Origin: Phreatobacter stygius
Lineage (GTDB): Bacteria > Pseudomonadota > Alphaproteobacteria > Rhizobiales > Phreatobacteraceae
DNA: 64,000 nt
NCBI RefSeq assembly: GCF_005144885.1
Contig: NZ_CP039690.1
Span: 1,178,001-1,242,000, forward strand
Direction of reading: 5' to 3'
Of this stretch, positions 1 through 64,000 are shown one piece after another. How positions within the stretch are numbered: the first letter of the stretch is position 1; each line of letters opens with the position of its first letter. A program made the position numbers and the translations under genes. The notes under the pieces are model-generated. The model saw only the letters and a program-made list of their open reading frames with translations, was not told the origin of the DNA and made no database searches.

Positions 1-897
1 CGCGCCAATGCCGCGGTTCATCGCCTCGAACGATTGGCGTGATCCGACAGGTATGCCGCGCACCCGGGCCTTGCGCCGAAAAATGTCGAGCGGATTGATC
101 GCGCCTTCGACACCGCCGAGATAGCCGATCACATTGATCTGACCGCCCGGCCTTAGCGCCAGGAGCGACTGGCCAAAACTGCCTGGGCCGCCAACCTCGA
201 CCACGTGGTCGACACCGCGACCGTCGGCCAGGGCCCGCACCTCCAGCCCCCATTCGGGTGATCTCCGGTAGTTGATCGTGCCGCTCGCCCCAAGGGCCTT
301 GGCGCGCTCGAGCTTGGCGTCGCTGCTCGACGTGACGATGACCTTGGCGCCGGCCAGCCGGGCGAATTGCAACGCGAAAATGGCGACCCCGCCGGTGCCC
401 TGCACCAGCACCGTGTCGCCCGGTTTGATCCCGCCTTCGGTGACCAGTGCATGCCAGGCCGTCAGCCCGGCGCAAGGCAAGGTCGCGGCTTCCTCATCGC
501 TCAGGTGAGCCGGCACCTGCACCACGCCGTCGGCGCTCAGCCGGACATAGTCCGCCAGCATGCCGTCGATCGGCCCGCCCAATTGCCGGTTGGTGTCCGC
601 CATGTCGAAACCACCGGCGATCCAATTCTGCCAGAAGGTGCCGGCGACCCGGTCGCCGGCGCGCACGCGTGCAACGCCCTCGCCGACCGCGACGACCTCG
701 CCAACCCCGTCGGAGAGCGGGATCAAGGGCAGGTCGAAGCGCGTGTGATAGCTGCCTTCGATGATCTCGACGTCGCGATAGTTCAGCGCCGCGGCGGCGA
801 CACGGACGACCACTTCGCCATGCCGCGGTTCGGGGATCGGCCGCTCGACCTCGCGCAGGTTGGCGATGCCATGTTCGGTGATTGAGAAGGCCTTCAT
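1..897 (-). CDS. Zinc-type alcohol dehydrogenase / quinone oxidoreductase family protein (3' end off the window)
   Basis: The minus-strand frame opens with ATG at 897 and stays open to base 1, so the C-terminus is missing. The protein begins MKAFSITEHGIANLREVERP, then shows the GroES-like half with an acidic patch (GVGEVVAVGEGV, AGDRV) and a Rossmann half with the nucleotide-binding GTGGVA motif and a VEVGGPGSFGQ segment. It lacks the four-cysteine structural zinc lobe, which places it with the YogA/quinone-reductase-like branch of medium-chain dehydrogenases; the likely reaction is NAD(P)-dependent reduction or oxidation of an alcohol, aldehyde or quinone. It is divergent from a LysR gene, which is the likely regulator. 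Substrate unknown. Confidence 0.85.
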   Translation of the reverse strand, partial: MKAFSITEHGIANLREVERPIPEPRHGEVVVRVAAAALNYRDVEIIEGSYHTRFDLPLIPLSDGVGEVVAVGEGVARVRAGDRVAGTFWQNWIAGGFDMADTNRQLGGPIDGMLADYVRLSADGVVQVPAHLSDEEAATLPCAGLTAWHALVTEGGIKPGDTVLVQGTGGVAIFALQFARLAGAKVIVTSSSDAKLERAKALGASGTINYRRSPEWGLEVRALADGRGVDHVVEVGGPGSFGQSLLALRPGGQINVIGYLGGVEGAINPLDIFRRKARVRGIPVGSRQSFEAMNRGIGA

Positions 898-966
898 ATC
901 GACTGCTCCGGCGTGTCTGAGGGGCGGGCTTTGAGCTTTCGACCGGCAAGCCCTAGGATGCAAATT

Positions 967-988
967 CATTATTCTCAGAATGATTATG
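967..988. promoter_or_regulatory. Candidate LysR operator in the divergent promoter region
   Basis: An AT-rich patch in otherwise GC-rich DNA holds the dyad ATTCTCAGAAT (971-981, perfect 5-1-5) inside a longer imperfect palindrome. It lies between the divergent dehydrogenase and LysR genes, just upstream of the LysR ribosome-binding site, where LysR proteins usually bind to repress themselves. The assignment is by position and symmetry only. Confidence 0.4.
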
Positions 989-1001
989 CCTTGGAGGCAT
1001 G

Positions 1002-1925
1002 ATGCTGGATGAAATGCGCAGCTTCGTGCTGCTTGCCGAAACCGGATCGATCCAGATGACGGCCGAGCGCCTGCCGCTGACCCAGTCGGCGGTCACCCGC
1101 CAGATCCAGCGGCTGGAAACCGAACTGGGGACCATCCTGCTCGACCGTCGCGTCAAGCCGCCGCGCCTGACGCCGGCGGGGATCGAGGCGCTGGAGCGCT
1201 GCCGGGCCATCCTGGGGGCGATCGGCGCCTTGAAAGCGAGCACGGCGGCGACCGCCGAACCGGAGGGCACCTTGCGCATCGGTTTTGCCTCGGCGCTCGC
1301 CGCCGAGACCATTGCCGATGCCGTCCGCGCCGTGCGGCAGCAGTTTCCGAAGGTCGAGCTGCGCGTCGTCGGCGGCTGGGCGCGCGACCTGGCCGATCTC
1401 GTCCTGGAGGACAAACTGGACGCGGCGGTGATGCTCACGGCTCAGGGCGCGCCCATGCCGTCGCCGGGTCTCAGGAGCGAAACGATTGGCGGTGAGCGGA
1501 TGGTCGTCGTCGGCCCGTCCGGACGGCCGCTGCCGCGCAAACCGACCCGGGCTGCGCTCGGCGCGATGGACTGGGTGCTCAGCCCCGAGCCATGCGACGC
1601 GCGGTATGCGCTTGCAGCGCTTCTGGCATCGGCCGGCGCGACCATGCGTATCGCCGCCGAGGTTCTGGGCCTGGACCTGCAGACGGCGCTGATCGCCCAG
1701 GGCGTCGGTATTGGCATGGTGCCGGCGCGCCGCCTCGAACCCTATGCGCGCCGCCACGGTCTGAAGCGCCTGGCGATCCCGGACATGCCGCTCGATTTCG
1801 ATATCCGGCTCGTCAGGGGGCCGCATCTCGGCCGCATCGATCAGGCCGTCGATGTCATTCGCGACCGCCTGACCAAGGCCTGGACCGGGCCGGAGGCGGG
1901 CGGCCCGGCCAGGGCGGCGGGCTAA
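1002..1925 (+). CDS. LysR family transcriptional regulator
   Basis: This is a standard-length LysR protein (about 307 residues). The N-terminal winged helix-turn-helix is clear (MLDEMRSFVLLAETGSIQ, then SAVTRQIQRLE and LTPAGIEALE), followed by a LysR substrate-binding domain (GTLRIGFAS, LDAAVML). There are two adjacent ATGs at 999 and 1002; the TTGGAGG at 991-997 is too close to the first, so 1002 is preferred. It is divergent from the alcohol dehydrogenase and probably controls it. The inducer is unknown. Confidence 0.9.
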   Translation: MLDEMRSFVLLAETGSIQMTAERLPLTQSAVTRQIQRLETELGTILLDRRVKPPRLTPAGIEALERCRAILGAIGALKASTAATAEPEGTLRIGFASALAAETIADAVRAVRQQFPKVELRVVGGWARDLADLVLEDKLDAAVMLTAQGAPMPSPGLRSETIGGERMVVVGPSGRPLPRKPTRAALGAMDWVLSPEPCDARYALAALLASAGATMRIAAEVLGLDLQTALIAQGVGIGMVPARRLEPYARRHGLKRLAIPDMPLDFDIRLVRGPHLGRIDQAVDVIRDRLTKAWTGPEAGGPARAAG

Positions 1926-1929
1926 GCGG

Positions 1930-2097
1930 CTCGGGCATCCCGATCTCGGCGAGACCGAACTCGAGCATACCGCCTTCAGCGTCGAGGGTGCCGAGGACCC
2001 GCGCCTGATCGTCTGCACGCCGGCGCAGCCCGACCATGCGCGGCGTATTCAGGCTCTGGTCGAACGGGCGAAAGCCGAAGCCCGCGTGACGATCTAG
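1930..2097 (+). pseudogene. C-terminal remnant of an XRE-family regulator with MmyB-like ligand-binding domain
   Basis: Reading from 1930 to the TAG at 2095-2097 gives 56 codons that look truly coding (LGHPDLGETELEHTAFSVEG, then DPRLIVCTPAQ, then ARRIQALV). This resembles the conserved tail of the MmyB-like ligand-binding domain of XRE-type regulators (pattern HP.lG...L.y.aF.vdg..dl.mvv..Pa). There is no start codon, no HTH domain and no room for one, because the LysR gene ends at 1925. I read it as the stump of a regulator deleted when the LysR gene became adjacent. The assignment rests on motif memory, not a search. Confidence 0.5.
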
Positions 2098-2687
2098 CGA
2101 AGCCGTCCGAGGACCCGGCTGACCTTCGCGAGATAGCGCTCGCGATCATCCTGCGAGGCGCTGTCCATCCGATGCAGGGCAAGCCACAAGGTCTTGGCGC
2201 GTGGATGAACCAGCGGCCGGAGGCCGCGCAGCAAGGTGCGCCGGCCGGGTTCCGACATGACGAGCCGCCACCACCACCACGGCGAGCCGAGTGTCGAGAC
2301 CGCGCCAATGAAACGGATATTGGTCATCACCCGGCCGATCGGCTTGCGCCCCTCCGGCATGCCGAAGGTCGCATAGGGCACCCAGACCCGGTCGAGCCAG
2401 CCCTTGAGCATGGCCGGCAGGCCGTACCACCAGGTCGGGTAGACGAACAGCAGGCCCTCGCACCAGCGCAGGGCCTGAAGGTGTTCGGCCACCGGCGCTT
2501 CATTGACGCCGGGCGTGTGATAGCCGCGCCGCTCCTCGGCGCTCATCACCGGATCGAAACCCTCGGCATGGAGGTCGAGGACGCGCAATTCATGCCCGCC
2601 GCGGCGCAATGCTGCGACCACCGTGTCGCGCAGCGCGGCGGTGAAGCTCTCAGGGCAAGGATGGCAATAGACGATGAGAAAACGCAT
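2094..2687 (-). CDS. NAD(P)H-dependent FMN oxidoreductase / quinone reductase (NQO1/KefF family)
   Basis: This 197-residue flavodoxin-like protein starts MRFLIVYCHPCPESFTAALR, the HP.P.SF phosphate-binding loop of the NQO1/MdaB/KefF family, and carries the FVYPTWWYGLPAMLKGWLDRVW segment (flavin isoalloxazine loop and dimer helix) near residues 82-103. It would carry out two-electron reduction of quinones or similar compounds in the cytosol. Its stop codon is the reverse face of the CTAG that ends the regulator remnant on the other strand, so the two reading frames meet tail to tail. Such reductases are often next to an XRE-type regulator, which fits the remnant beside it. Confidence 0.88.
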   Translation of the reverse strand: MRFLIVYCHPCPESFTAALRDTVVAALRRGGHELRVLDLHAEGFDPVMSAEERRGYHTPGVNEAPVAEHLQALRWCEGLLFVYPTWWYGLPAMLKGWLDRVWVPYATFGMPEGRKPIGRVMTNIRFIGAVSTLGSPWWWWRLVMSEPGRRTLLRGLRPLVHPRAKTLWLALHRMDSASQDDRERYLAKVSRVLGRLR

Positions 2688-2878
2688 ATCCTGCAGGCCC
2701 TGATGATCACGCGCCGGAACGCTCTGCCAAACGACCGGATCGCAGCATATTAAACTATTGAGTCGACTACTGAATTGGCCAAAAAAATCAACCCTCGACC
2801 CCGGCTAAGTTTAACCCTTGGTTCAGCTCGGTCGCCGAGGTTGCGGCAGCTTTCCCATGGCCAGTGCAGACCATTTTC

Positions 2879-4858
2879 ATGCCGCAGTCCAACGCCCTTT
2901 CGGTCCGCATGCGGATCCTCATCATCGCCGTCATTCCGATTGCCGGGCTGATCGGGCTGACCGCCTTGTCCTGGTGGTCGTCGCGCCAGACCGACCGCGC
3001 GATCGTCGAGCTGACCGCGGCCAACGATGTGCTCCGCAGCGCTTATGAGTTGCGGGCCGCCGTCAGCGCCATGGGCAGCAGCATCGACCTTCAGGCCGCC
3101 AGCGAGAGCGCCGAACAGGCGACCGCCTTTGCCAATCTCCTTGACCGCGCCAAGCGTGAGGCGGCCGCGATCGGCTCATCCTCCCTCGCCGCCATTTTTG
3201 CATCTGAAGATCTCAGGGCCGGTCTCGCCGCCCCGCAGGACGTCGCGGCCGCCTTCGACCGTCTCGCAGCGGTTCAGGGACGGATGGGACGAGATGCCGA
3301 TTCCGGGTTGAACGGTGAATTGCGCCGCGCCATCCACGGGGTCGAGGACACGCTGCAGAAGCTCGCATCGGTCTGCTGCGCCGACACGCGCAACTTTCAG
3401 ATCGCCATGCTGCGCCTCAGGCGCTCCGAGAAGGACTTCATGCTGCGTCTGACGGTCGAGGAGCTGGACCGGTTTCGCAAGGGCGTCACCGAATTCGAGG
3501 CCCTGCTCCAGGACAACGAGCTGCCACTGCCGGCTCAGGCCAAGATGAAGGAGATGCTGGCCGGTTATGTCAGGGGCTTTTATGCCTGGGCCGAAACGGT
3601 GCAGGACAGGAGCCGGGAAGCCGCCGACGGCGCGCGGATCGGCGCGGCCGCGGTCGGGCATATCCAGAAGCTGATCGACCGGGCAGCGCTCCAGCAATCG
3701 GCGGCCCAGACCCGGATCGACGCAACCGCCGCCACCGCCCTCACCCTGACGATCGGCGCATCGATCGTCCTGGTCATCCTGCTCTCCGGATTGGCGCTGG
3801 TCTTCGGCACCGGCTTGATCCGGGCGATCCGCGCACTGACCGCGACCATGTCGCGCCTGGCGGCCGGCGAGACCGATCTTGTGATCGCCGAAGCCGAACG
3901 CCAGGACGAACTCGGCGAAATGGGCCGCGCCGTCACCGTCTTTCGTGATGGCGCCATCGAGCGCCTGCGTTTGGAGGCGGCCCGCGACGAGGGCGCGGTG
4001 CGCGCCGCGCGCCAGGCCCGGATCGACGGGCTGTTCGGCCGGTTCCGCACCGACATGGCCGAGGTGGTGACGGTCCTGCGCGGCAATACCGATCAGATGG
4101 AAACCACCGCCCGCGCGCTGAACGCCATCGCGCGAGAGGCCGACAGCCAGTCGGACGAGGCCGCCGCCGCGTCCGAACGGACCTCGGCCAATGTCCAGAT
4201 GGTTGCGGCGGCGGCGGAAGAACTTGCCGCCTCGATCAGCCTGGTTGCCGGCCAGGTGACGCAGGCCCAGGCGATCGTCGGACAGGCCGGCGACATCGCG
4301 AGCCGAACCAATGGCGAGGTCAACAGGCTCGCCGATGCGGCCGGCCGGATCGGCGACGTCGTCAACCTGATCCGCGCGATCGCGGCGCAGACCAATCTCC
4401 TGGCGTTGAACGCCACGATCGAAGCCGCAAGGGCCGGCACCGCCGGCCGGGGGTTCGCGGTGGTGGCCGCCGAGGTCAAGAGCCTCGCCACCCAGACCGC
4501 CAGGGCGACCGACGAGATCGCGGCGCAGATCGCCGGCATCCAGGCCTCGACCGGCAGCGCCGTCGAGGCCATCAGGACCATTACCGGCACGATGGGCGAG
4601 ATCACCAGCGTGACCGCCACGGTCGCCGCGGCGATCGAGCAACAGGGTGCCGCCACCGCCGAGATCGCCCACAACATCCAGCGCGCCTCGGCCGGCACGA
4701 CCGAATTGTCGCGCAATGTCTCCGGCGTCAAGGGCGTGATCGCCGAGGCGTCGGCCCAGTCGGCAAGCGTCCTGACCGCCTCCGGCGCTCTGACGCATGC
4801 CGGGCAGCGGCTGTCGGCCTCGGTCGACGGCTTCCTGACCGAGGTAGCCGCCGCCTGA
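2879..4858 (+). CDS. Methyl-accepting chemotaxis protein
   Basis: This is a membrane chemoreceptor of about 659 residues. An N-terminal membrane helix ([20 protein letters not shown]) is followed by a helical periplasmic sensor, a second membrane helix near residues 285-312 ([24 protein letters not shown]), a HAMP region and the cytoplasmic signalling hairpin. The hairpin tip is conserved ([20 protein letters not shown], then [15 protein letters not shown]). There is no C-terminal CheR-tethering pentapeptide. An upstream in-frame GTG at 2864 is possible; ATG 2879 is preferred, with no strong ribosome-binding site for either. No che genes are nearby, so it is an orphan receptor with unknown ligand. 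Confidence 0.93.
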
Positions 4859-4945
4859 GGCACCGGCGCTGCTGCAGGCAGCCGACGCATCGGATGGGCC
4901 AATGACCGGGTGCACTCGCCGCCCGACAATGCTAAACGCCCGGAT

Positions 4946-6760
4946 ATGGCTCCTCCTCTTTTGCAATTGCAGGACATCCGCCTCACCTTTGGCGGCACTC
5001 CGCTTCTGACCAGCGCCAACCTGTCGGTCGAGGCAGGTGACCGGCTGGCCCTGGTCGGCCGCAACGGCTCGGGCAAGTCGACGCTGCTCAAGATCGCCGC
5101 CGGCCTGATCGAGGCCGATGGCGGCAGCCGTTTCGCCCAGCCGAGCGCCACCATCCGCTACCTGCCGCAGGAGCCGGACCTGGTCGGCTTCGCCACCACG
5201 CTGGCCTATGTCGAGGCTGGCCTCGGGCCGGGCGACGACCCCTATCGCGCGCGCTATCTCCTGAACGAGCTCGGCCTGTCGGGCGAAGAAGGCACCGCCG
5301 CGCTCTCCGGCGGCGAAGCCAAGCGTGCCGTGCTGGCCCGGGCGCTGGCGCCCTCGCCCGATATCCTGATTCTCGACGAACCGACCAACCATCTGGACCT
5401 GCCGGCCATCGAATGGCTGGAAAAGACCATTGCCGCTTCGCCTTCGGCCATCGTCATGATCAGCCACGACCGGCGCTTCCTGGAAAACCTGTCGCGCGCC
5501 ACCATCTGGCTCGATCGCGGCACCACCCGCCGGCTCGACAAGAGCTTCGCCCATTTCGAAGCCTGGCGCGACGAGGTGCTGGAGCAGGAGGAGAAGGACC
5601 AGCACAAGCTCGACCGGCAGATCGCCCGCGAGGAACACTGGCTGCGCTACGGCGTCTCGGCGCGACGCAAGCGCAATGTCCGCCGGCTCGGCCAGCTCCA
5701 CGGCCTGCGCACCGATTTTCGCGAGCATCGCAAGGTGGTCGGCAATGTCTCGATGACGATCAGCGACGCCGACCCCTCCGGCAAGCGGGTGGTCGAGGCG
5801 CGCGGCATCACCAAGGGGTTCGGTGAGCGGGTCATCGTCGACGATCTGTCGATCCGCATTTTGCGCGGCGACCGGCTCGGCATTGTCGGCCCGAACGGCG
5901 CCGGCAAGACCACGCTGGTGGGTCTGCTGACCGGCACGCTCGAACCCGATGCCGGCAGCCTCAAGCTCGGCACCAATCTCGCCATGGTGACCCTCGACCA
6001 GAAGCGCGAGGCGCTCGATCCGACCACCCCGCTGATGGATGCCCTGACGCTTGGCCGCGGCGACTATGTCACCGTCAATGGCGAGAACCGCCATGTCATC
6101 GGCTATATGAAGGACTTCCTGTTCACCCCCGAACAGAAAGGCACGCCGGTCGGCGTGCTCTCCGGTGGCGAACGCGGCCGGCTCCTGCTCGCCCGCGCCC
6201 TGGCGAGCCCGGCCAACCTCCTGGTGCTGGACGAGCCGACCAATGATCTCGACCTCGAGACGCTCGACCTCTTGCAGGAAATGCTGACCGATTTCCCCGG
6301 CACGGTGATCCTGGTCTCGCATGACCGCGATTTCCTCGACCGGGTCTGCACCTCCGTCCTGGTCAGCGAAGGCGAAGGCCGCTGGCTCGAATATGCCGGC
6401 GGCTATTCCGACATGGTCGCCCAGCGCGGTGCGGGCGTGACTGCCCGGACAGCCGAGAAACAGGCCAAGCGCGCCGCCGAACCGCAGGCGCCGCGCAGCG
6501 ACAACGGCCGCGATGCGGCCAGGCGCAAACTGTCGTTTCGCGAGAAACACGACCTGGAAAGCCTGCCCGGCCGGATGGAGGCGATCGGCCGCGACATCGC
6601 CAAGCTGCAGGCGATCCTCGCCGACCACGGCCTGTTCAGCCGCGACCGGAGCGCCTTCGACAAGGCCTCCGCCGCGCTCGCCAAGGCCCAGGGCGAGCTG
6701 CACCGCGCCGAGGAGCGCTGGCTGGAGCTGGAGCTCCTGAAGGAAAGCCTGGACGCCTGA
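4946..6760 (+). CDS. uup: ABC-F family ATPase Uup
   Basis: Two ABC ATPase domains lie in tandem without membrane segments. The first has Walker A GRNGSGKST and Walker B ILILDEPTNHLD, the second GPNGAGKTT and LLVLDEPTNDLD, each with an SGGE signature. The linker is the ABC-F interdomain type (LEQEEKDQHKLDRQIAREEH). The C-terminus is a charged coiled coil (RRKLSFREKHDLESLPGRME onward), diagnostic of the Uup branch, which acts on the ribosome or on branched DNA. ATG at 4946 begins MAPPLLQLQDIRLTF; an upstream GTG at 4910 would add 12 unconserved residues. Confidence 0.93.
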   Translation: MAPPLLQLQDIRLTFGGTPLLTSANLSVEAGDRLALVGRNGSGKSTLLKIAAGLIEADGGSRFAQPSATIRYLPQEPDLVGFATTLAYVEAGLGPGDDPYRARYLLNELGLSGEEGTAALSGGEAKRAVLARALAPSPDILILDEPTNHLDLPAIEWLEKTIAASPSAIVMISHDRRFLENLSRATIWLDRGTTRRLDKSFAHFEAWRDEVLEQEEKDQHKLDRQIAREEHWLRYGVSARRKRNVRRLGQLHGLRTDFREHRKVVGNVSMTISDADPSGKRVVEARGITKGFGERVIVDDLSIRILRGDRLGIVGPNGAGKTTLVGLLTGTLEPDAGSLKLGTNLAMVTLDQKREALDPTTPLMDALTLGRGDYVTVNGENRHVIGYMKDFLFTPEQKGTPVGVLSGGERGRLLLARALASPANLLVLDEPTNDLDLETLDLLQEMLTDFPGTVILVSHDRDFLDRVCTSVLVSEGEGRWLEYAGGYSDMVAQRGAGVTARTAEKQAKRAAEPQAPRSDNGRDAARRKLSFREKHDLESLPGRMEAIGRDIAKLQAILADHGLFSRDRSAFDKASAALAKAQGELHRAEERWLELELLKESLDA

Positions 6761-6882
6761 GGACAGTCTCGAGCCGTTTCGCCGGCTTGTAGCCCGCTTA
6801 CGATCTTGCGATGCTCGCTCCCGCAGCGGTTGAAACCGGGCCGTCAAATGCCCGGCAAAGGGACGTCGGGACAGGGGGAAGC

Positions 6883-7791
6883 ATGGGGGTCGACAGCGTC
6901 CTGATCCAGATCAATCCGACGGGTCAGTTGATCCTCAACCTCATCCTGGCGCTGATCATGTTCGGCGTCGCGCTTGAACTGCGCCTGAGAGACTTCGTCG
7001 ACGTCTTTTCGCGGCCGCTGGCACCGGTCACCGGACTTGTCGCCCAGATCCTGATTCTGCCGGCCGTGACCTTCGCGATCACCATGATCCTGCAACCCCA
7101 ACCGAGCATCGCGCTCGGCATGATCATCGTCGCGGCCTGCCCGGGCGGCAATATCTCCAACCTGATGACCCATCTGGCGCGCGGCAACACGGCGCTGTCG
7201 ATCTCGATGACGGGCATCTCCAACATGCTGGCGGTGGTGACGACGCCGCTCAACATCCTGTTCTGGGCCAGCCTCAATCCGGCGACATCGGCGCTCCTGC
7301 GCCAGGTCAGCATCGAACCGGCGTCGTTCCTCGGCACCACTGCCCTGCTGCTCGGCCTGCCGCTGATCGCCGGCATGGCCACCGTGCATTTTTGGCCAAA
7401 GCTCGCCGACCGGCTCCGCCGGCCGTTTCAGATCGCCTCCTTTGTCTTCCTTATCGGTTTCATCATCGCGGCGACCGCCAGCAATGGCCGTTATTTCCTC
7501 ACCTTCGTCAGCGACATCATTCCCCTGGTGATTCTGCACAACGCCATCGCGGTCGGGATCGGCTGGCTGGCGGCGCGGTTCTGGCGGCTCAGCGACTACG
7601 ACACTCGCGCGATGGCGATCGAGGTGAGCATGCACAATTCGGGTCTGGGGCTGGCCCTCATCCTCAACCAGTTCGACGCGCTGGGCGGGGCCGCCCTGAT
7701 CGCCGCCGGCTGGGGCGTCTGGCACATCGTCTCGGGCTGGGCGCTGGCGGTCTACTGGACGCGGCGTGACAGGAAGGCAGCGGCCGAATGA
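6883..7791 (+). CDS. Bile acid:sodium symporter (BASS/SBF) family transporter
   Basis: A hydrophobic protein of about 302 residues with roughly ten membrane helices and the two family hallmarks: ACPGGNISNLMTHLARGN (first crossover) and EVSMHNSGLGLALIL (second crossover, sodium site). Start ATG 6883 is chosen because of the GGGGGAA just upstream; earlier in-frame codons give an unlikely polar leader. The family moves organic anions with sodium. Its stop overlaps the start of the following epimerase gene (ATGA), making a three-gene operon with an epimerase and a flavin monooxygenase, so the imported compound is probably a hydroxy or keto acid these enzymes modify. Confidence 0.92.
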   Translation: MGVDSVLIQINPTGQLILNLILALIMFGVALELRLRDFVDVFSRPLAPVTGLVAQILILPAVTFAITMILQPQPSIALGMIIVAACPGGNISNLMTHLARGNTALSISMTGISNMLAVVTTPLNILFWASLNPATSALLRQVSIEPASFLGTTALLLGLPLIAGMATVHFWPKLADRLRRPFQIASFVFLIGFIIAATASNGRYFLTFVSDIIPLVILHNAIAVGIGWLAARFWRLSDYDTRAMAIEVSMHNSGLGLALILNQFDALGGAALIAAGWGVWHIVSGWALAVYWTRRDRKAAAE

Positions 7792-8729
7792 ACGCGGGCA
7801 TCCTGGTGACCGGGGCCGCCGGTTTCATCGGCCAGGCCCTGGTCCGGCAACTGGCTGCCGGCGACGAACCGGTCTTCGGCCTGGATATTCGTGCCGCGAC
7901 GCAGCCGGTTCCCGGTGTCCGTTATGAAAAGGCCGACATTCGCGACCGGGCGCTGGTTGGCCTCGTGGCGCGCCTCAAGCCGCGTGTGGTCGTGCATCTC
8001 GCCTCGGTCGTCGCCGCCGGCGGCGATGCCGAACAGGACTATGCCATCGATGTCATCGGCACCGGCCATGTCGTCGAAGCCTGCCTTGCCGCCGGCGTGA
8101 CGCGCCTGGTGGTCACATCCAGCGGCGCTGCCTATGGCTACCATGCCGACAATGCCCAGCCGCTGACCGAGACCGATCCGCTACGCGGCAACGAGGACTT
8201 CCCCTATTCGCGCCACAAAAGGCTGGTGGAAAACCTGCTCGCCGAAGCGCGCGCGGCCCATCCGGCACTGGAGCAGGTGGTGTTCCGCCCCTGCACCGTG
8301 CTGGGGCCAGGCGTCAGCAACCAGATCACCGCCATTTTCGAGCGGCCGGTGGTCATCGGCCTTGCCGGCAGCGCGGCGCCGTTCAGCCTGGTCAGCGAAA
8401 CCGACGTGGTGGCGGCGCTGGCCCGCGCCGCCGCACCGGCAAGCCTGCCCGGCATCTACAATCTCGCCGGCGACGGCACGCTGTCGCTCGCCGAGATTGC
8501 CGGGCGCATCGGCAAGCCCTATCTGCCGCTGCCGCCAGCCCTGCTGCGTGGCGTCCTGTGGTTCGCCAACCGGCTGAAACTGACCCCACTCGGCCCGGCC
8601 CAGGTGAATTTCCTGCAATACCGGCCGGTGCTGGCCAATGACCGCCTGAAGACCGGCTTCGGTTATGTGCCGGCCCTGTCGGCGGCGGAGGCCTTTGACC
8701 GCTATTGGCGTGCGAGGCCGGCATCATGA
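7788..8729 (+). CDS. NAD-dependent epimerase/dehydratase (extended SDR) family protein
   Basis: This is an extended short-chain dehydrogenase of 313 residues. The N-terminal NAD site is ILVTGAAGFIGQALVRQL, the catalytic pair is YSRHK (YxxxK), and the active-site serine lies in VVTSSGAAYGY. The C-terminal region (LAGDGTLSLAEIAGRIG) is like that of sugar-nucleotide epimerases and 3-beta-hydroxysteroid dehydrogenase relatives. It overlaps the transporter upstream and the monooxygenase downstream by ATGA on both sides, so the three are made together. Substrate unknown. Confidence 0.9.
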   Translation: MNAGILVTGAAGFIGQALVRQLAAGDEPVFGLDIRAATQPVPGVRYEKADIRDRALVGLVARLKPRVVVHLASVVAAGGDAEQDYAIDVIGTGHVVEACLAAGVTRLVVTSSGAAYGYHADNAQPLTETDPLRGNEDFPYSRHKRLVENLLAEARAAHPALEQVVFRPCTVLGPGVSNQITAIFERPVVIGLAGSAAPFSLVSETDVVAALARAAAPASLPGIYNLAGDGTLSLAEIAGRIGKPYLPLPPALLRGVLWFANRLKLTPLGPAQVNFLQYRPVLANDRLKTGFGYVPALSAAEAFDRYWRARPAS

Positions 8730-10003
8730 CCTTCCTCGTCATCGGCGCGGGACCGGCCGGGCTTGCCACCGCCCGGGTGTTCAAGGCGGCCGGCCTGCCC
8801 TTCGAGGTGGTCGAGCGGCATGCCGATATCGGCGGCCAGTGGCTCTATGGCGCGCCATCGAGCGGGGTCTATGCCTCGACCCACCTGATCTCGTCGAAAA
8901 CCACCACGGCCTTTGCCGACTATCCGATGCCGGAAGACTGGCCGGCCTATCCACATCACGCTCAGGTTCTCGATTATCTCAAGAATTTCACCCGCCATTT
9001 CGGCCTCTACCCGTCGATCCGTTTCAACCGGGCGGTGACCCGGCTGACCCGGCAGGAGGATGGCTGGCGGGCGAGCTTCGACGACGGCACGAGCCTCGAC
9101 TACCAGGGCGTGGTCATTGCCAATGGTCATCTCACCGATCCCGAACTGCCGCAGATCCCCGGCAGCTTTTCCGGCGAGCTGATGCATTCCAAGACCTACA
9201 AGAACGCCGCGATCTTCAGCGGCAAGCGCGTGCTGATCGTCGGCATGGGCAATACCGGCTGCGACATCGCGGTCGATGCCGTTCATCGCGCCTCGAAAGT
9301 CTTGTGGTCGGTGCGCAGCGGCAATCATTTCGCCCCGAAATTCCTCCGCGGCAAGCCGGCGGACGAGGCCAATCACAAGGCGAAACTTGTGCTGCCGCGC
9401 CGGCTTCGCTCGATCCTGCACGAGGCGGTGCTGCGGTTTGTTGTCGGCTCACCGGAAGATTTCGGGCTGCCGCGCCCGGCGCACCGGCTTTACGATCGCA
9501 CCCCGGTGGTCAATTCGCTGGTGCTGCAGCACCTCGGCCAGGGCGACATCGCCGTCCGGCCGCCGATCGAGGAGCTCGACGGCAACCGTGTCATCTTCAC
9601 CGACGGCCAGACCGACGAGGTCGATCTCGTGCTGCTGGCCACCGGCTATCGGATCACCTTCCCGTTCCTGGACGAGGCCGGGCTGATACGCGAACTGAAC
9701 TGGAAGGCGCCGGCGCCGCACCTGCACCTGAACATCTTCCCGCCCACCGATAACAACCTGTTCGTCGTCGGCATGATCGAAGGCGCGGGCATCGGCTGGC
9801 CCGGGCGCGACCTGCAGGCGAAGATCGTCGCGGCCTATCTGGCGGCCCGCAAGGACGCACCCGACAAGGCCCAGTCCTTCCGCCGGGAGATCAAGCGCCA
9901 TTGCGCCGCGCCCCGCCCTCGGGATGCCGGCCCCCATGGCATCTTCATCGATTTTGTCGATTACAAGCGCGTGCTCGGCAAGGGGATCGAGCGGTTGAGC
10001 TGA
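8726..10003 (+). CDS. Flavin-containing monooxygenase / Baeyer-Villiger-type NAD(P)-dependent oxidoreductase
   Basis: This 425-residue class B flavoprotein begins with the FAD site (LVIGAGPAGLATARVFKAAG), then GGQWLYG, and has the NADPH site GMGNTGCDIAVD near residue 173 and the family's LLATGYRITFPF motif near residue 310. ATG 8726 sits inside the stop of the preceding epimerase gene (ATGA), which settles the start. It probably oxygenates a ketone, amine or sulfide delivered by the BASS transporter of the same operon. A stem-loop follows immediately. Confidence 0.9.
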   Translation: MTFLVIGAGPAGLATARVFKAAGLPFEVVERHADIGGQWLYGAPSSGVYASTHLISSKTTTAFADYPMPEDWPAYPHHAQVLDYLKNFTRHFGLYPSIRFNRAVTRLTRQEDGWRASFDDGTSLDYQGVVIANGHLTDPELPQIPGSFSGELMHSKTYKNAAIFSGKRVLIVGMGNTGCDIAVDAVHRASKVLWSVRSGNHFAPKFLRGKPADEANHKAKLVLPRRLRSILHEAVLRFVVGSPEDFGLPRPAHRLYDRTPVVNSLVLQHLGQGDIAVRPPIEELDGNRVIFTDGQTDEVDLVLLATGYRITFPFLDEAGLIRELNWKAPAPHLHLNIFPPTDNNLFVVGMIEGAGIGWPGRDLQAKIVAAYLAARKDAPDKAQSFRREIKRHCAAPRPRDAGPHGIFIDFVDYKRVLGKGIERLS

Positions 10004-10010
10004 CCTCTTT

Positions 10011-10030
10011 CGGCCGCCCGACGGCGGCCG
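10011..10030. terminator. Stem-loop between convergent FMO and phoB genes
   Basis: A perfect 8-bp GC stem with a CGAC loop (CGGCCGCC-CGAC-GGCGGCCG) fills the 30-base gap between the two converging genes. No T-run follows on either strand, so it may be a bidirectional or Rho-assisted stop rather than a classical intrinsic terminator. Confidence 0.55.
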
Positions 10031-10033
10031 GCC

Positions 10034-10735
10034 TCAGGCCGCGCCGGCGAAACGCTCGTTGAACGCATAACCGGAGCCGCGCACGGTGCGAATCGGGTCG
10101 GCCTCGCGGCCACGCTTCACCGCCTTGCGCAGGCGTCCGATATGGACGTCGACAGTGCGCTCGTCGATATAAACGTCGCGGCCCCAGACGCCGTCGAGCA
10201 ATTGCTCACGGGTATAGACGCGCCCCGGCGACTGCATGAGGAATTCCAGCAGGCGGAACTCGGTCGGGCCCAGCGTGATCTCGCGGCCCGAGCGGTGTAC
10301 CCGGCGCGTCTCGCGGTCGAGTTCGATATCACCTGACTTCAGCAGGCTCGACAGATGCTCGGGCTTGGCCCGGCGGAGCAGCGCCCGGATCCGCGCCAGA
10401 AGCTCGGGCACCGAGAACGGCTTCACCACATAGTCGTCGGCGCCGGTGGCAAGCCCGCGCACGCGCTCGCCTTCCTCGCCGCGTGCGGTGAGCATGATCA
10501 CCGGCAGGCGCTCGGTCTCGGCGCGCAGCCGGATGCGCCGGCAGAGCTCGATGCCCGACAGCCCCGGCAGCATCCAGTCGAGCAGCATCAGATCGGGGAC
10601 CGCCTCGCGCAGACGCACCTCGGCCTCGTCGCCGCGCATCACCGTTTCGACGCGGTAGCCTTCGGCTTCGAGATTGTAGCGGAGGAGAACGGTGATCGGC
10701 TCTTCGTCCTCGACCACCATGATGCGTGCGATCAT
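10034..10735 (-). CDS. phoB: Phosphate regulon response regulator PhoB
   Basis: A 233-residue OmpR/PhoB-type regulator. The receiver domain has the acidic pocket VVEDEE, phospho-acceptor Asp53 in LLDWMLPG, and the lysine of VVKPFSVPEL. The C-terminal winged helix contains LGPTEFRLLEFLMQSPGRVY and RTVDVHIGRLRKAV, the PhoB DNA-recognition helix. It lies directly downstream of phoU (18-base gap) and in the same cluster as phoR, so identification as PhoB rather than another OmpR-type protein is secure. It activates Pho-box promoters under phosphate limitation. Confidence 0.96.
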   Translation of the reverse strand: MIARIMVVEDEEPITVLLRYNLEAEGYRVETVMRGDEAEVRLREAVPDLMLLDWMLPGLSGIELCRRIRLRAETERLPVIMLTARGEEGERVRGLATGADDYVVKPFSVPELLARIRALLRRAKPEHLSSLLKSGDIELDRETRRVHRSGREITLGPTEFRLLEFLMQSPGRVYTREQLLDGVWGRDVYIDERTVDVHIGRLRKAVKRGREADPIRTVRGSGYAFNERFAGAA

Positions 10736-10753
10736 GAGAAAATCCTTCGCAGG

Positions 10754-11461
10754 TTAAGTTCCGGCCGCGACGATCGTCGTGGTGTCGAGCTTCGGCCGCT
10801 CTTCGGCGAGCGTCGTGCCATTGACCACGTAGTAGATCGTCTCGGCGATATTGGTGGCGTGGTCACCGATGCGCTCAAGGTTCTTGGCGCAGAACAGGAG
10901 ATGCGTGCAGGCGCCAATATTGCGCGGGTCCTCGAGCATGTAGGTCAAGAGCTCGCGGAACAACGAATTGTAGAGGGCATCGATATCGCCGTCGGATTTC
11001 CACACTTCCAGGGCGGCCGCGACGTCGCGCTGCGAAAACGCGTCGAGCACTTCCTTGATCCGCTCGAGCGCGAGCCGGGCCATGGCGTCGAAACCACCGG
11101 TCACCTTGGGCAACGGCAACGAGCCGTTGATGGCGATGACCCGCTTGGCGATGTTCTTGGCGAGATCGGCAATGCGCTCCAGGTCGGCGGCGATGCGCAG
11201 GGCGCCGACAATCTCGCGCAGGTCGATCGCCATCGGCTGGCGCCTGGCGATCACCAGGATGCCGACCTCCTCGATCTCGCGCTGCATGGCGTCGATGGTC
11301 GGATCGGCGGCGCGCACCGTCGAGGCAAGCGCGACATCGCCGCGGATCAGCGCATCGATGGCGCCAACGATCTGTTTCTCGGTGAGTCCGCCCATTTCGG
11401 CGACGCGCTGCGCCAAGCCCTTCAGCTCGTTCTCGAATGCGCTGACGATGTGCTCGGTCAT
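10754..11461 (-). CDS. phoU: Phosphate signalling complex protein PhoU
   Basis: A 235-residue all-helical protein made of two PhoU three-helix repeats. Family residues are clear: HIVSAFENELKGLAQRVAEM, then DLREIVGALRIAADLERIAD with the metal-binding D-RE--AL----LERI--, and in the second half NLERIGDHATNIAETIYY. PhoU links Pst transport to PhoR and represses the Pho response at high phosphate. The gene lies between phoR and phoB but no pst genes are present, so it must work with a Pst transporter encoded elsewhere. A Pho box lies 75 bases upstream. Confidence 0.96.
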   Translation of the reverse strand: MTEHIVSAFENELKGLAQRVAEMGGLTEKQIVGAIDALIRGDVALASTVRAADPTIDAMQREIEEVGILVIARRQPMAIDLREIVGALRIAADLERIADLAKNIAKRVIAINGSLPLPKVTGGFDAMARLALERIKEVLDAFSQRDVAAALEVWKSDGDIDALYNSLFRELLTYMLEDPRNIGACTHLLFCAKNLERIGDHATNIAETIYYVVNGTTLAEERPKLDTTTIVAAGT

Positions 11462-11519
11462 GCAGGTCTCCTGGGTGGGGCTGGCAAAGGGGGCTTTTCC
11501 CTACCCTGATATGACGACG

Positions 11520-11553
11520 GTTCTATGCTTGGGACGTGACACATCAATGACGA
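11520..11553 (-). promoter_or_regulatory. Pho box and -10 element in front of phoU
   Basis: On the minus strand, bases 11553-11536 read TCGTCATTGATGTGTCAC, two PhoB half-sites (GTCAT and TGTCAC) 11 bases apart; 13 of 18 positions agree with the enteric consensus CTGTCATAWAWCTGTCAY. Ten bases further is TAGAAC (11525-11520), at the right distance for a -10 when a Pho box replaces the -35. This predicts that phoU-phoB is itself activated by PhoB. Confidence 0.65.
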
Positions 11554-11627
11554 TGAATCACACAATGCTTCAATTGCTTAGATGAGATGCGACAAGACCG
11601 CCGGCAAGCACCCGATGGCCGACTCGG

Positions 11628-12983
11628 CTATTCCGCCGCGGGCGGCACGCGGCGGGCCGGCATTTCGGCGACCGGCGCCTCGCCTTGTTCGGCCGCCGCC
11701 GCGGCGGCGGTCTCCAGGCGAACCGTGAAGGTCGCGCCGTCGCGTCCCTCGCTTTCGATCGCCAGGCGGCCACGATGGCGCTTGACGATATGTTTGACCA
11801 GCGCCAGGCCAAGGCCGGTGCCGCCCTTCTCGCGGCTCGACGCCACATCGACGCGATAGAAGCGTTCGGTCAGGCGCGGCAGATGTTCGGCCGGGATGCC
11901 CGGCCCGTGGTCGCGCACCGCGACCACCGCCTCGTCGCGCCGCTTGCCGCGCGGCTCGCGCTTCAGCGTGATCTCCACCGTCTTGCCCTCGGCGCCATAT
12001 TTGATGGCGTTCTGGACCAGGTTCTCAAACAGCCGGAACAGCTCGTCCTGGTCGCCCGAGACCACCAGCGAAGGTTCGGCCGCCTCCACGCCGACGCTGA
12101 CGCCGAGCGTTTGGGCATAAGGGCCGAGGCTGTCGCGCACCTGGCCGAGCAGCGGCACCAGGTCGATCAGCGCCACCGGCCGGACATGTTCGTTCAATTC
12201 GACCCGCGACAGCGACAGGAGGTCGTCGATCAGCCGTGCCATGCGATTGGCCTGGGCCAGCATGATCGCCAGGAACCGCTCGCGCGCCGCCGGATCGTTT
12301 TTCGCCGGCCCCTGGATGGTCTCGACGAAACCCACGACGGAGGCGAGCGGCGTCCTGAGCTCATGGCTCGCATTGGCGACGAAATCGGCGCGCAGACGCT
12401 CCAGCCGGCGCTCTTCGGTCAGGTCGCGCAGCGAGACCAGCACGAAATCGGGGCTGGCTTCCTCACGTGCCCTCACCGTCAGCGCGACCGGGGCGGCCTC
12501 GACCCGGAACCACCGGTTGACCGGCACCCGCTCGGTATAGTCGATCTCCTGGCTGGCATTGGTGGCGAGCGCCCGGCGCACCGCCTCGACCACCTCGGGC
12601 GTGCGCAGCGCCAGCGTCAGCGGTTCGCCGCGTTTCAGGCCGGGGACCAGATCGGTCGCCCGGGCATTGTGGCTGCGAACGATGAGCTTCGGATCGATCA
12701 GCATGGCCGGCGCCGGCAGGGCCGCGATCAGCCCTTCGATGGTCAGGTCGGTCAGCCGGGCGGCGCGGCGCGCCAGTTGTTCCGGATCCGGCGGAAGCGG
12801 CGCCACGCTGCGCCGGCGCACGATCAGCGCCGCGGCGGTCATCACCGCGACCGCTCCGATGGCATAAGGCCATTCGACCTTGCGCCAGGCGATCAGGACC
12901 GTGGCGACGAGGAAGGCCACGACCAGCAGCAGGGTGCGCCCTTGCCAGCCCTGTAGTCGCGGCGGTTCCAATTCGTCGTCCAT
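11628..12983 (-). CDS. phoR: Phosphate regulon sensor histidine kinase PhoR
   Basis: A 451-residue membrane kinase with two N-terminal transmembrane helices (about residues 17-33 and 39-55) and no large periplasmic loop, then a PAS-like domain (APAMLIDPKLIVRSHN). The H-box is NASHELRTPLASVVGFVETI with phosphorylated His207. The ATPase domain has NLVQNAIKYG (N), VRDHGPGIP (G1), RFYRV (F) and GTGLGLALVKHI (G2). Architecture and its place upstream of phoU-phoB identify PhoR. The 166-base gap to phoU is where pstSCAB stand in many relatives. Confidence 0.94.
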   Translation of the reverse strand: MDDELEPPRLQGWQGRTLLLVVAFLVATVLIAWRKVEWPYAIGAVAVMTAAALIVRRRSVAPLPPDPEQLARRAARLTDLTIEGLIAALPAPAMLIDPKLIVRSHNARATDLVPGLKRGEPLTLALRTPEVVEAVRRALATNASQEIDYTERVPVNRWFRVEAAPVALTVRAREEASPDFVLVSLRDLTEERRLERLRADFVANASHELRTPLASVVGFVETIQGPAKNDPAARERFLAIMLAQANRMARLIDDLLSLSRVELNEHVRPVALIDLVPLLGQVRDSLGPYAQTLGVSVGVEAAEPSLVVSGDQDELFRLFENLVQNAIKYGAEGKTVEITLKREPRGKRRDEAVVAVRDHGPGIPAEHLPRLTERFYRVDVASSREKGGTGLGLALVKHIVKRHRGRLAIESEGRDGATFTVRLETAAAAAAEQGEAPVAEMPARRVPPAAE

Positions 12984-12990
12984 GACTGTG

Positions 12991-13028
12991 TCCTAGAGCA
13001 TTTTTGCGCGCGACGGAGCCCGGTTCGC
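12991..13028. repeat. Dispersed intergenic repeat, copy A
   Basis: The segment starting TCCTAGAGCATTTTTGCGCG matches 17 of 20 bases with TTCTATAGCAATTTTGCGCG at 42890-42909; both continue into a short imperfect hairpin ending in CGGTTCGC or CATTCGCG. Both copies are intergenic. It resembles the small palindromic repeats scattered through Hyphomicrobiales genomes. Copy A lies in the phoR leader. Confidence 0.4.
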
Positions 13029-13066
13029 ACCAAGATTACGACGAAACGGGGCAATGAACGCCTCTT

Positions 13067-13081
13067 CGTTTCGACGAAACG
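13067..13081. promoter_or_regulatory. Perfect 7-1-7 palindrome upstream of phoR
   Basis: CGTTTCGACGAAACG is a perfect dyad. Its right half, CGACGAAACG, recurs as a direct repeat at 13039-13048, 33 bases away (three helical turns). This spacing suggests a regulator-binding region in the phoR promoter, but the protein is unknown and it could equally be part of the neighbouring dispersed repeat. Confidence 0.35.
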
Positions 13082-13123
13082 ACAGGACGTTCAGCGGCGA
13101 GCAAAGGTGACTGGCACGCCGAT

Positions 13124-13141
13124 GCGACGGTTCGATGACAT
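13124..13141 (-). promoter_or_regulatory. Weaker candidate Pho box upstream of phoR
   Basis: The minus strand reads ATGTCATCGAACCGTCGC, with a good first half-site and a degraded second; 13 of 18 positions fit the enteric Pho-box consensus. It lies 141 bases upstream of phoR, so phoR may also be PhoB-controlled. Chance occurrence cannot be excluded. Confidence 0.3.
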
Positions 13142-13153
13142 GGACGGTCGGCT

Positions 13154-13918
13154 TCAGTCGCGCCGGAACACGACGCTCGCCGCCCAGCCGGTGAACAGCG
13201 CCATGGCAGCGGCCGCCATGCCATAGATCAGCCCGTTGTCGCGGGCGGCATTGGCGACAAAGGCCTCGAAACCGGTCTTGGTCACTTCGAAATTGGTATT
13301 CTCGCGCGCCAGGATCACGCCGCCCGACATCAGGTAGATATCGACCTCGAAGGCGCCGACCGGCGTGTTGGAAACCACCGGAATGGTGGCGCGGAACAGG
13401 GTCGGCGTCAGGAAGGTGACGCCGGTCGGGTTCTCGCGAAACAGGCCGCGCGCCTGGTTGATCCTGAGGAAGGCTTCGCGAAAGGTCACGGTGCCTTCCG
13501 GATTGGTGCCCGGACGCGATGTCTGCAGCGCGATGCCCTGCAGGCCGATCTGCTGGCGCCGGCGCACGTCGAGATCGGCGAGCGCCTCGGCCGGCTTGTT
13601 CGACAACAATGTGTAGGAGGTCGGCACCTCGACGAATTCACGCGCGTCGGTGTTCATCCAGATCCCGAACACCCGGTCCTTCCGGCGCGTGATGATCTTG
13701 GCCCTCGGCCCGCGCACCACCACCGCCATGTCATAACCGCCCGATCGAGCGACGGTCTGGCTGTCACGCTCGATCGAGCCGAACAGCACGATTTCCGAGC
13801 CGACGAAATTGGACGTGATCTGCAACCGATGGGTCGAGAGCGAGGTGATCAGTGCCTCGGCCCGTGCGGCCGGGACGGCGGCGATCAAGGCGACGAGCGT
13901 CAGCACCAGCCGGATCAT
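13154..13918 (-). CDS. TIGR02186-family exported membrane protein (partner of TauE/SafE exporter)
   Basis: About 254 residues: a signal peptide (MIRLVLTLVALIAAVPAARA), a beta-rich periplasmic domain (ITSNFVGSEIVLFGSIERD, DMAVVVRGP, VGAFEVDIYLMSGG) and one C-terminal membrane anchor (GLIYGMAAAAMALFTGWAAS) ending in RRD. This matches the uncharacterised TIGR02186 family, which is regularly found next to a TauE/SafE permease. ATG 13918 overlaps the stop of the permease gene (ATGA), fixing the start; an ATG four codons earlier is less likely. It may act as a periplasmic accessory of the exporter. Confidence 0.8.
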   Translation of the reverse strand: MIRLVLTLVALIAAVPAARAEALITSLSTHRLQITSNFVGSEIVLFGSIERDSQTVARSGGYDMAVVVRGPRAKIITRRKDRVFGIWMNTDAREFVEVPTSYTLLSNKPAEALADLDVRRRQQIGLQGIALQTSRPGTNPEGTVTFREAFLRINQARGLFRENPTGVTFLTPTLFRATIPVVSNTPVGAFEVDIYLMSGGVILARENTNFEVTKTGFEAFVANAARDNGLIYGMAAAAMALFTGWAASVVFRRD

Positions 13919-14844
13919 CTGACCACCCATTCCATGATCGTATTGGAAAAGGGGTCATCCGGCTTGAGCACCAGATCGACGAAGAAGCGGATGCCGACGG
14001 CGAGCACCACAAGGCCCAGCATCAGGCGCAGTTCCTCGCCTTTCATGGTCAGCGAGGTGCGCGCGCCGAACTGCGCGCCGATGACCCCGCCGATCATCAG
14101 GAGCAGCGCCAGCACGACATCGACCGAGGCATTGGTGATGGCGTGGAAGATCACCGTCAGCAGCATGGTGATGAGCGTCTGCAGGCTGGAGGTGCCGATG
14201 ACCACCGAGGTCGAGACGCGCAGCAGATAGATCAGCGCCGGCACCAGCAGGAAGCCGCCGCCAATGCCCATCATCGAACCGAGAAAGCCGATGCCGAGCC
14301 CGATCGCCACCACCGGAATCACCGAGATGGTGATGCGCGAGCGCGGGAAATTGATCGCGAAAGGCAAGCTGGAGGCGACACGCCGGTCGCGGGCCGGCAC
14401 CGGTTTCGGCGGCTCGCCGGAGCGCGAACGGGCGATCGCCCGGCTGCTCTCGACCACCATCAGAAGGCCGATGCCGCTGAGCAGCGTCACATAGGAGAGC
14501 GCGATGAACAGGTCGAGCTGGCCGGCCCGGCGCAGGAACGAGAAGGCCGCCACGCCGCCGGCCGAACCGATGACGCTGCCGCCCAGCAGCACGGTCGCCA
14601 GCTTCGGGTCGACCGCGTTCTTGCGCCAGTAACTGAGCGTGCCCGACAGCGACGAGGCGGCGATCTGGCCGGAGACGCTGGCCACCGCGATGGCCGGAGG
14701 AATGCCGATGAAGATCAGCAGCGGCGTCAGCAAAAAGCCGCCGCCAACTCCGAACATGCCGGAAATGAACCCGACCGCCAGCCCCATGCCCAGGATCAGG
14801 AGCATGTTCACAGGCAATTCGGCGATGGGCAGGTAAAGCTGCAC
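13915..14844 (-). CDS. Sulfite exporter TauE/SafE family permease
   Basis: A 309-residue, eight-helix permease with the two internally repeated TauE signatures: GFISGMFGVGGGFLLTPLLI at the start and GFLGSMMGIGGGFLLVPALI in the second half. The family exports sulfite, sulfoacetate and similar anions or carries them with protons. It is translationally coupled to the TIGR02186 gene downstream. No sulfonate-degrading enzyme is adjacent, so the substrate cannot be named. Confidence 0.9.
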   Translation of the reverse strand: MQLYLPIAELPVNMLLILGMGLAVGFISGMFGVGGGFLLTPLLIFIGIPPAIAVASVSGQIAASSLSGTLSYWRKNAVDPKLATVLLGGSVIGSAGGVAAFSFLRRAGQLDLFIALSYVTLLSGIGLLMVVESSRAIARSRSGEPPKPVPARDRRVASSLPFAINFPRSRITISVIPVVAIGLGIGFLGSMMGIGGGFLLVPALIYLLRVSTSVVIGTSSLQTLITMLLTVIFHAITNASVDVVLALLLMIGGVIGAQFGARTSLTMKGEELRLMLGLVVLAVGIRFFVDLVLKPDDPFSNTIMEWVVR

Positions 14845-14891
14845 GGCTCACCCCGGCGATGATCGGGTTGATCTCCGAAGGACCGGAAAAT

Positions 14892-14922
14892 CCCTGCCGC
14901 GTCAAGGCTTTTGGCCGCAGGG
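14892..14922 (-). terminator. Possible stem-loop downstream of the acyl-CoA dehydrogenase
   Basis: CCCTGC at 14892-14897 can pair with GCAGGG at 14917-14922 across a 19-base loop that includes a run of four T. It sits between the acyl-CoA dehydrogenase stop and the exporter gene, both read leftward. The stem is short and the call weak. Confidence 0.25.
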
Positions 14923-14942
14923 CTCCAACCCGGCAGCCGGTG

Positions 14943-16115
14943 TCAATAAGACCGTGGCATTCCCAGCACATGTTCGCCGACATAGGCGAGGATCAGGTTG
15001 GTCGAGATCGGCGCGACCTGGTAGAGCCGCGTCTCGCGGAACTTGCGCTCGACGTCGTAATCGGCGGCGAAGCCGAAACCGCCATGGGTTTGCAGGCAGG
15101 CATTGGCGGCTTCGAACGAGGCGTCGGCGGCCAACAGCTTGGCCATGTTGGCCTCGGCTCCGAAGGCTTCGCCTGCGTCGCACAGCGCCGCCGCCTGGAA
15201 CCGCATCAGGTCGGCCGCGCGAATGTTCACGTAAGCCCGCGCGATCGGAAACTGCACGCCCTGGTTCTTGGCGATCGGGCGATCGAAGACGATGCGCTCG
15301 GTGCCGTATTTCTTGGCCCGCTCGATGAACCAGTAGCCGTCGCCGATACATTCGCCGGCGATCAGGGTGCGTTCGGCATTGAGCCCGGAAAGGATGGTCT
15401 TGAAACCCTTGCCTTCCTCGCCGATCAGGTTCTCGGCGGGAATTTCCAGGTCGTCGAAGAACACCTCGTTGGTTTCGTGATTGACCATGTTGCGGATCGG
15501 CCGGACCGTCATGCCCTTGCCGATCGCATCGCGCAGATCGACCAGGAACACCGACAGGCCGTCGGACTTCTTGGCGACCTGGTCGACCGGGGTGGTGCGG
15601 GCGAGCAGCACCATCAGTTCGGAATGCTGCACCCGGCTGGTCCAGACCTTCTGGCCATTGACCACATAGCGGTCATTGCCCTTCTTCACCGCCGTGGTCT
15701 TCAGCTTGGTGGTGTCGGTGCCGGTGGTCGGCTCGGTCACCGCCATGGACTGCAGGCGCAGCTCGCCCGAGGCGATCCGCGGCAGATATTTGGCCTTCTG
15801 CTCGGCCGAGCCGCCGCGCAGGATGGTGCCCATATTGTACATCTGGCCGTGCACGGCGCCGGCATTGCCCCCCGAGCGGTTGATCTCCTCCATGATGATG
15901 GAGGCCTCCGTCAGGCCGAGCCCGGAGCCGCCATATTCGGCCGGGATGAGGGCCGCGAGCCAGCCGCCCTTGGTCAAGGCCTCGGCAAAGGCTTCGGGAT
16001 AACCGCGTTCGTCATCGACCTTGCGCCAATAGGCATCGTCATATTCGGCGCAGAGCGCGCGCATGGCTTCGCGCAGGTCGGCATGGTCGTCGGCGGTCGG
16101 CAAGGTCAGGGGCAT
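14943..16115 (-). CDS. Acyl-CoA dehydrogenase family protein
   Basis: About 390 residues with the full ACAD fold: N-terminal helical domain ([17 protein letters not shown]), flavin-contacting strand [19 protein letters not shown], and C-terminal domain with [20 protein letters not shown] (FAD-binding QxxGGxG). ATG 16115 has GGAGAC eight bases upstream and is preferred over ATG 16142. Oddly, the segment where most members carry the catalytic base (usually EGT.eI.R) reads [11 protein letters not shown], without glutamate. It may use a base elsewhere or catalyse a variant reaction. It stands alone, divergent from the transglutaminase cluster. Confidence 0.88.
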
Positions 16116-16293
16116 GGCGTTTGGGTCTCCGCGGCGGACCATAATGACTTCCCGTGCGGTGAGATATCCGGCCGATGGCAGAGGGTGGATGCGTCAGGGT
16201 GCAGCCCTTGGCCCCCGGCCGGACGCCCGAACGGCGCGATGTTTGCTAGGCTTCGCTTTGACGCCCCCTGCGGAAGGCATTACCGGTAGTATC

Positions 16294-19200
16294 ATGGCCA
16301 TTCTCGCGCAGCTGCACCATGTCACGCGTTACCTTTACGATCGGCCCGTCGGGCTCGGTCCCCAGGTCATCCGCTTGCGCCCGGCGCCGCACAGCCGCAC
16401 GACGATCGCGAGCTATTCGCTGAAAGTGGTGCCCGAGAACCATTTCGTGAACTGGCAGCAGGATCCGCACGGCAATTGGCTGGCGCGCTTCGTCTTTCCG
16501 GAAAAAACCACGGAATTCTCGGTGACCGTCGACCTCATCGCCGACATGGCCGTGGTCAATCCGTTCGACTTCTTCATCGAGAGCTATGCCGAGACCTGCC
16601 CGTTCGACTACACGCCGGCGCTGGCCGAGGAATTGGCGCCCTATCTGGTGATCGAGCCGGCGGACGCGCATTTCGAGAGCTATCTCGCCGCCATCCCGCG
16701 CGGGCCGACCAAGACGATCGACTTCCTCGTCGGTCTCAACCAGAAACTCCAGAACGACATCCGCTATGTCATCCGCATGGAGCCCGGCGTCCAGACCCCG
16801 GACGAGACGCTCGAGCGCAGCTCCGGTTCGTGCCGGGATTCGGCCTGGCTGCTGGTCCAGATCGCCCGTCGCCTCGGCCTCGCCGCCCGCTTCGTCTCCG
16901 GCTACCTGATCCAGCTGAAGCCGGACCTGAAGGCGCTCGACGGCCCCGAAGGCACCGACAAGGACTTCACCGATCTGCACGCCTGGACCGAGATCTACAT
17001 CCCCGGCGCCGGCTGGATCGGCCTCGACCCGACCTCCGGCCTGCTCTGCGGCGAAGGCCATATCCCGCTCGCGGCCACGCCACATTTCCGGTCGGCTGCG
17101 CCTATTTCAGGCAATGTCGAGCCGGCCGAGGTCAGTTTCGCCTTCGACATGCGGGTCGATCGCGTCAACGAGCGGCCGCGCGTCACCGCGCCCTTCTCGG
17201 ACGAGGCCTGGACCCGGCTCGATGCCCTTGGTGAAAAGGTCGACGCCGACCTGAACGCCCAGGACGTGCGCCTGACCATGGGCGGCGAGCCGACCTTCGT
17301 CTCGGTCGACGACTACGAGGGCGCCGAGTGGAACACGGCCGCCGTCGGTCCGACCAAGCGCGAACGCGCCGACGAGCTGATCCGCCGGCTGCGCGAGCTG
17401 TTCGCGCCGGGCGGCTTCCTGCACTACGGCCAGGGCAAATGGTATCCGGGCGAGAGCCTGCCGCGCTGGACCTTCGCGCTCTACTGGCGCGGCGACGGCA
17501 AGCCGATCTGGAGCGACGACAGCCTGATCGCCAAGGAAGCGCCGCAAGGCGCCGGGCCGGTCAGCATCGATGATGCCGGCGCCCTGGCCGGCGGCATCGC
17601 CACCCGGCTCGGCCTCGACGCCGACGCCGCGGTGCCGGCCTATGAGGATCCGGCCCATTGGGTGCTCAAGGAAAGCGACCTGCCCATCAATGTCGACGCG
17701 CTCGATTCCAAGCTCGAGGACGCCGAGGCGCGCGCCCGCATCGCCCGGGTGTTCGAACGCGGGCTGACCAAGCCGTCCGGTTTCGTCCTGCCGGTGCAGC
17801 GCTGGAACGCCGAACCCAGCAAGCAGAGCTGGATGACCGAGAAGTGGAAGCTCCGGCGCGAAAAGCTGTTCCTGGTGCCCGGCGACAGCCCGGTCGGCTA
17901 TCGCCTGCCGCTCGGCGCCCTGCCCCATGTGCCGCCGACCTCCTACCCCTATGTCATCGACGCCGATCCGGGCAGCGTGCCGGAGACCCTGCCCGACCCG
18001 CAGGTGGTCGCGGCGCAGGTGACCCAGCGGGTCGCGGCCGAGCGCGAGCGCGACGCCGATCGCGCCGAACAGGTCGAGCAGATCATCTCGGGCGACAATT
18101 CGGTGCGCACCGCGCTCGCGGTCGAGCCCCGCGACGGCCGGCTCTGCGTCTTCATGCCGCCGACCGAGCGGCTGGAGGACTATCTCGAGCTGATCACCGC
18201 GACCGAAGCGACCGCCAGGTCACTCGGGCTGCCGGTGCATGTCGAGGGCTACCCGCCACCGGCCGACCCGCGCCTGAATGTCGTGAAGGTCACCCCGGAT
18301 CCCGGCGTGATCGAGGTCAATGTCCATCCGGCGGCATCCTGGCGCGACTGCGTGACGATCACCCAGGGCCTTTATGAAGAAGCCCGGCTGTCGCGCCTCG
18401 GCACCGAGAAATTCATGCTCGACGGCCGCCACACCGGCACCGGCGGCGGCAATCACGTGGTGGTCGGCGGAGCCCGGCCGTCGGACAGCCCGTTCCTGCG
18501 CCGGCCCGACCTGCTGAAGAGCCTGGTGCTCTACTGGCAGCGCCACCCCTCGCTGTCCTACCTGTTTTCCGGCATGTTCATTGGCCCGACCAGCCAGGCC
18601 CCGCGCGTCGACGAAGCCCGCCATGACGGGCTCTACGAACTCGAAATCGCCATGAGCATGGTGCCGAAGCCCGGCGAGGGCTTGGCACCCCGGCCATGGC
18701 AGGTCGACCGGCTGTTCCGCAACCTGCTGGTCGATTCCACCGGCAATACCCATCGCACCGAATTGTGCATCGACAAGCTGTTCTCGCCCGACAGCCCCTC
18801 CGGTCGCCTCGGCCTGGTCGAATTCCGCGGTTTCGAAATGCCGCCGGACCCGCGCATGAGCCTCGCCCAGCAATTGCTGATCCGCGCCATCATCGCCTGG
18901 GTCTGGCGCGAGCCGCAGGACGGGTCCCTGGCGCGCTGGGGCACGGCGCTGCACGACCGCTTCATGCTGCCGCATTTCGTCTGGGAAGACTTCCTCGGCG
19001 TGCTCGCCGATCTCGACCGCGCCGGTTATGCCGTCGATCCCGCCTGGTTCGAGGCGCAGTACGAATTCCGCTTTCCCCTGGCCGGCCAGGTCGACCATGC
19101 CGGCGTCAGGCTCGAGCTGCGCCAGGCGCTCGAGCCCTGGCATGTCATGGGCGAGGAAGGCGCCATCGGCGGCACCGTCCGGTTCGTCGATTCCTCCGTC

Positions 19201-19620
19201 GAGCGGCTGCAGGTGAAGGTCACCGGCGTCCAGCCCGAGCGCCATATCGTCACCTGCAACGGCCGGCCGGTGCCACTGACATCAACCGGCCGCAGCGGCG
19301 AATATGTCGGCGGCGTGCGTTTCAAGGCCTGGAAACCGGCCTCCGGCCTGCATCCGACCATTCCGGTCCATGCGCCGCTGACCTTCGATATCGTCGATGC
19401 CTGGAGCCGGCGGTCACGCGGCGGCTGCGTCTATCACGTCGCCCATCCCGGCGGCCGCAACTACGAGACCTTCCCGGTCAATTCCTACGAAGCGGAAGCG
19501 CGCCGGCGCGCCCGTTTCCAGGACCACGGCCACACACCGGGCCTGGTCGACCCGCCGAAGCCGGAACGGACCGACGATTTCCCTGTTACCCTCGACTTGC
19601 GCCGCCCGCCGGTTCATTGA
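16294..19620 (+). CDS. Transglutaminase-like protein with C-terminal DUF2126 (amidoligase-like) domain
   Basis: A very large cytosolic protein (1108 residues). Residues 1-260 form a bacterial transglutaminase-like domain with N-terminal beta region and triad Cys180 ([10 protein letters not shown]), His229 (DLHAWTE) and Asp245 (LDPTSG). The remainder is DUF2126, with a [12 protein letters not shown] motif near residues 715-726 and [15 protein letters not shown] near 842, recalling the metal and substrate motifs of GCS/GS-type COOH-NH2 ligases. It starts a three-gene run with an ATP-grasp/alpha-E protein and a second transglutaminase. The cluster is widely conserved; its product is unknown, and peptide-bond formation or cleavage on a small peptide or protein is inferred. 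ATG 16294 is the family start. Confidence 0.9.
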
Positions 19621-19643
19621 GCCGTGAGCGGGAACCCTCGATC

Positions 19644-22151
19644 ATGACTTTGCGCGGACCACGTTCCACCGACACCCGGGCCGAGCGCATCCTGTCGCTC
19701 CTGACGCATTACCAGCCGCTGCCCGGCATCTATGACGAGATCCTCGACGGCCATGGCGAGCCGCGCGAGCACTGGAAGCCGGTGCTGGCGAGCCTCGCCG
19801 ATCTCGGCCCCCGTGAGCTCGACCGGCGCTTCGCCGCGGCCGACCGCTATCTCCGCGATTCCGGCGTGTTCTACCGGGTCTATGGCGACCAGACCGGTGC
19901 CGAGCGCACCTGGCCGCTCGCCCATGTGCCGCTCGTCATCGCACCCGATGAATGGCGCAGCCTGACCGCCGGCCTCGCCGAACGCGCCGAGCTGCTCGAC
20001 CAGACCCTGGCCGACCTGTTCGGCCCCGGCGACCTCGTCCGCGACGGCCTGCTGCCGGCCGCGGCCTTCGCCGGTTCGCCAGATTTCCTGCGCCCGATGG
20101 TCGGCGTCAAACCGCGCGGCGATTCGCATCTCTGGCTCTATGCCGCGGATGTCGGACGCGGTCCCGATGGCCGCTGGTGGCTGCTCGGCGACCGGGCCCA
20201 GGCGCCGTCAGGCGCCGGTTTTGCCCTGGAAAACCGCCTGGCCATGGCGCGCTCGCTGCCGGAAATCTACCGCACGCTGCCGGTCGAGCGGCTCGCCGGC
20301 TTCTTCCAGGCCCTGCGCGCGCAGTTCTCGGCGCTCGCCGCAACCACCGACTCGCGTGTCGCCGTGCTCACCCCCGGCCCGCTCAACGAGACCTATTTCG
20401 AGCACGCCTATCTCGCCCGTTATCTCGGCTTCCTTCTGACCGAAGGCGCCGACCTGACCGTGCGCGACGACACGCTCTATATCCGCACCGTGTCCGGCCT
20501 GAAGCGGCTCGAAATGGTCTGGCGCCGGCTCGATGCCGATTTCGCCGACCCGCTCGAGCTCAATCCGCGCTCGCGGCTCGGCGTGCCCGGCCTGGTCGGC
20601 GCCCTGCGTGCCGGCAAGGTGACGCTCGCCAATGCGCTCGGCTCCGGCGTCGCCGAGGCCCGCTCGCTGCTGGCCTTCCTGCCGGCCATCGCACGGGCCC
20701 GCCTCGGCCGCGACCTGCAGCTGCCGCATATCGCGACCTGGTGGTGCGGCCAGCCGATCGAACGCGGCGCGGTCATCGCCGATCTCGACAGCTTCGTGAT
20801 CGCACCGGCCTTCGGCCAGACCGTTCCGGGCGTGCTCGATGACGGTCCGGTGCTGGCCGGCGACCTCTCGCCCGCGGCCAGGCTCAAGCTCGCCGAGGAA
20901 ATCCGCCTGCGCGGTTCGGACTTCGTCGCCCAGGAGGTCGTCAAGCTCTCGACCATGCCGGTCTGGCGCGACGGCTACCTGGAACCGCGGCCGTTCATCC
21001 TGCGGCTGTTCCTGGCCAAGGTCGACAATCGCTGGACCGTCATGCCCGGCGGCTTCTGCCGTGTCGGCGACCGTATCGACGCCCGCGCGGTGACCATGCA
21101 GCGCGACGGACGCTCGGCCGATGTCTGCGTGCTGGCCGATGGCCCGGTCGACGAGACGTCACTGCTGCCGACGCCCGACAAGGTCGAATTGCGCCGCTCC
21201 AGCGCCTCGCTGCCGAGCCGGTCGGCCGACAATCTCTATTGGCTCGCCCGTTACATGGAGCGGGCCGAGGCGACCTTGCGGCTGGTTCGCGCGCTTGGCG
21301 ACCAGACCGGCGCCGGCCAGTCGATGACCGGCGACGGGGTGCGCCGCATCATCGACCTGCTCGGCGCCTGGGAAGCGCTGCCGCGCGACCACATCATCAC
21401 CGATCCCGCGGCGGTTGCCGGCATGGTCCTGCACGGCCGCACGCCCGGTGGCCTGAACGCCCTGGCGCAATCGGCCCGCGGTTCGGCTTCGGTCATTCGT
21501 GATCGCTTCTCACCCGATGCCTGGCTGACCATCACCGACCTGGTCGCGCTCACCGAGAAGCCGCCGCCCGGCGGCTCCGACACCGATATTTTCGATCAGG
21601 CCGATATTGGCCTGCGCATTGCCGCGGCCTTTTCCGGCCTCGCCCAGGAGAACATGAACCAGCTTGCCGGCTGGCGCTTCCTGTCGATCGGCAAGCGCAT
21701 CGAGCGCGCGCTCGCGACCTCTCGCATCACCCGCCAATTCGCCGATCCGAAAGCCGGAGCCGCCGGCCTCGACGTGCTCTTGAGCCTTGCCGACAGCCAG
21801 ATCACCTACCGCCGGCGTTACGTCATGGTGGCGGCGCGCGCACCGGTGCTCGACCTGGTGGTGCTCGACCCGAACAATCCCCGATCGGTGGCCTTCCAGG
21901 TCGAACGGGTCAGCCAGCATCTGAAGGCCTTGCCGCTGCACTCCTCCGACGGCCGGCTGAACAGCGCCGAAAAACTCATCGCCCGGGTGCTGGTCGACCT
22001 GCAGACCGCCGACGCCCACACCCTGGACGCCAGACAGCTGCTGGCGATCGAGCAGCGGCTGATGGATCTCTCCGACGAAATTTCCGGACAATATTTCACC
22101 CACCGCGAAGCCGAACAGCCGATGAGCGCGGATTCGGACGAGATTCAGTAA
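19644..22151 (+). CDS. Circularly permuted ATP-grasp protein fused to alpha-E domain
   Basis: An 835-residue fusion. Residues about 1-500 are a circularly permuted type 2 ATP-grasp domain (VYGDQTGAERTWPL; MVGVKPRGDSHLWLYAADVG; WWLLGDRAQAPSGAGFALEN; FVAQEVVKLSTMPVW). Residues about 520-825 are the all-helical alpha-E domain (SADNLYWLARYMERAEATLR; RYVMVAARAPVLDLVVLDP). In many genomes these are two genes (COG2308 and COG2307); here they are one reading frame. ATG 19644 gives MTLRGPRSTDTRAERILS, 23 bases after the upstream stop. The downstream transglutaminase start overlaps its stop (TAATG). Probably an ATP-dependent peptide or amide ligase. Confidence 0.9.
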   Translation: MTLRGPRSTDTRAERILSLLTHYQPLPGIYDEILDGHGEPREHWKPVLASLADLGPRELDRRFAAADRYLRDSGVFYRVYGDQTGAERTWPLAHVPLVIAPDEWRSLTAGLAERAELLDQTLADLFGPGDLVRDGLLPAAAFAGSPDFLRPMVGVKPRGDSHLWLYAADVGRGPDGRWWLLGDRAQAPSGAGFALENRLAMARSLPEIYRTLPVERLAGFFQALRAQFSALAATTDSRVAVLTPGPLNETYFEHAYLARYLGFLLTEGADLTVRDDTLYIRTVSGLKRLEMVWRRLDADFADPLELNPRSRLGVPGLVGALRAGKVTLANALGSGVAEARSLLAFLPAIARARLGRDLQLPHIATWWCGQPIERGAVIADLDSFVIAPAFGQTVPGVLDDGPVLAGDLSPAARLKLAEEIRLRGSDFVAQEVVKLSTMPVWRDGYLEPRPFILRLFLAKVDNRWTVMPGGFCRVGDRIDARAVTMQRDGRSADVCVLADGPVDETSLLPTPDKVELRRSSASLPSRSADNLYWLARYMERAEATLRLVRALGDQTGAGQSMTGDGVRRIIDLLGAWEALPRDHIITDPAAVAGMVLHGRTPGGLNALAQSARGSASVIRDRFSPDAWLTITDLVALTEKPPPGGSDTDIFDQADIGLRIAAAFSGLAQENMNQLAGWRFLSIGKRIERALATSRITRQFADPKAGAAGLDVLLSLADSQITYRRRYVMVAARAPVLDLVVLDPNNPRSVAFQVERVSQHLKALPLHSSDGRLNSAEKLIARVLVDLQTADAHTLDARQLLAIEQRLMDLSDEISGQYFTHREAEQPMSADSDEIQ

Positions 22152-23032
22152 TGATCTACGAAGTCCGTCAGGTCGCCGAATACGTCTATGCCGCGCCGGT
22201 GGCGACGGCCCAGCACGTCTTGCGCGTCGTGCCGGTCGACCGCCCGGGGCAACGGGTGATCGCCTGGGACCTGTCGATCTCGCCGAAACCGGCGCGACGG
22301 CGCGACACCACCGATTTCTTCGGCAATCACGTGATCTTCCTGAATTTCGACCAGTCGCACAGCGAAGTGAGGATCGATGCGCGCGCCCGGGTGGCGATTG
22401 CCGGGCGCAGCCGGCCGCTGCCGGGCATGGATCCACCGTGGGAGCGCGTGCGCGAGACCGCTTTCGCCTCGGCCGACATCTCGCCGGCCTCGCCCGTGCA
22501 CGCCCTGTTCGCCAGCCGCCATGTGCCGCGCGATCCGACGATCCGCGCCTATGCCACCGCGAGCTTTCCGCCCGGACGGCCGATCCTGGACGCCGCCTTC
22601 GACCTCGCCAAACGCATCCACGGCGATTTCACCTATGACGGCGAGGCGACCGAAAACGACACGCCGGCGGCGGCGACCTTCGCCATGCGCCGCGGCGTCT
22701 GCCAGGATTTCGCCCATATCATGATCTCGGGGCTGCGTGGCCTGGGGCTCCCGGCAGCCTATGTCAGCGGCTATCTGCGCACCAACCCGCCACCCGGCCA
22801 GCCGCGCCTCGAAGGCGCCGACGCGACCCATGCCTGGGTATCGGTCTGGTGCGGGCCGGAGCTTGGCTGGTGGGGCCTCGACCCGACCAATGGGCTGATC
22901 GTCGACCGCGACCATATCGTGCTGGCGACCGGCCGCGACTTCGCCGATGTCGCCCCGAATGGCGGTGTGCTGGTGACCTCGGGCGATCACGAGATCGCGG
23001 TCGCGGTCGACGTCAAGCCGGTCGCCGCCTGA
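22151..23032 (+). CDS. Transglutaminase family protein (short form)
   Basis: A 293-residue protein with an N-terminal beta domain (MIYEVRQVAEYVYAAPVATA) and a transglutaminase-like cysteine protease core: Cys184 in RRGVCQDFAHIM, His227 in DATHAWVSVW and Asp244 in WGLDPTNG, all in place. Members of this family usually act as peptidases. Its ATG shares a base with the stop of the ATP-grasp gene, so the proteins are co-made. No proteasome-like peptidase gene follows, unlike in some versions of the cluster. Confidence 0.9.
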   Translation: MIYEVRQVAEYVYAAPVATAQHVLRVVPVDRPGQRVIAWDLSISPKPARRRDTTDFFGNHVIFLNFDQSHSEVRIDARARVAIAGRSRPLPGMDPPWERVRETAFASADISPASPVHALFASRHVPRDPTIRAYATASFPPGRPILDAAFDLAKRIHGDFTYDGEATENDTPAAATFAMRRGVCQDFAHIMISGLRGLGLPAAYVSGYLRTNPPPGQPRLEGADATHAWVSVWCGPELGWWGLDPTNGLIVDRDHIVLATGRDFADVAPNGGVLVTSGDHEIAVAVDVKPVAA

Positions 23033-23053
23033 CCCGGCGGGCGGCGGAGCCGA

Positions 23054-24256
23054 TCAAATGTGATGTGGCGCGCCCTTGCTCCTCGTCAGCGACAGCCATT
23101 CCCACAAGGCGACGAGCACCAGGACCCCGGTCGTCACGAGCGATAGCGCCAGCGGCGTGGACAGGTGGAACTGGAACTCGGTCGCGCCGACAACCGCGAG
23201 CACGGCAAGGCCGGCCAGATGGGACAGCGGGAAATAGGGTGCGCTGAGCCATTTGAAATAGCCGTTGCCGAGCAGGAACACGACCGGCGCGCCGACGATC
23301 GCCAGCAGTGCCGGCAAGGCGACATGCCCGCCGGGATGGCCGAGCACCAGTTCGTCGGCCACCGCCGCGATGATGACGCCGGCGACGATGATGATATGCA
23401 GGTAGGTATAGCCAACGCGCGCCACCCGCCCCGGATCCGCAGCATGGGCAATGTGATGCGTGCCGCGCTCGGCGCCGATGGCGAAATAGACCCACCACAT
23501 GGCGGCGGTGCCGACAACCGCCGAGACGAGAGCCGCCACGGTGGCCGGCGTGACCGCCGATTTCTCGAAGGTCGAGCCGGTGATGATCAGCGATTCACCC
23601 AGCGCGATCAGCACGAACAGGCTGCAGCGTTCCGCCATGTGGTGGCCGTCGATATCCCAGTCGCCGGTGGTCGACCGGCCGAGCTTCGGCACCCAGAACC
23701 CGACCCAGGGTGAGAAATATTCGAGCCCGATGGCGATCGCCCAGAGCGCCAGCCGCGCATTGCCCTCGGCGAAGGCGCCGGCGATCCAGAACAGGCCCGA
23801 CAGGACGAGCCAGGCGAGTATCCGCTGGAAGTTGCGGGCATTGCTCTCGCTCGCCGTGCCGATGGCGCAGACCGTGAATGCCGAGCGGCCGACCTGCATG
23901 AAGACATAGGCGCAGGCGAAGGCGAGCCCACCGGCGCCGAAGGCCGATGGAATGGAAATCGACATCACCAGGCCAGCCAGCATCAGCACGAACAGCGCGA
24001 GCCTGACCGGTGTGCGGTCCGGGTCGATCCAGTTGGTGAACCAGGTCGTGTAGACCCAGACCCACCACACCGCGAAGAACAGCAGCGTGGTTTCGACCAG
24101 CCCCTGGACGGTCAGCTTGTGCAGCAAGGTGTGCGACAGCTGGGTAATGGCAAAAACGAAGACCAGGTCGAAGAACAGTTCGACCGGCGCCACGCGGCCT
24201 CGATGCTCGGAGGTCTTGTCGCGCATCAGGCCGGCATGACGGGTCAGCGAAACCAT
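23054..24256 (-). CDS. ltrA: Low temperature requirement protein A (LtrA) family membrane protein
   Basis: A 400-residue polytopic membrane protein with about twelve hydrophobic segments. The family signature is at the N-terminus (VAPVELFFDLVFVFAITQLS) and again in the middle (HMAERCSLFVLIALGESLII). LtrA proteins have been linked to growth in the cold in Listeria, but their molecular role is unknown. The gene converges on the transglutaminase cluster with only 21 bases between stops. Confidence 0.9.
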   Translation of the reverse strand: MVSLTRHAGLMRDKTSEHRGRVAPVELFFDLVFVFAITQLSHTLLHKLTVQGLVETTLLFFAVWWVWVYTTWFTNWIDPDRTPVRLALFVLMLAGLVMSISIPSAFGAGGLAFACAYVFMQVGRSAFTVCAIGTASESNARNFQRILAWLVLSGLFWIAGAFAEGNARLALWAIAIGLEYFSPWVGFWVPKLGRSTTGDWDIDGHHMAERCSLFVLIALGESLIITGSTFEKSAVTPATVAALVSAVVGTAAMWWVYFAIGAERGTHHIAHAADPGRVARVGYTYLHIIIVAGVIIAAVADELVLGHPGGHVALPALLAIVGAPVVFLLGNGYFKWLSAPYFPLSHLAGLAVLAVVGATEFQFHLSTPLALSLVTTGVLVLVALWEWLSLTRSKGAPHHI

Positions 24257-24323
24257 GGTTCACCTGTGCGCTGGAGCCATCTCAAGCGGAGCCGGACATC
24301 CGCCGCATCGCCAGGCCGGCCGC

Positions 24324-24596
24324 TCACGAAAACTTCCACCAGATGAACAGGCCGGCCAGCACCGGCAGGGCAAAGACCACGGCGAAGATCGGGGCTTCCT
24401 CGGCAACCGAATAGCCGGCGCGCGACACGCCGACCCACATGTTGACCAGCGCCCCGACCAGCCAGACCGGAATGAAGATCTTGACGGCGTTGCCGACCGC
24501 GCCGCTGGCATCGCCGCCGAAAAACCGGCCGACCAGCACGAACAGCGCAAGCGCCACCAGGCCACCCCCGATCACCAGGATCGTATGCATGCGCAT
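24324..24596 (-). CDS. Small hypothetical membrane protein
   Basis: A 90-residue protein with three predicted membrane helices (TILVIGGGLVALALFVLVG; IFIPVWLVGALVNMWVGVS; APIFAVVFALPVLAGLFIWW) and almost no loops. GAGGGG precedes the ATG at a good distance. I do not recognise a family. It lies between ltrA and the creatininase-type gene on the same strand and could be cotranscribed with either. Confidence 0.7.
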   Translation of the reverse strand: MRMHTILVIGGGLVALALFVLVGRFFGGDASGAVGNAVKIFIPVWLVGALVNMWVGVSRAGYSVAEEAPIFAVVFALPVLAGLFIWWKFS

Positions 24597-24685
24597 TACC
24601 CCTCAGCCACAACCTGCGTCAGATGATCGAGGCATCGGCCCGACGGGTCAACCGGTTCGCCTCATCGCTGGACTCATCGTTCGAC

Positions 24686-25486
24686 TCAGCCCTTGGGCTT
24701 CCACAACCGGCCAATGTCGAAGCGCGCCATGTCGTCGATCAGCTTGACGAAATTCGCCGCCTGGAACTCCGCCGTCAGGCGTCCCTTCTCGGCCGTCGCC
24801 AGCGAAGCATCGCCGGCCGTGCCGTCGGGATGAATGTCCTGGGCGATCCAGCCGAAGGCATGGCTGACCGTTGGACGCAAATAGGTGAACTCCTTCTCCA
24901 TGGCGACCATGACCGGTTCGAACAGCTTGGCCTCGTTCATGTCCACCAGGTCCGGGCGGAAATGCAGCATCAGCGACGTCTCGACGTCGCCGCCATGAAT
25001 GCCGTGGTTGATGTCGAGATCGCCGAACAGTCCCTTCGGCCGGCCGAAGGCGGTCCAGCTCGAGACCACTGCGAGCTGGCCGCAGCGGATCCTCAACTCG
25101 CGCGCCACCACCTTCATCGGATCGAGATTGCCGCCATGCGAGGTCATCAGCAGGATCTTGTCGATGCCGGCGCGCTTGACGCTCTCGCCGATCTCGATCC
25201 AGGAGCGCAGCACGCTCTCCGCCGACAAGGTCAGCGTGCCCTTGGAATGGATGTGCTCGTTCGACTTGGCCACCGCCTCGATCGGCAGGAACAGCGCGGT
25301 GACGTCGGCGCCGACCAGCGGAAAGGCGGTCTCGATCATGCCCTTCATGATGCTGGTATCGGTGGAGACCGGCAGATGCGGCCCATGCTGCTCGGTGGCG
25401 GCGAGCGGCAGGATGGCGACCGTGCGCTGGGGATCCAGGCGATCGAAATCGGTGGTCTTCAAGTCACCCCAGTGGCGTGACGGCAT
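24686..25486 (-). CDS. Creatininase family protein (cyclic amide / ureide hydrolase)
   Basis: A 266-residue member of the creatinine amidohydrolase family. Metal ligands are recognisable as Glu32, His34 and Asp43 in ATEQHGPHLPVSTD, with the same spacing as in Pseudomonas creatininase, followed by TSHGGN and HGGDVETS. The family opens creatinine and other lactams or hydrolyses formamides. Divergent from a metal-dependent amidohydrolase and close to hydantoin-type enzymes, it probably hydrolyses a cyclic amide rather than creatinine itself, since no creatinase or sarcosine oxidase neighbour is present. Confidence 0.88.
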   Translation of the reverse strand: MPSRHWGDLKTTDFDRLDPQRTVAILPLAATEQHGPHLPVSTDTSIMKGMIETAFPLVGADVTALFLPIEAVAKSNEHIHSKGTLTLSAESVLRSWIEIGESVKRAGIDKILLMTSHGGNLDPMKVVARELRIRCGQLAVVSSWTAFGRPKGLFGDLDINHGIHGGDVETSLMLHFRPDLVDMNEAKLFEPVMVAMEKEFTYLRPTVSHAFGWIAQDIHPDGTAGDASLATAEKGRLTAEFQAANFVKLIDDMARFDIGRLWKPKG

Positions 25487-25627
25487 GGGAGGTCTCCAGA
25501 AACGAGCGGTGTTGGCGGTTGCGCAAGCCGGGCGACCGCGCGCAATCTCCTACGCAATCGCCGGCCCAGCCCATGGCTTCGCATGGTTCGCGCCGGCATT
25601 AAAGTTCCAGGAAGCGGGAGTGCCTTG

Positions 25628-26800
25628 ATGAATTTCGACCTGATCCTGCGTGGTGGCCGCGTCATCGACCCCTCGCAGAAGCTCGACGGCGTGCGCGACG
25701 TCGGTTTTGCCGGCGGCAAGGTTGCGGCGGTGGCCAAGGACCTGAAGCCGGGATCGGCGACCGAAATCCGCGATGTCTCCGGCTATATCGTCACGCCCGG
25801 GCTGATCGACCTGCATACCCATGTCTATTGGGGTGGCACCTCGCTCGGCATCGACGCCGAGGATTTCTGCCGCACCTCCGGCGTCACCACAGCCATCGAC
25901 ACCGGTTCGGCGGGCCCCGGCAACTGGCTGGGTTTCCGCAAACATGTGATCGAGAAGAGCCAGGTCCGCATCCTGGCCTATCTGCATGTCAGCCACGCCG
26001 GCATCTATGGTTTCGACCAGCGCGTGATGGTCGGCGAGAGCCGCGAAATCATGCACATGAACCCGATCGCCTGCGTCGAGGTGGCCGACAAGAATCGCGA
26101 CCTGATCGTCGGCATCAAGGTGCGCGTCGGCCTGCACGCCTCCGGAACCAATGGCGAAAGCGCGCTCGACCTGGCGCTGCAGGTCGCCAACGAGGTTGGC
26201 ATGCCCTTGATGTGCCATATCGACCATCCGCCGCCGTCCTATGAACATGTCATTGGCCGCCTGCGTCCGGGCGACGTGCTGACCCATGCCTTCCGGCCCT
26301 TCCCCAATGCGCCTTGCACGGCGCAGGGCGCGATCAAGCCGGAGGTCATTGCCGCGCGCAAGAAGGGCGTCATTTTCGACATCGGCCACGGCAAGGGTTC
26401 GTTCTCGTTCAAGACGACGCGCAACATGCTGGCCGGTGGTTTCGAGCCGGACGTGATCTCGTCCGACGTCCACACCCTGTGCATCGAAGGCCCGGCCTTC
26501 GACCAGGTCACCACCTTGTCGAAATTCCTGGTCATGGGCATGCCGCTCGACCGGGTGATCGCGGCCTCCACCGTCAATGCCGCCATGGCGCTGAAGCGCC
26601 CCGAGCTCGGCAGCCTGAAGCCCGGCTCGGTCGGCGATGCCACCATCCTGACCATCAAGGAAGGCCGCTTCGACTATGTCGACGTGGTTGGCGAGCACCT
26701 GATCGCCGACAAGAAGATCGTCTCCGAGGGTACCGTCATCGGCGGCAAGTGGTGGCACCCGAAGCGCTCGACCAAGTTCAAGAAGCTGGCGACCGCCTGA
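25628..26800 (+). CDS. Amidohydrolase / deacetylase family metallohydrolase
   Basis: A 390-residue amidohydrolase-superfamily enzyme. The first metal site is DLHTHVYWGG after TPGLI; the bridging residue region is IVGIKVRVGLHASG; histidines follow in LMCHIDHPP and FDIGHGKGSF; the last ligand is SSDVHT. This pattern is that of the deacetylase/dihydroorotase-like subgroup. ATG 25628 follows GCGGGAG; an upstream GTG-type start is unlikely. The divergent creatininase gene suggests successive hydrolysis of one amide substrate. The exact substrate is not readable. Confidence 0.87.
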   Translation: MNFDLILRGGRVIDPSQKLDGVRDVGFAGGKVAAVAKDLKPGSATEIRDVSGYIVTPGLIDLHTHVYWGGTSLGIDAEDFCRTSGVTTAIDTGSAGPGNWLGFRKHVIEKSQVRILAYLHVSHAGIYGFDQRVMVGESREIMHMNPIACVEVADKNRDLIVGIKVRVGLHASGTNGESALDLALQVANEVGMPLMCHIDHPPPSYEHVIGRLRPGDVLTHAFRPFPNAPCTAQGAIKPEVIAARKKGVIFDIGHGKGSFSFKTTRNMLAGGFEPDVISSDVHTLCIEGPAFDQVTTLSKFLVMGMPLDRVIAASTVNAAMALKRPELGSLKPGSVGDATILTIKEGRFDYVDVVGEHLIADKKIVSEGTVIGGKWWHPKRSTKFKKLATA

Positions 26801-26822
26801 ACCGCCGGCAACGATCAGGCGG
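26793..26822. terminator. Inverted repeat formed by two convergent stop codons
   Basis: CCGCCTGA (26793-26800, ending in the TGA of the amidohydrolase) pairs with TCAGGCGG (26815-26822, beginning with the complementary stop of the chemoreceptor gene) across 14 bases. A bidirectional stem-loop between convergent genes is plausible. Confidence 0.4.
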
Positions 26823-28485
26823 CGCGGATCCGCGCCAGGAACCCTGACACCGCCCCGTCGAGCTGGCTGGAGCCTTGCTTCAGCTTCGACGCGGCGGCCG
26901 TCATGGCGCCGGCCGCCTCGCGGGTTTCGTCGGCAGCCCGGGTGACGCGGCCGATATCGGTCTCCACCGTGCGCGTGCCTTCGGCGGCGTCGGCGACGGC
27001 ACCGGCAATGCCATGGGTCACCGCGGATTGTTCCTCGACCGCCGCCATGATCGACGACGACACCGAGCTGATTTCACCGATCGTCTTGTTGATCGCCTCG
27101 ATCGCCGCCACCGCCTCGGCGGTCACCGACTGGACCGCGCCGATCTGACTGGCGATCTCTTCGGTTGCCTTGGAGGTCTGCGACGCCAGGCTCTTCACCT
27201 CCGAGGCAACCACCGCGAAACCCTTGCCCGCCTCGCCGGCGCGTGCCGCCTCGATCGTCGCGTTGAGCGCCAAGAGATTGGTCTGGGCGGCGATCGCGTT
27301 GATCAGGTTCACCACATCGCCGATCTTCTGGGTCGACACCGCGAGCGTGCCGACGATCTCGCCGGTGCGGGTCGCCTGATCGACGGCGGATGCCGCGATC
27401 TGCTGCGCCTGAGCGGTGCGGCTCGAGATCTCGCCAATCGACGAGGCCAGTTCCTGTGCCGATCCGGCAGCGCTTTCGACACTGCCGGTCGCCCCCGCCG
27501 AGGTCGCGGCCAGCGCCTGGCCGAGTTCGGCGACATTGCTCGCGACGTCGCCGACCCGGGCCGAATTGCCGACGATCTCGTCCGCCGAACCGGCGACGGT
27601 GGTCACCACCGACTGGACGGTGGCGGCGAATTCATCGGCGAGAACGGCCATGTCGCGCGCCCGCTCCGCCCGGTTCGCCTCGGCATGGGCGGCATCGGCC
27701 GCCTTCAATCGCTCGACCTCGATGGCATTGTCGCGAAACACCAGAACCGAGCGCGCCAGCGCGCCGATCTCGTCCCTGCGCTCGGTGTCGCTGACCGTGG
27801 CTTCGGTCCGGCCCTCGGCCACCGCGCCGACCGAAGCGGTCAGCCGCGACAGGGGCTGGGTGATCCCGCGGAGGATGGTCCAGAGCGCAACGAGGCCAGC
27901 CAGCAGGGCCAGGCCGATGGTTGCGACGATCAGCCAGGTGAGGCTCGCCTTGGCCGTTTCGATCTCATGCGACAGGGCCACCACACGCCGGCTGTTGGCC
28001 TCGGCGAGCGCCGCCATTTCGGTGTTGAGCCGCTGCCGGGTCGTCCGGTTGGCGTCATTGTCGCCGATCACCCGCGCCGCGGCATTGCCTTCCGCGCGGC
28101 CGGCTCTGGCCAGGTCGTTGCGCAGGCGCACGAAGGCGTCGGCCTGCTCCAGCAGGCGCCGCTTGCTTGTCTCCTCGGCCGGCGGCAGCAGGGCCGCCCA
28201 TTCCGCGATGGTCGCGCTGAACTTGGCGAGCTGCTGGTCCTGCGCCCGCGCGAAGCGCTCCAGCACATCCTTGTCCGCCGACATGTAGATGCCGCGCGAT
28301 TCCATCACGACCGCGAAGATCATGGCATTGGCCCGTTCGGCCAGCAGCGAGGTGCGCGCATTGTGCTCGATGCCATCGACCGCCGCCTGGTAACGCTGGA
28401 AGCCGTAGACCGCGACGCCGCCAATGATCAGGGCGGCGGCCGCCAGGCTGCCAATGACTGTGAAGAGGCGGGTCTTGATCTGCAC
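26815..28485 (-). CDS. Methyl-accepting chemotaxis protein
   Basis: A chemoreceptor of about 556 residues: membrane helix 1 ([21 protein letters not shown]), a helical four-helix-bundle type sensor (about residues 30-185), membrane helix 2 ([20 protein letters not shown]), HAMP, and the signalling hairpin with [20 protein letters not shown] and [21 protein letters not shown] 28485 is chosen because GGGGGAC lies just upstream; an in-frame ATG at 28581 would add an unlikely polar leader. It lies inside a catabolic island, so it may sense the compound degraded there. Confidence 0.92.
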
Positions 28486-28742
28486 CGGCGGTCCCCCAGG
28501 GATGATTTTTCTTGAGCACTTAGTGAGAACAGCGATGGAATGGTTAAAGAAGCCATACCAAGGTACCTTCGATTGCCTCATTCTTCAGCAAAACCCCAAA
28601 ATACCAACCTCGGCCACAAGGTGATGTGGTGCGCCTGCCCACGATTTCACCCTGGGTTGCGGCCAGGCATCTCCCCCCGGATCGCGCCTGCGCCCGTGCC
28701 CCGGGGCCTTGCATCGGCGCCTGAAAAACGGCAACCAGCGGC

Positions 28743-30110
28743 ATGGCCATTCATCAGACACCGCCTCGCCCGACCTATGACATTGCCGGCCTGATCGCCG
28801 CGCTCGGCGATATCCCCGTGATCACCGAGCCGGTCATCGTCCGGCGCCGCTCGCGTGACTTCTTCTGGTATTCGCCGATCCTCGCCGAAGAGCTGAAGTC
28901 GGTCGCAGCCGACATCATCGTCAAGCCGCGCGACGAGGCCGACGTCATCCAGACCGCGGCGGCCTGCGCCCGTCTCAGGATCCCGCTCACCGCGCGCGCC
29001 GGCGGCACCGGCAATTACGGCCAGGCCATGCCGTTGGCCGGCGGCGTGCTCCTGGACATGACCGCGCTCGACCAGGTTATCTGGCAGAAGCCCGGCGTCG
29101 TCCGCGTCCAGGCCGGCATGAACCTGTTGAGCCTCGACAAGGCAACCCGCGCGGCAGGTTTCGAGCTGCGCATGCACCCCTCGACCAAGCGCACCGCCAC
29201 CATCGGCGGCTTCGTCGCCGGCGGCTCCGGCGGCATCGGCTCGGTTGCCTATGGGGGCTTGCGCGAACCCGGCAATATCCTGGCCGCGCGCATCGTCACG
29301 GTGGAGGAGGAACCGCGCGTCCTGGAACTCAGGGACGACGCGGCCCAGAAGGTCAACCGCGCCTATGGCACCACCGGTATCATCACCGAGCTGGAAATGC
29401 CGCTGGCGCCGGCCTGGCCCTGGGTCGACGTCATCGTCGCCTTCGATACGTTCTGGGAGGCCTTCGAGGCCGGCCGTTCCATTGCCATGGCCGATGGCGT
29501 GGTGAAGAAGCTGGTGACGCCGATCGCCGCTCCCATCCCCGCCTATTTCGGCGCCCTGAAAAGCGCCTGTCCCGAGGGCAAGAGCATCCTGCTCTGCATG
29601 ATCGCCGAACCCTTCCTCGACAGTTTCAAGGCGATCCTCTCGGGCCGCGGCATGGTGACCCACGAGGCGCCGTCGGAGGAAGGGCCCGGGCAGGTGCCGC
29701 TCTACGAATATTCGTGGAACCACACGACCCTGCAATGGCTGAAGACCGACCGTTCCATCACCTATCTGCAACTGCTCTACCCGTTCGACCGGCTGGAAGA
29801 GAGCGTGCGCAAGATGATGGACCTGTTCGAAGGCGAGGTGCTGCCCCATCTCGAATTCATTCGCTTCGCCGGCAATATCACCTGCAGCGCGCTGCCGATC
29901 GTCCGCTACACCACACCCGAGCGGCTGAACCAGATCATCGCGCAGCATGAGGAGCACGGCGTGCTGGTCGCCAACCCGCATGTGGTCAGCCTGGAGGACG
30001 GCTCGCGCCACAAGCGCGCCGATGCCGACCAGCTCGGTTTCAAGGCCAATGTCGATCCGATGGGCCTCTTGAACCCCGGCAAGATGAAGAGCTTCGTGCC
30101 GGTCAGGTGA
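28743..30110 (+). CDS. FAD-binding oxidoreductase (FAD-linked oxidase, VAO/PCMH type), paralog A
   Basis: A 455-residue flavoprotein with the PCMH FAD domain (IVKPRDEADVIQTAAACARL; RAGGTGNYGQAMPLAGGVLL; STKRTATIGGFVAGGSGGIG) and a C-terminal substrate domain ending in DPMGLLNPGKM. It shares SRDFFW(Y/F)SPIL, GGTGNYGQ, the YEY.WNHTTL block and the tail with the oxidase at 33290, so the two are paralogs flanking an importer operon. The family oxidises hydroxy acids, phenols or amines with FAD. Substrate unknown. Confidence 0.88.
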   Translation: MAIHQTPPRPTYDIAGLIAALGDIPVITEPVIVRRRSRDFFWYSPILAEELKSVAADIIVKPRDEADVIQTAAACARLRIPLTARAGGTGNYGQAMPLAGGVLLDMTALDQVIWQKPGVVRVQAGMNLLSLDKATRAAGFELRMHPSTKRTATIGGFVAGGSGGIGSVAYGGLREPGNILAARIVTVEEEPRVLELRDDAAQKVNRAYGTTGIITELEMPLAPAWPWVDVIVAFDTFWEAFEAGRSIAMADGVVKKLVTPIAAPIPAYFGALKSACPEGKSILLCMIAEPFLDSFKAILSGRGMVTHEAPSEEGPGQVPLYEYSWNHTTLQWLKTDRSITYLQLLYPFDRLEESVRKMMDLFEGEVLPHLEFIRFAGNITCSALPIVRYTTPERLNQIIAQHEEHGVLVANPHVVSLEDGSRHKRADADQLGFKANVDPMGLLNPGKMKSFVPVR

Positions 30111-30165
30111 GAATTGTCGGGTAAGGACCGGTCACGGTAGCAGCAGATCGCAGGCCGCACGGTTC

Positions 30166-30299
30166 GTCTCGGCCGGGCGTGTTCCGGCCATCCGCGGCTT
30201 GTCTCGGGCTGGCCTGTTCTTGCCGCTGACACGAACAACGCTGGCCTGCGTGGGAACCGGCCTGAAGGCGTGGGTGGCCGGAACAAGCCCGGCCAAGAC
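30166..30299. repeat. Inverted pair of an intergenic palindromic element
   Basis: The gap between two convergent genes contains a 30-base arm (30166-30195) and a 32-base arm (30268-30299) that are reverse complements at about 26 of 30 positions. Each arm has its own small hairpin (GGCCGG to CCGGCC). The core GTGGCCGGAACAAGCCCGGC resembles REP-like intergenic elements of GC-rich proteobacteria. It may double as a bidirectional terminator for the oxidase and the permease gene. Confidence 0.6.
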
Positions 30300-30343
30300 G
30301 AGAGAGCTCTGAAGGCTCCCCGCGCACGACCAAACCTCGCCCC

Positions 30344-31243
30344 TCAGTTTTCGCGCTTCAGCGCGCTCTCGTGCCAGCGCCGGAGCAGCACATGCGACAC
30401 CCAGCTGGTCGCCAGGAAGATGGCGATGCCGGTCAGCGAGATCATGATCAGGGCGGCGAACATGCGCGGTATCTTGAGCTGGTAGCCGGCCTCCAGGATG
30501 CGATAGGCGAGCCCTGAGGACGAGCCGCCGGAACCGGCGACGAATTCAGCGACGACCGCCCCGATCAGGGCGAGCCCGCCTGATATCTTCAGGCCGCCGA
30601 GGAAATAGGGCAGCGCCGCCGGCAGCCTCAGATAGCGCAGCGTCTGCCAGCGCGAGGCGCCGTAGAGCTGGAACAGATTGATCAGGTTATGGTCGGCCGA
30701 GTTCAGCCCCAGGATCGTGTTCGACAGGATCGGGAAGAAGGCAACGAGCCAGGCGCAGATCAGCAGCGACAGGTTGATGTCGCCGACCCAGATGATGATC
30801 AAGGGCGCGATCGACACGACCGGCGTCACCTGCAGGATCACCGCATAAGGAAACAACGACTTTTCCAGCCATTTCGACTGGGTGAACAGGACCGCAAGGC
30901 CGACGCCGAGCGTCACCGCGGCAACCAGCGCGGCCGCGGTGATCTGTAGCGTCACCCAGAGCGAGGCCGACAGCGAAGCCCAGTCCTCGACCAGCGTCCG
31001 GGCGATCAGCAGCGGCCCGGGCAGGATGAATGACGGGATCTCGCGGAACCGGACGATCGCTTCCCAGGCGCCGAGCGCCAGGATGCCGATCACCAGCGGC
31101 GCGATGATGCCGGGCCAGGTCTCGGTCGAAATGCCCAGGATCTTGCGGTCCTCGCGATAGATCGGCCGGGCTTCGGCATCGGTACCGTCATGGGCGACGG
31201 CGGGCTGGCCGACGGCTGATGTCTTCAGGGCGGCTTCGCTCAT
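30344..31243 (-). CDS. NitT/TauT-type ABC transporter permease
   Basis: About 299 residues with six membrane helices and the BPD permease EAA loop (LYGASRWQTLRYLRLPAALP). The start ATG at 31243 overlaps the stop of the ATPase gene (ATGA) and has GGAGG upstream. The N-terminus is a longer-than-usual polar stretch before the first helix (IIAPLVIGILALGAWEAIV). It forms an importer with the following two genes (ATPase, binding protein), all read leftward in the order binding protein, ATPase, permease. Confidence 0.91.
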   Translation of the reverse strand: MSEAALKTSAVGQPAVAHDGTDAEARPIYREDRKILGISTETWPGIIAPLVIGILALGAWEAIVRFREIPSFILPGPLLIARTLVEDWASLSASLWVTLQITAAALVAAVTLGVGLAVLFTQSKWLEKSLFPYAVILQVTPVVSIAPLIIIWVGDINLSLLICAWLVAFFPILSNTILGLNSADHNLINLFQLYGASRWQTLRYLRLPAALPYFLGGLKISGGLALIGAVVAEFVAGSGGSSSGLAYRILEAGYQLKIPRMFAALIMISLTGIAIFLATSWVSHVLLRRWHESALKREN

Positions 31244-32028
31244 GCTGATATGGCCTCCTTGAGCTTCTCGGAGGCGATCCGGCACCAATGGGCATAGTCG
31301 GCCGAGGTACGGAACAATTCATCGCGGGGATATGGCGCTTCGACCCGGAGGTCGGCCATGACGCGGCCGGGCCTGGCCGCCATCACCACGATGCGCTGGG
31401 ACAGATAGACGCTTTCGAACACCGAATGCGTGACGAAGACCGCGGAGAAGCGATTGGTCTCCCACAGACCGAGCAGGTCGTCATTGAGCTTGTGGCGGGT
31501 GATCTCGTCGAGCGCCGCGAAGGGCTCGTCCATCAGGAGAATTTTCGGCTGGGTGACCAGCGCGCGGGCGATCGACACGCGCATCTTCATGCCGCCGGAG
31601 AGCTCGCGCGGATAGCTCCGCTCGAACCCCTTGAGGCCGACCAGCGCCAGCATGGCCGCACCGCGCGCCTCGGCCTCGCCCTGCGGCATGCGTTTCAGCT
31701 GCATCGGCAACACGACATTGCCGAGCGCGGTTGCCCAGGGCATCAAGGTCGGATCCTGGAACACGAAGCCGAGCTCGTGCTCGCCATTGGCGCCGCCGGC
31801 ACCCGGCCAGTCGATGGTGCCGACGCTCGGCTCGCCGAGACCCGCGATCATCCTGAGCAGCGTCGACTTTCCGCAACCGGACGGCCCGAGCAGGCTGACG
31901 AATTCGCCCGCCGCCAGGTCCAGATTGACGTCGCGCACGGCGATCGTGCCGTTGGCGAACTGCTTCGACACGTGCTGGATCGAGACAAGCGGCCTTGCAT
32001 CGCCGCTCGTCGCGGTGTTCGGAGACAT
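31240..32028 (-). CDS. NitT/TauT-type ABC transporter ATP-binding protein
   Basis: A 262-residue ABC ATPase: Walker A GPSGCGKST, Q-loop FVFQDPTLMPWAT, signature LSGGMKMRVSIARAL, Walker B ILLMDEPFAALDE and the H-loop FVTHSVFES. ATG 32028 (MSPNTATSGDARPLVSI) lies 13 bases after the binding-protein stop. It powers the permease encoded immediately downstream. Sequence class is that of nitrate/taurine/sulfonate/pyrimidine importers. Confidence 0.92.
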   Translation of the reverse strand: MSPNTATSGDARPLVSIQHVSKQFANGTIAVRDVNLDLAAGEFVSLLGPSGCGKSTLLRMIAGLGEPSVGTIDWPGAGGANGEHELGFVFQDPTLMPWATALGNVVLPMQLKRMPQGEAEARGAAMLALVGLKGFERSYPRELSGGMKMRVSIARALVTQPKILLMDEPFAALDEITRHKLNDDLLGLWETNRFSAVFVTHSVFESVYLSQRIVVMAARPGRVMADLRVEAPYPRDELFRTSADYAHWCRIASEKLKEAISA

Positions 32029-32041
32029 GAGAACCGACACG

Positions 32042-33064
32042 TCAGGCCTTGCCCACACCCTTGTTGATGAACCTGAGATCATAGGCCTTCTTGTAGTCGA
32101 TACCGGGCGGGAATACGCCGGCGTCGCGCATCTGGTTATAGAAGGTCTCCCAGCGGGCATCGGTCATCGCGCCGATGCCGAGCGTCAGGGCATCGCCCGA
32201 CAGGACGATGCCGCGCTCGGTCATCACCTTGACCGCATAAGCGATCTTGGTTGCATCCATGTCCGGATTGTCGCGCAGGATCGCCTTGTTGGCGGCCTCG
32301 ACGCCCGGCCCGCCCTTCATATATTCGGCCCAGCCTTCAAGTGATGCGGTGACGAAGCGCTGCACGACGTCGGCGCGCTCGTCGACCATCTTCCGCGAAA
32401 TGTTGATGGTGGTGTTGTAATTGGCAAAGCCGGCATCGGCGATCAGATGGGCGAGCGGGGTGACGCCGCCCTGCTGCTGGATGGCGAAGGGCTCGGACGA
32501 CAGGAAGCCCTGCTGGCAGATGTTCTTGTCGGCCAGGAACGGCGCCATGTTGAAAGTATAGGGCCGGACCTGCTCGTCGACGAAGCCGAAGCGGGCCTTG
32601 AGGAAGGGCCAATAGGACGTCCGGCCGCCGGCGGCGACCAGGATGGTCTTGCCCTTGAGCGCCTCGAAACTGTCATTGCCGACGCCCGGATGGCAGATGA
32701 TCACCTGGGGGTCCTTCTGGAAGATCGAGCCGATGCACAGGAAAGGCAGGTTTTCCTGGACATAGCGGATCGCCTCGAAGGAGTTCGACATGATCATGTC
32801 GACGCGTCCGCCAAGCAGCAGCTGCGACGGGTTCTGCTGCGGCCCGCCCATGCGGATATCGGCGTCGATGCCATATTTGCGATAGATGCCGCTGGTCTGC
32901 GCCAGATAGAAGCCGCCATGTTCGGCCTGGGCGCGCCAATTGGTCTGGTAGGAGACCTTGTCGAGGCCCTGGGCGGTGACCTGGCCCGATGTCATGAGAT
33001 AGGCAGCCGAGACGCCAGCCCCGAGCTTGAGGGCACTGCGGCGCGTCAGACGAATGGGGGACAT
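32042..33064 (-). CDS. NMT1/THI5-like ABC transporter substrate-binding protein
   Basis: A 340-residue periplasmic binding protein with a Tat-type leader (TRRSALKLGAGVSAAYLM). The mature part has the NMT1/THI5 pattern: VSYQTNWRAQAEHGGFYLAQ, then GIYRKYGIDADI and GGRVDMIMSNSFEAI. This group binds thiamine precursors, pyrimidines, hydantoins and related heterocycles. It leads the importer operon and is divergent from FAD oxidase B. A heterocyclic or ureide ligand fits the surrounding hydrolases but is inferred. Confidence 0.88.
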   Translation of the reverse strand: MSPIRLTRRSALKLGAGVSAAYLMTSGQVTAQGLDKVSYQTNWRAQAEHGGFYLAQTSGIYRKYGIDADIRMGGPQQNPSQLLLGGRVDMIMSNSFEAIRYVQENLPFLCIGSIFQKDPQVIICHPGVGNDSFEALKGKTILVAAGGRTSYWPFLKARFGFVDEQVRPYTFNMAPFLADKNICQQGFLSSEPFAIQQQGGVTPLAHLIADAGFANYNTTINISRKMVDERADVVQRFVTASLEGWAEYMKGGPGVEAANKAILRDNPDMDATKIAYAVKVMTERGIVLSGDALTLGIGAMTDARWETFYNQMRDAGVFPPGIDYKKAYDLRFINKGVGKA

Positions 33065-33239
33065 GGCGACCTCTCCGGTTTTCTATTTGCAGGACTAATT
33101 CGACCGGACGCGCCGAGCAACGCACGTGCCGGTTTATCCTAAGCTTTTGCGTGGTTTCACGGACCAGCTATGCATAAACTATCAGCATATTGCCGGGCTG
33201 TTGAGCATCGAGGGAGCTTGATCGCCATCCGCAGGCAAT

Positions 33240-33259
33240 GTCATCTCCTTTGAGATGAC
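33240..33259. promoter_or_regulatory. Perfect 8-4-8 inverted repeat upstream of FAD oxidase B
   Basis: GTCATCTC-CTTT-GAGATGAC lies 30 bases before the oxidase start, in the divergent region between the importer operon and the oxidase. It could be a regulator-binding dyad or a leader hairpin. No regulator gene is adjacent. Confidence 0.45.
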
Positions 33260-33289
33260 CAATTCCCGAACCCAGTCCAAGGCCAGCCG

Positions 33290-34687
33290 ATGACTGCTCC
33301 CCTGTCTGCCCTCGACCGGCTGCGCGCCGATCTCGCCGGTATCGCACTGGCCGACGATCAGGCTTCGATTCGCATGGCCAGCCGCGACTTCTTCTGGTTC
33401 TCGCCGATCCTGAAGGTCGAGCTGGACGGCAAGCATGCCGACCTCGTCGCCATGCCGCGCAGCAAGGACGAACTCGCCCGGATCGCCGCGGCCTGCGCCC
33501 GCCATCGCGTGCCCTTGACCATCCGCGGCGGCGGCACCGGCAATTATGGCCAGGCGGTGCCGCTCGCCGGCGGCCTGATCGTCGACATGCGCAAATTCGA
33601 CCGCATGGTCTTCGCCAGGAGGGGCGCGGCCCGCTTCGAGGCCGGCGCCAACATGCTCGACATCGACAAGGCGCTGGACCCGCACGGCCAGGAACTGCGC
33701 TTTCATCCCTCCACCCGGGCGCAAGCGACCCTCGGCGGCTTTGTTGCCGGTGGCGCCGCCGGCGCCGGGTCCTGCACCTGGGGCCAGATCGACAATCTCG
33801 GTGCGGTCACCGCGCTGGAGGTGATGACGGTGGAGGCCGAGCCGAAGCTGATCGAGCTGCGCGGCAATGACATCCTGAAAGTCATGCACGCCTATGGCGT
33901 CAACGGCATCATCACCGAGGTCGAGGTGCCGACCGCGCCCGCCCATGACTGGGCCGAGCGCATCGTCACCTTCGATAATTTCATGGCGGCGGCCCGCTTC
34001 GGCCAGGCCTTCACCGAATGCGACGGCCTCGCCAAGAAACTCGTCTCGATCCACGATCCGCGCATTGGCCCCTATCTGCGCAGACTCCAGCCCTATCTCG
34101 ACAAGGACCGGGCCTTTGCGGTGCTGATGATCTCCGAGCCGCAGGCCGACACGCTCGACCTGCTGATTGCCGACCATGCCGGCAAGGTGACCTTCCGGCG
34201 CGGCGCCGAGGAGGCCAAGGCAGTCGCCTTCGGCACGCACAAGGAGCGCGGCGGGCCAGGCCCCCTCTATGAATACACCTGGAACCACACGACGCTGCAC
34301 GCCATGAAGATGGATCCGTCCATCACCTATCTGCAGCTTCGCTATCCGCCGCCCGACAGCCTGAAGCTCATCGCCTGGGCCGAGCAGCAGTTTCACGACG
34401 ACGTCTACCTGCACCTCGAATTCCAGCGCCGCCATGGCCAGGTGGTGCCGTCCAGCCTGCCGCTGGTCAAGTACACCACCCGTGAGCGGCTCGAACGGAT
34501 CATGGCCGAGGCGACGGCAGCCGGCATCCAGGTGTCCAACCCGCACACCTATGTCCTGAACAATGCCGGCTGGAAGCAGATCAAGGCGCCGCAGCCGGAA
34601 TTCAAACGGCTCGCCGATCCGCATGGCCTGATGAACCCCGGCAAGCTGCTCGGCTGGGAAGCGGCGAGCCAGGAAGCGGCGGAATAG
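33290..34687 (+). CDS. FAD-binding oxidoreductase (FAD-linked oxidase), paralog B
   Basis: A 465-residue PCMH-type flavoprotein closely related to the one at 28743. It has LVAMPRSKDELARIAAACAR, IRGGGTGNYGQAVPLAGGLI and STRAQATLGGFVAGGAAGAG in the FAD domain, and YEYTWNHTTLHAMKMDPSIT with the DPHGLMNPGKL tail in the substrate domain. It is divergent from the importer operon and shares a 225-base promoter region with it. Two related oxidases around one importer suggest successive or isomer-specific oxidation steps. Confidence 0.88.
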   Translation: MTAPLSALDRLRADLAGIALADDQASIRMASRDFFWFSPILKVELDGKHADLVAMPRSKDELARIAAACARHRVPLTIRGGGTGNYGQAVPLAGGLIVDMRKFDRMVFARRGAARFEAGANMLDIDKALDPHGQELRFHPSTRAQATLGGFVAGGAAGAGSCTWGQIDNLGAVTALEVMTVEAEPKLIELRGNDILKVMHAYGVNGIITEVEVPTAPAHDWAERIVTFDNFMAAARFGQAFTECDGLAKKLVSIHDPRIGPYLRRLQPYLDKDRAFAVLMISEPQADTLDLLIADHAGKVTFRRGAEEAKAVAFGTHKERGGPGPLYEYTWNHTTLHAMKMDPSITYLQLRYPPPDSLKLIAWAEQQFHDDVYLHLEFQRRHGQVVPSSLPLVKYTTRERLERIMAEATAAGIQVSNPHTYVLNNAGWKQIKAPQPEFKRLADPHGLMNPGKLLGWEAASQEAAE

Positions 34688-34733
34688 CCCGGTTGGGCCG
34701 AGGCTCCGCGGCGTAGCGTTGCAGATTGGCCGG

Positions 34734-34780
34734 CCGTCCTTCGAGGCTCGCGCAAGGGCGCGAGCACCTCAGCATGCGGA
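34734..34780 (+). repeat. Intergenic palindromic repeat, copy 1
   Basis: The element begins CCGTCCTTCGAGGCTCGC and ends CACCTCAGCATGCGGA. It occurs again in inverted orientation at 34854-34922. Elements of this type (starting CCTTCGAG and ending with a variant of CCTCAGGATGAGG) are common between genes of Hyphomicrobiales. It lies between oxidase B and the carbamoylase gene. Confidence 0.6.
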
Positions 34781-34853
34781 AAGAATGTGAACTGCATCAG
34801 CGGCGCTCATGAAGCGCGCCGTTTCCGCACCGTCCCTGATGCCATTCCCTCCA

Positions 34854-34922
34854 CTCCTCATCCTCGCGCGAAAGCTCGCTTTTGCGCTGAAGGTGCGAGC
34901 TCTTGCGAGCCTCGAACGACGG
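34854..34922 (-). repeat. Intergenic palindromic repeat, copy 2 (inverted)
   Basis: Read on the minus strand it starts CCGTCGTTCGAGGCTCGC and ends AGGATGAGGAG, matching copy 1 at both ends but with a longer middle rich in short GAGCT palindromes. The two copies face each other in the 289-base gap between convergent genes, which holds no other recognisable feature. Confidence 0.6.
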
Positions 34923-34976
34923 CTGACCTCTTTGCAGCGCGTCGGGCCTTTGTCGTCACTAATGTGGCCCTTCGCC

Positions 34977-35918
34977 TCACCCCTCCGATCGTCCCTCCGG
35001 CGGCACCGCGCCGCGCTGCTGGACGATCCGGCCGTAATGCTCGGGCTGGCGGTGCATCTCGAAGTTGAAGATCGAAGCCTTGTAGCTCCGGGTCAGATCG
35101 AGGTCGCAGCGCGCGACGATCAGTTCGTCTCCTTGTGTCAGCGCCTGGCCGATGATCTCGCCGGTCGGCGCCACGATCGACGAGGCGCCGATCATTTCGC
35201 AGCCCTCCTCGACCCCGCATTTGGCCACTCCGACCACCCAGGTGCCGTTCTGATAGGCGCCCGCCTGCATGACCAGCTGGTTGTGGAATTCGCTCAACCG
35301 GTCATGGTCGGGCGCCGGTGGATTGTGCCGGGGCGTGTTGTAGCCGAGCAGGATCATCTCGACCGACTGCAAGCCCATCATCCGATAGCTCTCGGGCCAG
35401 CGGCGATCGTTGCAGATCATCATGCCCATATTGCCGCCGAGCGCGTTCCAGACGCCCCAGGAGCGGTCGCCGACCTCGAAATAGCGCTTTTCGAGATGCT
35501 GAAAGGCGCGCCAGGGCTCGTGTTCGGCATGACCGGGCAAGTGGATCTTGCGGTATTTGCCGACCTGCCGGCCGGTCTTGTCGACCAGCAACGCGGTGTT
35601 GAAATGCCGGCCCTCGGGCGTCAGCTCGGCATAACCGAAGGAAAAGCCGATACCGAGCTTGGCCGCCTCGTTGAACAGCGGTGCCGTCTCGTTGGACGGC
35701 ATTTCGCGCTCGAAGAAGGCATCGACGTCGTCCTGGTTCTCCATCCACCAGCGCGGAAAGAAGGTGGTCAGGGTCAGCTCGGGATAAACGATGAGGTCGC
35801 AACGATGCGAGGCCGCCTCGCGCATCAGCTCGACCATGCGCTTGACCACGGCCGGCCGGTTGTCGGCGCGCTGGATGGCGCCCATCTGGGCGGCCCCGAC
35901 TGTGATGATCCGGCTCAT
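34977..35918 (-). CDS. N-carbamoyl-D-amino-acid hydrolase (D-carbamoylase), nitrilase superfamily
   Basis: A 313-residue carbon-nitrogen hydrolase with strong resemblance to Agrobacterium D-carbamoylase along its length. The triad is Glu47 (VYPELTLTTFFPRW), Lys124 (GKYRKIHLPGH) and Cys169 (MMICNDRRWPE); also conserved are FQHLEKRYFE, GYNTPRHNPP and the HRQPEHYG tail. It hydrolyses N-carbamoyl-D-amino acids to the amino acid, CO2 and ammonia, the step after D-hydantoinase. ATG 35918 has GGAAGAG upstream and overlaps the stop of the ammonia-lyase gene (ATGA). A D-hydantoinase gene lies about 10 kb away. Confidence 0.92.
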   Translation of the reverse strand: MSRIITVGAAQMGAIQRADNRPAVVKRMVELMREAASHRCDLIVYPELTLTTFFPRWWMENQDDVDAFFEREMPSNETAPLFNEAAKLGIGFSFGYAELTPEGRHFNTALLVDKTGRQVGKYRKIHLPGHAEHEPWRAFQHLEKRYFEVGDRSWGVWNALGGNMGMMICNDRRWPESYRMMGLQSVEMILLGYNTPRHNPPAPDHDRLSEFHNQLVMQAGAYQNGTWVVGVAKCGVEEGCEMIGASSIVAPTGEIIGQALTQGDELIVARCDLDLTRSYKASIFNFEMHRQPEHYGRIVQQRGAVPPEGRSEG

Positions 35919-37096
35919 GCCGCTCTTCCTTCCACTGCTTCTGGGGCGCGCCCGACAATGGCGCGATAGATCTCCGGATCGGTCGCGCCTTCCGTGCCGA
36001 AGCACAGGACCCGCGCGGCCGCGTCGAGCTTCAGGGCGGCGCGCGCGGCCGGATCGGCGGCAACCGCCAGGAAGCCGGCGAGGCCCGCAACGCCGGATTC
36101 ACCCGCAGCGATGCCGAAGCCGGCCATCAGCCGCATGGCCTCGGCCGCCCGTTCGTCGGGAATGCTGATGAAGGCGTCGGCGCCGGGCGACAAGAGCGCC
36201 CAGGCAAGTTCCGACGGCTCGCCGCAGGCAAGCCCCGCCATGATCGTGTCGAGATCGCCGCCGACCGCCGTCCAGCGGCCGGCAACCGCGCTTTGCAAAA
36301 GGCAGTCGGCCTTCGCCGGCTCGACCACCACGATGATCGGCCTGGTCTCGCCGCGCTTTTCCCAATGGTAGGACAGGATGCCGGCGGCAAGCCCGCCGAC
36401 CCCGCCCTGCACGAAGATATGGCTCGGCATCGGCGCCTGCGCCTCGGCCTCCAGCGCCAGCACGGCATAACCCTGCATGACGTCGCGCGGGATGACGTCG
36501 TAACCCGGCCAGGACGTGTCGGAGACGATGGTCCAGCCATTGGCTCTCGCGGCTTCCGCCGAGGCACGCACCGCATCATCGTAATTGCCCGGCACGCGGC
36601 GCACTTCGGCGCCGAAACCCTCGATCGCCTTGGCGCGGCCTTCGCTCACCGTTTCGTGGACATAGATGACCGCCGGCACCCGGAGGCGCCTGGCCCCCCA
36701 GGCGACCGCCCGGCCGTGATTGCCGTCGGTGGCACAGGTCACCGTGAGGCCGGCCGTTCCGCGGGCTTTGACCAGCCGCTCGACCGCATAGGCACCGCCC
36801 ATGGCCTTGAAACTTTTCAACGTGAAGCGCTGGCCCTCGTCCTTGTAGAGGACGTCCGCCACGCCGCTATCCCGCGCGACGGCGGCGAGCCCATGCACCG
36901 GCGTCGGCCGATAGCCGTCCCAGGTCCGGATTGCCGCGCACGCTTCTGCCGCCCCGGCCAACGACAGGATGGCTTGCTCGTCGGCGCCATAAACCCGCGC
37001 CCGGTCGAGCCCCGGGTTCGGCAGAAGCCTTGCCCCGGTTCCGGCGATCTCGATCACGCCGGCCTTCGATAGTGCAGCCAAACTCAGGGTCCTCAT
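35915..37096 (-). CDS. dpaL: Diaminopropionate ammonia-lyase
   Basis: A 393-residue PLP enzyme of fold type II. The PLP lysine is in DEGQRFTLKSFKAMGGAYAV; further marks are CATDGNHGRAVAWGAR, VSDTSWPGYDVIPRDVMQGY and FVQGGVGGLAAG. These match diaminopropionate ammonia-lyase, which converts D- or L-2,3-diaminopropionate to pyruvate and two ammonia. ATG 37096 is chosen because the frame upstream is unlike the family. It is the first gene of a coupled pair with the D-carbamoylase, so the natural substrate may be a carbamoylated diaminopropionate. Confidence 0.88.
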   Translation of the reverse strand: MRTLSLAALSKAGVIEIAGTGARLLPNPGLDRARVYGADEQAILSLAGAAEACAAIRTWDGYRPTPVHGLAAVARDSGVADVLYKDEGQRFTLKSFKAMGGAYAVERLVKARGTAGLTVTCATDGNHGRAVAWGARRLRVPAVIYVHETVSEGRAKAIEGFGAEVRRVPGNYDDAVRASAEAARANGWTIVSDTSWPGYDVIPRDVMQGYAVLALEAEAQAPMPSHIFVQGGVGGLAAGILSYHWEKRGETRPIIVVVEPAKADCLLQSAVAGRWTAVGGDLDTIMAGLACGEPSELAWALLSPGADAFISIPDERAAEAMRLMAGFGIAAGESGVAGLAGFLAVAADPAARAALKLDAAARVLCFGTEGATDPEIYRAIVGRAPEAVEGRAA

Positions 37097-37129
37097 CTCG
37101 ACGTCTTGAATGCCGTGCTGCCAAGAGCA

Positions 37130-37141
37130 CTTGAGCTCAAG
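37130..37141. promoter_or_regulatory. 12-bp perfect palindrome upstream of dpaL
   Basis: CTTGAGCTCAAG lies 34 bases before the dpaL start, in the 362-base intergenic region 37097-37458. It is a plausible operator for the dpaL-carbamoylase pair; no regulator gene is adjacent. Apart from this and the sigma-54-like site, the region shows only an AT-rich patch (about 37305-37395). Confidence 0.35.
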
Positions 37142-37404
37142 GCCGGGGTCAAGGTCGAATAGCGCTTGGGGTCGCCACCGGGATACAGCCATGCGCCTGG
37201 GCGATCGAAAGTCGCCTCGGCGCTGCCGGCCGACGCGATGGATCCGGATGCCGAAAGGCTCCCGCAAGCCAGGCGTCGGCGCATCGTCGCCGAAACGAGC
37301 ATCTGAATAATTTTTGGGCAGAGGATCGATAGCGTGAACCAGGTCAAGAGCAGCAAACCGCTGATATGACTTTAGTTTGACCCATGCATACATTTGAGAT
37401 GAGC

Positions 37405-37420
37405 TGGCACGGCGCTTGAT
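37405..37420 (+). promoter_or_regulatory. Sigma-54-like (-24/-12) promoter of the cyanate operon
   Basis: TGGCACGGCGCTTGAT has a perfect -24 box (TGGCACG), four spacer bases and a -12 box TTGAT that departs from TTGC(A/T) by one base (GA for GC). It lies 38 bases before the cyanate-type binding-protein gene. A RpoN/NtrC promoter would fit nitrogen-limitation control of a cyanate importer. No clear NtrC site was seen upstream. Confidence 0.5.
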
Positions 37421-37458
37421 AGATCGTCCTCGCATTGCGACCCGAGGATGATCCATTC

Positions 37459-38841
37459 ATGGCCTTGTTCGACAATCCCTTCACTGCCGCCAACAGGCTC
37501 GGCCGGGGCTGCGTCTGTGGTCGTCATGGCTCCGCCCGCGAACACGAGGCGGCACTCCGCACCGAGGCCTTCGAGGCTGGCCAGGCGAGTGAGGAGAGCC
37601 GCTATGGCCGCGTCGTCGAACAGGCGGTCATGCGCGCGCTGTTCCCCGAGGACGGCCGGCGCCGCGCCTTTCTGAAGGCGGTCGGCGCCTCGACGGCAGC
37701 CGCCGCGCTCGCCACCGTTTTTCCGCTTGGCGCGGCGAGCGAGGCGCTGGCGCAGACCGGCCCGATCGAGAAGAAGGACCTGAAGGTCGGCTTCATCCCG
37801 ATCACCTGCGCCACCCCGATCATCATGGCCCACCCGCTCGGCTTCTATTCCAGGCACGGGCTGAACGTCGAAGTGGTGCGCACCGCCGGTTGGGCGGTCA
37901 TCCGCGACAAGACCATCAACAAGGAATATGACGCCGCCCACATGCTGGCGCCGATGCCGATCGCCATGACCATGGGCGCCGGCTCCAACCCGATCCCTTA
38001 TGCGGTCGGCGCGATCGAGAACATCAACGGCCAGGCGATCACCCTCGCCACCAAGCACAAGGACAAGCGCGACCCCAGGGACTGGAAGGGCTTCCGCTTC
38101 GCCGTGCCCTTCGACTATTCGATGCACAACTACCTGCTGCGCTATTACCTGGCGGAAGCCGGCATCGATCCCGACCGCGACGTCCAGATCCGTTCGGTGC
38201 CGCCGCCGGAAATGGTGGCCAATCTGCGCGCCGACAATATCGACGGCTTTCTGGGGCCCGACCCGTTCAACCAGCGCGCCGTGTTCGACGGCGTCGGCTT
38301 CATCCATATCCTGTCCAAGGAGTTGTGGGACGGTCATCCGTGCTGCGCCTTCGCCGCCAGCCGCGACTTCGTCACCACCTTGCCCAATACCTATCGGGCG
38401 CTGCTGAAGTCGATCATCGACGCGACAGCCCATGCCCAGAAAGCCGAGAACCGCAAAGCGATCGCCGAGGCCATCGCCGCACCGAACTACCTCAATCAGC
38501 CGGTGACCGTGCTCGAGCAGATCCTCACCGGCACCTATGCCGACGGCCTCGGCCAGGTGAAACGCGACCCGAACCGCATCCAGTTCGACCCGTTTCCCTG
38601 GGACAGTTTCGCGGTCTGGATCCTCACCCAGATGAAGCGCTGGGGCCAGATCAAGGGCGATGTCGACTATGCCGGCATTGCCAGGCAGGTGTTCCTGGCA
38701 ACCGATGCCGGCGCGATGATGAAGGAGCTCGGCCTGACCCCGCCGACCGCCACCACGAAGACCTTCGCGGTCATGGGCAAGGCCTTCGATCCGGCGAAAC
38801 CGGAGGACTATGTCGCCTCCTTCGCCATCAAGCGGGCCTGA
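37459..38841 (+). CDS. Nitrate/cyanate-type ABC transporter substrate-binding protein (CmpA/NrtA family)
   Basis: A 460-residue CmpA/NrtA-family binding protein (LKVGFIPITCATPIIMAHPL; WAVIRDKTINKEYDAAHMLA; LGPDPFNQRAVFDGVGFIH). Unusually, the Tat signal (RRRAFLKAVGAS, residues 67-78) is preceded by a polar leader of about 65 residues with a Cys18-x-Cys20-Gly-x-His23 and Glu28-His29 cluster. It heads a run with permease, ATPase and cyanase, which points to cyanate as ligand, as in cyanobacterial cynABDS. Nitrate or nitrite cannot be excluded from sequence. ATG 37459 is used. Confidence 0.87.
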   Translation: MALFDNPFTAANRLGRGCVCGRHGSAREHEAALRTEAFEAGQASEESRYGRVVEQAVMRALFPEDGRRRAFLKAVGASTAAAALATVFPLGAASEALAQTGPIEKKDLKVGFIPITCATPIIMAHPLGFYSRHGLNVEVVRTAGWAVIRDKTINKEYDAAHMLAPMPIAMTMGAGSNPIPYAVGAIENINGQAITLATKHKDKRDPRDWKGFRFAVPFDYSMHNYLLRYYLAEAGIDPDRDVQIRSVPPPEMVANLRADNIDGFLGPDPFNQRAVFDGVGFIHILSKELWDGHPCCAFAASRDFVTTLPNTYRALLKSIIDATAHAQKAENRKAIAEAIAAPNYLNQPVTVLEQILTGTYADGLGQVKRDPNRIQFDPFPWDSFAVWILTQMKRWGQIKGDVDYAGIARQVFLATDAGAMMKELGLTPPTATTKTFAVMGKAFDPAKPEDYVASFAIKRA

Positions 38842-38850
38842 GCCGTCGCC

Positions 38851-39696
38851 ATGCCCCGCTCCGTGGGTCTGCGCGCCTTCGTCCTGTCGGTGCTGATCTT
38901 CGCCGTCTTCCTGCTCGCCTGGCATGTCGCGGTGCGCGGCGGCGGCGCCGGCGCGGCCACCGTCGATCCCGAATATGCCAAGCTGGTGGGAGCCGCCGCC
39001 GCGACCGGCGGCCAGACCCCGATGCCCGGCCCGATCGATGTCGGCCGGACCATCTGGAAACACCTCAGCGATCCGTTCTACGTGCGCGGCACCAATGACA
39101 TGGGCATCGGCATCCAGCTCGCCTATTCGCTGGCGCGCGTGCTGACCGGCTTCGGGCTCGCCGTCGTCGTCGCCGTGCCGCTCGGCTTTCTCATCGGCAT
39201 GTCACAACTGGTCTATCGGGCGCTCGATCCGTTCATCCAGGTGATGAAGCCGATCTCGCCGCTCGCCTGGATGCCGCTGGCGCTCTACACGATCAAGGAT
39301 TCCTCGCTGTCCTCGATCTTCGTCATCTTCATCTGCTCGCTCTGGCCGATGCTGATCAACACCGCCTTCGGCGTCGCCAGCGTCCGCAAGGACTGGCTGA
39401 ATGTCGCACGTACCCTGGAGGTCGGGCCATTCCGCAAGGCCTTCACCGTGATCCTGCCGGCGGCGGCTCCGACCATCCTCACCGGCATGCGCATTTCGGT
39501 CGGCATTGCCTGGCTGGTCATCGTCGCCGCCGAGATGCTCGTGGGTGGCACCGGCATTGGCTATTTCGTCTGGAACCAGTGGAACAACCTGTCGCTCACC
39601 GACATCATCACGGCGATCCTGCTGATCGGCCTTGTCGGCATGGCGCTCGACCAGGTGCTGGCCCGCCTCACCCGCTTCGTCACCTATCCGGAGTGA
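38851..39696 (+). CDS. Nitrate/cyanate-type ABC transporter permease (NrtB/CynB-like)
   Basis: A 281-residue permease with an N-terminal anchor ([19 protein letters not shown]), a periplasmic segment, and five further helices including the EAA-type loop ([20 protein letters not shown]). Six or so membrane helices and [20 protein letters not shown] are typical of the NrtB group. It starts nine bases after the binding-protein stop and is followed four bases later by the ATPase. Confidence 0.91.
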
Positions 39697-39700
39697 GGTC

Positions 39701-40600
39701 TTGGCCCAGTCCTACATTTCCATCGAGGGCATTTCCCGCCGTTTCCCGGCCCCCGAGGGCGGCAAGGCGACGGTCTTCGAGGACCTCTGGTTTTCCATGA
39801 ACCAAGGCGAATTCGTCTGCGTCATCGGCCATTCCGGCTGCGGCAAGACGACCGTGCTGAATATCCTCGCCGGCCTCGACGAGCCGACCGATGGCGCCGT
39901 CATCATCGACGGGCGTGGCATCGAAGGTCCGAGCCTCGACCGCGCCGTCATCTTCCAGAGCCACGGGCTGCTGCCCTGGCGCAGCGTCATGGGCAATGTC
40001 GCTTATGCCGTGTCGTCGAAATGGCGCAGCTGGTCCAGGCCCAAGGTCGAGGAGCACGCGGCCAGGTTCATTGCCCTGGTTGGCCTCGGCGGCGCCGAGA
40101 CCAAGCGGCCGGCCGAGCTCTCCGGTGGCATGAGGCAGCGCGTCGGCATCGCCCGCGCGCTCTCCATCGAGCCGAAGATCATGCTGATGGACGAACCGTT
40201 TTCGGCGCTCGACGCGCTCACCCGCGGCACGCTGCAGGACGAGGTCCGCCGAATCTGCCGGGACACCGGCCAGACCGTCTTCATGATCACCCATGATGTC
40301 GACGAGGCGATATATCTCGCCGACAAGATCGTGCTGATGACCAATGGGCCGGACGCCCGCATCGCCGAGATCGTGGCCAATCCCCTGCCCGCCGATCGCG
40401 CCCGCAACGACGTGCACAAGCACCCGTCCTATTACCCGTTGCGCAACCACATCATCGATTTCCTGGTGACCCGTTCCAAGGCCTTCCAGTCCGAGCTCGA
40501 CGCGCCGGGCAAGGTCTGGAACCGCCGCGCGCCGCCCGTCGTCGTTCCCGTTTCGCCCGGGGCCATCGCGTCCCCGCCGCCGGTGGCGAAGGCCGTCTGA
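39701..40600 (+). CDS. Nitrate/cyanate-type ABC transporter ATP-binding protein (NrtC/D, CynD-like)
   Basis: A 299-residue ABC ATPase: Walker [11 protein letters not shown]-loop [12 protein letters not shown], signature [15 protein letters not shown], Walker [15 protein letters not shown]-loop MITHDVDEA. The start is TTG 39701 (reads [17 protein letters not shown]), with GGAGTGAGG immediately before it; no in-frame ATG fits. It ends in a proline/valine/alanine-rich tail of about 25 residues ([11 protein letters not shown]) after the ATPase domain. It lacks the extra binding-protein domain of true NrtC. Confidence 0.9.
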
Positions 40601-40638
40601 CGCTTCCTCCCGATCAACAAGCCGCCAAGGAGACGGGC

Positions 40639-41121
40639 ATGATCCGCGAAGAGCTCACCGAGAAAATTCTCGACATCAAGCGCGAGAAGGACTGGACCTG
40701 GAAATACATCACCGACGAGATCGGCGGCATATCGCCGGTGCTGATCGTCGGTGCGCTGCTTGGCCAGATGAAGCTGGTGAAGCCGCTGGCAGCCAAGGCC
40801 GCCGCGCTGTTCGGCCTGTCGAGCAACGAAGAGAAGATGCTCAACGAGGTGCCCTATCGCGGCACGGCCATGCCGCCGACCGACCCGCTGATCTACCGCT
40901 TCTATGAAATGGTGATGGTCAACGGCCCGGCCTGGAAAGCGCTGATCGAGGAAGAGTTCGGCGACGGCATCATGTCGGCGATCGACTTCAACATCGAGAT
41001 CGAGCGCGAGGCCAATCCGAAGGGCGACCGCGTCAAGATCGCCATGTCCGGCAAGTTCCTGCCCTATAAATATTACGGCAACGAACAGGGCATTCCCGAC
41101 TACGGCCTCAAGGAAGCCTGA
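40639..41121 (+). CDS. cynS: Cyanate hydratase (cyanase)
   Basis: A 160-residue cyanase with the N-terminal helical domain (MIREELTEKILDIKREKDWT) and the dimerising C-terminal domain. The catalytic Arg87, Glu90 (IYRFYEM) and Ser113 (IMSAIDF) have the same spacing as Arg96, Glu99 and Ser122 of E. coli. It converts cyanate and bicarbonate to ammonia and two CO2 via carbamate. AAGGAGA precedes the ATG. Last gene of the importer run, it turns imported or internally formed cyanate into usable nitrogen. Confidence 0.97.
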   Translation: MIREELTEKILDIKREKDWTWKYITDEIGGISPVLIVGALLGQMKLVKPLAAKAAALFGLSSNEEKMLNEVPYRGTAMPPTDPLIYRFYEMVMVNGPAWKALIEEEFGDGIMSAIDFNIEIEREANPKGDRVKIAMSGKFLPYKYYGNEQGIPDYGLKEA

Positions 41122-41192
41122 CGGCGCGGCGGCTTGCCCGGGCGGACGGCGCCACATTGACGCGGCCGCTCAGGAGCCACCGGCACCGCCGG

Positions 41193-41981
41193 TCAGAGCC
41201 CGCTCGACACCGCCAGCATGGTCTCACCGCGGATCTCTTCGGTGAGACGCTCCTCGAGCGCGGCGAATTCCGCCGTGGTCTTGATCTTGTAGGAGCGCGG
41301 ATGCGGGAACGGCACCGGCACCTCACATTTGAAGCGGCCGGGGCGCGCACTCATCACCAGCACACGATTGGCCATGAACACGGCCTCCTCGATATCGTGG
41401 GTGACGAACAGCACGGTCTTGTGGTGCTGCTCCCAGATCGACAGCAGCAGCTCCTGCATCAGCGACCGGGTCTGGTGGTCGAGCGCGCCGAACGGCTCGT
41501 CGAGGATCAGCACTTTCGGATTGTTGGCGAGCGCGCGCGCCAGCGCGGCGCGCTGCTGCATGCCGCCGGACAGCATCTTCGGGAAGTGGTTGGCGAACTG
41601 GGTGAGCCCGACCTGGGCCATCAGCTTCTCGGCGATCGCCTGGCGCTCGGCGAGCCCGACACCCCGTTCGCGCGGGCCGAAGGCAATGTTCTCGGCCACC
41701 GTCAGCCAGGGAAACAGCGTGTAGCTCTGGAACACCATGCCGCGATCGGCGCCCGGCTCCTTCACCAGCGCGCCGTCGAGCGTGACGGTGCCGGAGGTCG
41801 GCTGGTCGAGGCCGGCGACGACGCGCAGCAAGGTCGACTTGCCGCAGCCGGAGGGCCCGAGAATGGCAACGAACTCGCCCTCGGTGACCGTCAGGTCGAC
41901 CGGCGCCAGGGCCTGCGTCGGCGGTCCGCCCTGAACGCCCGGAAAGGTGCGTGAAACGGCCTTGATGATGAGGTCGCTCAT
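41193..41981 (-). CDS. NitT/TauT-type ABC transporter ATP-binding protein (second importer)
   Basis: A 262-residue ATPase: Walker A GPSGCGKST, Q-loop VFQSYTLFPWLT, signature LSGGMQQRAALARAL, Walker B VLILDEPFGALDH, H-loop FVTHDIEEA. ATG 41981 overlaps the stop of the permease gene (ATGA). Convergent with cynS. It belongs to a second importer whose binding protein and permease lie upstream on the same strand. Confidence 0.92.
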   Translation of the reverse strand: MSDLIIKAVSRTFPGVQGGPPTQALAPVDLTVTEGEFVAILGPSGCGKSTLLRVVAGLDQPTSGTVTLDGALVKEPGADRGMVFQSYTLFPWLTVAENIAFGPRERGVGLAERQAIAEKLMAQVGLTQFANHFPKMLSGGMQQRAALARALANNPKVLILDEPFGALDHQTRSLMQELLLSIWEQHHKTVLFVTHDIEEAVFMANRVLVMSARPGRFKCEVPVPFPHPRSYKIKTTAEFAALEERLTEEIRGETMLAVSSGL

Positions 41982-42751
41982 ACCGCACTCCACGGGAACA
42001 GCTTGCGGTTCAGCGCCTTGAACAGGTAGTCGGAAATGAGCCCGATGACGCCAATGACGATGATGCCGAAAATCATCTGGCCGGTGGCCAGCAGCGCCTG
42101 GCTCTCGATGATCATGTGGCCGATGCCGGATGACGAGCCGATCAGTTCGGCGACGATGACATAGGTCCAGGCCCAGCCGAGCACCAGGCGCAGGATCTCG
42201 GCGATCTGTGGCGCGGCGAAGGGCATCAGCACACGGGCGACGATGCCGCGATCCTTGGCGCCAAGGGTCAAGGCGGCCTCGACCAGGTCACGGCGGATCG
42301 AGCCGACCGCCACCGCCACCATCAGGATGATCTGGAACACCGAGCCGACAAAGATCACCAGGAGTTTCTGCACCTCGCCGACGCCGGCCCACAGGATCAG
42401 CAGGGGAATGAAGGCGGAGGCCGGCAGGTAGCGGGCAAACGACACGAAGGGTTCGAAAAAGGCCTCCACCGGCTTGTAGGCTCCCATGGCCAGCCCGATC
42501 GGCACGGCAATGATCGCGGCGACGACAAAACCGCCGAGGACGCGCCAGACGGTCATGCCGATATCGTGGAGGAAGCCGTGCTTGGTCAAAAGCGTCCAGC
42601 CGTCATTCACCATGGTCAGCGGATCGGCGAGGAAGATCCGCGACACGAAGCCGCCGAAGGTGAAAAAGCTCCAGACCGCGAAGAACAGGACAAAAAACGC
42701 GATCCCCAGGATCACGCGGGCTGACGCGGAGACAGGTTGAAGAGGCCTCAT
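41978..42751 (-). CDS. NitT/TauT-type ABC transporter permease (second importer)
   Basis: About 257 residues with six helices and the EAA loop (LTLGAKDRGIVARVLMPFAA). ATG 42751 (MRPLQPVSASARVILG) has AAAGGA upstream; longer in-frame extensions lack hydrophobic or conserved sequence. Coupled by ATGA to the ATPase gene. A strong hairpin separates it from the binding-protein gene, which may let the binding protein be made in excess. Confidence 0.91.
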   Translation of the reverse strand: MRPLQPVSASARVILGIAFFVLFFAVWSFFTFGGFVSRIFLADPLTMVNDGWTLLTKHGFLHDIGMTVWRVLGGFVVAAIIAVPIGLAMGAYKPVEAFFEPFVSFARYLPASAFIPLLILWAGVGEVQKLLVIFVGSVFQIILMVAVAVGSIRRDLVEAALTLGAKDRGIVARVLMPFAAPQIAEILRLVLGWAWTYVIVAELIGSSSGIGHMIIESQALLATGQMIFGIIVIGVIGLISDYLFKALNRKLFPWSAV

Positions 42752-42854
42752 GACGTCCTTTGTCAGTCGGGCGCCGCGGAACGGGCGACGGATCGCCCGG
42801 GCGAAGATGCCAAGGAAAATGCGCGAACGAGAATGCCGATGGCGGAAATGAACA

Positions 42855-42884
42855 CCGCCGCTTCCGGACATCCGGCAGCGGCGG
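42855..42884 (-). terminator. Attenuator-like stem-loop between binding-protein and permease genes
   Basis: CCGCCGCTTCCGGA and TCCGGCAGCGGCGG pair with one mismatch over 14 bases around a tiny loop. No T-run follows on the minus strand. Such hairpins after the first gene of a binding-protein operon stabilise its mRNA or lower read-through. Confidence 0.6.
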
Positions 42885-42889
42885 CACGC

Positions 42890-42927
42890 TTCTATAGCAA
42901 TTTTGCGCGATGAAAACCCATTCGCGC
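42890..42927. repeat. Dispersed intergenic repeat, copy B
   Basis: TTCTATAGCAATTTTGCGCG followed by ATGAAAACCCATTCGCGC; the first 20 bases match copy A (12991-13010) at 17 positions. It lies next to the hairpin in the same intergenic space. Confidence 0.4.
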
Positions 42928-42944
42928 GACGGCGGACTGCCGCC

Positions 42945-43913
42945 TCACTGGATGAAGCGGGTATCGACCATGCGGGTGAAATCCGGCTTCTGCCTGATGA
43001 TGCCGAGTTCGAGCAGCAGGGTTGCCGCCTTCTCGGTAAACGGCAGCCAGTCATTGGCGAAGAAGGCGCGGTTCTCTTCCGGTCCCGACCAGCGCAGGTA
43101 ACGCGCCGAAGCGCCGAACTGCTCGGCCGTCTGGCGGACATCGGCGCCCATGATCGTATAGGCGCGGGTCTGCTCCGACTTGATCAGCTCGAGTGCTTCG
43201 AAATAGCTCTTCACCAGGGCCCGCACCGCCGCCTCATTGGCCTGGATGAAGGCGGGCGTGCAGCCGAACGTGTCCATCACCATGGGATAGTCGAGCGTGG
43301 TGGCAATGATCTTGCCGGCCTGCGGCGCATCGCGCACCGCCGAAAGATAGGGCTCGTAGGTCATCGCCGCGTCGTTCTGGCCGGCGATGAAGGCCTGCGC
43401 CGCCGGACCCGGCTCGAGATTGACGACCGTCACGTCGCGGATCGTCATGCCGTTCTCGCGCAGGATCCAGGCAAGCCCGAAATAGGGCGCGGTGCCCGGA
43501 GGCGAGGCGGCGATCGTCTTGCCGCGCAGGTCGCGGATCGAATTGATGCCGGCGCGCACAGCAAGGCCATCGGCGCCGTAGCTCTTGTCGAGCTGGAACA
43601 GCTGGGTGGTGGCAATGCCGCTGGCGTTCCACGAGATCCAGGTCTCGACCGTGGTCGCCGCGCACTGGACGTCGCCCGAGGCAATGGCGAGGTGACGGCT
43701 TGCCTGCGGGATCTTGCGGATGGTCACGTCAAGGCCGTTGCGGGCGAAGATGCCAGCTTCCTTGGCCAGCGTCAGCGGGGCAAATCCGGTCCAGCCGGAA
43801 ATACCGATCGAGACCTTCGTCTGCGCGCTCGCCGGGCCCGCCAAAGCAAGGCCCGCGACAACGGCGACGCCGGCAAACAGCCGGCGCGCGAAAGACCGTG
43901 ACGACATTCTCAT
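42945..43913 (-). CDS. NitT/TauT-type ABC transporter substrate-binding protein (second importer)
   Basis: A 322-residue periplasmic protein with a Sec signal peptide (FARRLFAGVAVVAGLALAGPASAQ) and the NitT/TauT binding fold (KVSIGISGWTGFAPLTLAKE; GIFARNGLDVTIRKIPQ; ASGDVQCAATTVETW; GQNDAAMTYEPYLS). The ligand class includes sulfonates, nitrate and small organic anions; the exact ligand is unknown. It heads the operon with the permease and ATPase. An alternative start is ATG 43907, two codons in. Confidence 0.9.
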   Translation of the reverse strand: MRMSSRSFARRLFAGVAVVAGLALAGPASAQTKVSIGISGWTGFAPLTLAKEAGIFARNGLDVTIRKIPQASRHLAIASGDVQCAATTVETWISWNASGIATTQLFQLDKSYGADGLAVRAGINSIRDLRGKTIAASPPGTAPYFGLAWILRENGMTIRDVTVVNLEPGPAAQAFIAGQNDAAMTYEPYLSAVRDAPQAGKIIATTLDYPMVMDTFGCTPAFIQANEAAVRALVKSYFEALELIKSEQTRAYTIMGADVRQTAEQFGASARYLRWSGPEENRAFFANDWLPFTEKAATLLLELGIIRQKPDFTRMVDTRFIQ

Positions 43914-44174
43914 TCTCCTCTGGTGGCGGTCTCAAGCAAGCCGCCTCTGTGACCACTCTAGAAGCTGAGATCAAGAAGGCGGCATACGGAAATGCGCGTA
44001 CCGGACCGAGAATCATTGCTTGGCCTGGCGCGATGAGAGACGAATTCCCCGCGCGATCGCGTTTTGCCGGACAACTTGGCATCGCGAGGCGAAAGAGCGC
44101 CGTCAACCTGGCCACAACCTTGACCTTTGCCAGCCGACCAATCACGATTATCGGTAGTCTGGGGAGGCTGAAGC

Positions 44175-44528
44175 ATGGGTCAAAAGTGGATCGTCGTCGC
44201 ATTCATCACACTCTTGTCGCTTGGTATCACGGCATTGCCAACCACTGCGCGAGCGCAACGTCTCGGAGCCGAAGGGCTGTTCGGCGCGGCTGCGGCGATC
44301 ATCGGCGCCGCCGCATTGGCACAGGCCCACCGGGACGCGACCCGATCGCGCAGCGGCCGCCGCTACGTTCATGTCCGGCCCCGCGCCCATCAGCGGCCGC
44401 AGATCCGGCAACGCGCAAGCGTTGCCCAACGCCAAAACGGCGGCCAATCCCGCGATCCCTTCGCATCGGCCGCATCGTCGCGCCCGGCTGCGCCGCGCGA
44501 TCCCTTCGCGGTCCAGACGTCGCGGTAA
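44175..44528 (+). CDS. Small secreted basic hypothetical protein
   Basis: A 117-residue protein with a clear signal peptide (MGQKWIVVAFITLLSLGITA through TARAQ), a short glycine/alanine hydrophobic stretch (LFGAAAAIIGAAALAQAH) and a disordered tail rich in Arg, Gln, Ser and Pro that contains SRDPFASAAS and PRDPFAVQ as a near-repeat of RDPFA. GGGAGG precedes the ATG. No family recognised. It precedes a secreted protease gene by 28 bases and may be its partner or substrate. Confidence 0.7.
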   Translation: MGQKWIVVAFITLLSLGITALPTTARAQRLGAEGLFGAAAAIIGAAALAQAHRDATRSRSGRRYVHVRPRAHQRPQIRQRASVAQRQNGGQSRDPFASAASSRPAAPRDPFAVQTSR

Positions 44529-44556
44529 AGACGAACCCCGAACCGGGCCCCCAGCA

Positions 44557-45813
44557 ATGAAAGCGTCGATCGCGATGAGGCTGTCAGGCGGCCGCTGTCT
44601 CCGGGCGGCGCTGTGCTTGTTTCTCGGCCTCGTCTTCTGCTTGGTCATCAGGCCGGCCGAAGCACAGCCCATGCTGCGGATCGACCGCGAAAACGCGTCG
44701 GTTCGGGGCTGGCAGATCGGGCTCAGCGAGCGATTTGGCGGGTGTGTGGCCACGACCCGCTATACCGACCAGACAACCGTGTGGCTCGGCTTCACCGGCG
44801 AAGACAACACGGCCTTTCTGGCCTTTACCAACCCCAACTGGGCGTCGATCGAGAAGAACAAAGAGTACACCCTGGTCTTTCGCGCGGCGACCGGCCGCAA
44901 TTGGAGCGGCCGGTTTGCCGGCTTCGAACAGACCGCCGACGAAAAAGGGCTCGTCGGCTTTGGCCTTCGCAGGGAGTTCATCCTCGATCTCGCACGATCC
45001 GCTGGAATTCAGATCGTCTTCGAGCGACGGCCGATTGCCCGCCTGTCCCTGAGCGGCTCGTTGAGCGCGATCGAAGGCGTGCTTTTGTGCCACCGGCAAT
45101 TCGCCTTCAACCCGAAAGCCGGCGAGGATCGGCAGACCCGGTTGCCGCCGTCGAACGAGCGGCCGCGCGACGGCGCTTCCAGGCGCCCCGGCATGAGCAC
45201 CGGGACTGGCTTCTTCGTCTCGCGCGATGGCCATGTGCTGACCAACCATCATGTGGTGGAAAGCTGCACCGATGTGTCGGTGACCCGGCTCGGCGCGCCG
45301 CCGGTACCGGCGACCGTTGTCGGGCGCGATCCGGTCAATGATCTGGCCCTGCTGGCGACCGGCATGACGCCGGCGCGTGTGCCGTCTTTTTCGCCGCGCG
45401 TTCGCGTCGGGGAAAGCGTCTACATCTATGGATTTCCGCTGGCGGGGCTCCTTGCGACGGCCGGCAATTTCACCATCGGCAATATCTCGGCGCTGGCGGG
45501 CCTGCGTGACGACACCCGCATGCTCCAGCACTCCGCACCGACCCAACCCGGCAACAGCGGTGGCGCCCTGATCGACGAACGGGGCAATGTCGTCGGGATC
45601 ATCGTGTCCAAGCTCAACGTCCTGGCGCTTGCGCAGCGCAACATGGATATCGCTCAGAACGTCAATTTCGCCATCCGCGCCGGCGTCGCGACCAACTTCC
45701 TGGATGTGAACGGCGTCGCCGGTTCGGAGCGCCCCAGCGAGCAGAAGCTCGACCCGGCGACACTTGCCGACCAGTCCCGCGAATTCACCCTGCAGGTGAT
45801 CTGCAACCGATAG
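44557..45813 (+). CDS. Exported trypsin-like (S1/DegP-type) serine protease
   Basis: A 418-residue protein with a signal peptide (CLRAALCLFLGLVFCLVIRP, cleavage after AEAQ), an unfamiliar N-terminal domain of about 170 residues with two cysteines, and a C-terminal trypsin-like domain. The triad is His in LTNHHVVES, Asp in DPVNDLALL and Ser in QPGNSGGALI. No PDZ domain follows, so it is not a typical DegP. It acts in the periplasm or outside; the N-terminal domain probably decides its target. ATG 44557 is used; ATG 44575 is an alternative. Confidence 0.85.
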   Translation: MKASIAMRLSGGRCLRAALCLFLGLVFCLVIRPAEAQPMLRIDRENASVRGWQIGLSERFGGCVATTRYTDQTTVWLGFTGEDNTAFLAFTNPNWASIEKNKEYTLVFRAATGRNWSGRFAGFEQTADEKGLVGFGLRREFILDLARSAGIQIVFERRPIARLSLSGSLSAIEGVLLCHRQFAFNPKAGEDRQTRLPPSNERPRDGASRRPGMSTGTGFFVSRDGHVLTNHHVVESCTDVSVTRLGAPPVPATVVGRDPVNDLALLATGMTPARVPSFSPRVRVGESVYIYGFPLAGLLATAGNFTIGNISALAGLRDDTRMLQHSAPTQPGNSGGALIDERGNVVGIIVSKLNVLALAQRNMDIAQNVNFAIRAGVATNFLDVNGVAGSERPSEQKLDPATLADQSREFTLQVICNR

Positions 45814-45834
45814 GGCGCGCCGACACCAGCGCGC

Positions 45835-47259
45835 TCAGGCGCCGAGCGGCAAGGCGTAGGGGCTCTTGTCGCGCTTGAGGAACCGGCCGTCGCCGGGGCT
45901 GCCCCGCACCTTGCCCTCTTCGACCACGGTCCTGCCGCGGGCGATCGTCATCACCGGATAGCCGGTGACCTCGAAACCCTCCCACGGCGTGTAGTCCGAA
46001 CCGTGATGCAGGATCTCCTGGCGCAGCGTTTCCTTGCGGTTGGCGTCCCACAGCACGATGTCGGCGTCGGCGCCAACAGCGATCGTGCCCTTCTGCGGAT
46101 AGAGCCCATACATCTTGGCGTGGTTGGTCGAGGTCAGCGCGACGAATTCATTGGCCGAGATGCGGCCCTTGGCGACACCCTCCGACCAGAGGATCGGCAT
46201 GCGCGTCTCGACGCCCGGAATGCCGTTCGGCACCCAGCGGAACGAGGTCCTGCCCTTAGGGCTCAGCTTGCCGCGCGGGCTGTCGTAGAAGAACGGGCAG
46301 TGGTCGGACGAGAAGGTCTGGAACACGCCCTGCTTGAGCCCCTCCCAGATCGCCTTCTGGCTGTCGGTGTCGCGCGGCGGCGGCGAACAGACATATTTGG
46401 CCCCGCTCATATCCATGTTGAGGCCCTTCATGTCATCGGCCGTCAGCGTGATATATTGCGGGCAGGTCTCGGCATAGACCTTCAGGCCGCGCTGCCTGGC
46501 CCAGCGGATCTGCTCCATCGCCTCGCGGCCCGAGACATGCACGATCATGATCGGCACATCGAGCAATTCGGCGTGGCTGATGGCGCGGTGGGCCGCCTCG
46601 CGCTCGACGATCTCGGGCCGTGACACGCCATGGTAATAAGGCGCGGTCTTGCCCGCCTGTTCCAGCCGGTCGGCCAGGAACTTGATCGAGTCGTAGCCCT
46701 CGGCATGGACCATGACGAGCGCCTGTTCGCGCCGGGCGACCGAGAAGACCTCGAGCAATTGCCGGTCGGTCAGCACCAGGTCGTCATAGGTCATGAACAC
46801 CTTGAACGAGGTGCAGCCGTCGGCGAACAGCGCCGGCAGTTCCTGGTTCAGGACCGTCGGAGTCGGATCCGAGACGATCAGGTGGAAGCCGTAATCGATC
46901 AGCGACTGGCCTTCGGCCTTGGCGTGATATTCGGTCACGCAGGCGCGCAGCGACCGGCCTTTGATCTGCATGGCGAAGGGAATGATCGTCGTGTTGCCGC
47001 CGGCCGCGGCCGAGCGCGAGCCACTCTCGAAACCGTCGGCCATGGTCACGTCGGGGCCGGAATCCTGGTCGAGATGAACGTGGCTGTCGATGCCGCCGGG
47101 CATGACCAGCAGGCCCGAGGCATCGATCGTCCGGGCGGCCCCCGTCACCGCCTCGGCGAGCAGCGCGATGCGGCCGTTGCGGATGCCGATATCGCAACGG
47201 ATGGTGTCCGATGCGGTGACGACGGTGCCGCCGCGAATGGCGAGATCGAGATCGGGCAT
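45835..47259 (-). CDS. D-hydantoinase / dihydropyrimidinase
   Basis: A 474-residue cyclic amidohydrolase. All metal ligands of hydantoinases are present at expected spacing: His60 and His62 (GGIDSHVHLD), carboxylated Lys153 (CTSFKVFMTYDD), His185 (VMVHAEG), His241 (IVHVSG) and Asp319 (SSDHCPF). It opens 5-substituted hydantoins or dihydropyrimidines to N-carbamoyl amino acids, which the D-carbamoylase at 34977 could then hydrolyse. ATG 47259 follows GAGGAG. It lies 55 bases behind a DUF35/thiolase operon on the same strand. Confidence 0.93.
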   Translation of the reverse strand: MPDLDLAIRGGTVVTASDTIRCDIGIRNGRIALLAEAVTGAARTIDASGLLVMPGGIDSHVHLDQDSGPDVTMADGFESGSRSAAAGGNTTIIPFAMQIKGRSLRACVTEYHAKAEGQSLIDYGFHLIVSDPTPTVLNQELPALFADGCTSFKVFMTYDDLVLTDRQLLEVFSVARREQALVMVHAEGYDSIKFLADRLEQAGKTAPYYHGVSRPEIVEREAAHRAISHAELLDVPIMIVHVSGREAMEQIRWARQRGLKVYAETCPQYITLTADDMKGLNMDMSGAKYVCSPPPRDTDSQKAIWEGLKQGVFQTFSSDHCPFFYDSPRGKLSPKGRTSFRWVPNGIPGVETRMPILWSEGVAKGRISANEFVALTSTNHAKMYGLYPQKGTIAVGADADIVLWDANRKETLRQEILHHGSDYTPWEGFEVTGYPVMTIARGRTVVEEGKVRGSPGDGRFLKRDKSPYALPLGA

Positions 47260-47314
47260 GGCAGGCTCCTCAACAGCGCAGGCCATCCTGTGGCACCGCA
47301 TTTCCGGCCTTGCG

Positions 47315-47626
47315 TCAAGCGCGGAAAATTGTCGGCAGGCCATTCTCCGCGCGAACTGTGACCCGTTCGCCGATGACGAGATCGGTCGGTGCTCGCGCCA
47401 TGATCCGCGGCCCCTCGTCGAGCGTCACCAGCGCGATGCCGTAGCCGCCGGCCACATCGAGATCCGGTGTCGGCGCCCGATGCACTGACGTCGCCGACCA
47501 GACCGTGCCGCCGCCTTTGGCCTCGACAACGGCGATATCGGTTGCGGCACAAGCCGGACACATGGCGCGCCGGAACTGCCAGACATGGCCGCAGGCGCGG
47601 CAGGAAAAAAGCGCGACGCCGCTCAC
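47315..47626 (-). CDS. DUF35 zinc-ribbon/OB-fold protein
   Basis: A 103-residue protein with an N-terminal rubredoxin-like zinc ribbon (CRACGHVWQFRRAMCPAC) and a C-terminal OB fold (GTVWSATSVHRAP; GYGIALVTLDEGPRIMA). The start is GTG 47626, overlapping the thiolase stop (GTGA). DUF35 proteins form complexes with thiolase-like partners and shape their acyl-CoA site or act in retro-aldol reactions (as in steroid side-chain Ltp2/ChsH2 pairs). Here it is coupled to the thiolase immediately upstream. Confidence 0.9.
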   Translation of the reverse strand: MSGVALFSCRACGHVWQFRRAMCPACAATDIAVVEAKGGGTVWSATSVHRAPTPDLDVAGGYGIALVTLDEGPRIMARAPTDLVIGERVTVRAENGLPTIFRA

Positions 47627-48759
47627 GACAGCCGCTCCAGGACGAAGCCGACGTGGCTGGAAAGCGTTCCGCCATCGGCGTGGCAATAGGCGAGCGGCGC
47701 GTCTCTGACCTGCCGGTTTCCCGCCTCGCCACGCATCTGGCCGACCACCTCGACGACATGAGCCATGAAGCCGGCGACGCCTGGATGGCCGAAGGAGAGA
47801 AGCCCGCCATGCAGGTTGAGCGGCAAGGCGCCGTCGCGGCCGAACCGGCCCTCGCGCGCCGCGCGCCCGGCCCCGCCTGGCGGTGCGAAACCGAGCGCTT
47901 CCAGGAAGATCGCCAGCGTCGGGGTGAAACTGTCATAGATGCCGAGAAGCCCGACATCGGCGGGTTTGCGGCCGGCCGTCTCGAAGGCCGCGGCACCGGC
48001 GATCCTGGCGCCGAGCCCGAGATCGTCAGGGATCTCCGAGACGTGCTGATGGGTATGCGCTTCGCCCCAGCCGGTCAGCTTGATCGCGGCCTTGGCGAGC
48101 GGCTCGGCCGAGACGATCACCGCCGCGCCGCCATCGGTGATCGGGCAGCAATCGAGCAGCTTCAACGGCGTCGACACCGGCTTCGACGCCATCACGTCCT
48201 CGACCGTGATGGCTTTGCGCAGTTGCGCCAGCGGATGACCGAGGGCATGCCGGCGCATCAGCACGGCGAGCTCGGCAAGCTCGGCTTCGTTGGCACCAGT
48301 CTCATGGAGATAGCGCGCGGCGAGCAGGGCGTAATAGGCGGGTATCGAGGCGCCGAGCGGCACCTCGTGCTCGGGATGGCCGACGGTTGCCAGCGTCTTC
48401 ACCGCATCGTCCCGGCTCTGGCCGGTCAGCCGGTTTTCACCGCCGACCACCAGCACGTGCCGGCAGGCGCCGGCGGCGATCAGGTGGCGCGCCAGCACCA
48501 GCGCCATGGCGCCGGTCGCGCCGCCGCATTGCGCCTGATGGGCATGGCGCGGCTTCAACCCCAGCCGCTCGCAGACAACAGTCCCCATCATCAGATGTGG
48601 ATGGGTGGTGGCATAACCGGTGATCAGGCCGTCGAGCGCGTCGCGTTGAAGACCACTGTCGGCAAGCGCCGCCAACACGGCCTGCTCCATCAGGTCGAGC
48701 GGCTGAAGGCCCGGGTGCTTGCCATAGGCGGTGATGCCGATGCCGGTCAGATAGGCCAT
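47623..48759 (-). CDS. Thiolase family protein (SCP-x/Ltp2-like)
   Basis: A thiolase of about 378 residues of the SCP-x-like branch. It has the cysteine of QAQCGGATGAMALVL, the HGGLLSFGHPGVAGF block with the catalytic histidine region, and YCHADGGTLSSHVGFVL at the C-terminus. ATG 48759 shares a base with the preceding stop (TGATG). With DUF35 downstream and an acyl-CoA ligase and dehydrogenase upstream it probably cleaves a beta-keto or beta-hydroxy acyl-CoA in a catabolic route. Substrate unknown. Confidence 0.88.
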   Translation of the reverse strand: MAYLTGIGITAYGKHPGLQPLDLMEQAVLAALADSGLQRDALDGLITGYATTHPHLMMGTVVCERLGLKPRHAHQAQCGGATGAMALVLARHLIAAGACRHVLVVGGENRLTGQSRDDAVKTLATVGHPEHEVPLGASIPAYYALLAARYLHETGANEAELAELAVLMRRHALGHPLAQLRKAITVEDVMASKPVSTPLKLLDCCPITDGGAAVIVSAEPLAKAAIKLTGWGEAHTHQHVSEIPDDLGLGARIAGAAAFETAGRKPADVGLLGIYDSFTPTLAIFLEALGFAPPGGAGRAAREGRFGRDGALPLNLHGGLLSFGHPGVAGFMAHVVEVVGQMRGEAGNRQVRDAPLAYCHADGGTLSSHVGFVLERLS

Positions 48760-50855
48760 CACCCAGACCCTGGTGTCACCAGCGCGTCGAGCATCACCGC
48801 GCCCTTTGCGCGCACCAGCAGCGGGTTGATCTCGATCGTGTCGAAGCGCCCGGCATTGGCGGCGGCCACCCTCGATAGCGCGGCCAGCGCCGCCGCCGCG
48901 GCCGCCACATCCACCTTCGGTCTGCCACGCAGGCCATCGAGCAGCGCGCGGCCCTTCAGGCTGTCGATCATGGCCAGCGCCTCGGCCTCGCCGATCGGGG
49001 CGGCACGGAAGACGACGTCCTGCATCACCTCGACGAACAGCCCGCCGAGCCCGACCATGACCACCGGCCCGAAGACCGGATCCGTCCGCGCGGCGACGAT
49101 CAGCTCGACGCCCTCGCCGGCCATCGGACCGACCAGCACGCCGTCGATCCGGGCTTGCGGATGGGCCGCCGATACCGCCTGGATCATGACGCGCGCCCGT
49201 GCGCCGGCATCATCAGGCGCGACATTCAGGGCCACGCCGCCGGCATCGGATTTGTGCGCGATGTCGGCGGAAGCGATCTTCAGTGCCACCGGCCCGCCAA
49301 AAGCCAAGGCGGTGGCGGTGACGTCCTCCGGCGTCCGCGCCACCTGCTCGGGCAGCGCCTCCAGCCCGGCCTTGACCAGAAACGCCTTGGCGGCGGCTTC
49401 GGTCGTCTCCGCGCCGGTCAGCCGCGGCGTGCCGGTGAGATCGATGGCCGATCGGCCGCCCGCCTTCAGCGCCTTGCCGATGGCGGCGAGCGCACCGAGC
49501 GTCGCCACCACCCGGCTCGGATCCTCGTTCAGAATGATGCCCTTGGCACGATAGGCGCTGAGCACCTCGTCCGGCGCCGAAACCGCGAGCGCAATGGTGC
49601 GGTCCTCATATCCCTGCATCGCCTCGGCGATGACGCCTTGAAGCTTCTCGCCCATCACCGGCGAGGCGATCCAGGTCATGAAGAAGCCGGCAACGGCATC
49701 GACGTCGCCATCCTCCAGGATGGCCCGCAGCGCGCGGCCGACAAGCCCGAGATCGTTCATCGCCTGGGCGGTGAAATCGACCGGGTTGACGAAGGAGCCG
49801 AGCGGGTTCTCCGCCTTCAACCGCGCCTGGGTCGCCGCCGGCATGACCGGCAGGACCAGGCCGGCATTCTCAGCGTCATCGGCCATCAGCACGCCGGCGC
49901 CGCCGGAAATGGTCAGCACGCCGAGCCGGTTACCGGCGAGTGGTCCACGTCGCGCCAGGGCCTCGACCACGTCGATCAGTTCCTCGGTCGTGCGCGCCCG
50001 GTAGCCGCCCATCTGACGGACCACCGCATCGAAAACCTGGTCGTCGCCGGCAAGTGAGGCGGTGTGCGACATCGCCGCCGCCGCGCCGCTCTCCGACCGG
50101 CCGACCTTGATCAGCACCACCGGCTTGCCGGCGGCACGCGCCATGCCGAGCGCACCGAGAAAGGCCGGGCCGTCCTTCACGCCTTCGACATAGGCCGCGA
50201 TCACCTTGACGCCGTCGTCCCCGGCCATGTGGCCGATCGCGTCGGCGACCGTGATGTCGGCCTCGTTGCCGGTGGCGAGCCAACGCGCCGCGCCGAGCCC
50301 GCGCTTCTTCAGCAGCACATAGATATAGCTCGCATAGGCGCCGGACTGGCCGATGATGCCAATCGGCGCGTCGGGCGCCCGCTCACCCTCGAGGAACGAG
50401 CCGAAGGTCGCGGCATGGCCTGACGAGGCGTTGTAGACACCGAGGCAATTGGGCCCGAGCAGGCGCATGCCCTTGGCCCGCGCCGCCGCAACCAGTTCCT
50501 GCTGGCGCAGCACACCCTCCGGGCCGGCTTCGGCATAGTTCGCGGTGAAGACGACGGCGCCCCGGGCCCCCTTGGCGGCCGCCTGTTCGATTGTCGGCAA
50601 GGCGAGTTCTGGCGGCACCGCCACCACGACGCAATCGAGGCCGTCTGGAACGTCGGCCAGCGACGCATAGGCCTTCAGTCCCTGGATCTCCGAGCGGTTC
50701 GGATTGATCGGATAAAGCGCGCCGGCGAAGCCGGTCTGCTTGTAATAGCGGATCGGCCGCCCGCCAATGCGGGCGGGATCGACCGAGGCGCCGACAATGG
50801 CGATCGAGTGCGGTGACAGGACGGCATCGATGCCGTCGACGCGAGGCGCCGTCAT
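48759..50855 (-). CDS. ADP-forming acetate/acyl-CoA ligase family protein
   Basis: A 698-residue fused alpha-beta acyl-CoA synthetase (NDP-forming). The CoA-binding domain is at the N-terminus (SIAIVGASVDPARIGGRPIR; LLGPNCLGVYN), the phosphohistidine loop is AAMSHTASLAGDD near residue 260, and an ATP-grasp domain is at the C-terminus (GPVALKIASADIAHKSDAGG; VELIVAARTDPVFGPVVMVG). It activates a carboxylic acid with ATP and CoA, giving ADP. Overlaps both neighbours (ATGA with the dehydrogenase, TGATG with the thiolase). It is the entry step for the operon's acid. Confidence 0.93.
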   Translation of the reverse strand: MTAPRVDGIDAVLSPHSIAIVGASVDPARIGGRPIRYYKQTGFAGALYPINPNRSEIQGLKAYASLADVPDGLDCVVVAVPPELALPTIEQAAAKGARGAVVFTANYAEAGPEGVLRQQELVAAARAKGMRLLGPNCLGVYNASSGHAATFGSFLEGERAPDAPIGIIGQSGAYASYIYVLLKKRGLGAARWLATGNEADITVADAIGHMAGDDGVKVIAAYVEGVKDGPAFLGALGMARAAGKPVVLIKVGRSESGAAAAMSHTASLAGDDQVFDAVVRQMGGYRARTTEELIDVVEALARRGPLAGNRLGVLTISGGAGVLMADDAENAGLVLPVMPAATQARLKAENPLGSFVNPVDFTAQAMNDLGLVGRALRAILEDGDVDAVAGFFMTWIASPVMGEKLQGVIAEAMQGYEDRTIALAVSAPDEVLSAYRAKGIILNEDPSRVVATLGALAAIGKALKAGGRSAIDLTGTPRLTGAETTEAAAKAFLVKAGLEALPEQVARTPEDVTATALAFGGPVALKIASADIAHKSDAGGVALNVAPDDAGARARVMIQAVSAAHPQARIDGVLVGPMAGEGVELIVAARTDPVFGPVVMVGLGGLFVEVMQDVVFRAAPIGEAEALAMIDSLKGRALLDGLRGRPKVDVAAAAAALAALSRVAAANAGRFDTIEINPLLVRAKGAVMLDALVTPGSG

Positions 50856-51943
50856 GCCGCCGGTTCCGCCTCGAGCACGATGCGGCCGGCGACCCGGCCG
50901 GCGGCCAGGTCCGTCAAGGCACCATTCACTTCAGCCATAGGCCGGCGTTCGATCGCCACCGGCGGCAGGCCGACACGTCGCGCCAGCGCGACGAACTCCT
51001 TGAGGTCGTTGAGCGAGCCGACATAGGAACCGCGAATGGTCACGGCGCGCATCGGCAGATAGGGCAACGGATAGCGCAGCTCGCCGCCATAGAGCCCGAC
51101 GATCACATAGGTGCCGCCCTTGCGCACAGCGTTGATGCCGAGCGTGCTGGTCTCTTCGCTGCCGACGAAATCGAGCGCCGAGGCAAGCGCGCCGGCACCG
51201 AAAGCCGCGAGCTGCTTGGCGGCATCCGGCGCAAAGGGATCAAGCGTCGCCGCGACGCCGATCTTCTCGGCCGCGGCGCGCTTGTCCGGCGAGGGATCGA
51301 TGGCGATGACCGGCCCGAAGCCGAGCGCCTTCAATAGCTGCAGTGCCATCTGGCCGAGCCCGCCGCAGCCGAACACCGCGATCTTCTCGCCGGCGCGATG
51401 CGGCTGGATCTTCTTGATCGCGCTGTGCACGGTGACGCCCGAACAGGCATAGGTGGCGGCGACCGCCGGATCGATGCCCTCGACATCGACCAGGAATGTC
51501 GCGTCGGGCACCAGCACGTGCCGGGCAAAGCCGCCGCGTGCCTGGACGCCGTGAAACCTCGGTGCGGCGCACAGGTTCTCATCGCCCGACCGGCAGAGCG
51601 CACATTGGCCGCAGCCGATCCAGGGATGCACCAGCCGGCGCATGCCGGGTTTCACGTCGGTGACGTCAGGACCGACCGCCTCGACCGTGCCGAGAATCTC
51701 GTGGCCGAGGGTCAGCGGTGGGGCAATGCCGCGCTGGGTCAGGTCGAGCGTCCGCCCGGCCCCGAGATTGTAGGTGCCCTCCCGAATGTGCAGGTCGGAA
51801 TGGCAGACGCCGCAATGGCTGACCCGGACCAGCACCTCGCGCCCAACCGGAACTGGCAGCGGCTCGGTTTCGGCGACCAGCGCCTCGCAGATGGCGTTGA
51901 GGCGCCAGGATTGGGTGGAGCGGGCTTCGGCGAATGACGGCAT
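50852..51943 (-). CDS. Zinc-dependent alcohol dehydrogenase
   Basis: A 363-residue medium-chain dehydrogenase. Catalytic zinc residues are in SHCGVCHSDLH and the GHE of LTLGHEILG; the structural zinc lobe GCGQCALCRSGDENLC has all four cysteines; the NAD site is VFGCGGLGQMALQLL. ATG 51943 follows AGAGGA. First gene of a coupled operon with acyl-CoA ligase, thiolase and DUF35; it probably oxidises an alcohol toward the acid that the ligase activates, although no aldehyde dehydrogenase is present. Confidence 0.92.
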   Translation of the reverse strand: MPSFAEARSTQSWRLNAICEALVAETEPLPVPVGREVLVRVSHCGVCHSDLHIREGTYNLGAGRTLDLTQRGIAPPLTLGHEILGTVEAVGPDVTDVKPGMRRLVHPWIGCGQCALCRSGDENLCAAPRFHGVQARGGFARHVLVPDATFLVDVEGIDPAVAATYACSGVTVHSAIKKIQPHRAGEKIAVFGCGGLGQMALQLLKALGFGPVIAIDPSPDKRAAAEKIGVAATLDPFAPDAAKQLAAFGAGALASALDFVGSEETSTLGINAVRKGGTYVIVGLYGGELRYPLPYLPMRAVTIRGSYVGSLNDLKEFVALARRVGLPPVAIERRPMAEVNGALTDLAAGRVAGRIVLEAEPAA

Positions 51944-52073
51944 GGCGTGTCCTCTGATGCTGAGCTGATGGCGCTGCCTCCGGTTGGCCCGGACGTTGGA
52001 GCGAACGCTAGCATGGGAGAAGACGCTGTAAACGATCCAAGCGGCGGATCCCCTGCCCGCTCTTGGCAGGGCT

Positions 52074-52850
52074 CTAGCGGTTCCTGAACTCGGGCTTGCG
52101 CTTGGCCAGAAAGGCCGCGATGCCCTCGCGGAAATCGTCGGTTGCGAACAGAAGTCCTTGAGCCTGCGCTTCCATTTCGAGCGCCGTGTCGAGATCGGTG
52201 ACGGGCGCGGCCAGCACACGTTTGGTCGAGGCGACCGCGGTCGGCGCCAGCGCCGCGATCCCGGCCGCCAGAGCCAGGGCGCGCTCGAGCGCCCCGCCAT
52301 TCGGCGTGACCTCATCGGCAAGGCCGAGGCGCAGCGCCTCGCCGGCGCCGAGACTTGCCGCCGTCAGCATGATCCGCCTGGCCGCGCCACCGCCGATCCG
52401 CCGCGGCAGCGTATAGGCAAGGCCCATATCGGGCATCAGCCCGATCTTCGGGAACGAAGCCGAGAACTGGGCGCTCTCGCCGGCGACCACCAGGTCGCAG
52501 GCCGCCGCCAGTGCCAGGCCGCCGCCGGCGGCATTGCCCTCGACCGCCGCAATCACCGGCTGCGGTCCCCTGATGATCAGCCGGACGCAATCCTGCACGA
52601 TCGCCAGCCGCTGGCGCAGGCTCCACGGCGTCGTGTCCGACATGCTCGAGATGTCGCCGCCCGCCGAAAAATGCCCGCCGGCGCCGGTCAGGATGATGGC
52701 GCGAATGTCGGGATCGGCCTGCGCCGCCACCAGGCCGGCGCGCAACGCAATGCGCACCGGCAGCGACAGCGCGTTGCGCCTGGCACCGTGATCGATCGTC
52801 AGGGTTGCGATGGCGCCCGAAACGGACAGCGAGGCGGTACCGTCGCTCAT
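52074..52850 (-). CDS. Enoyl-CoA hydratase/isomerase family protein
   Basis: A 258-residue crotonase. Oxyanion-hole segments are GHFSAGGDISSM and GNAAGGGLALAAACDL. The active-site region reads KIGLMPDMGLAYTLPR, with Asp141 at the place used by PaaG-type isomerases instead of the usual Glu144, so an isomerase or hydratase of a modified enoyl-CoA is possible. It lies 130 bases upstream of the alcohol dehydrogenase operon on the same strand and likely belongs to that pathway. Confidence 0.9.
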   Translation of the reverse strand: MSDGTASLSVSGAIATLTIDHGARRNALSLPVRIALRAGLVAAQADPDIRAIILTGAGGHFSAGGDISSMSDTTPWSLRQRLAIVQDCVRLIIRGPQPVIAAVEGNAAGGGLALAAACDLVVAGESAQFSASFPKIGLMPDMGLAYTLPRRIGGGAARRIMLTAASLGAGEALRLGLADEVTPNGGALERALALAAGIAALAPTAVASTKRVLAAPVTDLDTALEMEAQAQGLLFATDDFREGIAAFLAKRKPEFRNR

Positions 52851-52963
52851 GGGACAGGCCCCTTGATCACAAGCGTGGGAAAATCGCTGCCGAGGGAAGC
52901 CTCCAGGGCAGGCTCCGTCAAGTCCTCATGCCCGCCCGGCCCAGCGCGGCTCACGAGCGCTCC

Positions 52964-55417
52964 TCACAGCCGCATGCGGTCGCTCTTGGGGTCATAGAAC
53001 GGCCTCAGCGCGCAATCCACCGGCACGGTCACGCCGGCAATGTCGACGGCAAACTGGCGTCGTGACAGCCAGCCGTCGTCAATGGCCTGGTCTTGCGAGC
53101 GCAGCCAGCCGAGACCCACGATGCCGCCGGTCGAATAACCATAGGCCGTCGAGGTGACTTCACCCACCGGCTCGCCGCCGGCGACGATGAGTTCGCCGCC
53201 CCAGGCGATCGGCGTATCCGGCGCGGTCGCCAGGAACGACACAAGGCGTTTTCTCAAGGGTTCGCGCTTCGCCGCGATCAGCGCGTCACGGCCAATGAAA
53301 TCGACGCCCTTGTCGAGTTTCACGGCGAAACCCATGCCGGCCTGCCAGGGCGTATCGTCGGGCGTCAATTCGGCGCCCCAGGCGCGATAACCCTTCTCGA
53401 TGCGCAACGCGTTGATCGCATAATAGCCGGCGTCACGGAGCCCGAGATCCGCACCCGCCGCGGTCAAGGTCTCATAGACGGTCGCGGCAAATTCGGTTGG
53501 AACGTAGAGCTCCCAGCCAAGCTCCCCCATATAGCTGCGCCGCGCCGCAAGCACCGTCGCGTAGCCGATGCCGATCTCCCTGATGGCGCCGAACGGGAAG
53601 GCCGCATTGTCGAGCGCGGCGGTCGTCACGCGCTCCAGCAAGGCGCGCGATCTTGGACCCATGACGCCGATCACCGCATAGGCCGATGTCACATCGGTCA
53701 GTACCGCCCGGGCGCCCGGCGGGATGTTGCGCTTGATCCAATGGGCGTCGCGGGTCGCCTGAGCGGTGCCGGTCAGGATCAGGAACTTGTCTTCGGCCAG
53801 ACGCGCGACGGTCAGGTCGCTCTCAAAGCCGCCGCGGCTGTTGAGTAGCGGCGTATAGACGGTCTGGCCGACCGGCACGGCGACATCGTTGGCACCGAGC
53901 CATTGCAAGGTCGCTTCGGCGTCCAGCCCCTGCATCATGAACTTCGCGAAGGACGTCATGTCGAACAGCGCCACGCCCTCGCGCACCGCCCGATGTTCGG
54001 CGCCGACCGTGTCGAACCAGCTTTGCCGGCCGAAGGAATAGTCGATCTTGCGATCCACACCTTGCGCCGCGAAGAAATTCGGCCGTTCCCATCCCATTTT
54101 GGAGCCGAACACGGCGCCCTTGGCGGCGAGCCGGTCATAGAGCGGCGAACGGCGGAATGGCCGGGCGCTGTCGAGCTCGCGGTTCGGCCAGGGCATGGCG
54201 TAATGCAGGCCGAGCACCTCGGTGACGCGATCCTTCAGCCAGGCGCCGTTGTTGTTGAAGCGGGCGAAGCGCCGGATATCGACCGGCCAGAGATCGAGCG
54301 ACGGCTCGCCGCCGACCATCCATTCCGCCAGCGCGCGACCGGCACCGCCGCCGGACGCGATGCCCATCGAATTGAAGCCTGCGGCGACGAAGACATTCTT
54401 CACCTCCGGCGCTTCGCCGAGAATGAAGTTGTTGTCGGCGGTGAAACTCTCGGGCCCGTTGAGAAAGGTCTTGATCTCGGCGGTTTCCAGCGCCGGAATG
54501 CGCTCCAGCGCATTCTGCATCAGGATCTCGAACTGGTCCCAATCGTCCGGCAGCAATTGGAATTCGAAGGGGTAGGGAATGCCGCTCATACCCCAGGGCT
54601 TGGCGTTCGGCTCGAAACCGCCGACGACCAGACCGCCAACCTCTTCCTTGAAATAGGTATAGCCGTCGGGATCGCGCATCACCGGCAGCGCCGGCGTCAC
54701 GCCGTCGATCTTGCCGGTCACCACATACATATGCTCGGCCGAATGCAGCGGAATGGTCACGCCGCACATCTCGCCGACCATGCGCGACCATTGGCCGGCG
54801 CAAATGGCGATCATGTCGCAGGCAATGTTGCCGCGATCGGTCTCGACCGAGGTCACCACGCCTCTTTCGACCTTGATGCCGGTGACCCGCGTCTTCTCGA
54901 CAATCCGCGCCCCGCCGAGCCGCGCGCCGCGTGCCAGCGATTGCGTGATGTCGCTCGGATTGGCCTTGCCGTCCCCCGGCAACCAGACCGCGCCGACCAG
55001 ATCGTCGGTGCGCATGATCGGATATTTGTCGCCGGCTTGTTGCGGCGTCAGCACCTCGATGGCGACATTCTGCGCGCGCGCCGCCGAGGCCGTGCGCTTC
55101 AACTGGGTCATGCGCTCCTTGGTGCGCGCAACCGTGATCGAGCCTGACTGCAGCCAGCCGGTGGCAAGCCCGGTTTCGGCTTCGAGCGAGGCGTAGAGCT
55201 CGGTGGAATAGCGGATCAGCCGCGTCATGTTGGGGTGAGCGCGCAACTGGCCGACCAGCCCGGCCGCATGCCAGGTCGTGCCGCAGGACAGCGCGCCCTG
55301 CTCGAGCAGAACGACATCGCTCCAGCCGAGCTTCGCCAGATGATAGGCGACCGACGTTCCGACGATGCCGCCGCCGATGATGACGACGCGCGCCTGGGTG
55401 GGGAAATTCTCGGCCAT
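52964..55417 (-). CDS. Dimethylglycine/sarcosine dehydrogenase-like FAD protein with aminomethyltransferase domains
   Basis: An 817-residue protein with a D-amino-acid-oxidase fold (VIIGGGIVGTSVAYHLAKLG), His50 in TTWHAAGL (the covalent FAD histidine of dimethylglycine dehydrogenase), a middle FAO domain, and C-terminal GcvT and GcvT-C domains (VMGPRSRALLERV; SYMGELGWELYVP; LDKGVDFIGRDAL). It would demethylate an N-methyl amine and pass the methylene group to tetrahydrofolate. A DeoR regulator and purU lie beside it, consistent with one-carbon handling. The exact amine (dimethylglycine, sarcosine or another) is not readable. Confidence 0.9.
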   Translation of the reverse strand: MAENFPTQARVVIIGGGIVGTSVAYHLAKLGWSDVVLLEQGALSCGTTWHAAGLVGQLRAHPNMTRLIRYSTELYASLEAETGLATGWLQSGSITVARTKERMTQLKRTASAARAQNVAIEVLTPQQAGDKYPIMRTDDLVGAVWLPGDGKANPSDITQSLARGARLGGARIVEKTRVTGIKVERGVVTSVETDRGNIACDMIAICAGQWSRMVGEMCGVTIPLHSAEHMYVVTGKIDGVTPALPVMRDPDGYTYFKEEVGGLVVGGFEPNAKPWGMSGIPYPFEFQLLPDDWDQFEILMQNALERIPALETAEIKTFLNGPESFTADNNFILGEAPEVKNVFVAAGFNSMGIASGGGAGRALAEWMVGGEPSLDLWPVDIRRFARFNNNGAWLKDRVTEVLGLHYAMPWPNRELDSARPFRRSPLYDRLAAKGAVFGSKMGWERPNFFAAQGVDRKIDYSFGRQSWFDTVGAEHRAVREGVALFDMTSFAKFMMQGLDAEATLQWLGANDVAVPVGQTVYTPLLNSRGGFESDLTVARLAEDKFLILTGTAQATRDAHWIKRNIPPGARAVLTDVTSAYAVIGVMGPRSRALLERVTTAALDNAAFPFGAIREIGIGYATVLAARRSYMGELGWELYVPTEFAATVYETLTAAGADLGLRDAGYYAINALRIEKGYRAWGAELTPDDTPWQAGMGFAVKLDKGVDFIGRDALIAAKREPLRKRLVSFLATAPDTPIAWGGELIVAGGEPVGEVTSTAYGYSTGGIVGLGWLRSQDQAIDDGWLSRRQFAVDIAGVTVPVDCALRPFYDPKSDRMRL

Positions 55418-55483
55418 GAGAGGGTGTCCGCGGTTGCCAATCTGCGCGGATCATAACACACGATGAAACAATAGCTACATAAC

Positions 55484-55500
55484 GCAACAAATAATCACAT
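55484..55500. promoter_or_regulatory. Candidate DeoR-type operator, site 1 (before the demethylase gene)
   Basis: GCAACAAATAATCACAT lies in an AT-rich spacer between the deoR stop and the demethylase start. It matches 13 of 17 bases with a site before purU (56447-56463), sharing GCAACA at the left and TCACAT at the right. The two targets flank the deoR gene. Confidence 0.5.
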
Positions 55501-56294
55501 CAGGTTTCACCGGCGACGATCAGCCTGAGGCCCTTCCTGGCCAGATGCTCGATGATCGACAGTGGTGGCGGCGCATCGACGATGACCCCGGATGCGGTCT
55601 GGAAATGCGGAATGCGGATCGGCGTCAGCCGGCCGAATTTCGTCTGGTCGACGAGAAAGAAGGCGCGGCTCGCCGCCGCGATCATATGCGCCCGTTGTTC
55701 GGCACCGGCACGGCTGTAGTCGGTGATTTCACCGTCCGGCGACAGACCGCCGCCGCCAATGAAAGCGACGTCGACACGAAAGCGGCTGATCGCCTCGATC
55801 GCATCGATCCCGGTGGTCGCTTCCTCGCGGGGATCGATTTCGCCGCCGAGCATATGGATCCGTGCCTCCGGCGCGCGGCAGAGCAGCAGCGCAATGGCGA
55901 GACTGCCGGTGCAGATGGTCAATCCGCGTTTATCGACAAGGGCATGGGCCAGGGCCAAGGTCGTCGTGCCGGAATCCAGCAGGACCACCATGCCGTCCTC
56001 CACCAGCCCGGCTGCCGTGTGGGCGATGGCGGATTTGCCCTCGGCGTTCTCGCTGGCGCGCCGGTCGAGCGCCGGCTCGCTCGCCTGGCGCCCTTCGGCA
56101 CCGCCATGGACGATATCGACACGGCCGCGATCGGCGAGCAGTTTCAGGTCGCGCCGAATGGTCTCGCGCGACACGTCGAAAAAATCCGCGAGTTCGCTGA
56201 CCCCGACCGATCCATCAGCGGCAATGCGCCTGAGGATCTCGGCATGGCGACGGGGCGCCAGCGATCGCGCCTGTGGTGTGGCAGCGGCTGTCAT
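55500..56294 (-). CDS. DeoR/GlpR family transcriptional regulator
   Basis: A 264-residue DeoR protein. The helix-turn-helix is SELADFFDVSRETIRRDLKL near residue 36, followed by the DeoR sensor domain (DSGTTTLALAHAL; FIGGGGLSPDGEITDY; FFLVDQTKFGR). The sensor usually binds a phosphorylated sugar or related compound. ATG 56294 is used. It lies between the demethylase gene and divergent purU, both of which carry a similar upstream motif, so it probably controls both and itself. Confidence 0.9.
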   Translation of the reverse strand: MTAAATPQARSLAPRRHAEILRRIAADGSVGVSELADFFDVSRETIRRDLKLLADRGRVDIVHGGAEGRQASEPALDRRASENAEGKSAIAHTAAGLVEDGMVVLLDSGTTTLALAHALVDKRGLTICTGSLAIALLLCRAPEARIHMLGGEIDPREEATTGIDAIEAISRFRVDVAFIGGGGLSPDGEITDYSRAGAEQRAHMIAAASRAFFLVDQTKFGRLTPIRIPHFQTASGVIVDAPPPLSIIEHLARKGLRLIVAGET

Positions 56295-56320
56295 GGCGCG
56301 AGAGTGGCGCAACCGCATCT

Positions 56321-56328
56321 ATGTTGCA
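56321..56328. promoter_or_regulatory. Inverted operator half-site before deoR
   Basis: ATGTTGCA lies 26 bases before the deoR start and is the exact reverse complement of TGCAACAT at 56446-56453 in the purU-proximal operator. The pair could support looping by a tetrameric DeoR protein and autoregulation. Confidence 0.35.
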
Positions 56329-56446
56329 AGCTGTGGCATTCGCCGCAGACCCATGCTGCTGGCCAGCCGATCCAGGCGCGGATTGGCCCTGTCGCACAAA
56401 GAAGTGCTGCCGGAGAAACTTCAGCTGGACCACAAGAGTTCATCAT

Positions 56447-56463
56447 GCAACATTAACTCACAT
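56447..56463. promoter_or_regulatory. Candidate DeoR-type operator, site 2 (before purU)
   Basis: GCAACATTAACTCACAT lies 29 bases before the purU start in an AT-rich patch and matches site 1 at 13 of 17 positions. Its position near the purU start suggests repression. Confidence 0.5.
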
Positions 56464-56492
56464 AATATCACTCGAAAGGTGGCATCTAGGCC

Positions 56493-57365
56493 ATGGCCCT
56501 CTCGACCGACCGGTCTTTCGTCCTGACATTGTCCTGCCCCGATCGCCCCGGCATCGTCGCGGCGGTCTCGAGCTATCTGTTCCGGGCCGGCGGCAACATC
56601 CTCGATGCGCAGCAGTTCGACGACGGCGAAACCGGACATTTCTTCATGCGTGTCGTCTTCAATCTCGCGGATCCTGATCCGCAGCTCGCCGGGGTCAAGC
56701 CGGGCTTCGTGCCGATCGCCGAACGTTTCGCCATGGCCTGGACCATGCGCGATCGCGACGAGAAGCGGCGCGTGATGCTGCTGGTATCGAAATTCGATCA
56801 TTGCCTGACCGACATCCTCTACCGGCAACGCCTGGGCGAACTGCCGATGACGATCACCGCCGTGGTCGCCAATTACCCGCGGGAAAACTACGCCAGGATC
56901 GATTTTGGTGATGCGCCGTTCCACTATCTGCCGGTCAGCAGGGAGACCAAGGCCGAGCAGGAGGAAAAGCTCTGGCGGCTCGTCCAGGACACGCGGACGG
57001 AACTGGTGGTGCTCGCCCGCTACATGCAGGTGCTGTCCGACGATCTCGCGACCAGGCTCGCTGGGCGCTGCATCAACATCCATCATTCCTTCCTGCCCGG
57101 CTTCAAGGGAGCCAAGCCTTATCACCAGGCGCAGATCCGCGGGGTGAAGCTGATCGGCGCGACCGCGCATTATGTCACCGGCGACCTCGACGAGGGTCCG
57201 ATCATCGAGCAGGACGTCGAGCGCATTACCCATCGCGACACGCCTGATGATCTGGTGCGCAAGGGGCGCGACATCGAGCGGCGCGTGCTGGCCCGCGCGC
57301 TTCGCCACCATCTGCGCGACCGGGTGATCCTCAATGGCCGCAAGACCGTCGTGTTCACCGATTGA
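56493..57365 (+). CDS. purU: Formyltetrahydrofolate deformylase
   Basis: A 290-residue PurU: N-terminal ACT domain ([30 protein letters not shown]) and C-terminal formyltransferase fold with Asn-His-Asp in [20 protein letters not shown] and [15 protein letters not shown]. It hydrolyses 10-formyl-tetrahydrofolate to formate and tetrahydrofolate, freeing folate when C1 units pile up, for instance during N-methyl amine breakdown by the neighbouring demethylase. Confidence 0.95.
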
Positions 57366-57372
57366 GCGTCGC

Positions 57373-58284
57373 TCACGAATGCGCCGTGCCGCCGGCCGCC
57401 AAGTGGCCGGCCAAGTGGCCGACCAGATCGCGCGCATGCAACGGCAATTGATCGAGCTCGCGCATGCACAGCGAGAGACGCCGCGTGGCCCAGCCATCGG
57501 TCAGCCGGACCGCCCGGATCGCCATGGATCTCCGGCACTTTTTCGCGGCCGTTTCCGGCACGATGCCAAGGCCGACACCATGTTCGACCATCCGGCAGAC
57601 GCCCTCGAAAGTGCGCATGCGGACACGGAACGACAGCGGCTGTCCGGCCCGGGCCGCATGCTCGCCGAGATAATCCTGCAGGGCGCTGCCGGCGCTCAGC
57701 CCGACAAAGTCCTGCCCGACGACATCCTGAAACGCGACACGCGGTTCGCGCGCCAGCGGGTGGTCGCGCGGCACCACCAGCACCAGCCGGTCGATGGCGA
57801 AGGGCAGAAGCTGCAAGGCACCATGATCGACGGCATCGGAAATGATGCCGATCTCGGCGAAACCACCCGCGACCGCCTTGACGATATCGCTGCTGAGCCG
57901 CTCCTTCAGGTCGATGTCGACATTGGGGTGGCGCGCCAGATAGGGCGCCAGCGCCTGGGGCAGAAACTCGGTCATCGCCGCGGTATTGGCGAGCAGGCGG
58001 ATATGCGCCTTCAGGCCCTTGGAATATTCGCCGAGCTCGCCGCGCATCCGTTCCATCTGGCGCAGCACGATACGGGCATGGTGCATCAGCGCGTCGCCCG
58101 CAGGCGTCGGCCGGACGCCCCGGCGGCCGCGCTCGAGCAAGGGCAGTCCGATCGCCGCTTCCATGCCGCGCAGCCGCGCGCTGGCCGACGGCAGCGCCAT
58201 GTTCGCCCGGGCCGCCCCTTGCGTGATGCTGCCGGTCTCGACAACCAGGAAGAACAGGCGAAGATCGATCAGGTCGAACCGCAT
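57373..58284 (-). CDS. LysR family transcriptional regulator
   Basis: A 303-residue LysR protein with the N-terminal HTH (LRLFFLVVETGSITQGAARA; PSASARLRGMEAAIG; RPTPAGDAL) and a substrate-binding domain (IRLLANTAAMTEFLPQAL; EIGIISDAVDHGAL). It is divergent from a TauE/SafE exporter gene, and a perfect 12-bp-arm dyad lies between them; it probably controls the exporter and phnX. Convergent with purU, the two stops forming a palindrome. Confidence 0.92.
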   Translation of the reverse strand: MRFDLIDLRLFFLVVETGSITQGAARANMALPSASARLRGMEAAIGLPLLERGRRGVRPTPAGDALMHHARIVLRQMERMRGELGEYSKGLKAHIRLLANTAAMTEFLPQALAPYLARHPNVDIDLKERLSSDIVKAVAGGFAEIGIISDAVDHGALQLLPFAIDRLVLVVPRDHPLAREPRVAFQDVVGQDFVGLSAGSALQDYLGEHAARAGQPLSFRVRMRTFEGVCRMVEHGVGLGIVPETAAKKCRRSMAIRAVRLTDGWATRRLSLCMRELDQLPLHARDLVGHLAGHLAAGGTAHS

Positions 58285-58305
58285 GGCGGCAACATTATCA
58301 CCGGC

Positions 58306-58332
58306 TCAGCCTTAGGCCCAGCCTAAGGCTGA
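58306..58332. promoter_or_regulatory. Perfect 12-3-12 inverted repeat, likely LysR operator
   Basis: TCAGCCTTAGGC, CCA, then GCCTAAGGCTGA: every base of both arms pairs. It lies in the 98-base divergent region between lysR and the exporter gene, with a T-N11-A core typical for LysR-type regulators. An RNA hairpin role is possible but the divergent position favours an operator. Confidence 0.6.
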
Positions 58333-58382
58333 ATGCGGACCTTGCGCATTGTGCCGGCCGGCCGTTCCGGCCCAATGGCGGC

Positions 58383-59132
58383 ATGTTCGACTTTTCCGCT
58401 TCCCAAGTCCTGACCATTGCCCTGACCTTTTTCCTTGCCGGTATCGTCAAGGGCGTGACCGGCATGGGTCTGCCGACGGTGGCCATGGGCGTTCTGGCCA
58501 CCGTCATGCCGCCGGTTGGCGCGGCATCCCTGCTGATCGTGCCATCCTTCGTCACCAATGTCTGGCAATTGCTCGCCGGGCCGAGCTTTGCAGCACTGTC
58601 GTCGCGCCTCTGGCTGATGATGGCGGGCATCACCGCTGGCACCATTGCCGGATCCTGGCTGTTGACCAATGACAGCGGCGGCTGGACGACCCCGGCACTC
58701 GGGGCAGCCTTGATGATCTATGCCGGGATGAGCCTGATGGCGTGGCAATTGACGGTACCGGCGCGGCTGGAACCGCGCCTGTCGCCGTTCATTGGTCTCG
58801 CCACCGGCGTCGTCACCGGCGGCACCGGCGTCTTCGTCATTCCGGCGGTGCCCTATCTGCAGGCGCTCGGCCTCGGCAAGGAAGACCTCATTCAGGCGCT
58901 CGGCCTGTCATTCACCGTTTCGACCATTGCACTGGCGATCGGCCTGGCCGGCGGCGGCGCGTTTCGGTTCGACAGCATCGGCGCGTCCGTGCTCGCGGTT
59001 GCGCCGGCTCTTGCCGGCATGGGATTGGGGCAATGGGTTCGCCGCCGCGTCAGCCCCGCCACGTTCCGCCGCTGGTTCCTGATCTGCCTTCTGCTGCTTG
59101 GCCTGCAACTTCTGCTCCGGCCATTGATCTGA
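58383..59132 (+). CDS. Sulfite exporter TauE/SafE family permease
   Basis: A 249-residue eight-helix permease with the repeated TauE motifs GIVKGVTGMGLPTVAMGVLA and GLATGVVTGGTGVFVIPAVP. It is unlike the larger TauE protein at 13915 and has no TIGR02186 partner. Together with downstream phnX it may export an anion arising from phosphonate or sulfonate metabolism. Confidence 0.9.
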   Translation: MFDFSASQVLTIALTFFLAGIVKGVTGMGLPTVAMGVLATVMPPVGAASLLIVPSFVTNVWQLLAGPSFAALSSRLWLMMAGITAGTIAGSWLLTNDSGGWTTPALGAALMIYAGMSLMAWQLTVPARLEPRLSPFIGLATGVVTGGTGVFVIPAVPYLQALGLGKEDLIQALGLSFTVSTIALAIGLAGGGAFRFDSIGASVLAVAPALAGMGLGQWVRRRVSPATFRRWFLICLLLLGLQLLLRPLI

Positions 59133-59238
59133 TCGCAGGCCTGCCGCGTGGGCGCCGATGAATTCGGCGCTGCCCCAACTGGACAGGCGATCAGGACCGT
59201 CTAGGCTCGCGCCCATCCCGCATGGAAGGGTTGGTGGA

Positions 59239-60039
59239 ATGCCGCTGAAAGCCGTGGTTTTCGACTGGGCCGGCACGGTCATCGATTTCGGCTCGCGCGC
59301 GCCGATGCGCGTCTTCGTCGAGGCCTTCGGCCATTTCGGCGTGCCGCTGACGGCCGCCGAAGCGCGCGGACCGATGGGCAAGCCGAAGCGCGACCACATT
59401 GCCGAACTGATGGCGCTGCCGCGGATCGTCAGCGCCTGGGCGAAGGCTCATGGCCAGACGCCGACCAAAGCCGACATCGACCGCGTCTATGAAATCTTCG
59501 TGCCGCTGAACATCAAGGCCGTCGCCGACTTCGCCGAGCTGGTTCCGGGCGCGGCCAAGATCGTCGAGGCGCTCAGGGCGCGTGGCCTGAAGATCGGCTC
59601 GACCACCGGTTACACCCGCGAGGTCATGGCGCCGATCCTGCCGCTCGCGGCCGCCCAGGGTTATGCCCCCGACAATCTGGTCTGCGCCGACGATCTGGCC
59701 GAGGGACGGCCGAGCCCGCTGATGATGTATCGCTGCTTTGCCGATCTCGGCGTCTATCCGCCGGGGGCCGTGGTCAAGGTCGATGATACCGTGCCCGGCA
59801 TCGAAGAAGGCCTCGCCGCCGGCACCTGGACGGTCGGAATCGCGGCCTCCGGCAATGAAACCGGCCTGTCGCTCGCCGAATGGACCGTGCTGACGCCGAA
59901 GGAGCGGGAACGCGTGCTGACGCCGGCGCGCGAAAAGCTCGAGGCCGCCGGCGCCCATGTCGTCATCGACACCGTCGCCAATCTGATGCCGGTGATCGAG
60001 AGCATCGACCGGCTGATGGCCGAGGGCGAGGTTCCCTAG
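59239..60039 (+). CDS. phnX: Phosphonoacetaldehyde hydrolase
   Basis: A 266-residue HAD-superfamily enzyme: nucleophile Asp9 in [14 protein letters not shown] with alanine at position 11 as in PhnX, Schiff-base Lys50 in [28 protein letters not shown] and the metal site VKVDDTVPG. It cleaves the C-P bond of phosphonoacetaldehyde to acetaldehyde and phosphate. The partner PhnW is not in the window. ATG 59239 is the family start. Its TAG stop shares CTAG with the convergent atzH-type gene. Confidence 0.93.
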
Positions 60040-60419
60040 GCCTCGGGTATCGCGCTGACATGGGCCGCCACCACCCGCCAGCCGTCGGGCGTGCGCATCC
60101 AGGTCTGCATTTGCCTGCCGATCTTGCCGGCCATGCTGTCGCGCCTGAACAGCGTCGCGGCGGTCGCCATGTCCCGGCCATAGGTGGTGATGACGGTGCG
60201 CTCGAGGCTCCGTTCCAGCCCAACCGGCGAGCGTCCCGCCCGGAACGCCGCGATCTCGTCGAAACCATGGAGGTTTTCGGTGATGCCATAACGCACGGTA
60301 TGCGGGCTCACCCAGAACAAGGCGTCGAGGGTCGCCACATCATTTTGGGTCAATGCCCGCTCATATGCGGCGAACACCGCCGAGACCTCGGCATGGACCT
60401 CGGGGTCGTTGATGATCAT
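60036..60419 (-). CDS. AtzH-like / HpxZ family protein (DUF3225, NTF2-like fold)
   Basis: A 127-residue NTF2-fold protein with the DUF3225 pattern ([67 protein letters not shown]). Members are HpxZ of oxalurate breakdown and AtzH of cyanurate operons. Its ATG overlaps the stop of the atzE-type amidase gene (ATGA), and atzG precedes that, so it belongs to a carboxybiuret/ureide amide-hydrolysing unit. Confidence 0.88.
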
Positions 60420-61828
60420 GCCGGCTCCTTCAGGCTTGCGACTTTCGACGCGACCACGCCGTCCCGTTCAAGGGCGGCGGAGACACGCACCACGATATCT
60501 TCGCGCCAGGGCGCGGCAATCACCTGGACGCCGATCGGCAGCGTTTCGCCATCGAGCCAGACCGGCACCGACATGACCGGCAGGCCAATGAACGAGAACG
60601 GCTGGGTGAACAGGCCGAGCGAGGCCCGCACCGGCAAGGTCGCACCGCCGAGTTCGAAGGTCTTCTGGCCGAGCGACGGTGCCTGTGTCGGGGTTGCCGG
60701 CGCGATGATGACGTCGATGTCCTGGAACAGCCTGAGCATCGCCGCGCGATAGCGGCCGCGGACACGCTGGGCCTTGTTGACATAAGCCGCGGGCAGCAGC
60801 GCTCCGGCAATGAAGCGATCGCGGGTCTCAGGATCGAAATCCCGCGGCCGGGTCTTCAGGCGGTCGAGATGAAAGCTGCCGCCCTCGGAATTGGTGATCA
60901 CATAGGCTGCCGCCCGTGCCTCCGCGACGTCAGGGATCTCCAGCCCCGGCGCGGCGCCGAGAACGCGCGCCACCCGTTCGGTCGCGGCGAGCGCCTGACG
61001 GTCGGCGTACCGATCGAAATAGCCGGCGGCCCGCGCGATCCGAAGCTGCCCGATGCCACGACCGAGCATGGGCACGAGCGCTTCGGCCTGATGGTCCCGG
61101 CACACCGGGTCGTCGGGGTCATGGCCAGCCATGGCATCGTAGAAGGCCGCGCAATCGGCGGTCGACCGGGCCAGGGGACCGAGATGATCGAAGCTTGCGA
61201 CGAACGGAAAGGTGCCGGCCTTGGACAGGCGCCCATAGGTCGGCTTCAGGCCGAACAGACCACAGAGCGAAGCCGGCACCCGGATCGAGCCATTGGTGTC
61301 GGATCCGAGCGTCACCGGTGCAAGACCGGCCGCCGCCGCCGTGCCCGAGCCGCCGGACGAACCGCCGGACATGCGGCGGAGATCATGGGGATTGCGCGAG
61401 GGCCCGTCATGGGCGTTCTCACCGGTGAAATCATAGGCATATTCGCCCATGTTGAGCGCACCGAGCAGCACGCCGCCGCCGGCGTTGAGCCGGGAGATCA
61501 GCGCCGCGTCGCGCGTCGCCGGCGCATGGTCGCGGTTGATTCTGGAGCCGGCAAGCGTGGCAATGCCCTTGATGTCATAGAGGTTCTTCACCGCGAAGGG
61601 CACGCCGGCAAGCGGCCCGAGCGGCAGGCCTTTCGCTCTGGCCTGGTCGACCGCATCGGCCTCGGCCAGCGCCCGGTCGCGGGTGACCGCCGTGAAGGCG
61701 CCGAGCGCCGCATCGTGCGTCGCGATACGGGCGAGATGGGCCTCGGTCACGGCCCGCGCCGTGAAGCGGCCGTCGCGGATGCCGGCCGAAATGTCGGTGG
61801 CCGTCAGGCTAGTGACATCGCTTGTCAT
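60416..61828 (-). CDS. AtzE family amidohydrolase (amidase signature)
   Basis: A 470-residue amidase-signature enzyme with Lys81 ([12 protein letters not shown]), cis-Ser157 ([12 protein letters not shown]) and nucleophile Ser181 ([11 protein letters not shown]); spacing equals that of the family. Placed between an AtzG-like subunit and an AtzH-like protein, it is the AtzE type (1-carboxybiuret hydrolase in cyanurate breakdown) rather than GatA. ATG 61828 begins one base after the atzG stop. Without AtzD or AtzF here, the physiological substrate may be a different ureide such as oxalurate. Confidence 0.9.
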
Positions 61829-61829
61829 G

Positions 61830-62027
61830 TCAGGCCTCGAAGACCGGCGCCGGCTCATCGTGATCGACGAGATCGACCGCATCAAGAGCCCGTGCCAGGC
61901 GGATCGCGACCTGCAGGTTGGCGATCACGCCGGGACGGAATTCCGCGGCGATCGCAAGGCCGAGCACCGGCGCCAACGCGTCGATCATGCGTTCGGCTTC
62001 CTCGGGTGCGATATCGGGCAAGGGCAT
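61830..62027 (-). CDS. AtzG-like small subunit (DUF4089)
   Basis: A 65-residue helical protein (MPLPDIAPEEAERMIDALAP, then GVIANLQVAIRLARAL and DEPAPVFEA) matching AtzG, a GatC-like small subunit that binds and stabilises AtzE. AAGGAGA precedes the ATG at ideal distance, and atzE starts one base after its stop. Confidence 0.88.
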   Translation of the reverse strand: MPLPDIAPEEAERMIDALAPVLGLAIAAEFRPGVIANLQVAIRLARALDAVDLVDHDEPAPVFEA

Positions 62028-62075
62028 GACGGATCTCCTTCGTCGGCAGCGACGGACCGTCCTCGTCAGGCAAGT

Positions 62076-62114
62076 CCGGGGCCAAGATCCGGGGCCAAGA
62101 TCCCGCGACAAGAT
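62076..62114. repeat. Three 13-bp tandem units between hutH-type gene and atzG
   Basis: CCGGGGCCAAGAT occurs twice in exact tandem (62076-62088, 62089-62101), followed by a diverged third unit CCCGCGACAAGAT (62102-62114). It lies in the 120-base gap between two genes of the same direction. Confidence 0.65.
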
Positions 62115-62147
62115 CCGGTGAGGCGATGCCGGCCCCGTTGCCCAGGC

Positions 62148-63779
62148 CTATTCCAGGATGCCGATCGCCTGTTCGACCGCATCGACCACCGCACCGGAGC
62201 GCACCAGGTCGAGCGCCTGGCCGATCTCGGTCGCATACCAGCGGTCACCGTCGAGCGCCGGCTGGATCACCGCGCGTACCGCGGCGAGCGCAGCCGACGT
62301 GCCCTTGCCGAGCGGATAGCCCTTGGCCACCGGTTCGACCAGCGACAGGGCCTGGCAGGCCATCAGGATCTCGCCGGCGATGATCTGCTCGGCATTCTCC
62401 ACCACGGTCCGCGCCTTGCGCCCGCACCAGGTGGAATTCGACACGTGGTCCTCGGCATTCGACTTACCCGGAATGCTGTCGACCGAGCCGGGCGCCGCGA
62501 GATGGCGGTTTTCCATGACCAAGGCCGACATCGAGCACTGGACTGTGGCAAAGCCGGTATTGAGGCCGCGCTTGCCGGCGAGCAGGTTGCGCGGCAGGCC
62601 ATAACTCATCGTCGGGTCGACCAGCCGGGCGAGCCGGCGCTCGGAGATCGAGGAGAGGTCGGCCACCGCGATGGCCAGGACATCCATCGCCTGGGCAACA
62701 TACTGGCCGTGGAAATGACCGCCGGAAATCGAGACGTAACCGCCCTTGGCGTCATCGAAGATCAGCGGATTGTCGGTCGCCGAATTGATCTCGGTGCCCA
62801 GAATGCCATCGACATAGGCAATGGCCTGACGCGCCGGGCCGTGGACCTGCGGCGCGCAGCGCAGCGAATAGACGTCCTGGACCCGCGGCGAAGCCGGCGC
62901 GCCGGGCGTCCGCGCCTCGTCGGGAAACACCACATCGCGCGCCGCCTGCGAGCAGCGCTTGGTGCCCTCGGTCAGGCGCAGCACGTTGCGCGCGACACGC
63001 GCCTGGCCTTCATGCGGACGGGCGGCGTGGACCCTCGGATCGAACGCCGCGAGCTCGCCGCGCATGGCTTCGAGCGACAGCGCCAGGGCCACGTCGACGG
63101 CTTTCAGGAGGCGTCGGGCGTCATGGCTCGCCAACACGCCGAGCGCCAGCGACACGGTCGAGCCGTTGATCAGCGCGGATGCATCCTTGGCGCCCATCGG
63201 AAAGTCCGGCGAGAGCCCGGCCTTGGCGATCGCCGCGCGCGCCGCCATGCGTTTGCCTTTGTAGACGATCTCGGCCTCGGGAAAGCCGCAGACCGCACCG
63301 GCCATATGGGCGAGCGGCGCAAGGTCGCCGGAGGCGCCGACCGAGCCCTTTTCCGGGATCACCGGGTGCAGCCCGGCATTGAGGAAGCCGATCAGACGCT
63401 CGACCAGCTCGACCTGCGGACCGGAAAAATTCGAGGCGAAGGCATTGGCGCGCAGCAGCATGGTGGCGCGCGTCACATCCTCGGCGAAGGGCTGGCCGAT
63501 GCCTGTCGCATGGGCATAGACCGTCTTGGTCTGGTAGGGGATCATCTCGGCGATCAGCACGCGCTGATCCTTGAACAGGCCGACGCCGGTATTGAAGCCG
63601 TACATCAGCGGCACGTCGTCGGCCATCCAATGCTTGTCGATATAGGCACGTGTTGCGGCGATCTTGTCGCGGGCGGCTGGATGCAGCGCCGCCTTCTCGA
63701 ACCGGCCCGACGCAGCGGCGCGCGCCACGCGCACCACCTGATCGCCCTTCAGCTTCACGCCGTCGATCTTCACCGTCAT
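62148..63779 (-). CDS. Histidine/aromatic amino acid ammonia-lyase (HAL/PAL/TAL family)
   Basis: A 543-residue MIO enzyme. The prosthetic group forms from Ala149-Ser150-Gly151 in GSVGASGDLAPLAHM; catalytic Tyr60 is in MYGFNTGVG; other marks are NSATDNPLI and GGHFHGQYVAQAMD. In the selectivity segment (VYAHATGIG) His90 occupies the position of the histidine typical of histidine ammonia-lyases, unlike the Phe-Leu of PAL, so histidine is the best guess. No other hut gene is adjacent; instead atzG-atzE-atzH follow on the same strand. ATG 63779 is preferred to GTG 63782. Confidence 0.88.
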   Translation of the reverse strand: MTVKIDGVKLKGDQVVRVARAAASGRFEKAALHPAARDKIAATRAYIDKHWMADDVPLMYGFNTGVGLFKDQRVLIAEMIPYQTKTVYAHATGIGQPFAEDVTRATMLLRANAFASNFSGPQVELVERLIGFLNAGLHPVIPEKGSVGASGDLAPLAHMAGAVCGFPEAEIVYKGKRMAARAAIAKAGLSPDFPMGAKDASALINGSTVSLALGVLASHDARRLLKAVDVALALSLEAMRGELAAFDPRVHAARPHEGQARVARNVLRLTEGTKRCSQAARDVVFPDEARTPGAPASPRVQDVYSLRCAPQVHGPARQAIAYVDGILGTEINSATDNPLIFDDAKGGYVSISGGHFHGQYVAQAMDVLAIAVADLSSISERRLARLVDPTMSYGLPRNLLAGKRGLNTGFATVQCSMSALVMENRHLAAPGSVDSIPGKSNAEDHVSNSTWCGRKARTVVENAEQIIAGEILMACQALSLVEPVAKGYPLGKGTSAALAAVRAVIQPALDGDRWYATEIGQALDLVRSGAVVDAVEQAIGILE

Positions 63780-63832
63780 CACGAAACCCCTGCGAATTCA
63801 AACCTTCAGGGTTTGATCGCGGTTTTTCGCCG

Positions 63833-63984
63833 GTGCCGTCAAGCGCCGATGGCATCGCGCAGCAGAGATGGTACCGTCAAGCACCGATGACGGCATGCGG
63901 TAGAGATGGTGCCGCCGAGCGCTGATGACGCCGTGCGGCAGAGATGGTGCCGTCAAGCGCCGGTCACGACCGGCTGTAGAGCAG
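63833..63984. repeat. Four-copy 38-bp tandem repeat
   Basis: Units at 63833-63870, 63871-63908, 63909-63946 and 63947-63984 each start G-T-(G/A)-C-C-G-(T/C)-C and, in the first three, end in AGAGATG; the fourth is more diverged. The unit is not a multiple of three and contains stops, so it is a non-coding minisatellite upstream of the ammonia-lyase gene. It may continue beyond the window edge. The stretch 63780-64000 shows no gene. Confidence 0.8.
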
Positions 63985-64000
63985 CCGGCAGCGGATCGTG

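Follow-up and report, generated by a model that had tools for sequence, protein, structure and literature searches.

Gene content at 24686-47343

The 64-kb window from Phreatobacter stygius analysed here (the whole stretch of DNA, in whose coordinates positions are given) raises the question of whether the hydrolases, importers and flavoenzymes encoded at 24686-47343 act as one pathway. The initial annotation had proposed a single ureide or cyclic-amide route. Every gene type it named was recovered between 24.7 and 47.3 kb by Pfam and NCBIfam profiles and PDB sequence searches, and an HtrA-like protease gene missing from its list was added. No tRNAs, and no RNA families at gathering score, were detected in the window.

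24686..25486, minus strand: creatininase-family metal-dependent amidohydrolase (PF02633, 208 bits); core
25628..26800, plus strand: amidohydrolase/deacetylase (NF006689, 438 against a cut-off of 371), open frame from 25583; genus-specific part of the module
26815..28581, minus strand: methyl-accepting chemoreceptor (PF00015 and HAMP); genus-specific neighbour
28743..30110, plus strand: FADox1 (F1), flavoenzyme related to PDB 6v42 (PF01565); core
30344..31288, minus strand: ABC permease of a ThiY-like importer (PF00528); core
31240..32010, minus strand: ABC ATPase of the ThiY-like importer (PF00005 and neighbourhoods), open frame extending to 32160; core
32042..33064, minus strand: NMT1/THI5-type substrate-binding protein of the ThiY-like importer (PF09084); core
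33290..34687, plus strand: FADox2 (F2), second 6v42-related flavoenzyme (PF01565); core in the genus and in part of the Bosea loci
34977..35918, minus strand: N-carbamoyl-D-amino-acid-hydrolase-like protein (PF00795; PDB 8i99, 427 bits); separate, mostly genus-level neighbour
35915..37456, minus strand: diaminopropionate ammonia-lyase-like PLP enzyme (NF006058, 445 against a cut-off of 276), conserved part about 35915-37099
37435..40600, plus strand: nitrate/cyanate-type ABC importer, comprising binding protein, permease (TIGR01183, above cut-off) and ATPase (TIGR01184, above cut-off); separate unit
40639..41121, plus strand: cyanase CynS (TIGR00673 and NF002773, above cut-off); separate unit
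41193..43913, minus strand: SsuA/NMT1-like ABC importer, comprising ATPase, permease and binding protein (PF00005, PF00528, PF09084/PF13379); separate
44221-45813: HtrA-like protease
45835..47343, minus strand: D-hydantoinase/dihydropyrimidinase (TIGR02033, 537.6 bits, above the cut-off of 393); separate

The creatininase-family protein scored below the cut-offs for creatininase (EC 3.5.2.10; TIGR04448, 73.2 versus 235 bits) and for the mycofactocin peptidase MftE (TIGR03964, 96 versus 172 bits). The binding protein of the 37435..40600 importer gave weak matches only in the profile search, and the SsuA model score for the 41193..43913 importer was below its cut-off.

Conserved linkage on the left, separate units on the right

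Gene neighbourhoods were compared in 80 loci retrieved with F1 (the F1-found loci, the top 80 among 241 relatives, from lineages that are not independent, 31 of the loci being shorter than 21 kb), in 20 loci of F3, a related flavoenzyme encoded elsewhere on the chromosome (hand-picked from search matches so that 19 families are represented once each, with a further locus from the genus), and in nine other sampled genomes of the genus, five of which apparently overlap with the 80 loci. Since our trees place the oxidases of L079, L083 and L084 with F2 or F3, not all 80 are strict F1 loci; among the F3-type loci, L113 holds an F1-side copy, and L104 and L112 are cut by contig ends.

The left part of the locus, 24686-34687, co-occurs beyond chance. 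The 49 full-length F1-found loci include the permease in 48 cases, the binding protein in 47, the creatininase in 46 and an NQO-type reductase in 36. With six PF02633 genes in the 7.35 Mb of the P. stygius genome, one would be expected in about 1.6% of random 20-kb stretches, as against the 46 of 49 observed. These counts bear out the earlier suggestion that the oxidases, the importer and the creatininase-family hydrolase belong together across Hyphomicrobiales. The wider set, with both oxidases and the amidohydrolase, holds for the genus, where all nine other genomes retain the left block together with the amidohydrolase and the chemoreceptor. Elsewhere, F2 occurs in part of the Bosea loci (17 of the 80 F1-found loci carry it, or 15 in a count with a larger query panel), and the amidohydrolase, present in 7 of the 80 F1-found and none of the 20 F3-type loci, was found in genus loci only. 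When the three intergenic gaps of the core were aligned across ten genus genomes, including the window, conserved blocks appeared in two of the gaps but were absent from the third, and no regulatory motif shared by the three was seen by eye.

Could all 23 kb nevertheless form one ureide or cyclic-amide nitrogen-scavenging route? All the genes are there, and the majority act on amides or carbamoyl groups to release nitrogen. The N-carbamoylase and ammonia-lyase genes follow F2 in six of the nine genus genomes (L133 has the carbamoylase alone), and a carbamoylase relative (55-57%) is found in L058 and L059, two loci of Beijerinckiaceae where F1 and F3 are both present. However, right-half genes occur in none of the 20 F3-type loci and in at most eight of the 80 F1-found loci: hydantoinase in 0, cyanase in 1, the binding protein of the third importer in 1, ammonia-lyase in 4 and N-carbamoylase in 8, the last being five loci of the genus, the two Beijerinckiaceae loci and one weak match (26%). 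In genus relatives, roughly 6-10 kb containing other genes separate the cyanate unit from the ammonia-lyase gene, and the hydantoinase is linked in one genome of nine, the nearest relative (L133). Apart from the carbamoylase relative, right-half linkage was seen only within the genus. Given the gene neighbourhoods of F1-found, F3-type and genus loci, we rejected the single pathway, and consider it very unlikely that the 23 kb act as one route; we read the cyanate unit, the N-carbamoylase/ammonia-lyase pair and the hydantoinase as nitrogen-scavenging genes that are largely independent.

The cyanate unit has a described counterpart. At 37435-41121 a nitrate/cyanate-type ABC importer lies directly upstream of cyanase (ntrB, ntrCD and cynS models above cut-off), with cyanate as its predicted specificity; this is the order, importer then cyanase, described for the cynFABDS cluster, which also includes a sigma-54 regulator (PMC6627978). 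The window differs in that no divergent CynF or other sigma-54 regulator gene was called upstream of the importer, which the ammonia-lyase gene abuts, whereas a relative (L122) has such a regulator, divergently placed.

Flavoenzymes related to PDB 6v42

The two oxidases flanking the importer are paralogues, as had been noted. They are 43% identical and fall into separate deep clades (trees of 97/106 proteins and of 58 chosen proteins), and are therefore old paralogues rather than the result of a recent duplication. Searched for at E up to 1e-90, their family has members in 107 of the 297 genomes sampled from the order. The sole full-length PDB match of the F1/F2 family is 6v42 (6v43), titled as a flavin oxygenase "involved in folate catabolism". 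Homology to it extends over the full length of F1 (446 bits, 49% identity), F2 (397 bits, 44%) and the F3 of the same chromosome (65%), and the WNHTT motif is conserved as well. The fold was compared for F1, whose model gave 6v42 as the best Foldseek match (E 2.7e-51, 49% identity); the next matches listed were only 15-22% identical.

In the tree of 58 chosen proteins, 6v42 is nested in the F3 clade (25 rows, support 100/100), which includes the P. stygius F3. F1 and F2 form separate old clades outside it, and hence do not belong to the orthologous clade of 6v42. At 49% and 44% identity, their substrate may differ from that of 6v42. Kinship with 6v42 nonetheless suggests that F1 and F2 could act on folate or pterins, the folate link itself coming from one PDB title. 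Among the matches listed in the open-licence literature, we found no publication behind 6v42 or on bacterial folate catabolism, and neither folate nor pterin appears in a flavin review. The expectation of amide and ring-nitrogen chemistry remains plausible; as to substrates, the oxidases speak for folate or pterin catabolism more than for ureides.

An alternative is that the oxidases resemble GlcD and act on alpha-hydroxyacids freed by the amidohydrolase at 25628..26800, which we take to be of the COG3964 type. The oxidases do have weak GlcD similarity (66-68 bits), and a COG3964 member reportedly hydrolyses acylated hydroxyacids. A GlcD identity was rejected, as the TIGR00387 score was 68 against a cut-off of 568 bits, and GHxGDGN, presumably the D-2-hydroxyacid dehydrogenase motif, is found in none of 106 family members, all 106 of which carry WNHTT. 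The restriction of the hydrolase to genus loci also argues against this route, which we regard as extremely improbable.

Paralogous loci and a possible role in pterin catabolism

The P. stygius chromosome carries related genes at two other loci. At 2.326 Mb, F3 lies between an NQO-type reductase (a flavodoxin-fold NAD(P)H reductase) and c6, a divergent aminohydrolase. The locus at 1.905 Mb provides matching genes for creatininase, RidA and binding protein; no matching permease or ATPase was seen at that locus. In other families of the order, the genes for F3, c6, NQO, creatininase, RidA and binding protein are as a rule grouped in a single cluster: the 20 F3-type loci have NQO in 18, c6 in 17, binding protein, permease and RidA in 15 each, and creatininase in 13. 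A tree that took in 18 of 55 called creatininases from F1-found loci and 13 from F3-type loci placed those of F1 and F3 loci and the window copy in one clade of 33 (95/95), outside of which fall four of the five other creatininases of the P. stygius genome.

The conserved left block, the kinship with 6v42 and the F3 and third loci, usually one cluster elsewhere, lead us to think it somewhat probable that 24686-34687 is a sister module paralogous to a gene set for folate/pterin catabolism. The genes at 2.326 Mb would contribute a deamination. All 39 c6 sequences keep the catalytic and metal residues of the cytosine deaminase CodA, and a c6 member passes the NCBIfam "cytosine deaminase" model (576 versus a cut-off of 403). 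However, three positions that we take to set cytosine specificity in CodA, Q156, D314 and W319, are changed in 39 of 39 (the roles of the catalytic residues being likewise our assumption), and c6 is probably not a cytosine deaminase, the model match notwithstanding. No c6- or c23-type aminohydrolase was found among the window genes scanned.

The distribution of these genes speaks partly for and partly against a folate or pterin substrate. Of nine Bosea genomes that have the F1 module, all contain c6, and in eight F3 lies next to c6 on a contig other than that of the module. Against it, all seven Bradyrhizobium genomes tested have F1 but neither F3 nor c6. The linked aminohydrolase there, c23, resembles PDB 2paj and 8-oxoguanine deaminase and stands alongside a RutB-like hydrolase, although both miss their 8-oxoguanine-deaminase and RutB cut-offs; P. 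stygius has no close c23-type enzyme (best match 28%), and a genome probe with a xanthine-dehydrogenase domain was uninformative. The module might instead degrade another N-heterocycle, for instance a thiamin pyrimidine of the HMP/FAMP type or, among oxidised purines, 8-oxoguanine. The binding protein at 32042-33064 is compatible with this, and equally with uptake of a fused pyrimidine such as a pterin: it belongs to the NMT1/THI5 family, and its AF2 model (pLDDT 90.8) has as nearest folds ThiY of the ThiXYZ-type FAMP importer (3ix1, top match), the thiamin-binding protein 4nmy and Thi5. Yet it is 18% identical to ThiY, the importer is linked to flavoenzymes and a hydrolase, and pyrimidine binding is predicted at most. 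With no thiamin gene among the neighbour clusters classified, and with folate catabolism in the title of the one full-length PDB match, we hold another N-heterocycle to be possible but unlikely.

In the folate/pterin model, uptake through the ThiY-like importer would supply a compound with a fused pyrimidine, a pterin derivative being the likeliest candidate, the ring would be oxidised by F1 and F2, and the creatininase-family hydrolase, here with the COG3964-type amidohydrolase, would open the resulting cyclic amide; c6 beside F3 is predicted to deaminate a heterocycle. To our knowledge, bacterial destruction of the pterin ring of folate is poorly documented, and no described gene set for pterin-ring breakdown was found among the matches listed in the open-licence literature. 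More tentatively, and as a conjecture that we would not yet call probable, F1, F2 and F3 may mark paralogous flavin-oxygenase modules that make up an undescribed family in Alphaproteobacteria. Such a module would typically include an importer of the ThiY kind, a creatininase-type hydrolase of its own for the ring, and aminohydrolases that are exchangeable. Jointly the modules would mineralise the pterin rings of folate and of biopterin-like compounds, with F1 and F2 directed at another class of pterins or at subsequent ring opening outside described pathways. The split and paralogous sets provide concrete candidates for the importer, deaminase, oxygenase and hydrolase, and suggest that the labels "cytosine deaminase" and "creatininase" in these clusters are misleading.

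Gene content of the proposed island and its flavoenzymes

Scans against Pfam and NCBIfam recovered every gene type named in the initial annotation, which had proposed a single ureide/cyclic-amide scavenging island at 24686-47259. The genes identified there include ABC importers of the NMT1, the nitrate/cyanate (with cyanase) and the SsuA/NMT1-like type. Its enzymes comprise a creatininase-family hydrolase, two FAD_binding_4 oxidases, a D-hydantoinase and an N-carbamoylase-like protein of nitrilase fold with a neighboring diaminopropionate ammonia-lyase-like enzyme; a chemoreceptor and an HtrA-like protease are also encoded. The amidohydrolase scores above the NF006689 cut-off (NCBIfam) and is presumably of the COG3964 type. 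The creatininase-family protein falls below the NCBIfam creatininase cut-off (73 of 235 bits). To the left of these genes, 18696-23032 encodes a circularly permuted ATP-grasp/alpha-E protein and a transglutaminase-like protein.

24686-34687: left core, creatininase-family hydrolase to second flavoenzyme
28743-30110, + strand: flavoenzyme F1
33290-34687, + strand: flavoenzyme F2
34977-47343: right half, N-carbamoylase to D-hydantoinase

Modelled with AlphaFold (36 sequences, pLDDT 86.7), F1 has as its best structural match PDB 6v42 (E 2.7e-51, 49% identity), whose title reads 'Crystal structure of the flavin oxygenase with cofactor bound involved in folate catabolism'; D-2-hydroxyglutarate and D-lactate dehydrogenases come next, with identities of about 16-22%. 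The 6v42 sequence scores 687 bits with a third type, F3, 446 with F1 and 397 with F2, and in a tree of 58 proteins it is nested inside the F3 clade (25 rows, 100/100), with F1 and F2 forming separate clades. WNHTT is present in all 106 members of the flavoenzyme family cluster (loci and window); GHxGDGN, which we take to be the motif of hydroxyacid dehydrogenases, occurs in none of these 106.

Linkage within the genus and around F1

F1, F2 and the importer occur together with the creatininase, the amidohydrolase and the chemoreceptor in 9/9 other sampled genus genomes. A gene for a flavodoxin-fold NAD(P)H reductase (NQO) follows F1 in eight of the nine and is absent from that place in the window and in L132, its nearest relative. 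The window does encode a flavodoxin_2/NQO-type reductase like those found after F1 in relatives, at 2097-2690, but 26 kb away. For the right half, the genus counts, which include a locus that stops at a contig end (L131), are 6/9 for the N-carbamoylase and ammonia-lyase pair, 5/9 for the cyanate importer with cyanase (about 6-10 kb from the ammonia-lyase), 7/9 for the SsuA/NMT1-like importer and 1/9 for the hydantoinase. No right-half gene was seen in L120, L130 is without the cyanate unit, and L133 has cyanase but neither ammonia-lyase nor cyanate importer. In L118, the gap next to the N-carbamoylase/ammonia-lyase pair (12378-16383) is occupied by genes for an MlrC-type (MlrC/M81) protein, an aldehyde dehydrogenase and a hydroxyisobutyrate-dehydrogenase-like protein. 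Genes classified in L122 encode a sigma-54 activator and parts of a family-3 importer, with a family-3 binding protein and two ABC permeases; genes of these types were not found between the ammonia-lyase and cyanate importer of the window. Given these gap genes and the patchy linkage, the window's compact right half appears to be a mixture of other units in contracted form.

The cyanate unit is itself an ordinary importer-plus-cyanase arrangement, like cynABDS (PMC6627978). The L122 sigma-54 activator (L122:9936-11891) is transcribed divergently to the cyanate importer, as cynF is in Pseudomonas pseudoalcaligenes. In the window, unlike in L122, the ammonia-lyase gene abuts the importer of the cyanate unit (37435-41121), and thus the regulator may have been lost.

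An F1 search of genome contigs gave 80 loci (the best 80 of 241 relatives), in which window proteins were then used as probes. Most loci hold the importer (binding protein 67/80, permease 65/80, ATPase 64/80) and creatininase (63/80); F2 is in 17/80 and the amidohydrolase in 7/80. The chemoreceptor was found in 7 of the 80, N-carbamoylase in 8, ammonia-lyase in 4, cyanase and the third importer's binding protein in 1 each, and hydantoinase in none. Right-half genes being rare or absent in F1 loci and patchily linked in the genus, the proposal of a single 23-kb route is not borne out. Counted separately, the 49 loci that reach the full 21 kb contain the permease (48), the binding protein (47), a creatininase (46), an NQO-type reductase (36), the aminohydrolase clusters c6 (24) and c23 (11), F3 (20) and F2 (13).

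Five of the eight N-carbamoylase matches lie in the genus, two in Beijerinckiaceae (L058 and L059, 55-57%), and one is weak (L054, 26%). Both F1 and F3 are present in L058 and L059, where the carbamoylase relative sits left of the importer, a few kb from the F1-F3 cluster. Outside the genus, no other clear right-half gene was seen close to the module. Two Rhodospirillales loci (L087, L088) each carry a c6-type aminohydrolase and three flavoenzyme-family matches.

A parallel F3 set and split loci

In the window's chromosome, F3 lies at 2.326 Mb, adjoining an NQO-type reductase and c6. A MarR-family regulator beside this set (L095:8324-8827), whose cluster occurs in 7/21 F3-type loci, this one included, may regulate it. 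The 1.905-Mb locus carries RidA, a second binding protein and a creatininase from the subfamily of the window's copy, with no matching permease or ATPase. Among 20 F3-type loci of our choice, drawn from the 107/297 sampled genomes with the flavoenzyme family, 19 hold F3, 18 NQO, 17 c6, 15 each binding protein, permease and RidA, and 13 creatininase; amidohydrolase, chemoreceptor, N-carbamoylase, ammonia-lyase, cyanase and hydantoinase are each found in 0/20. The genes are usually arranged as binding protein, ATPase, permease, c6, F3, NQO; RidA and creatininase lie nearby.

Bosea repeats this split: in nine genomes with the F1 module, c6 is present in all and F3 lies beside c6 on another contig in eight. 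Neither F3 nor c6 was found in 7 Bradyrhizobium genomes at the thresholds used; six of the seven F1 loci there combine a RutB-like hydrolase with a c23-type aminohydrolase matching at 77-100%, and the seventh has (L034) only a 36% c23 match. A single clade of 33 unites the creatininases of the F1 and F3 loci, the window and 1.905-Mb copies among them, and the remaining four own-genome creatininases fall outside it on long branches.

Given the folate-catabolism title of the 6v42 deposition, part of the F3 system was evidently already known to its depositors. Among the matches listed in open-licence literature, we did not find a description of this gene set or of the work behind 6v42, nor of sister modules with F1 and F2, of the split loci, or of their association with this importer and subfamily of creatininases.

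Predicted substrate and route

The catalytic residues of cytosine deaminase are kept in all 39 aligned c6 rows, and the positions of Q156, D314 and W319, which govern cytosine specificity, are altered in all 39. Because of these alterations, we think that c6 would deaminate a substrate other than cytosine; against this, one c6 member passes the NCBIfam 'cytosine deaminase' model (576 bits, cut-off 403). The window binding protein has a fold resembling ThiY, a thiamin-binding protein and Thi5, consistent with a predicted fused-pyrimidine ligand.

For F1/F2, a thiamin pyrimidine or oxidized purine is our second choice of putative substrate; our first is a pterin related to, yet different from, that of F3. 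In the route we propose, a pterin-type compound would be imported, deaminated where c6 or c23 is present, oxidized at the ring in a flavin-dependent reaction and opened hydrolytically by the creatininase-family enzyme, while RidA and the NQO-type enzyme may deal with reactive intermediates.
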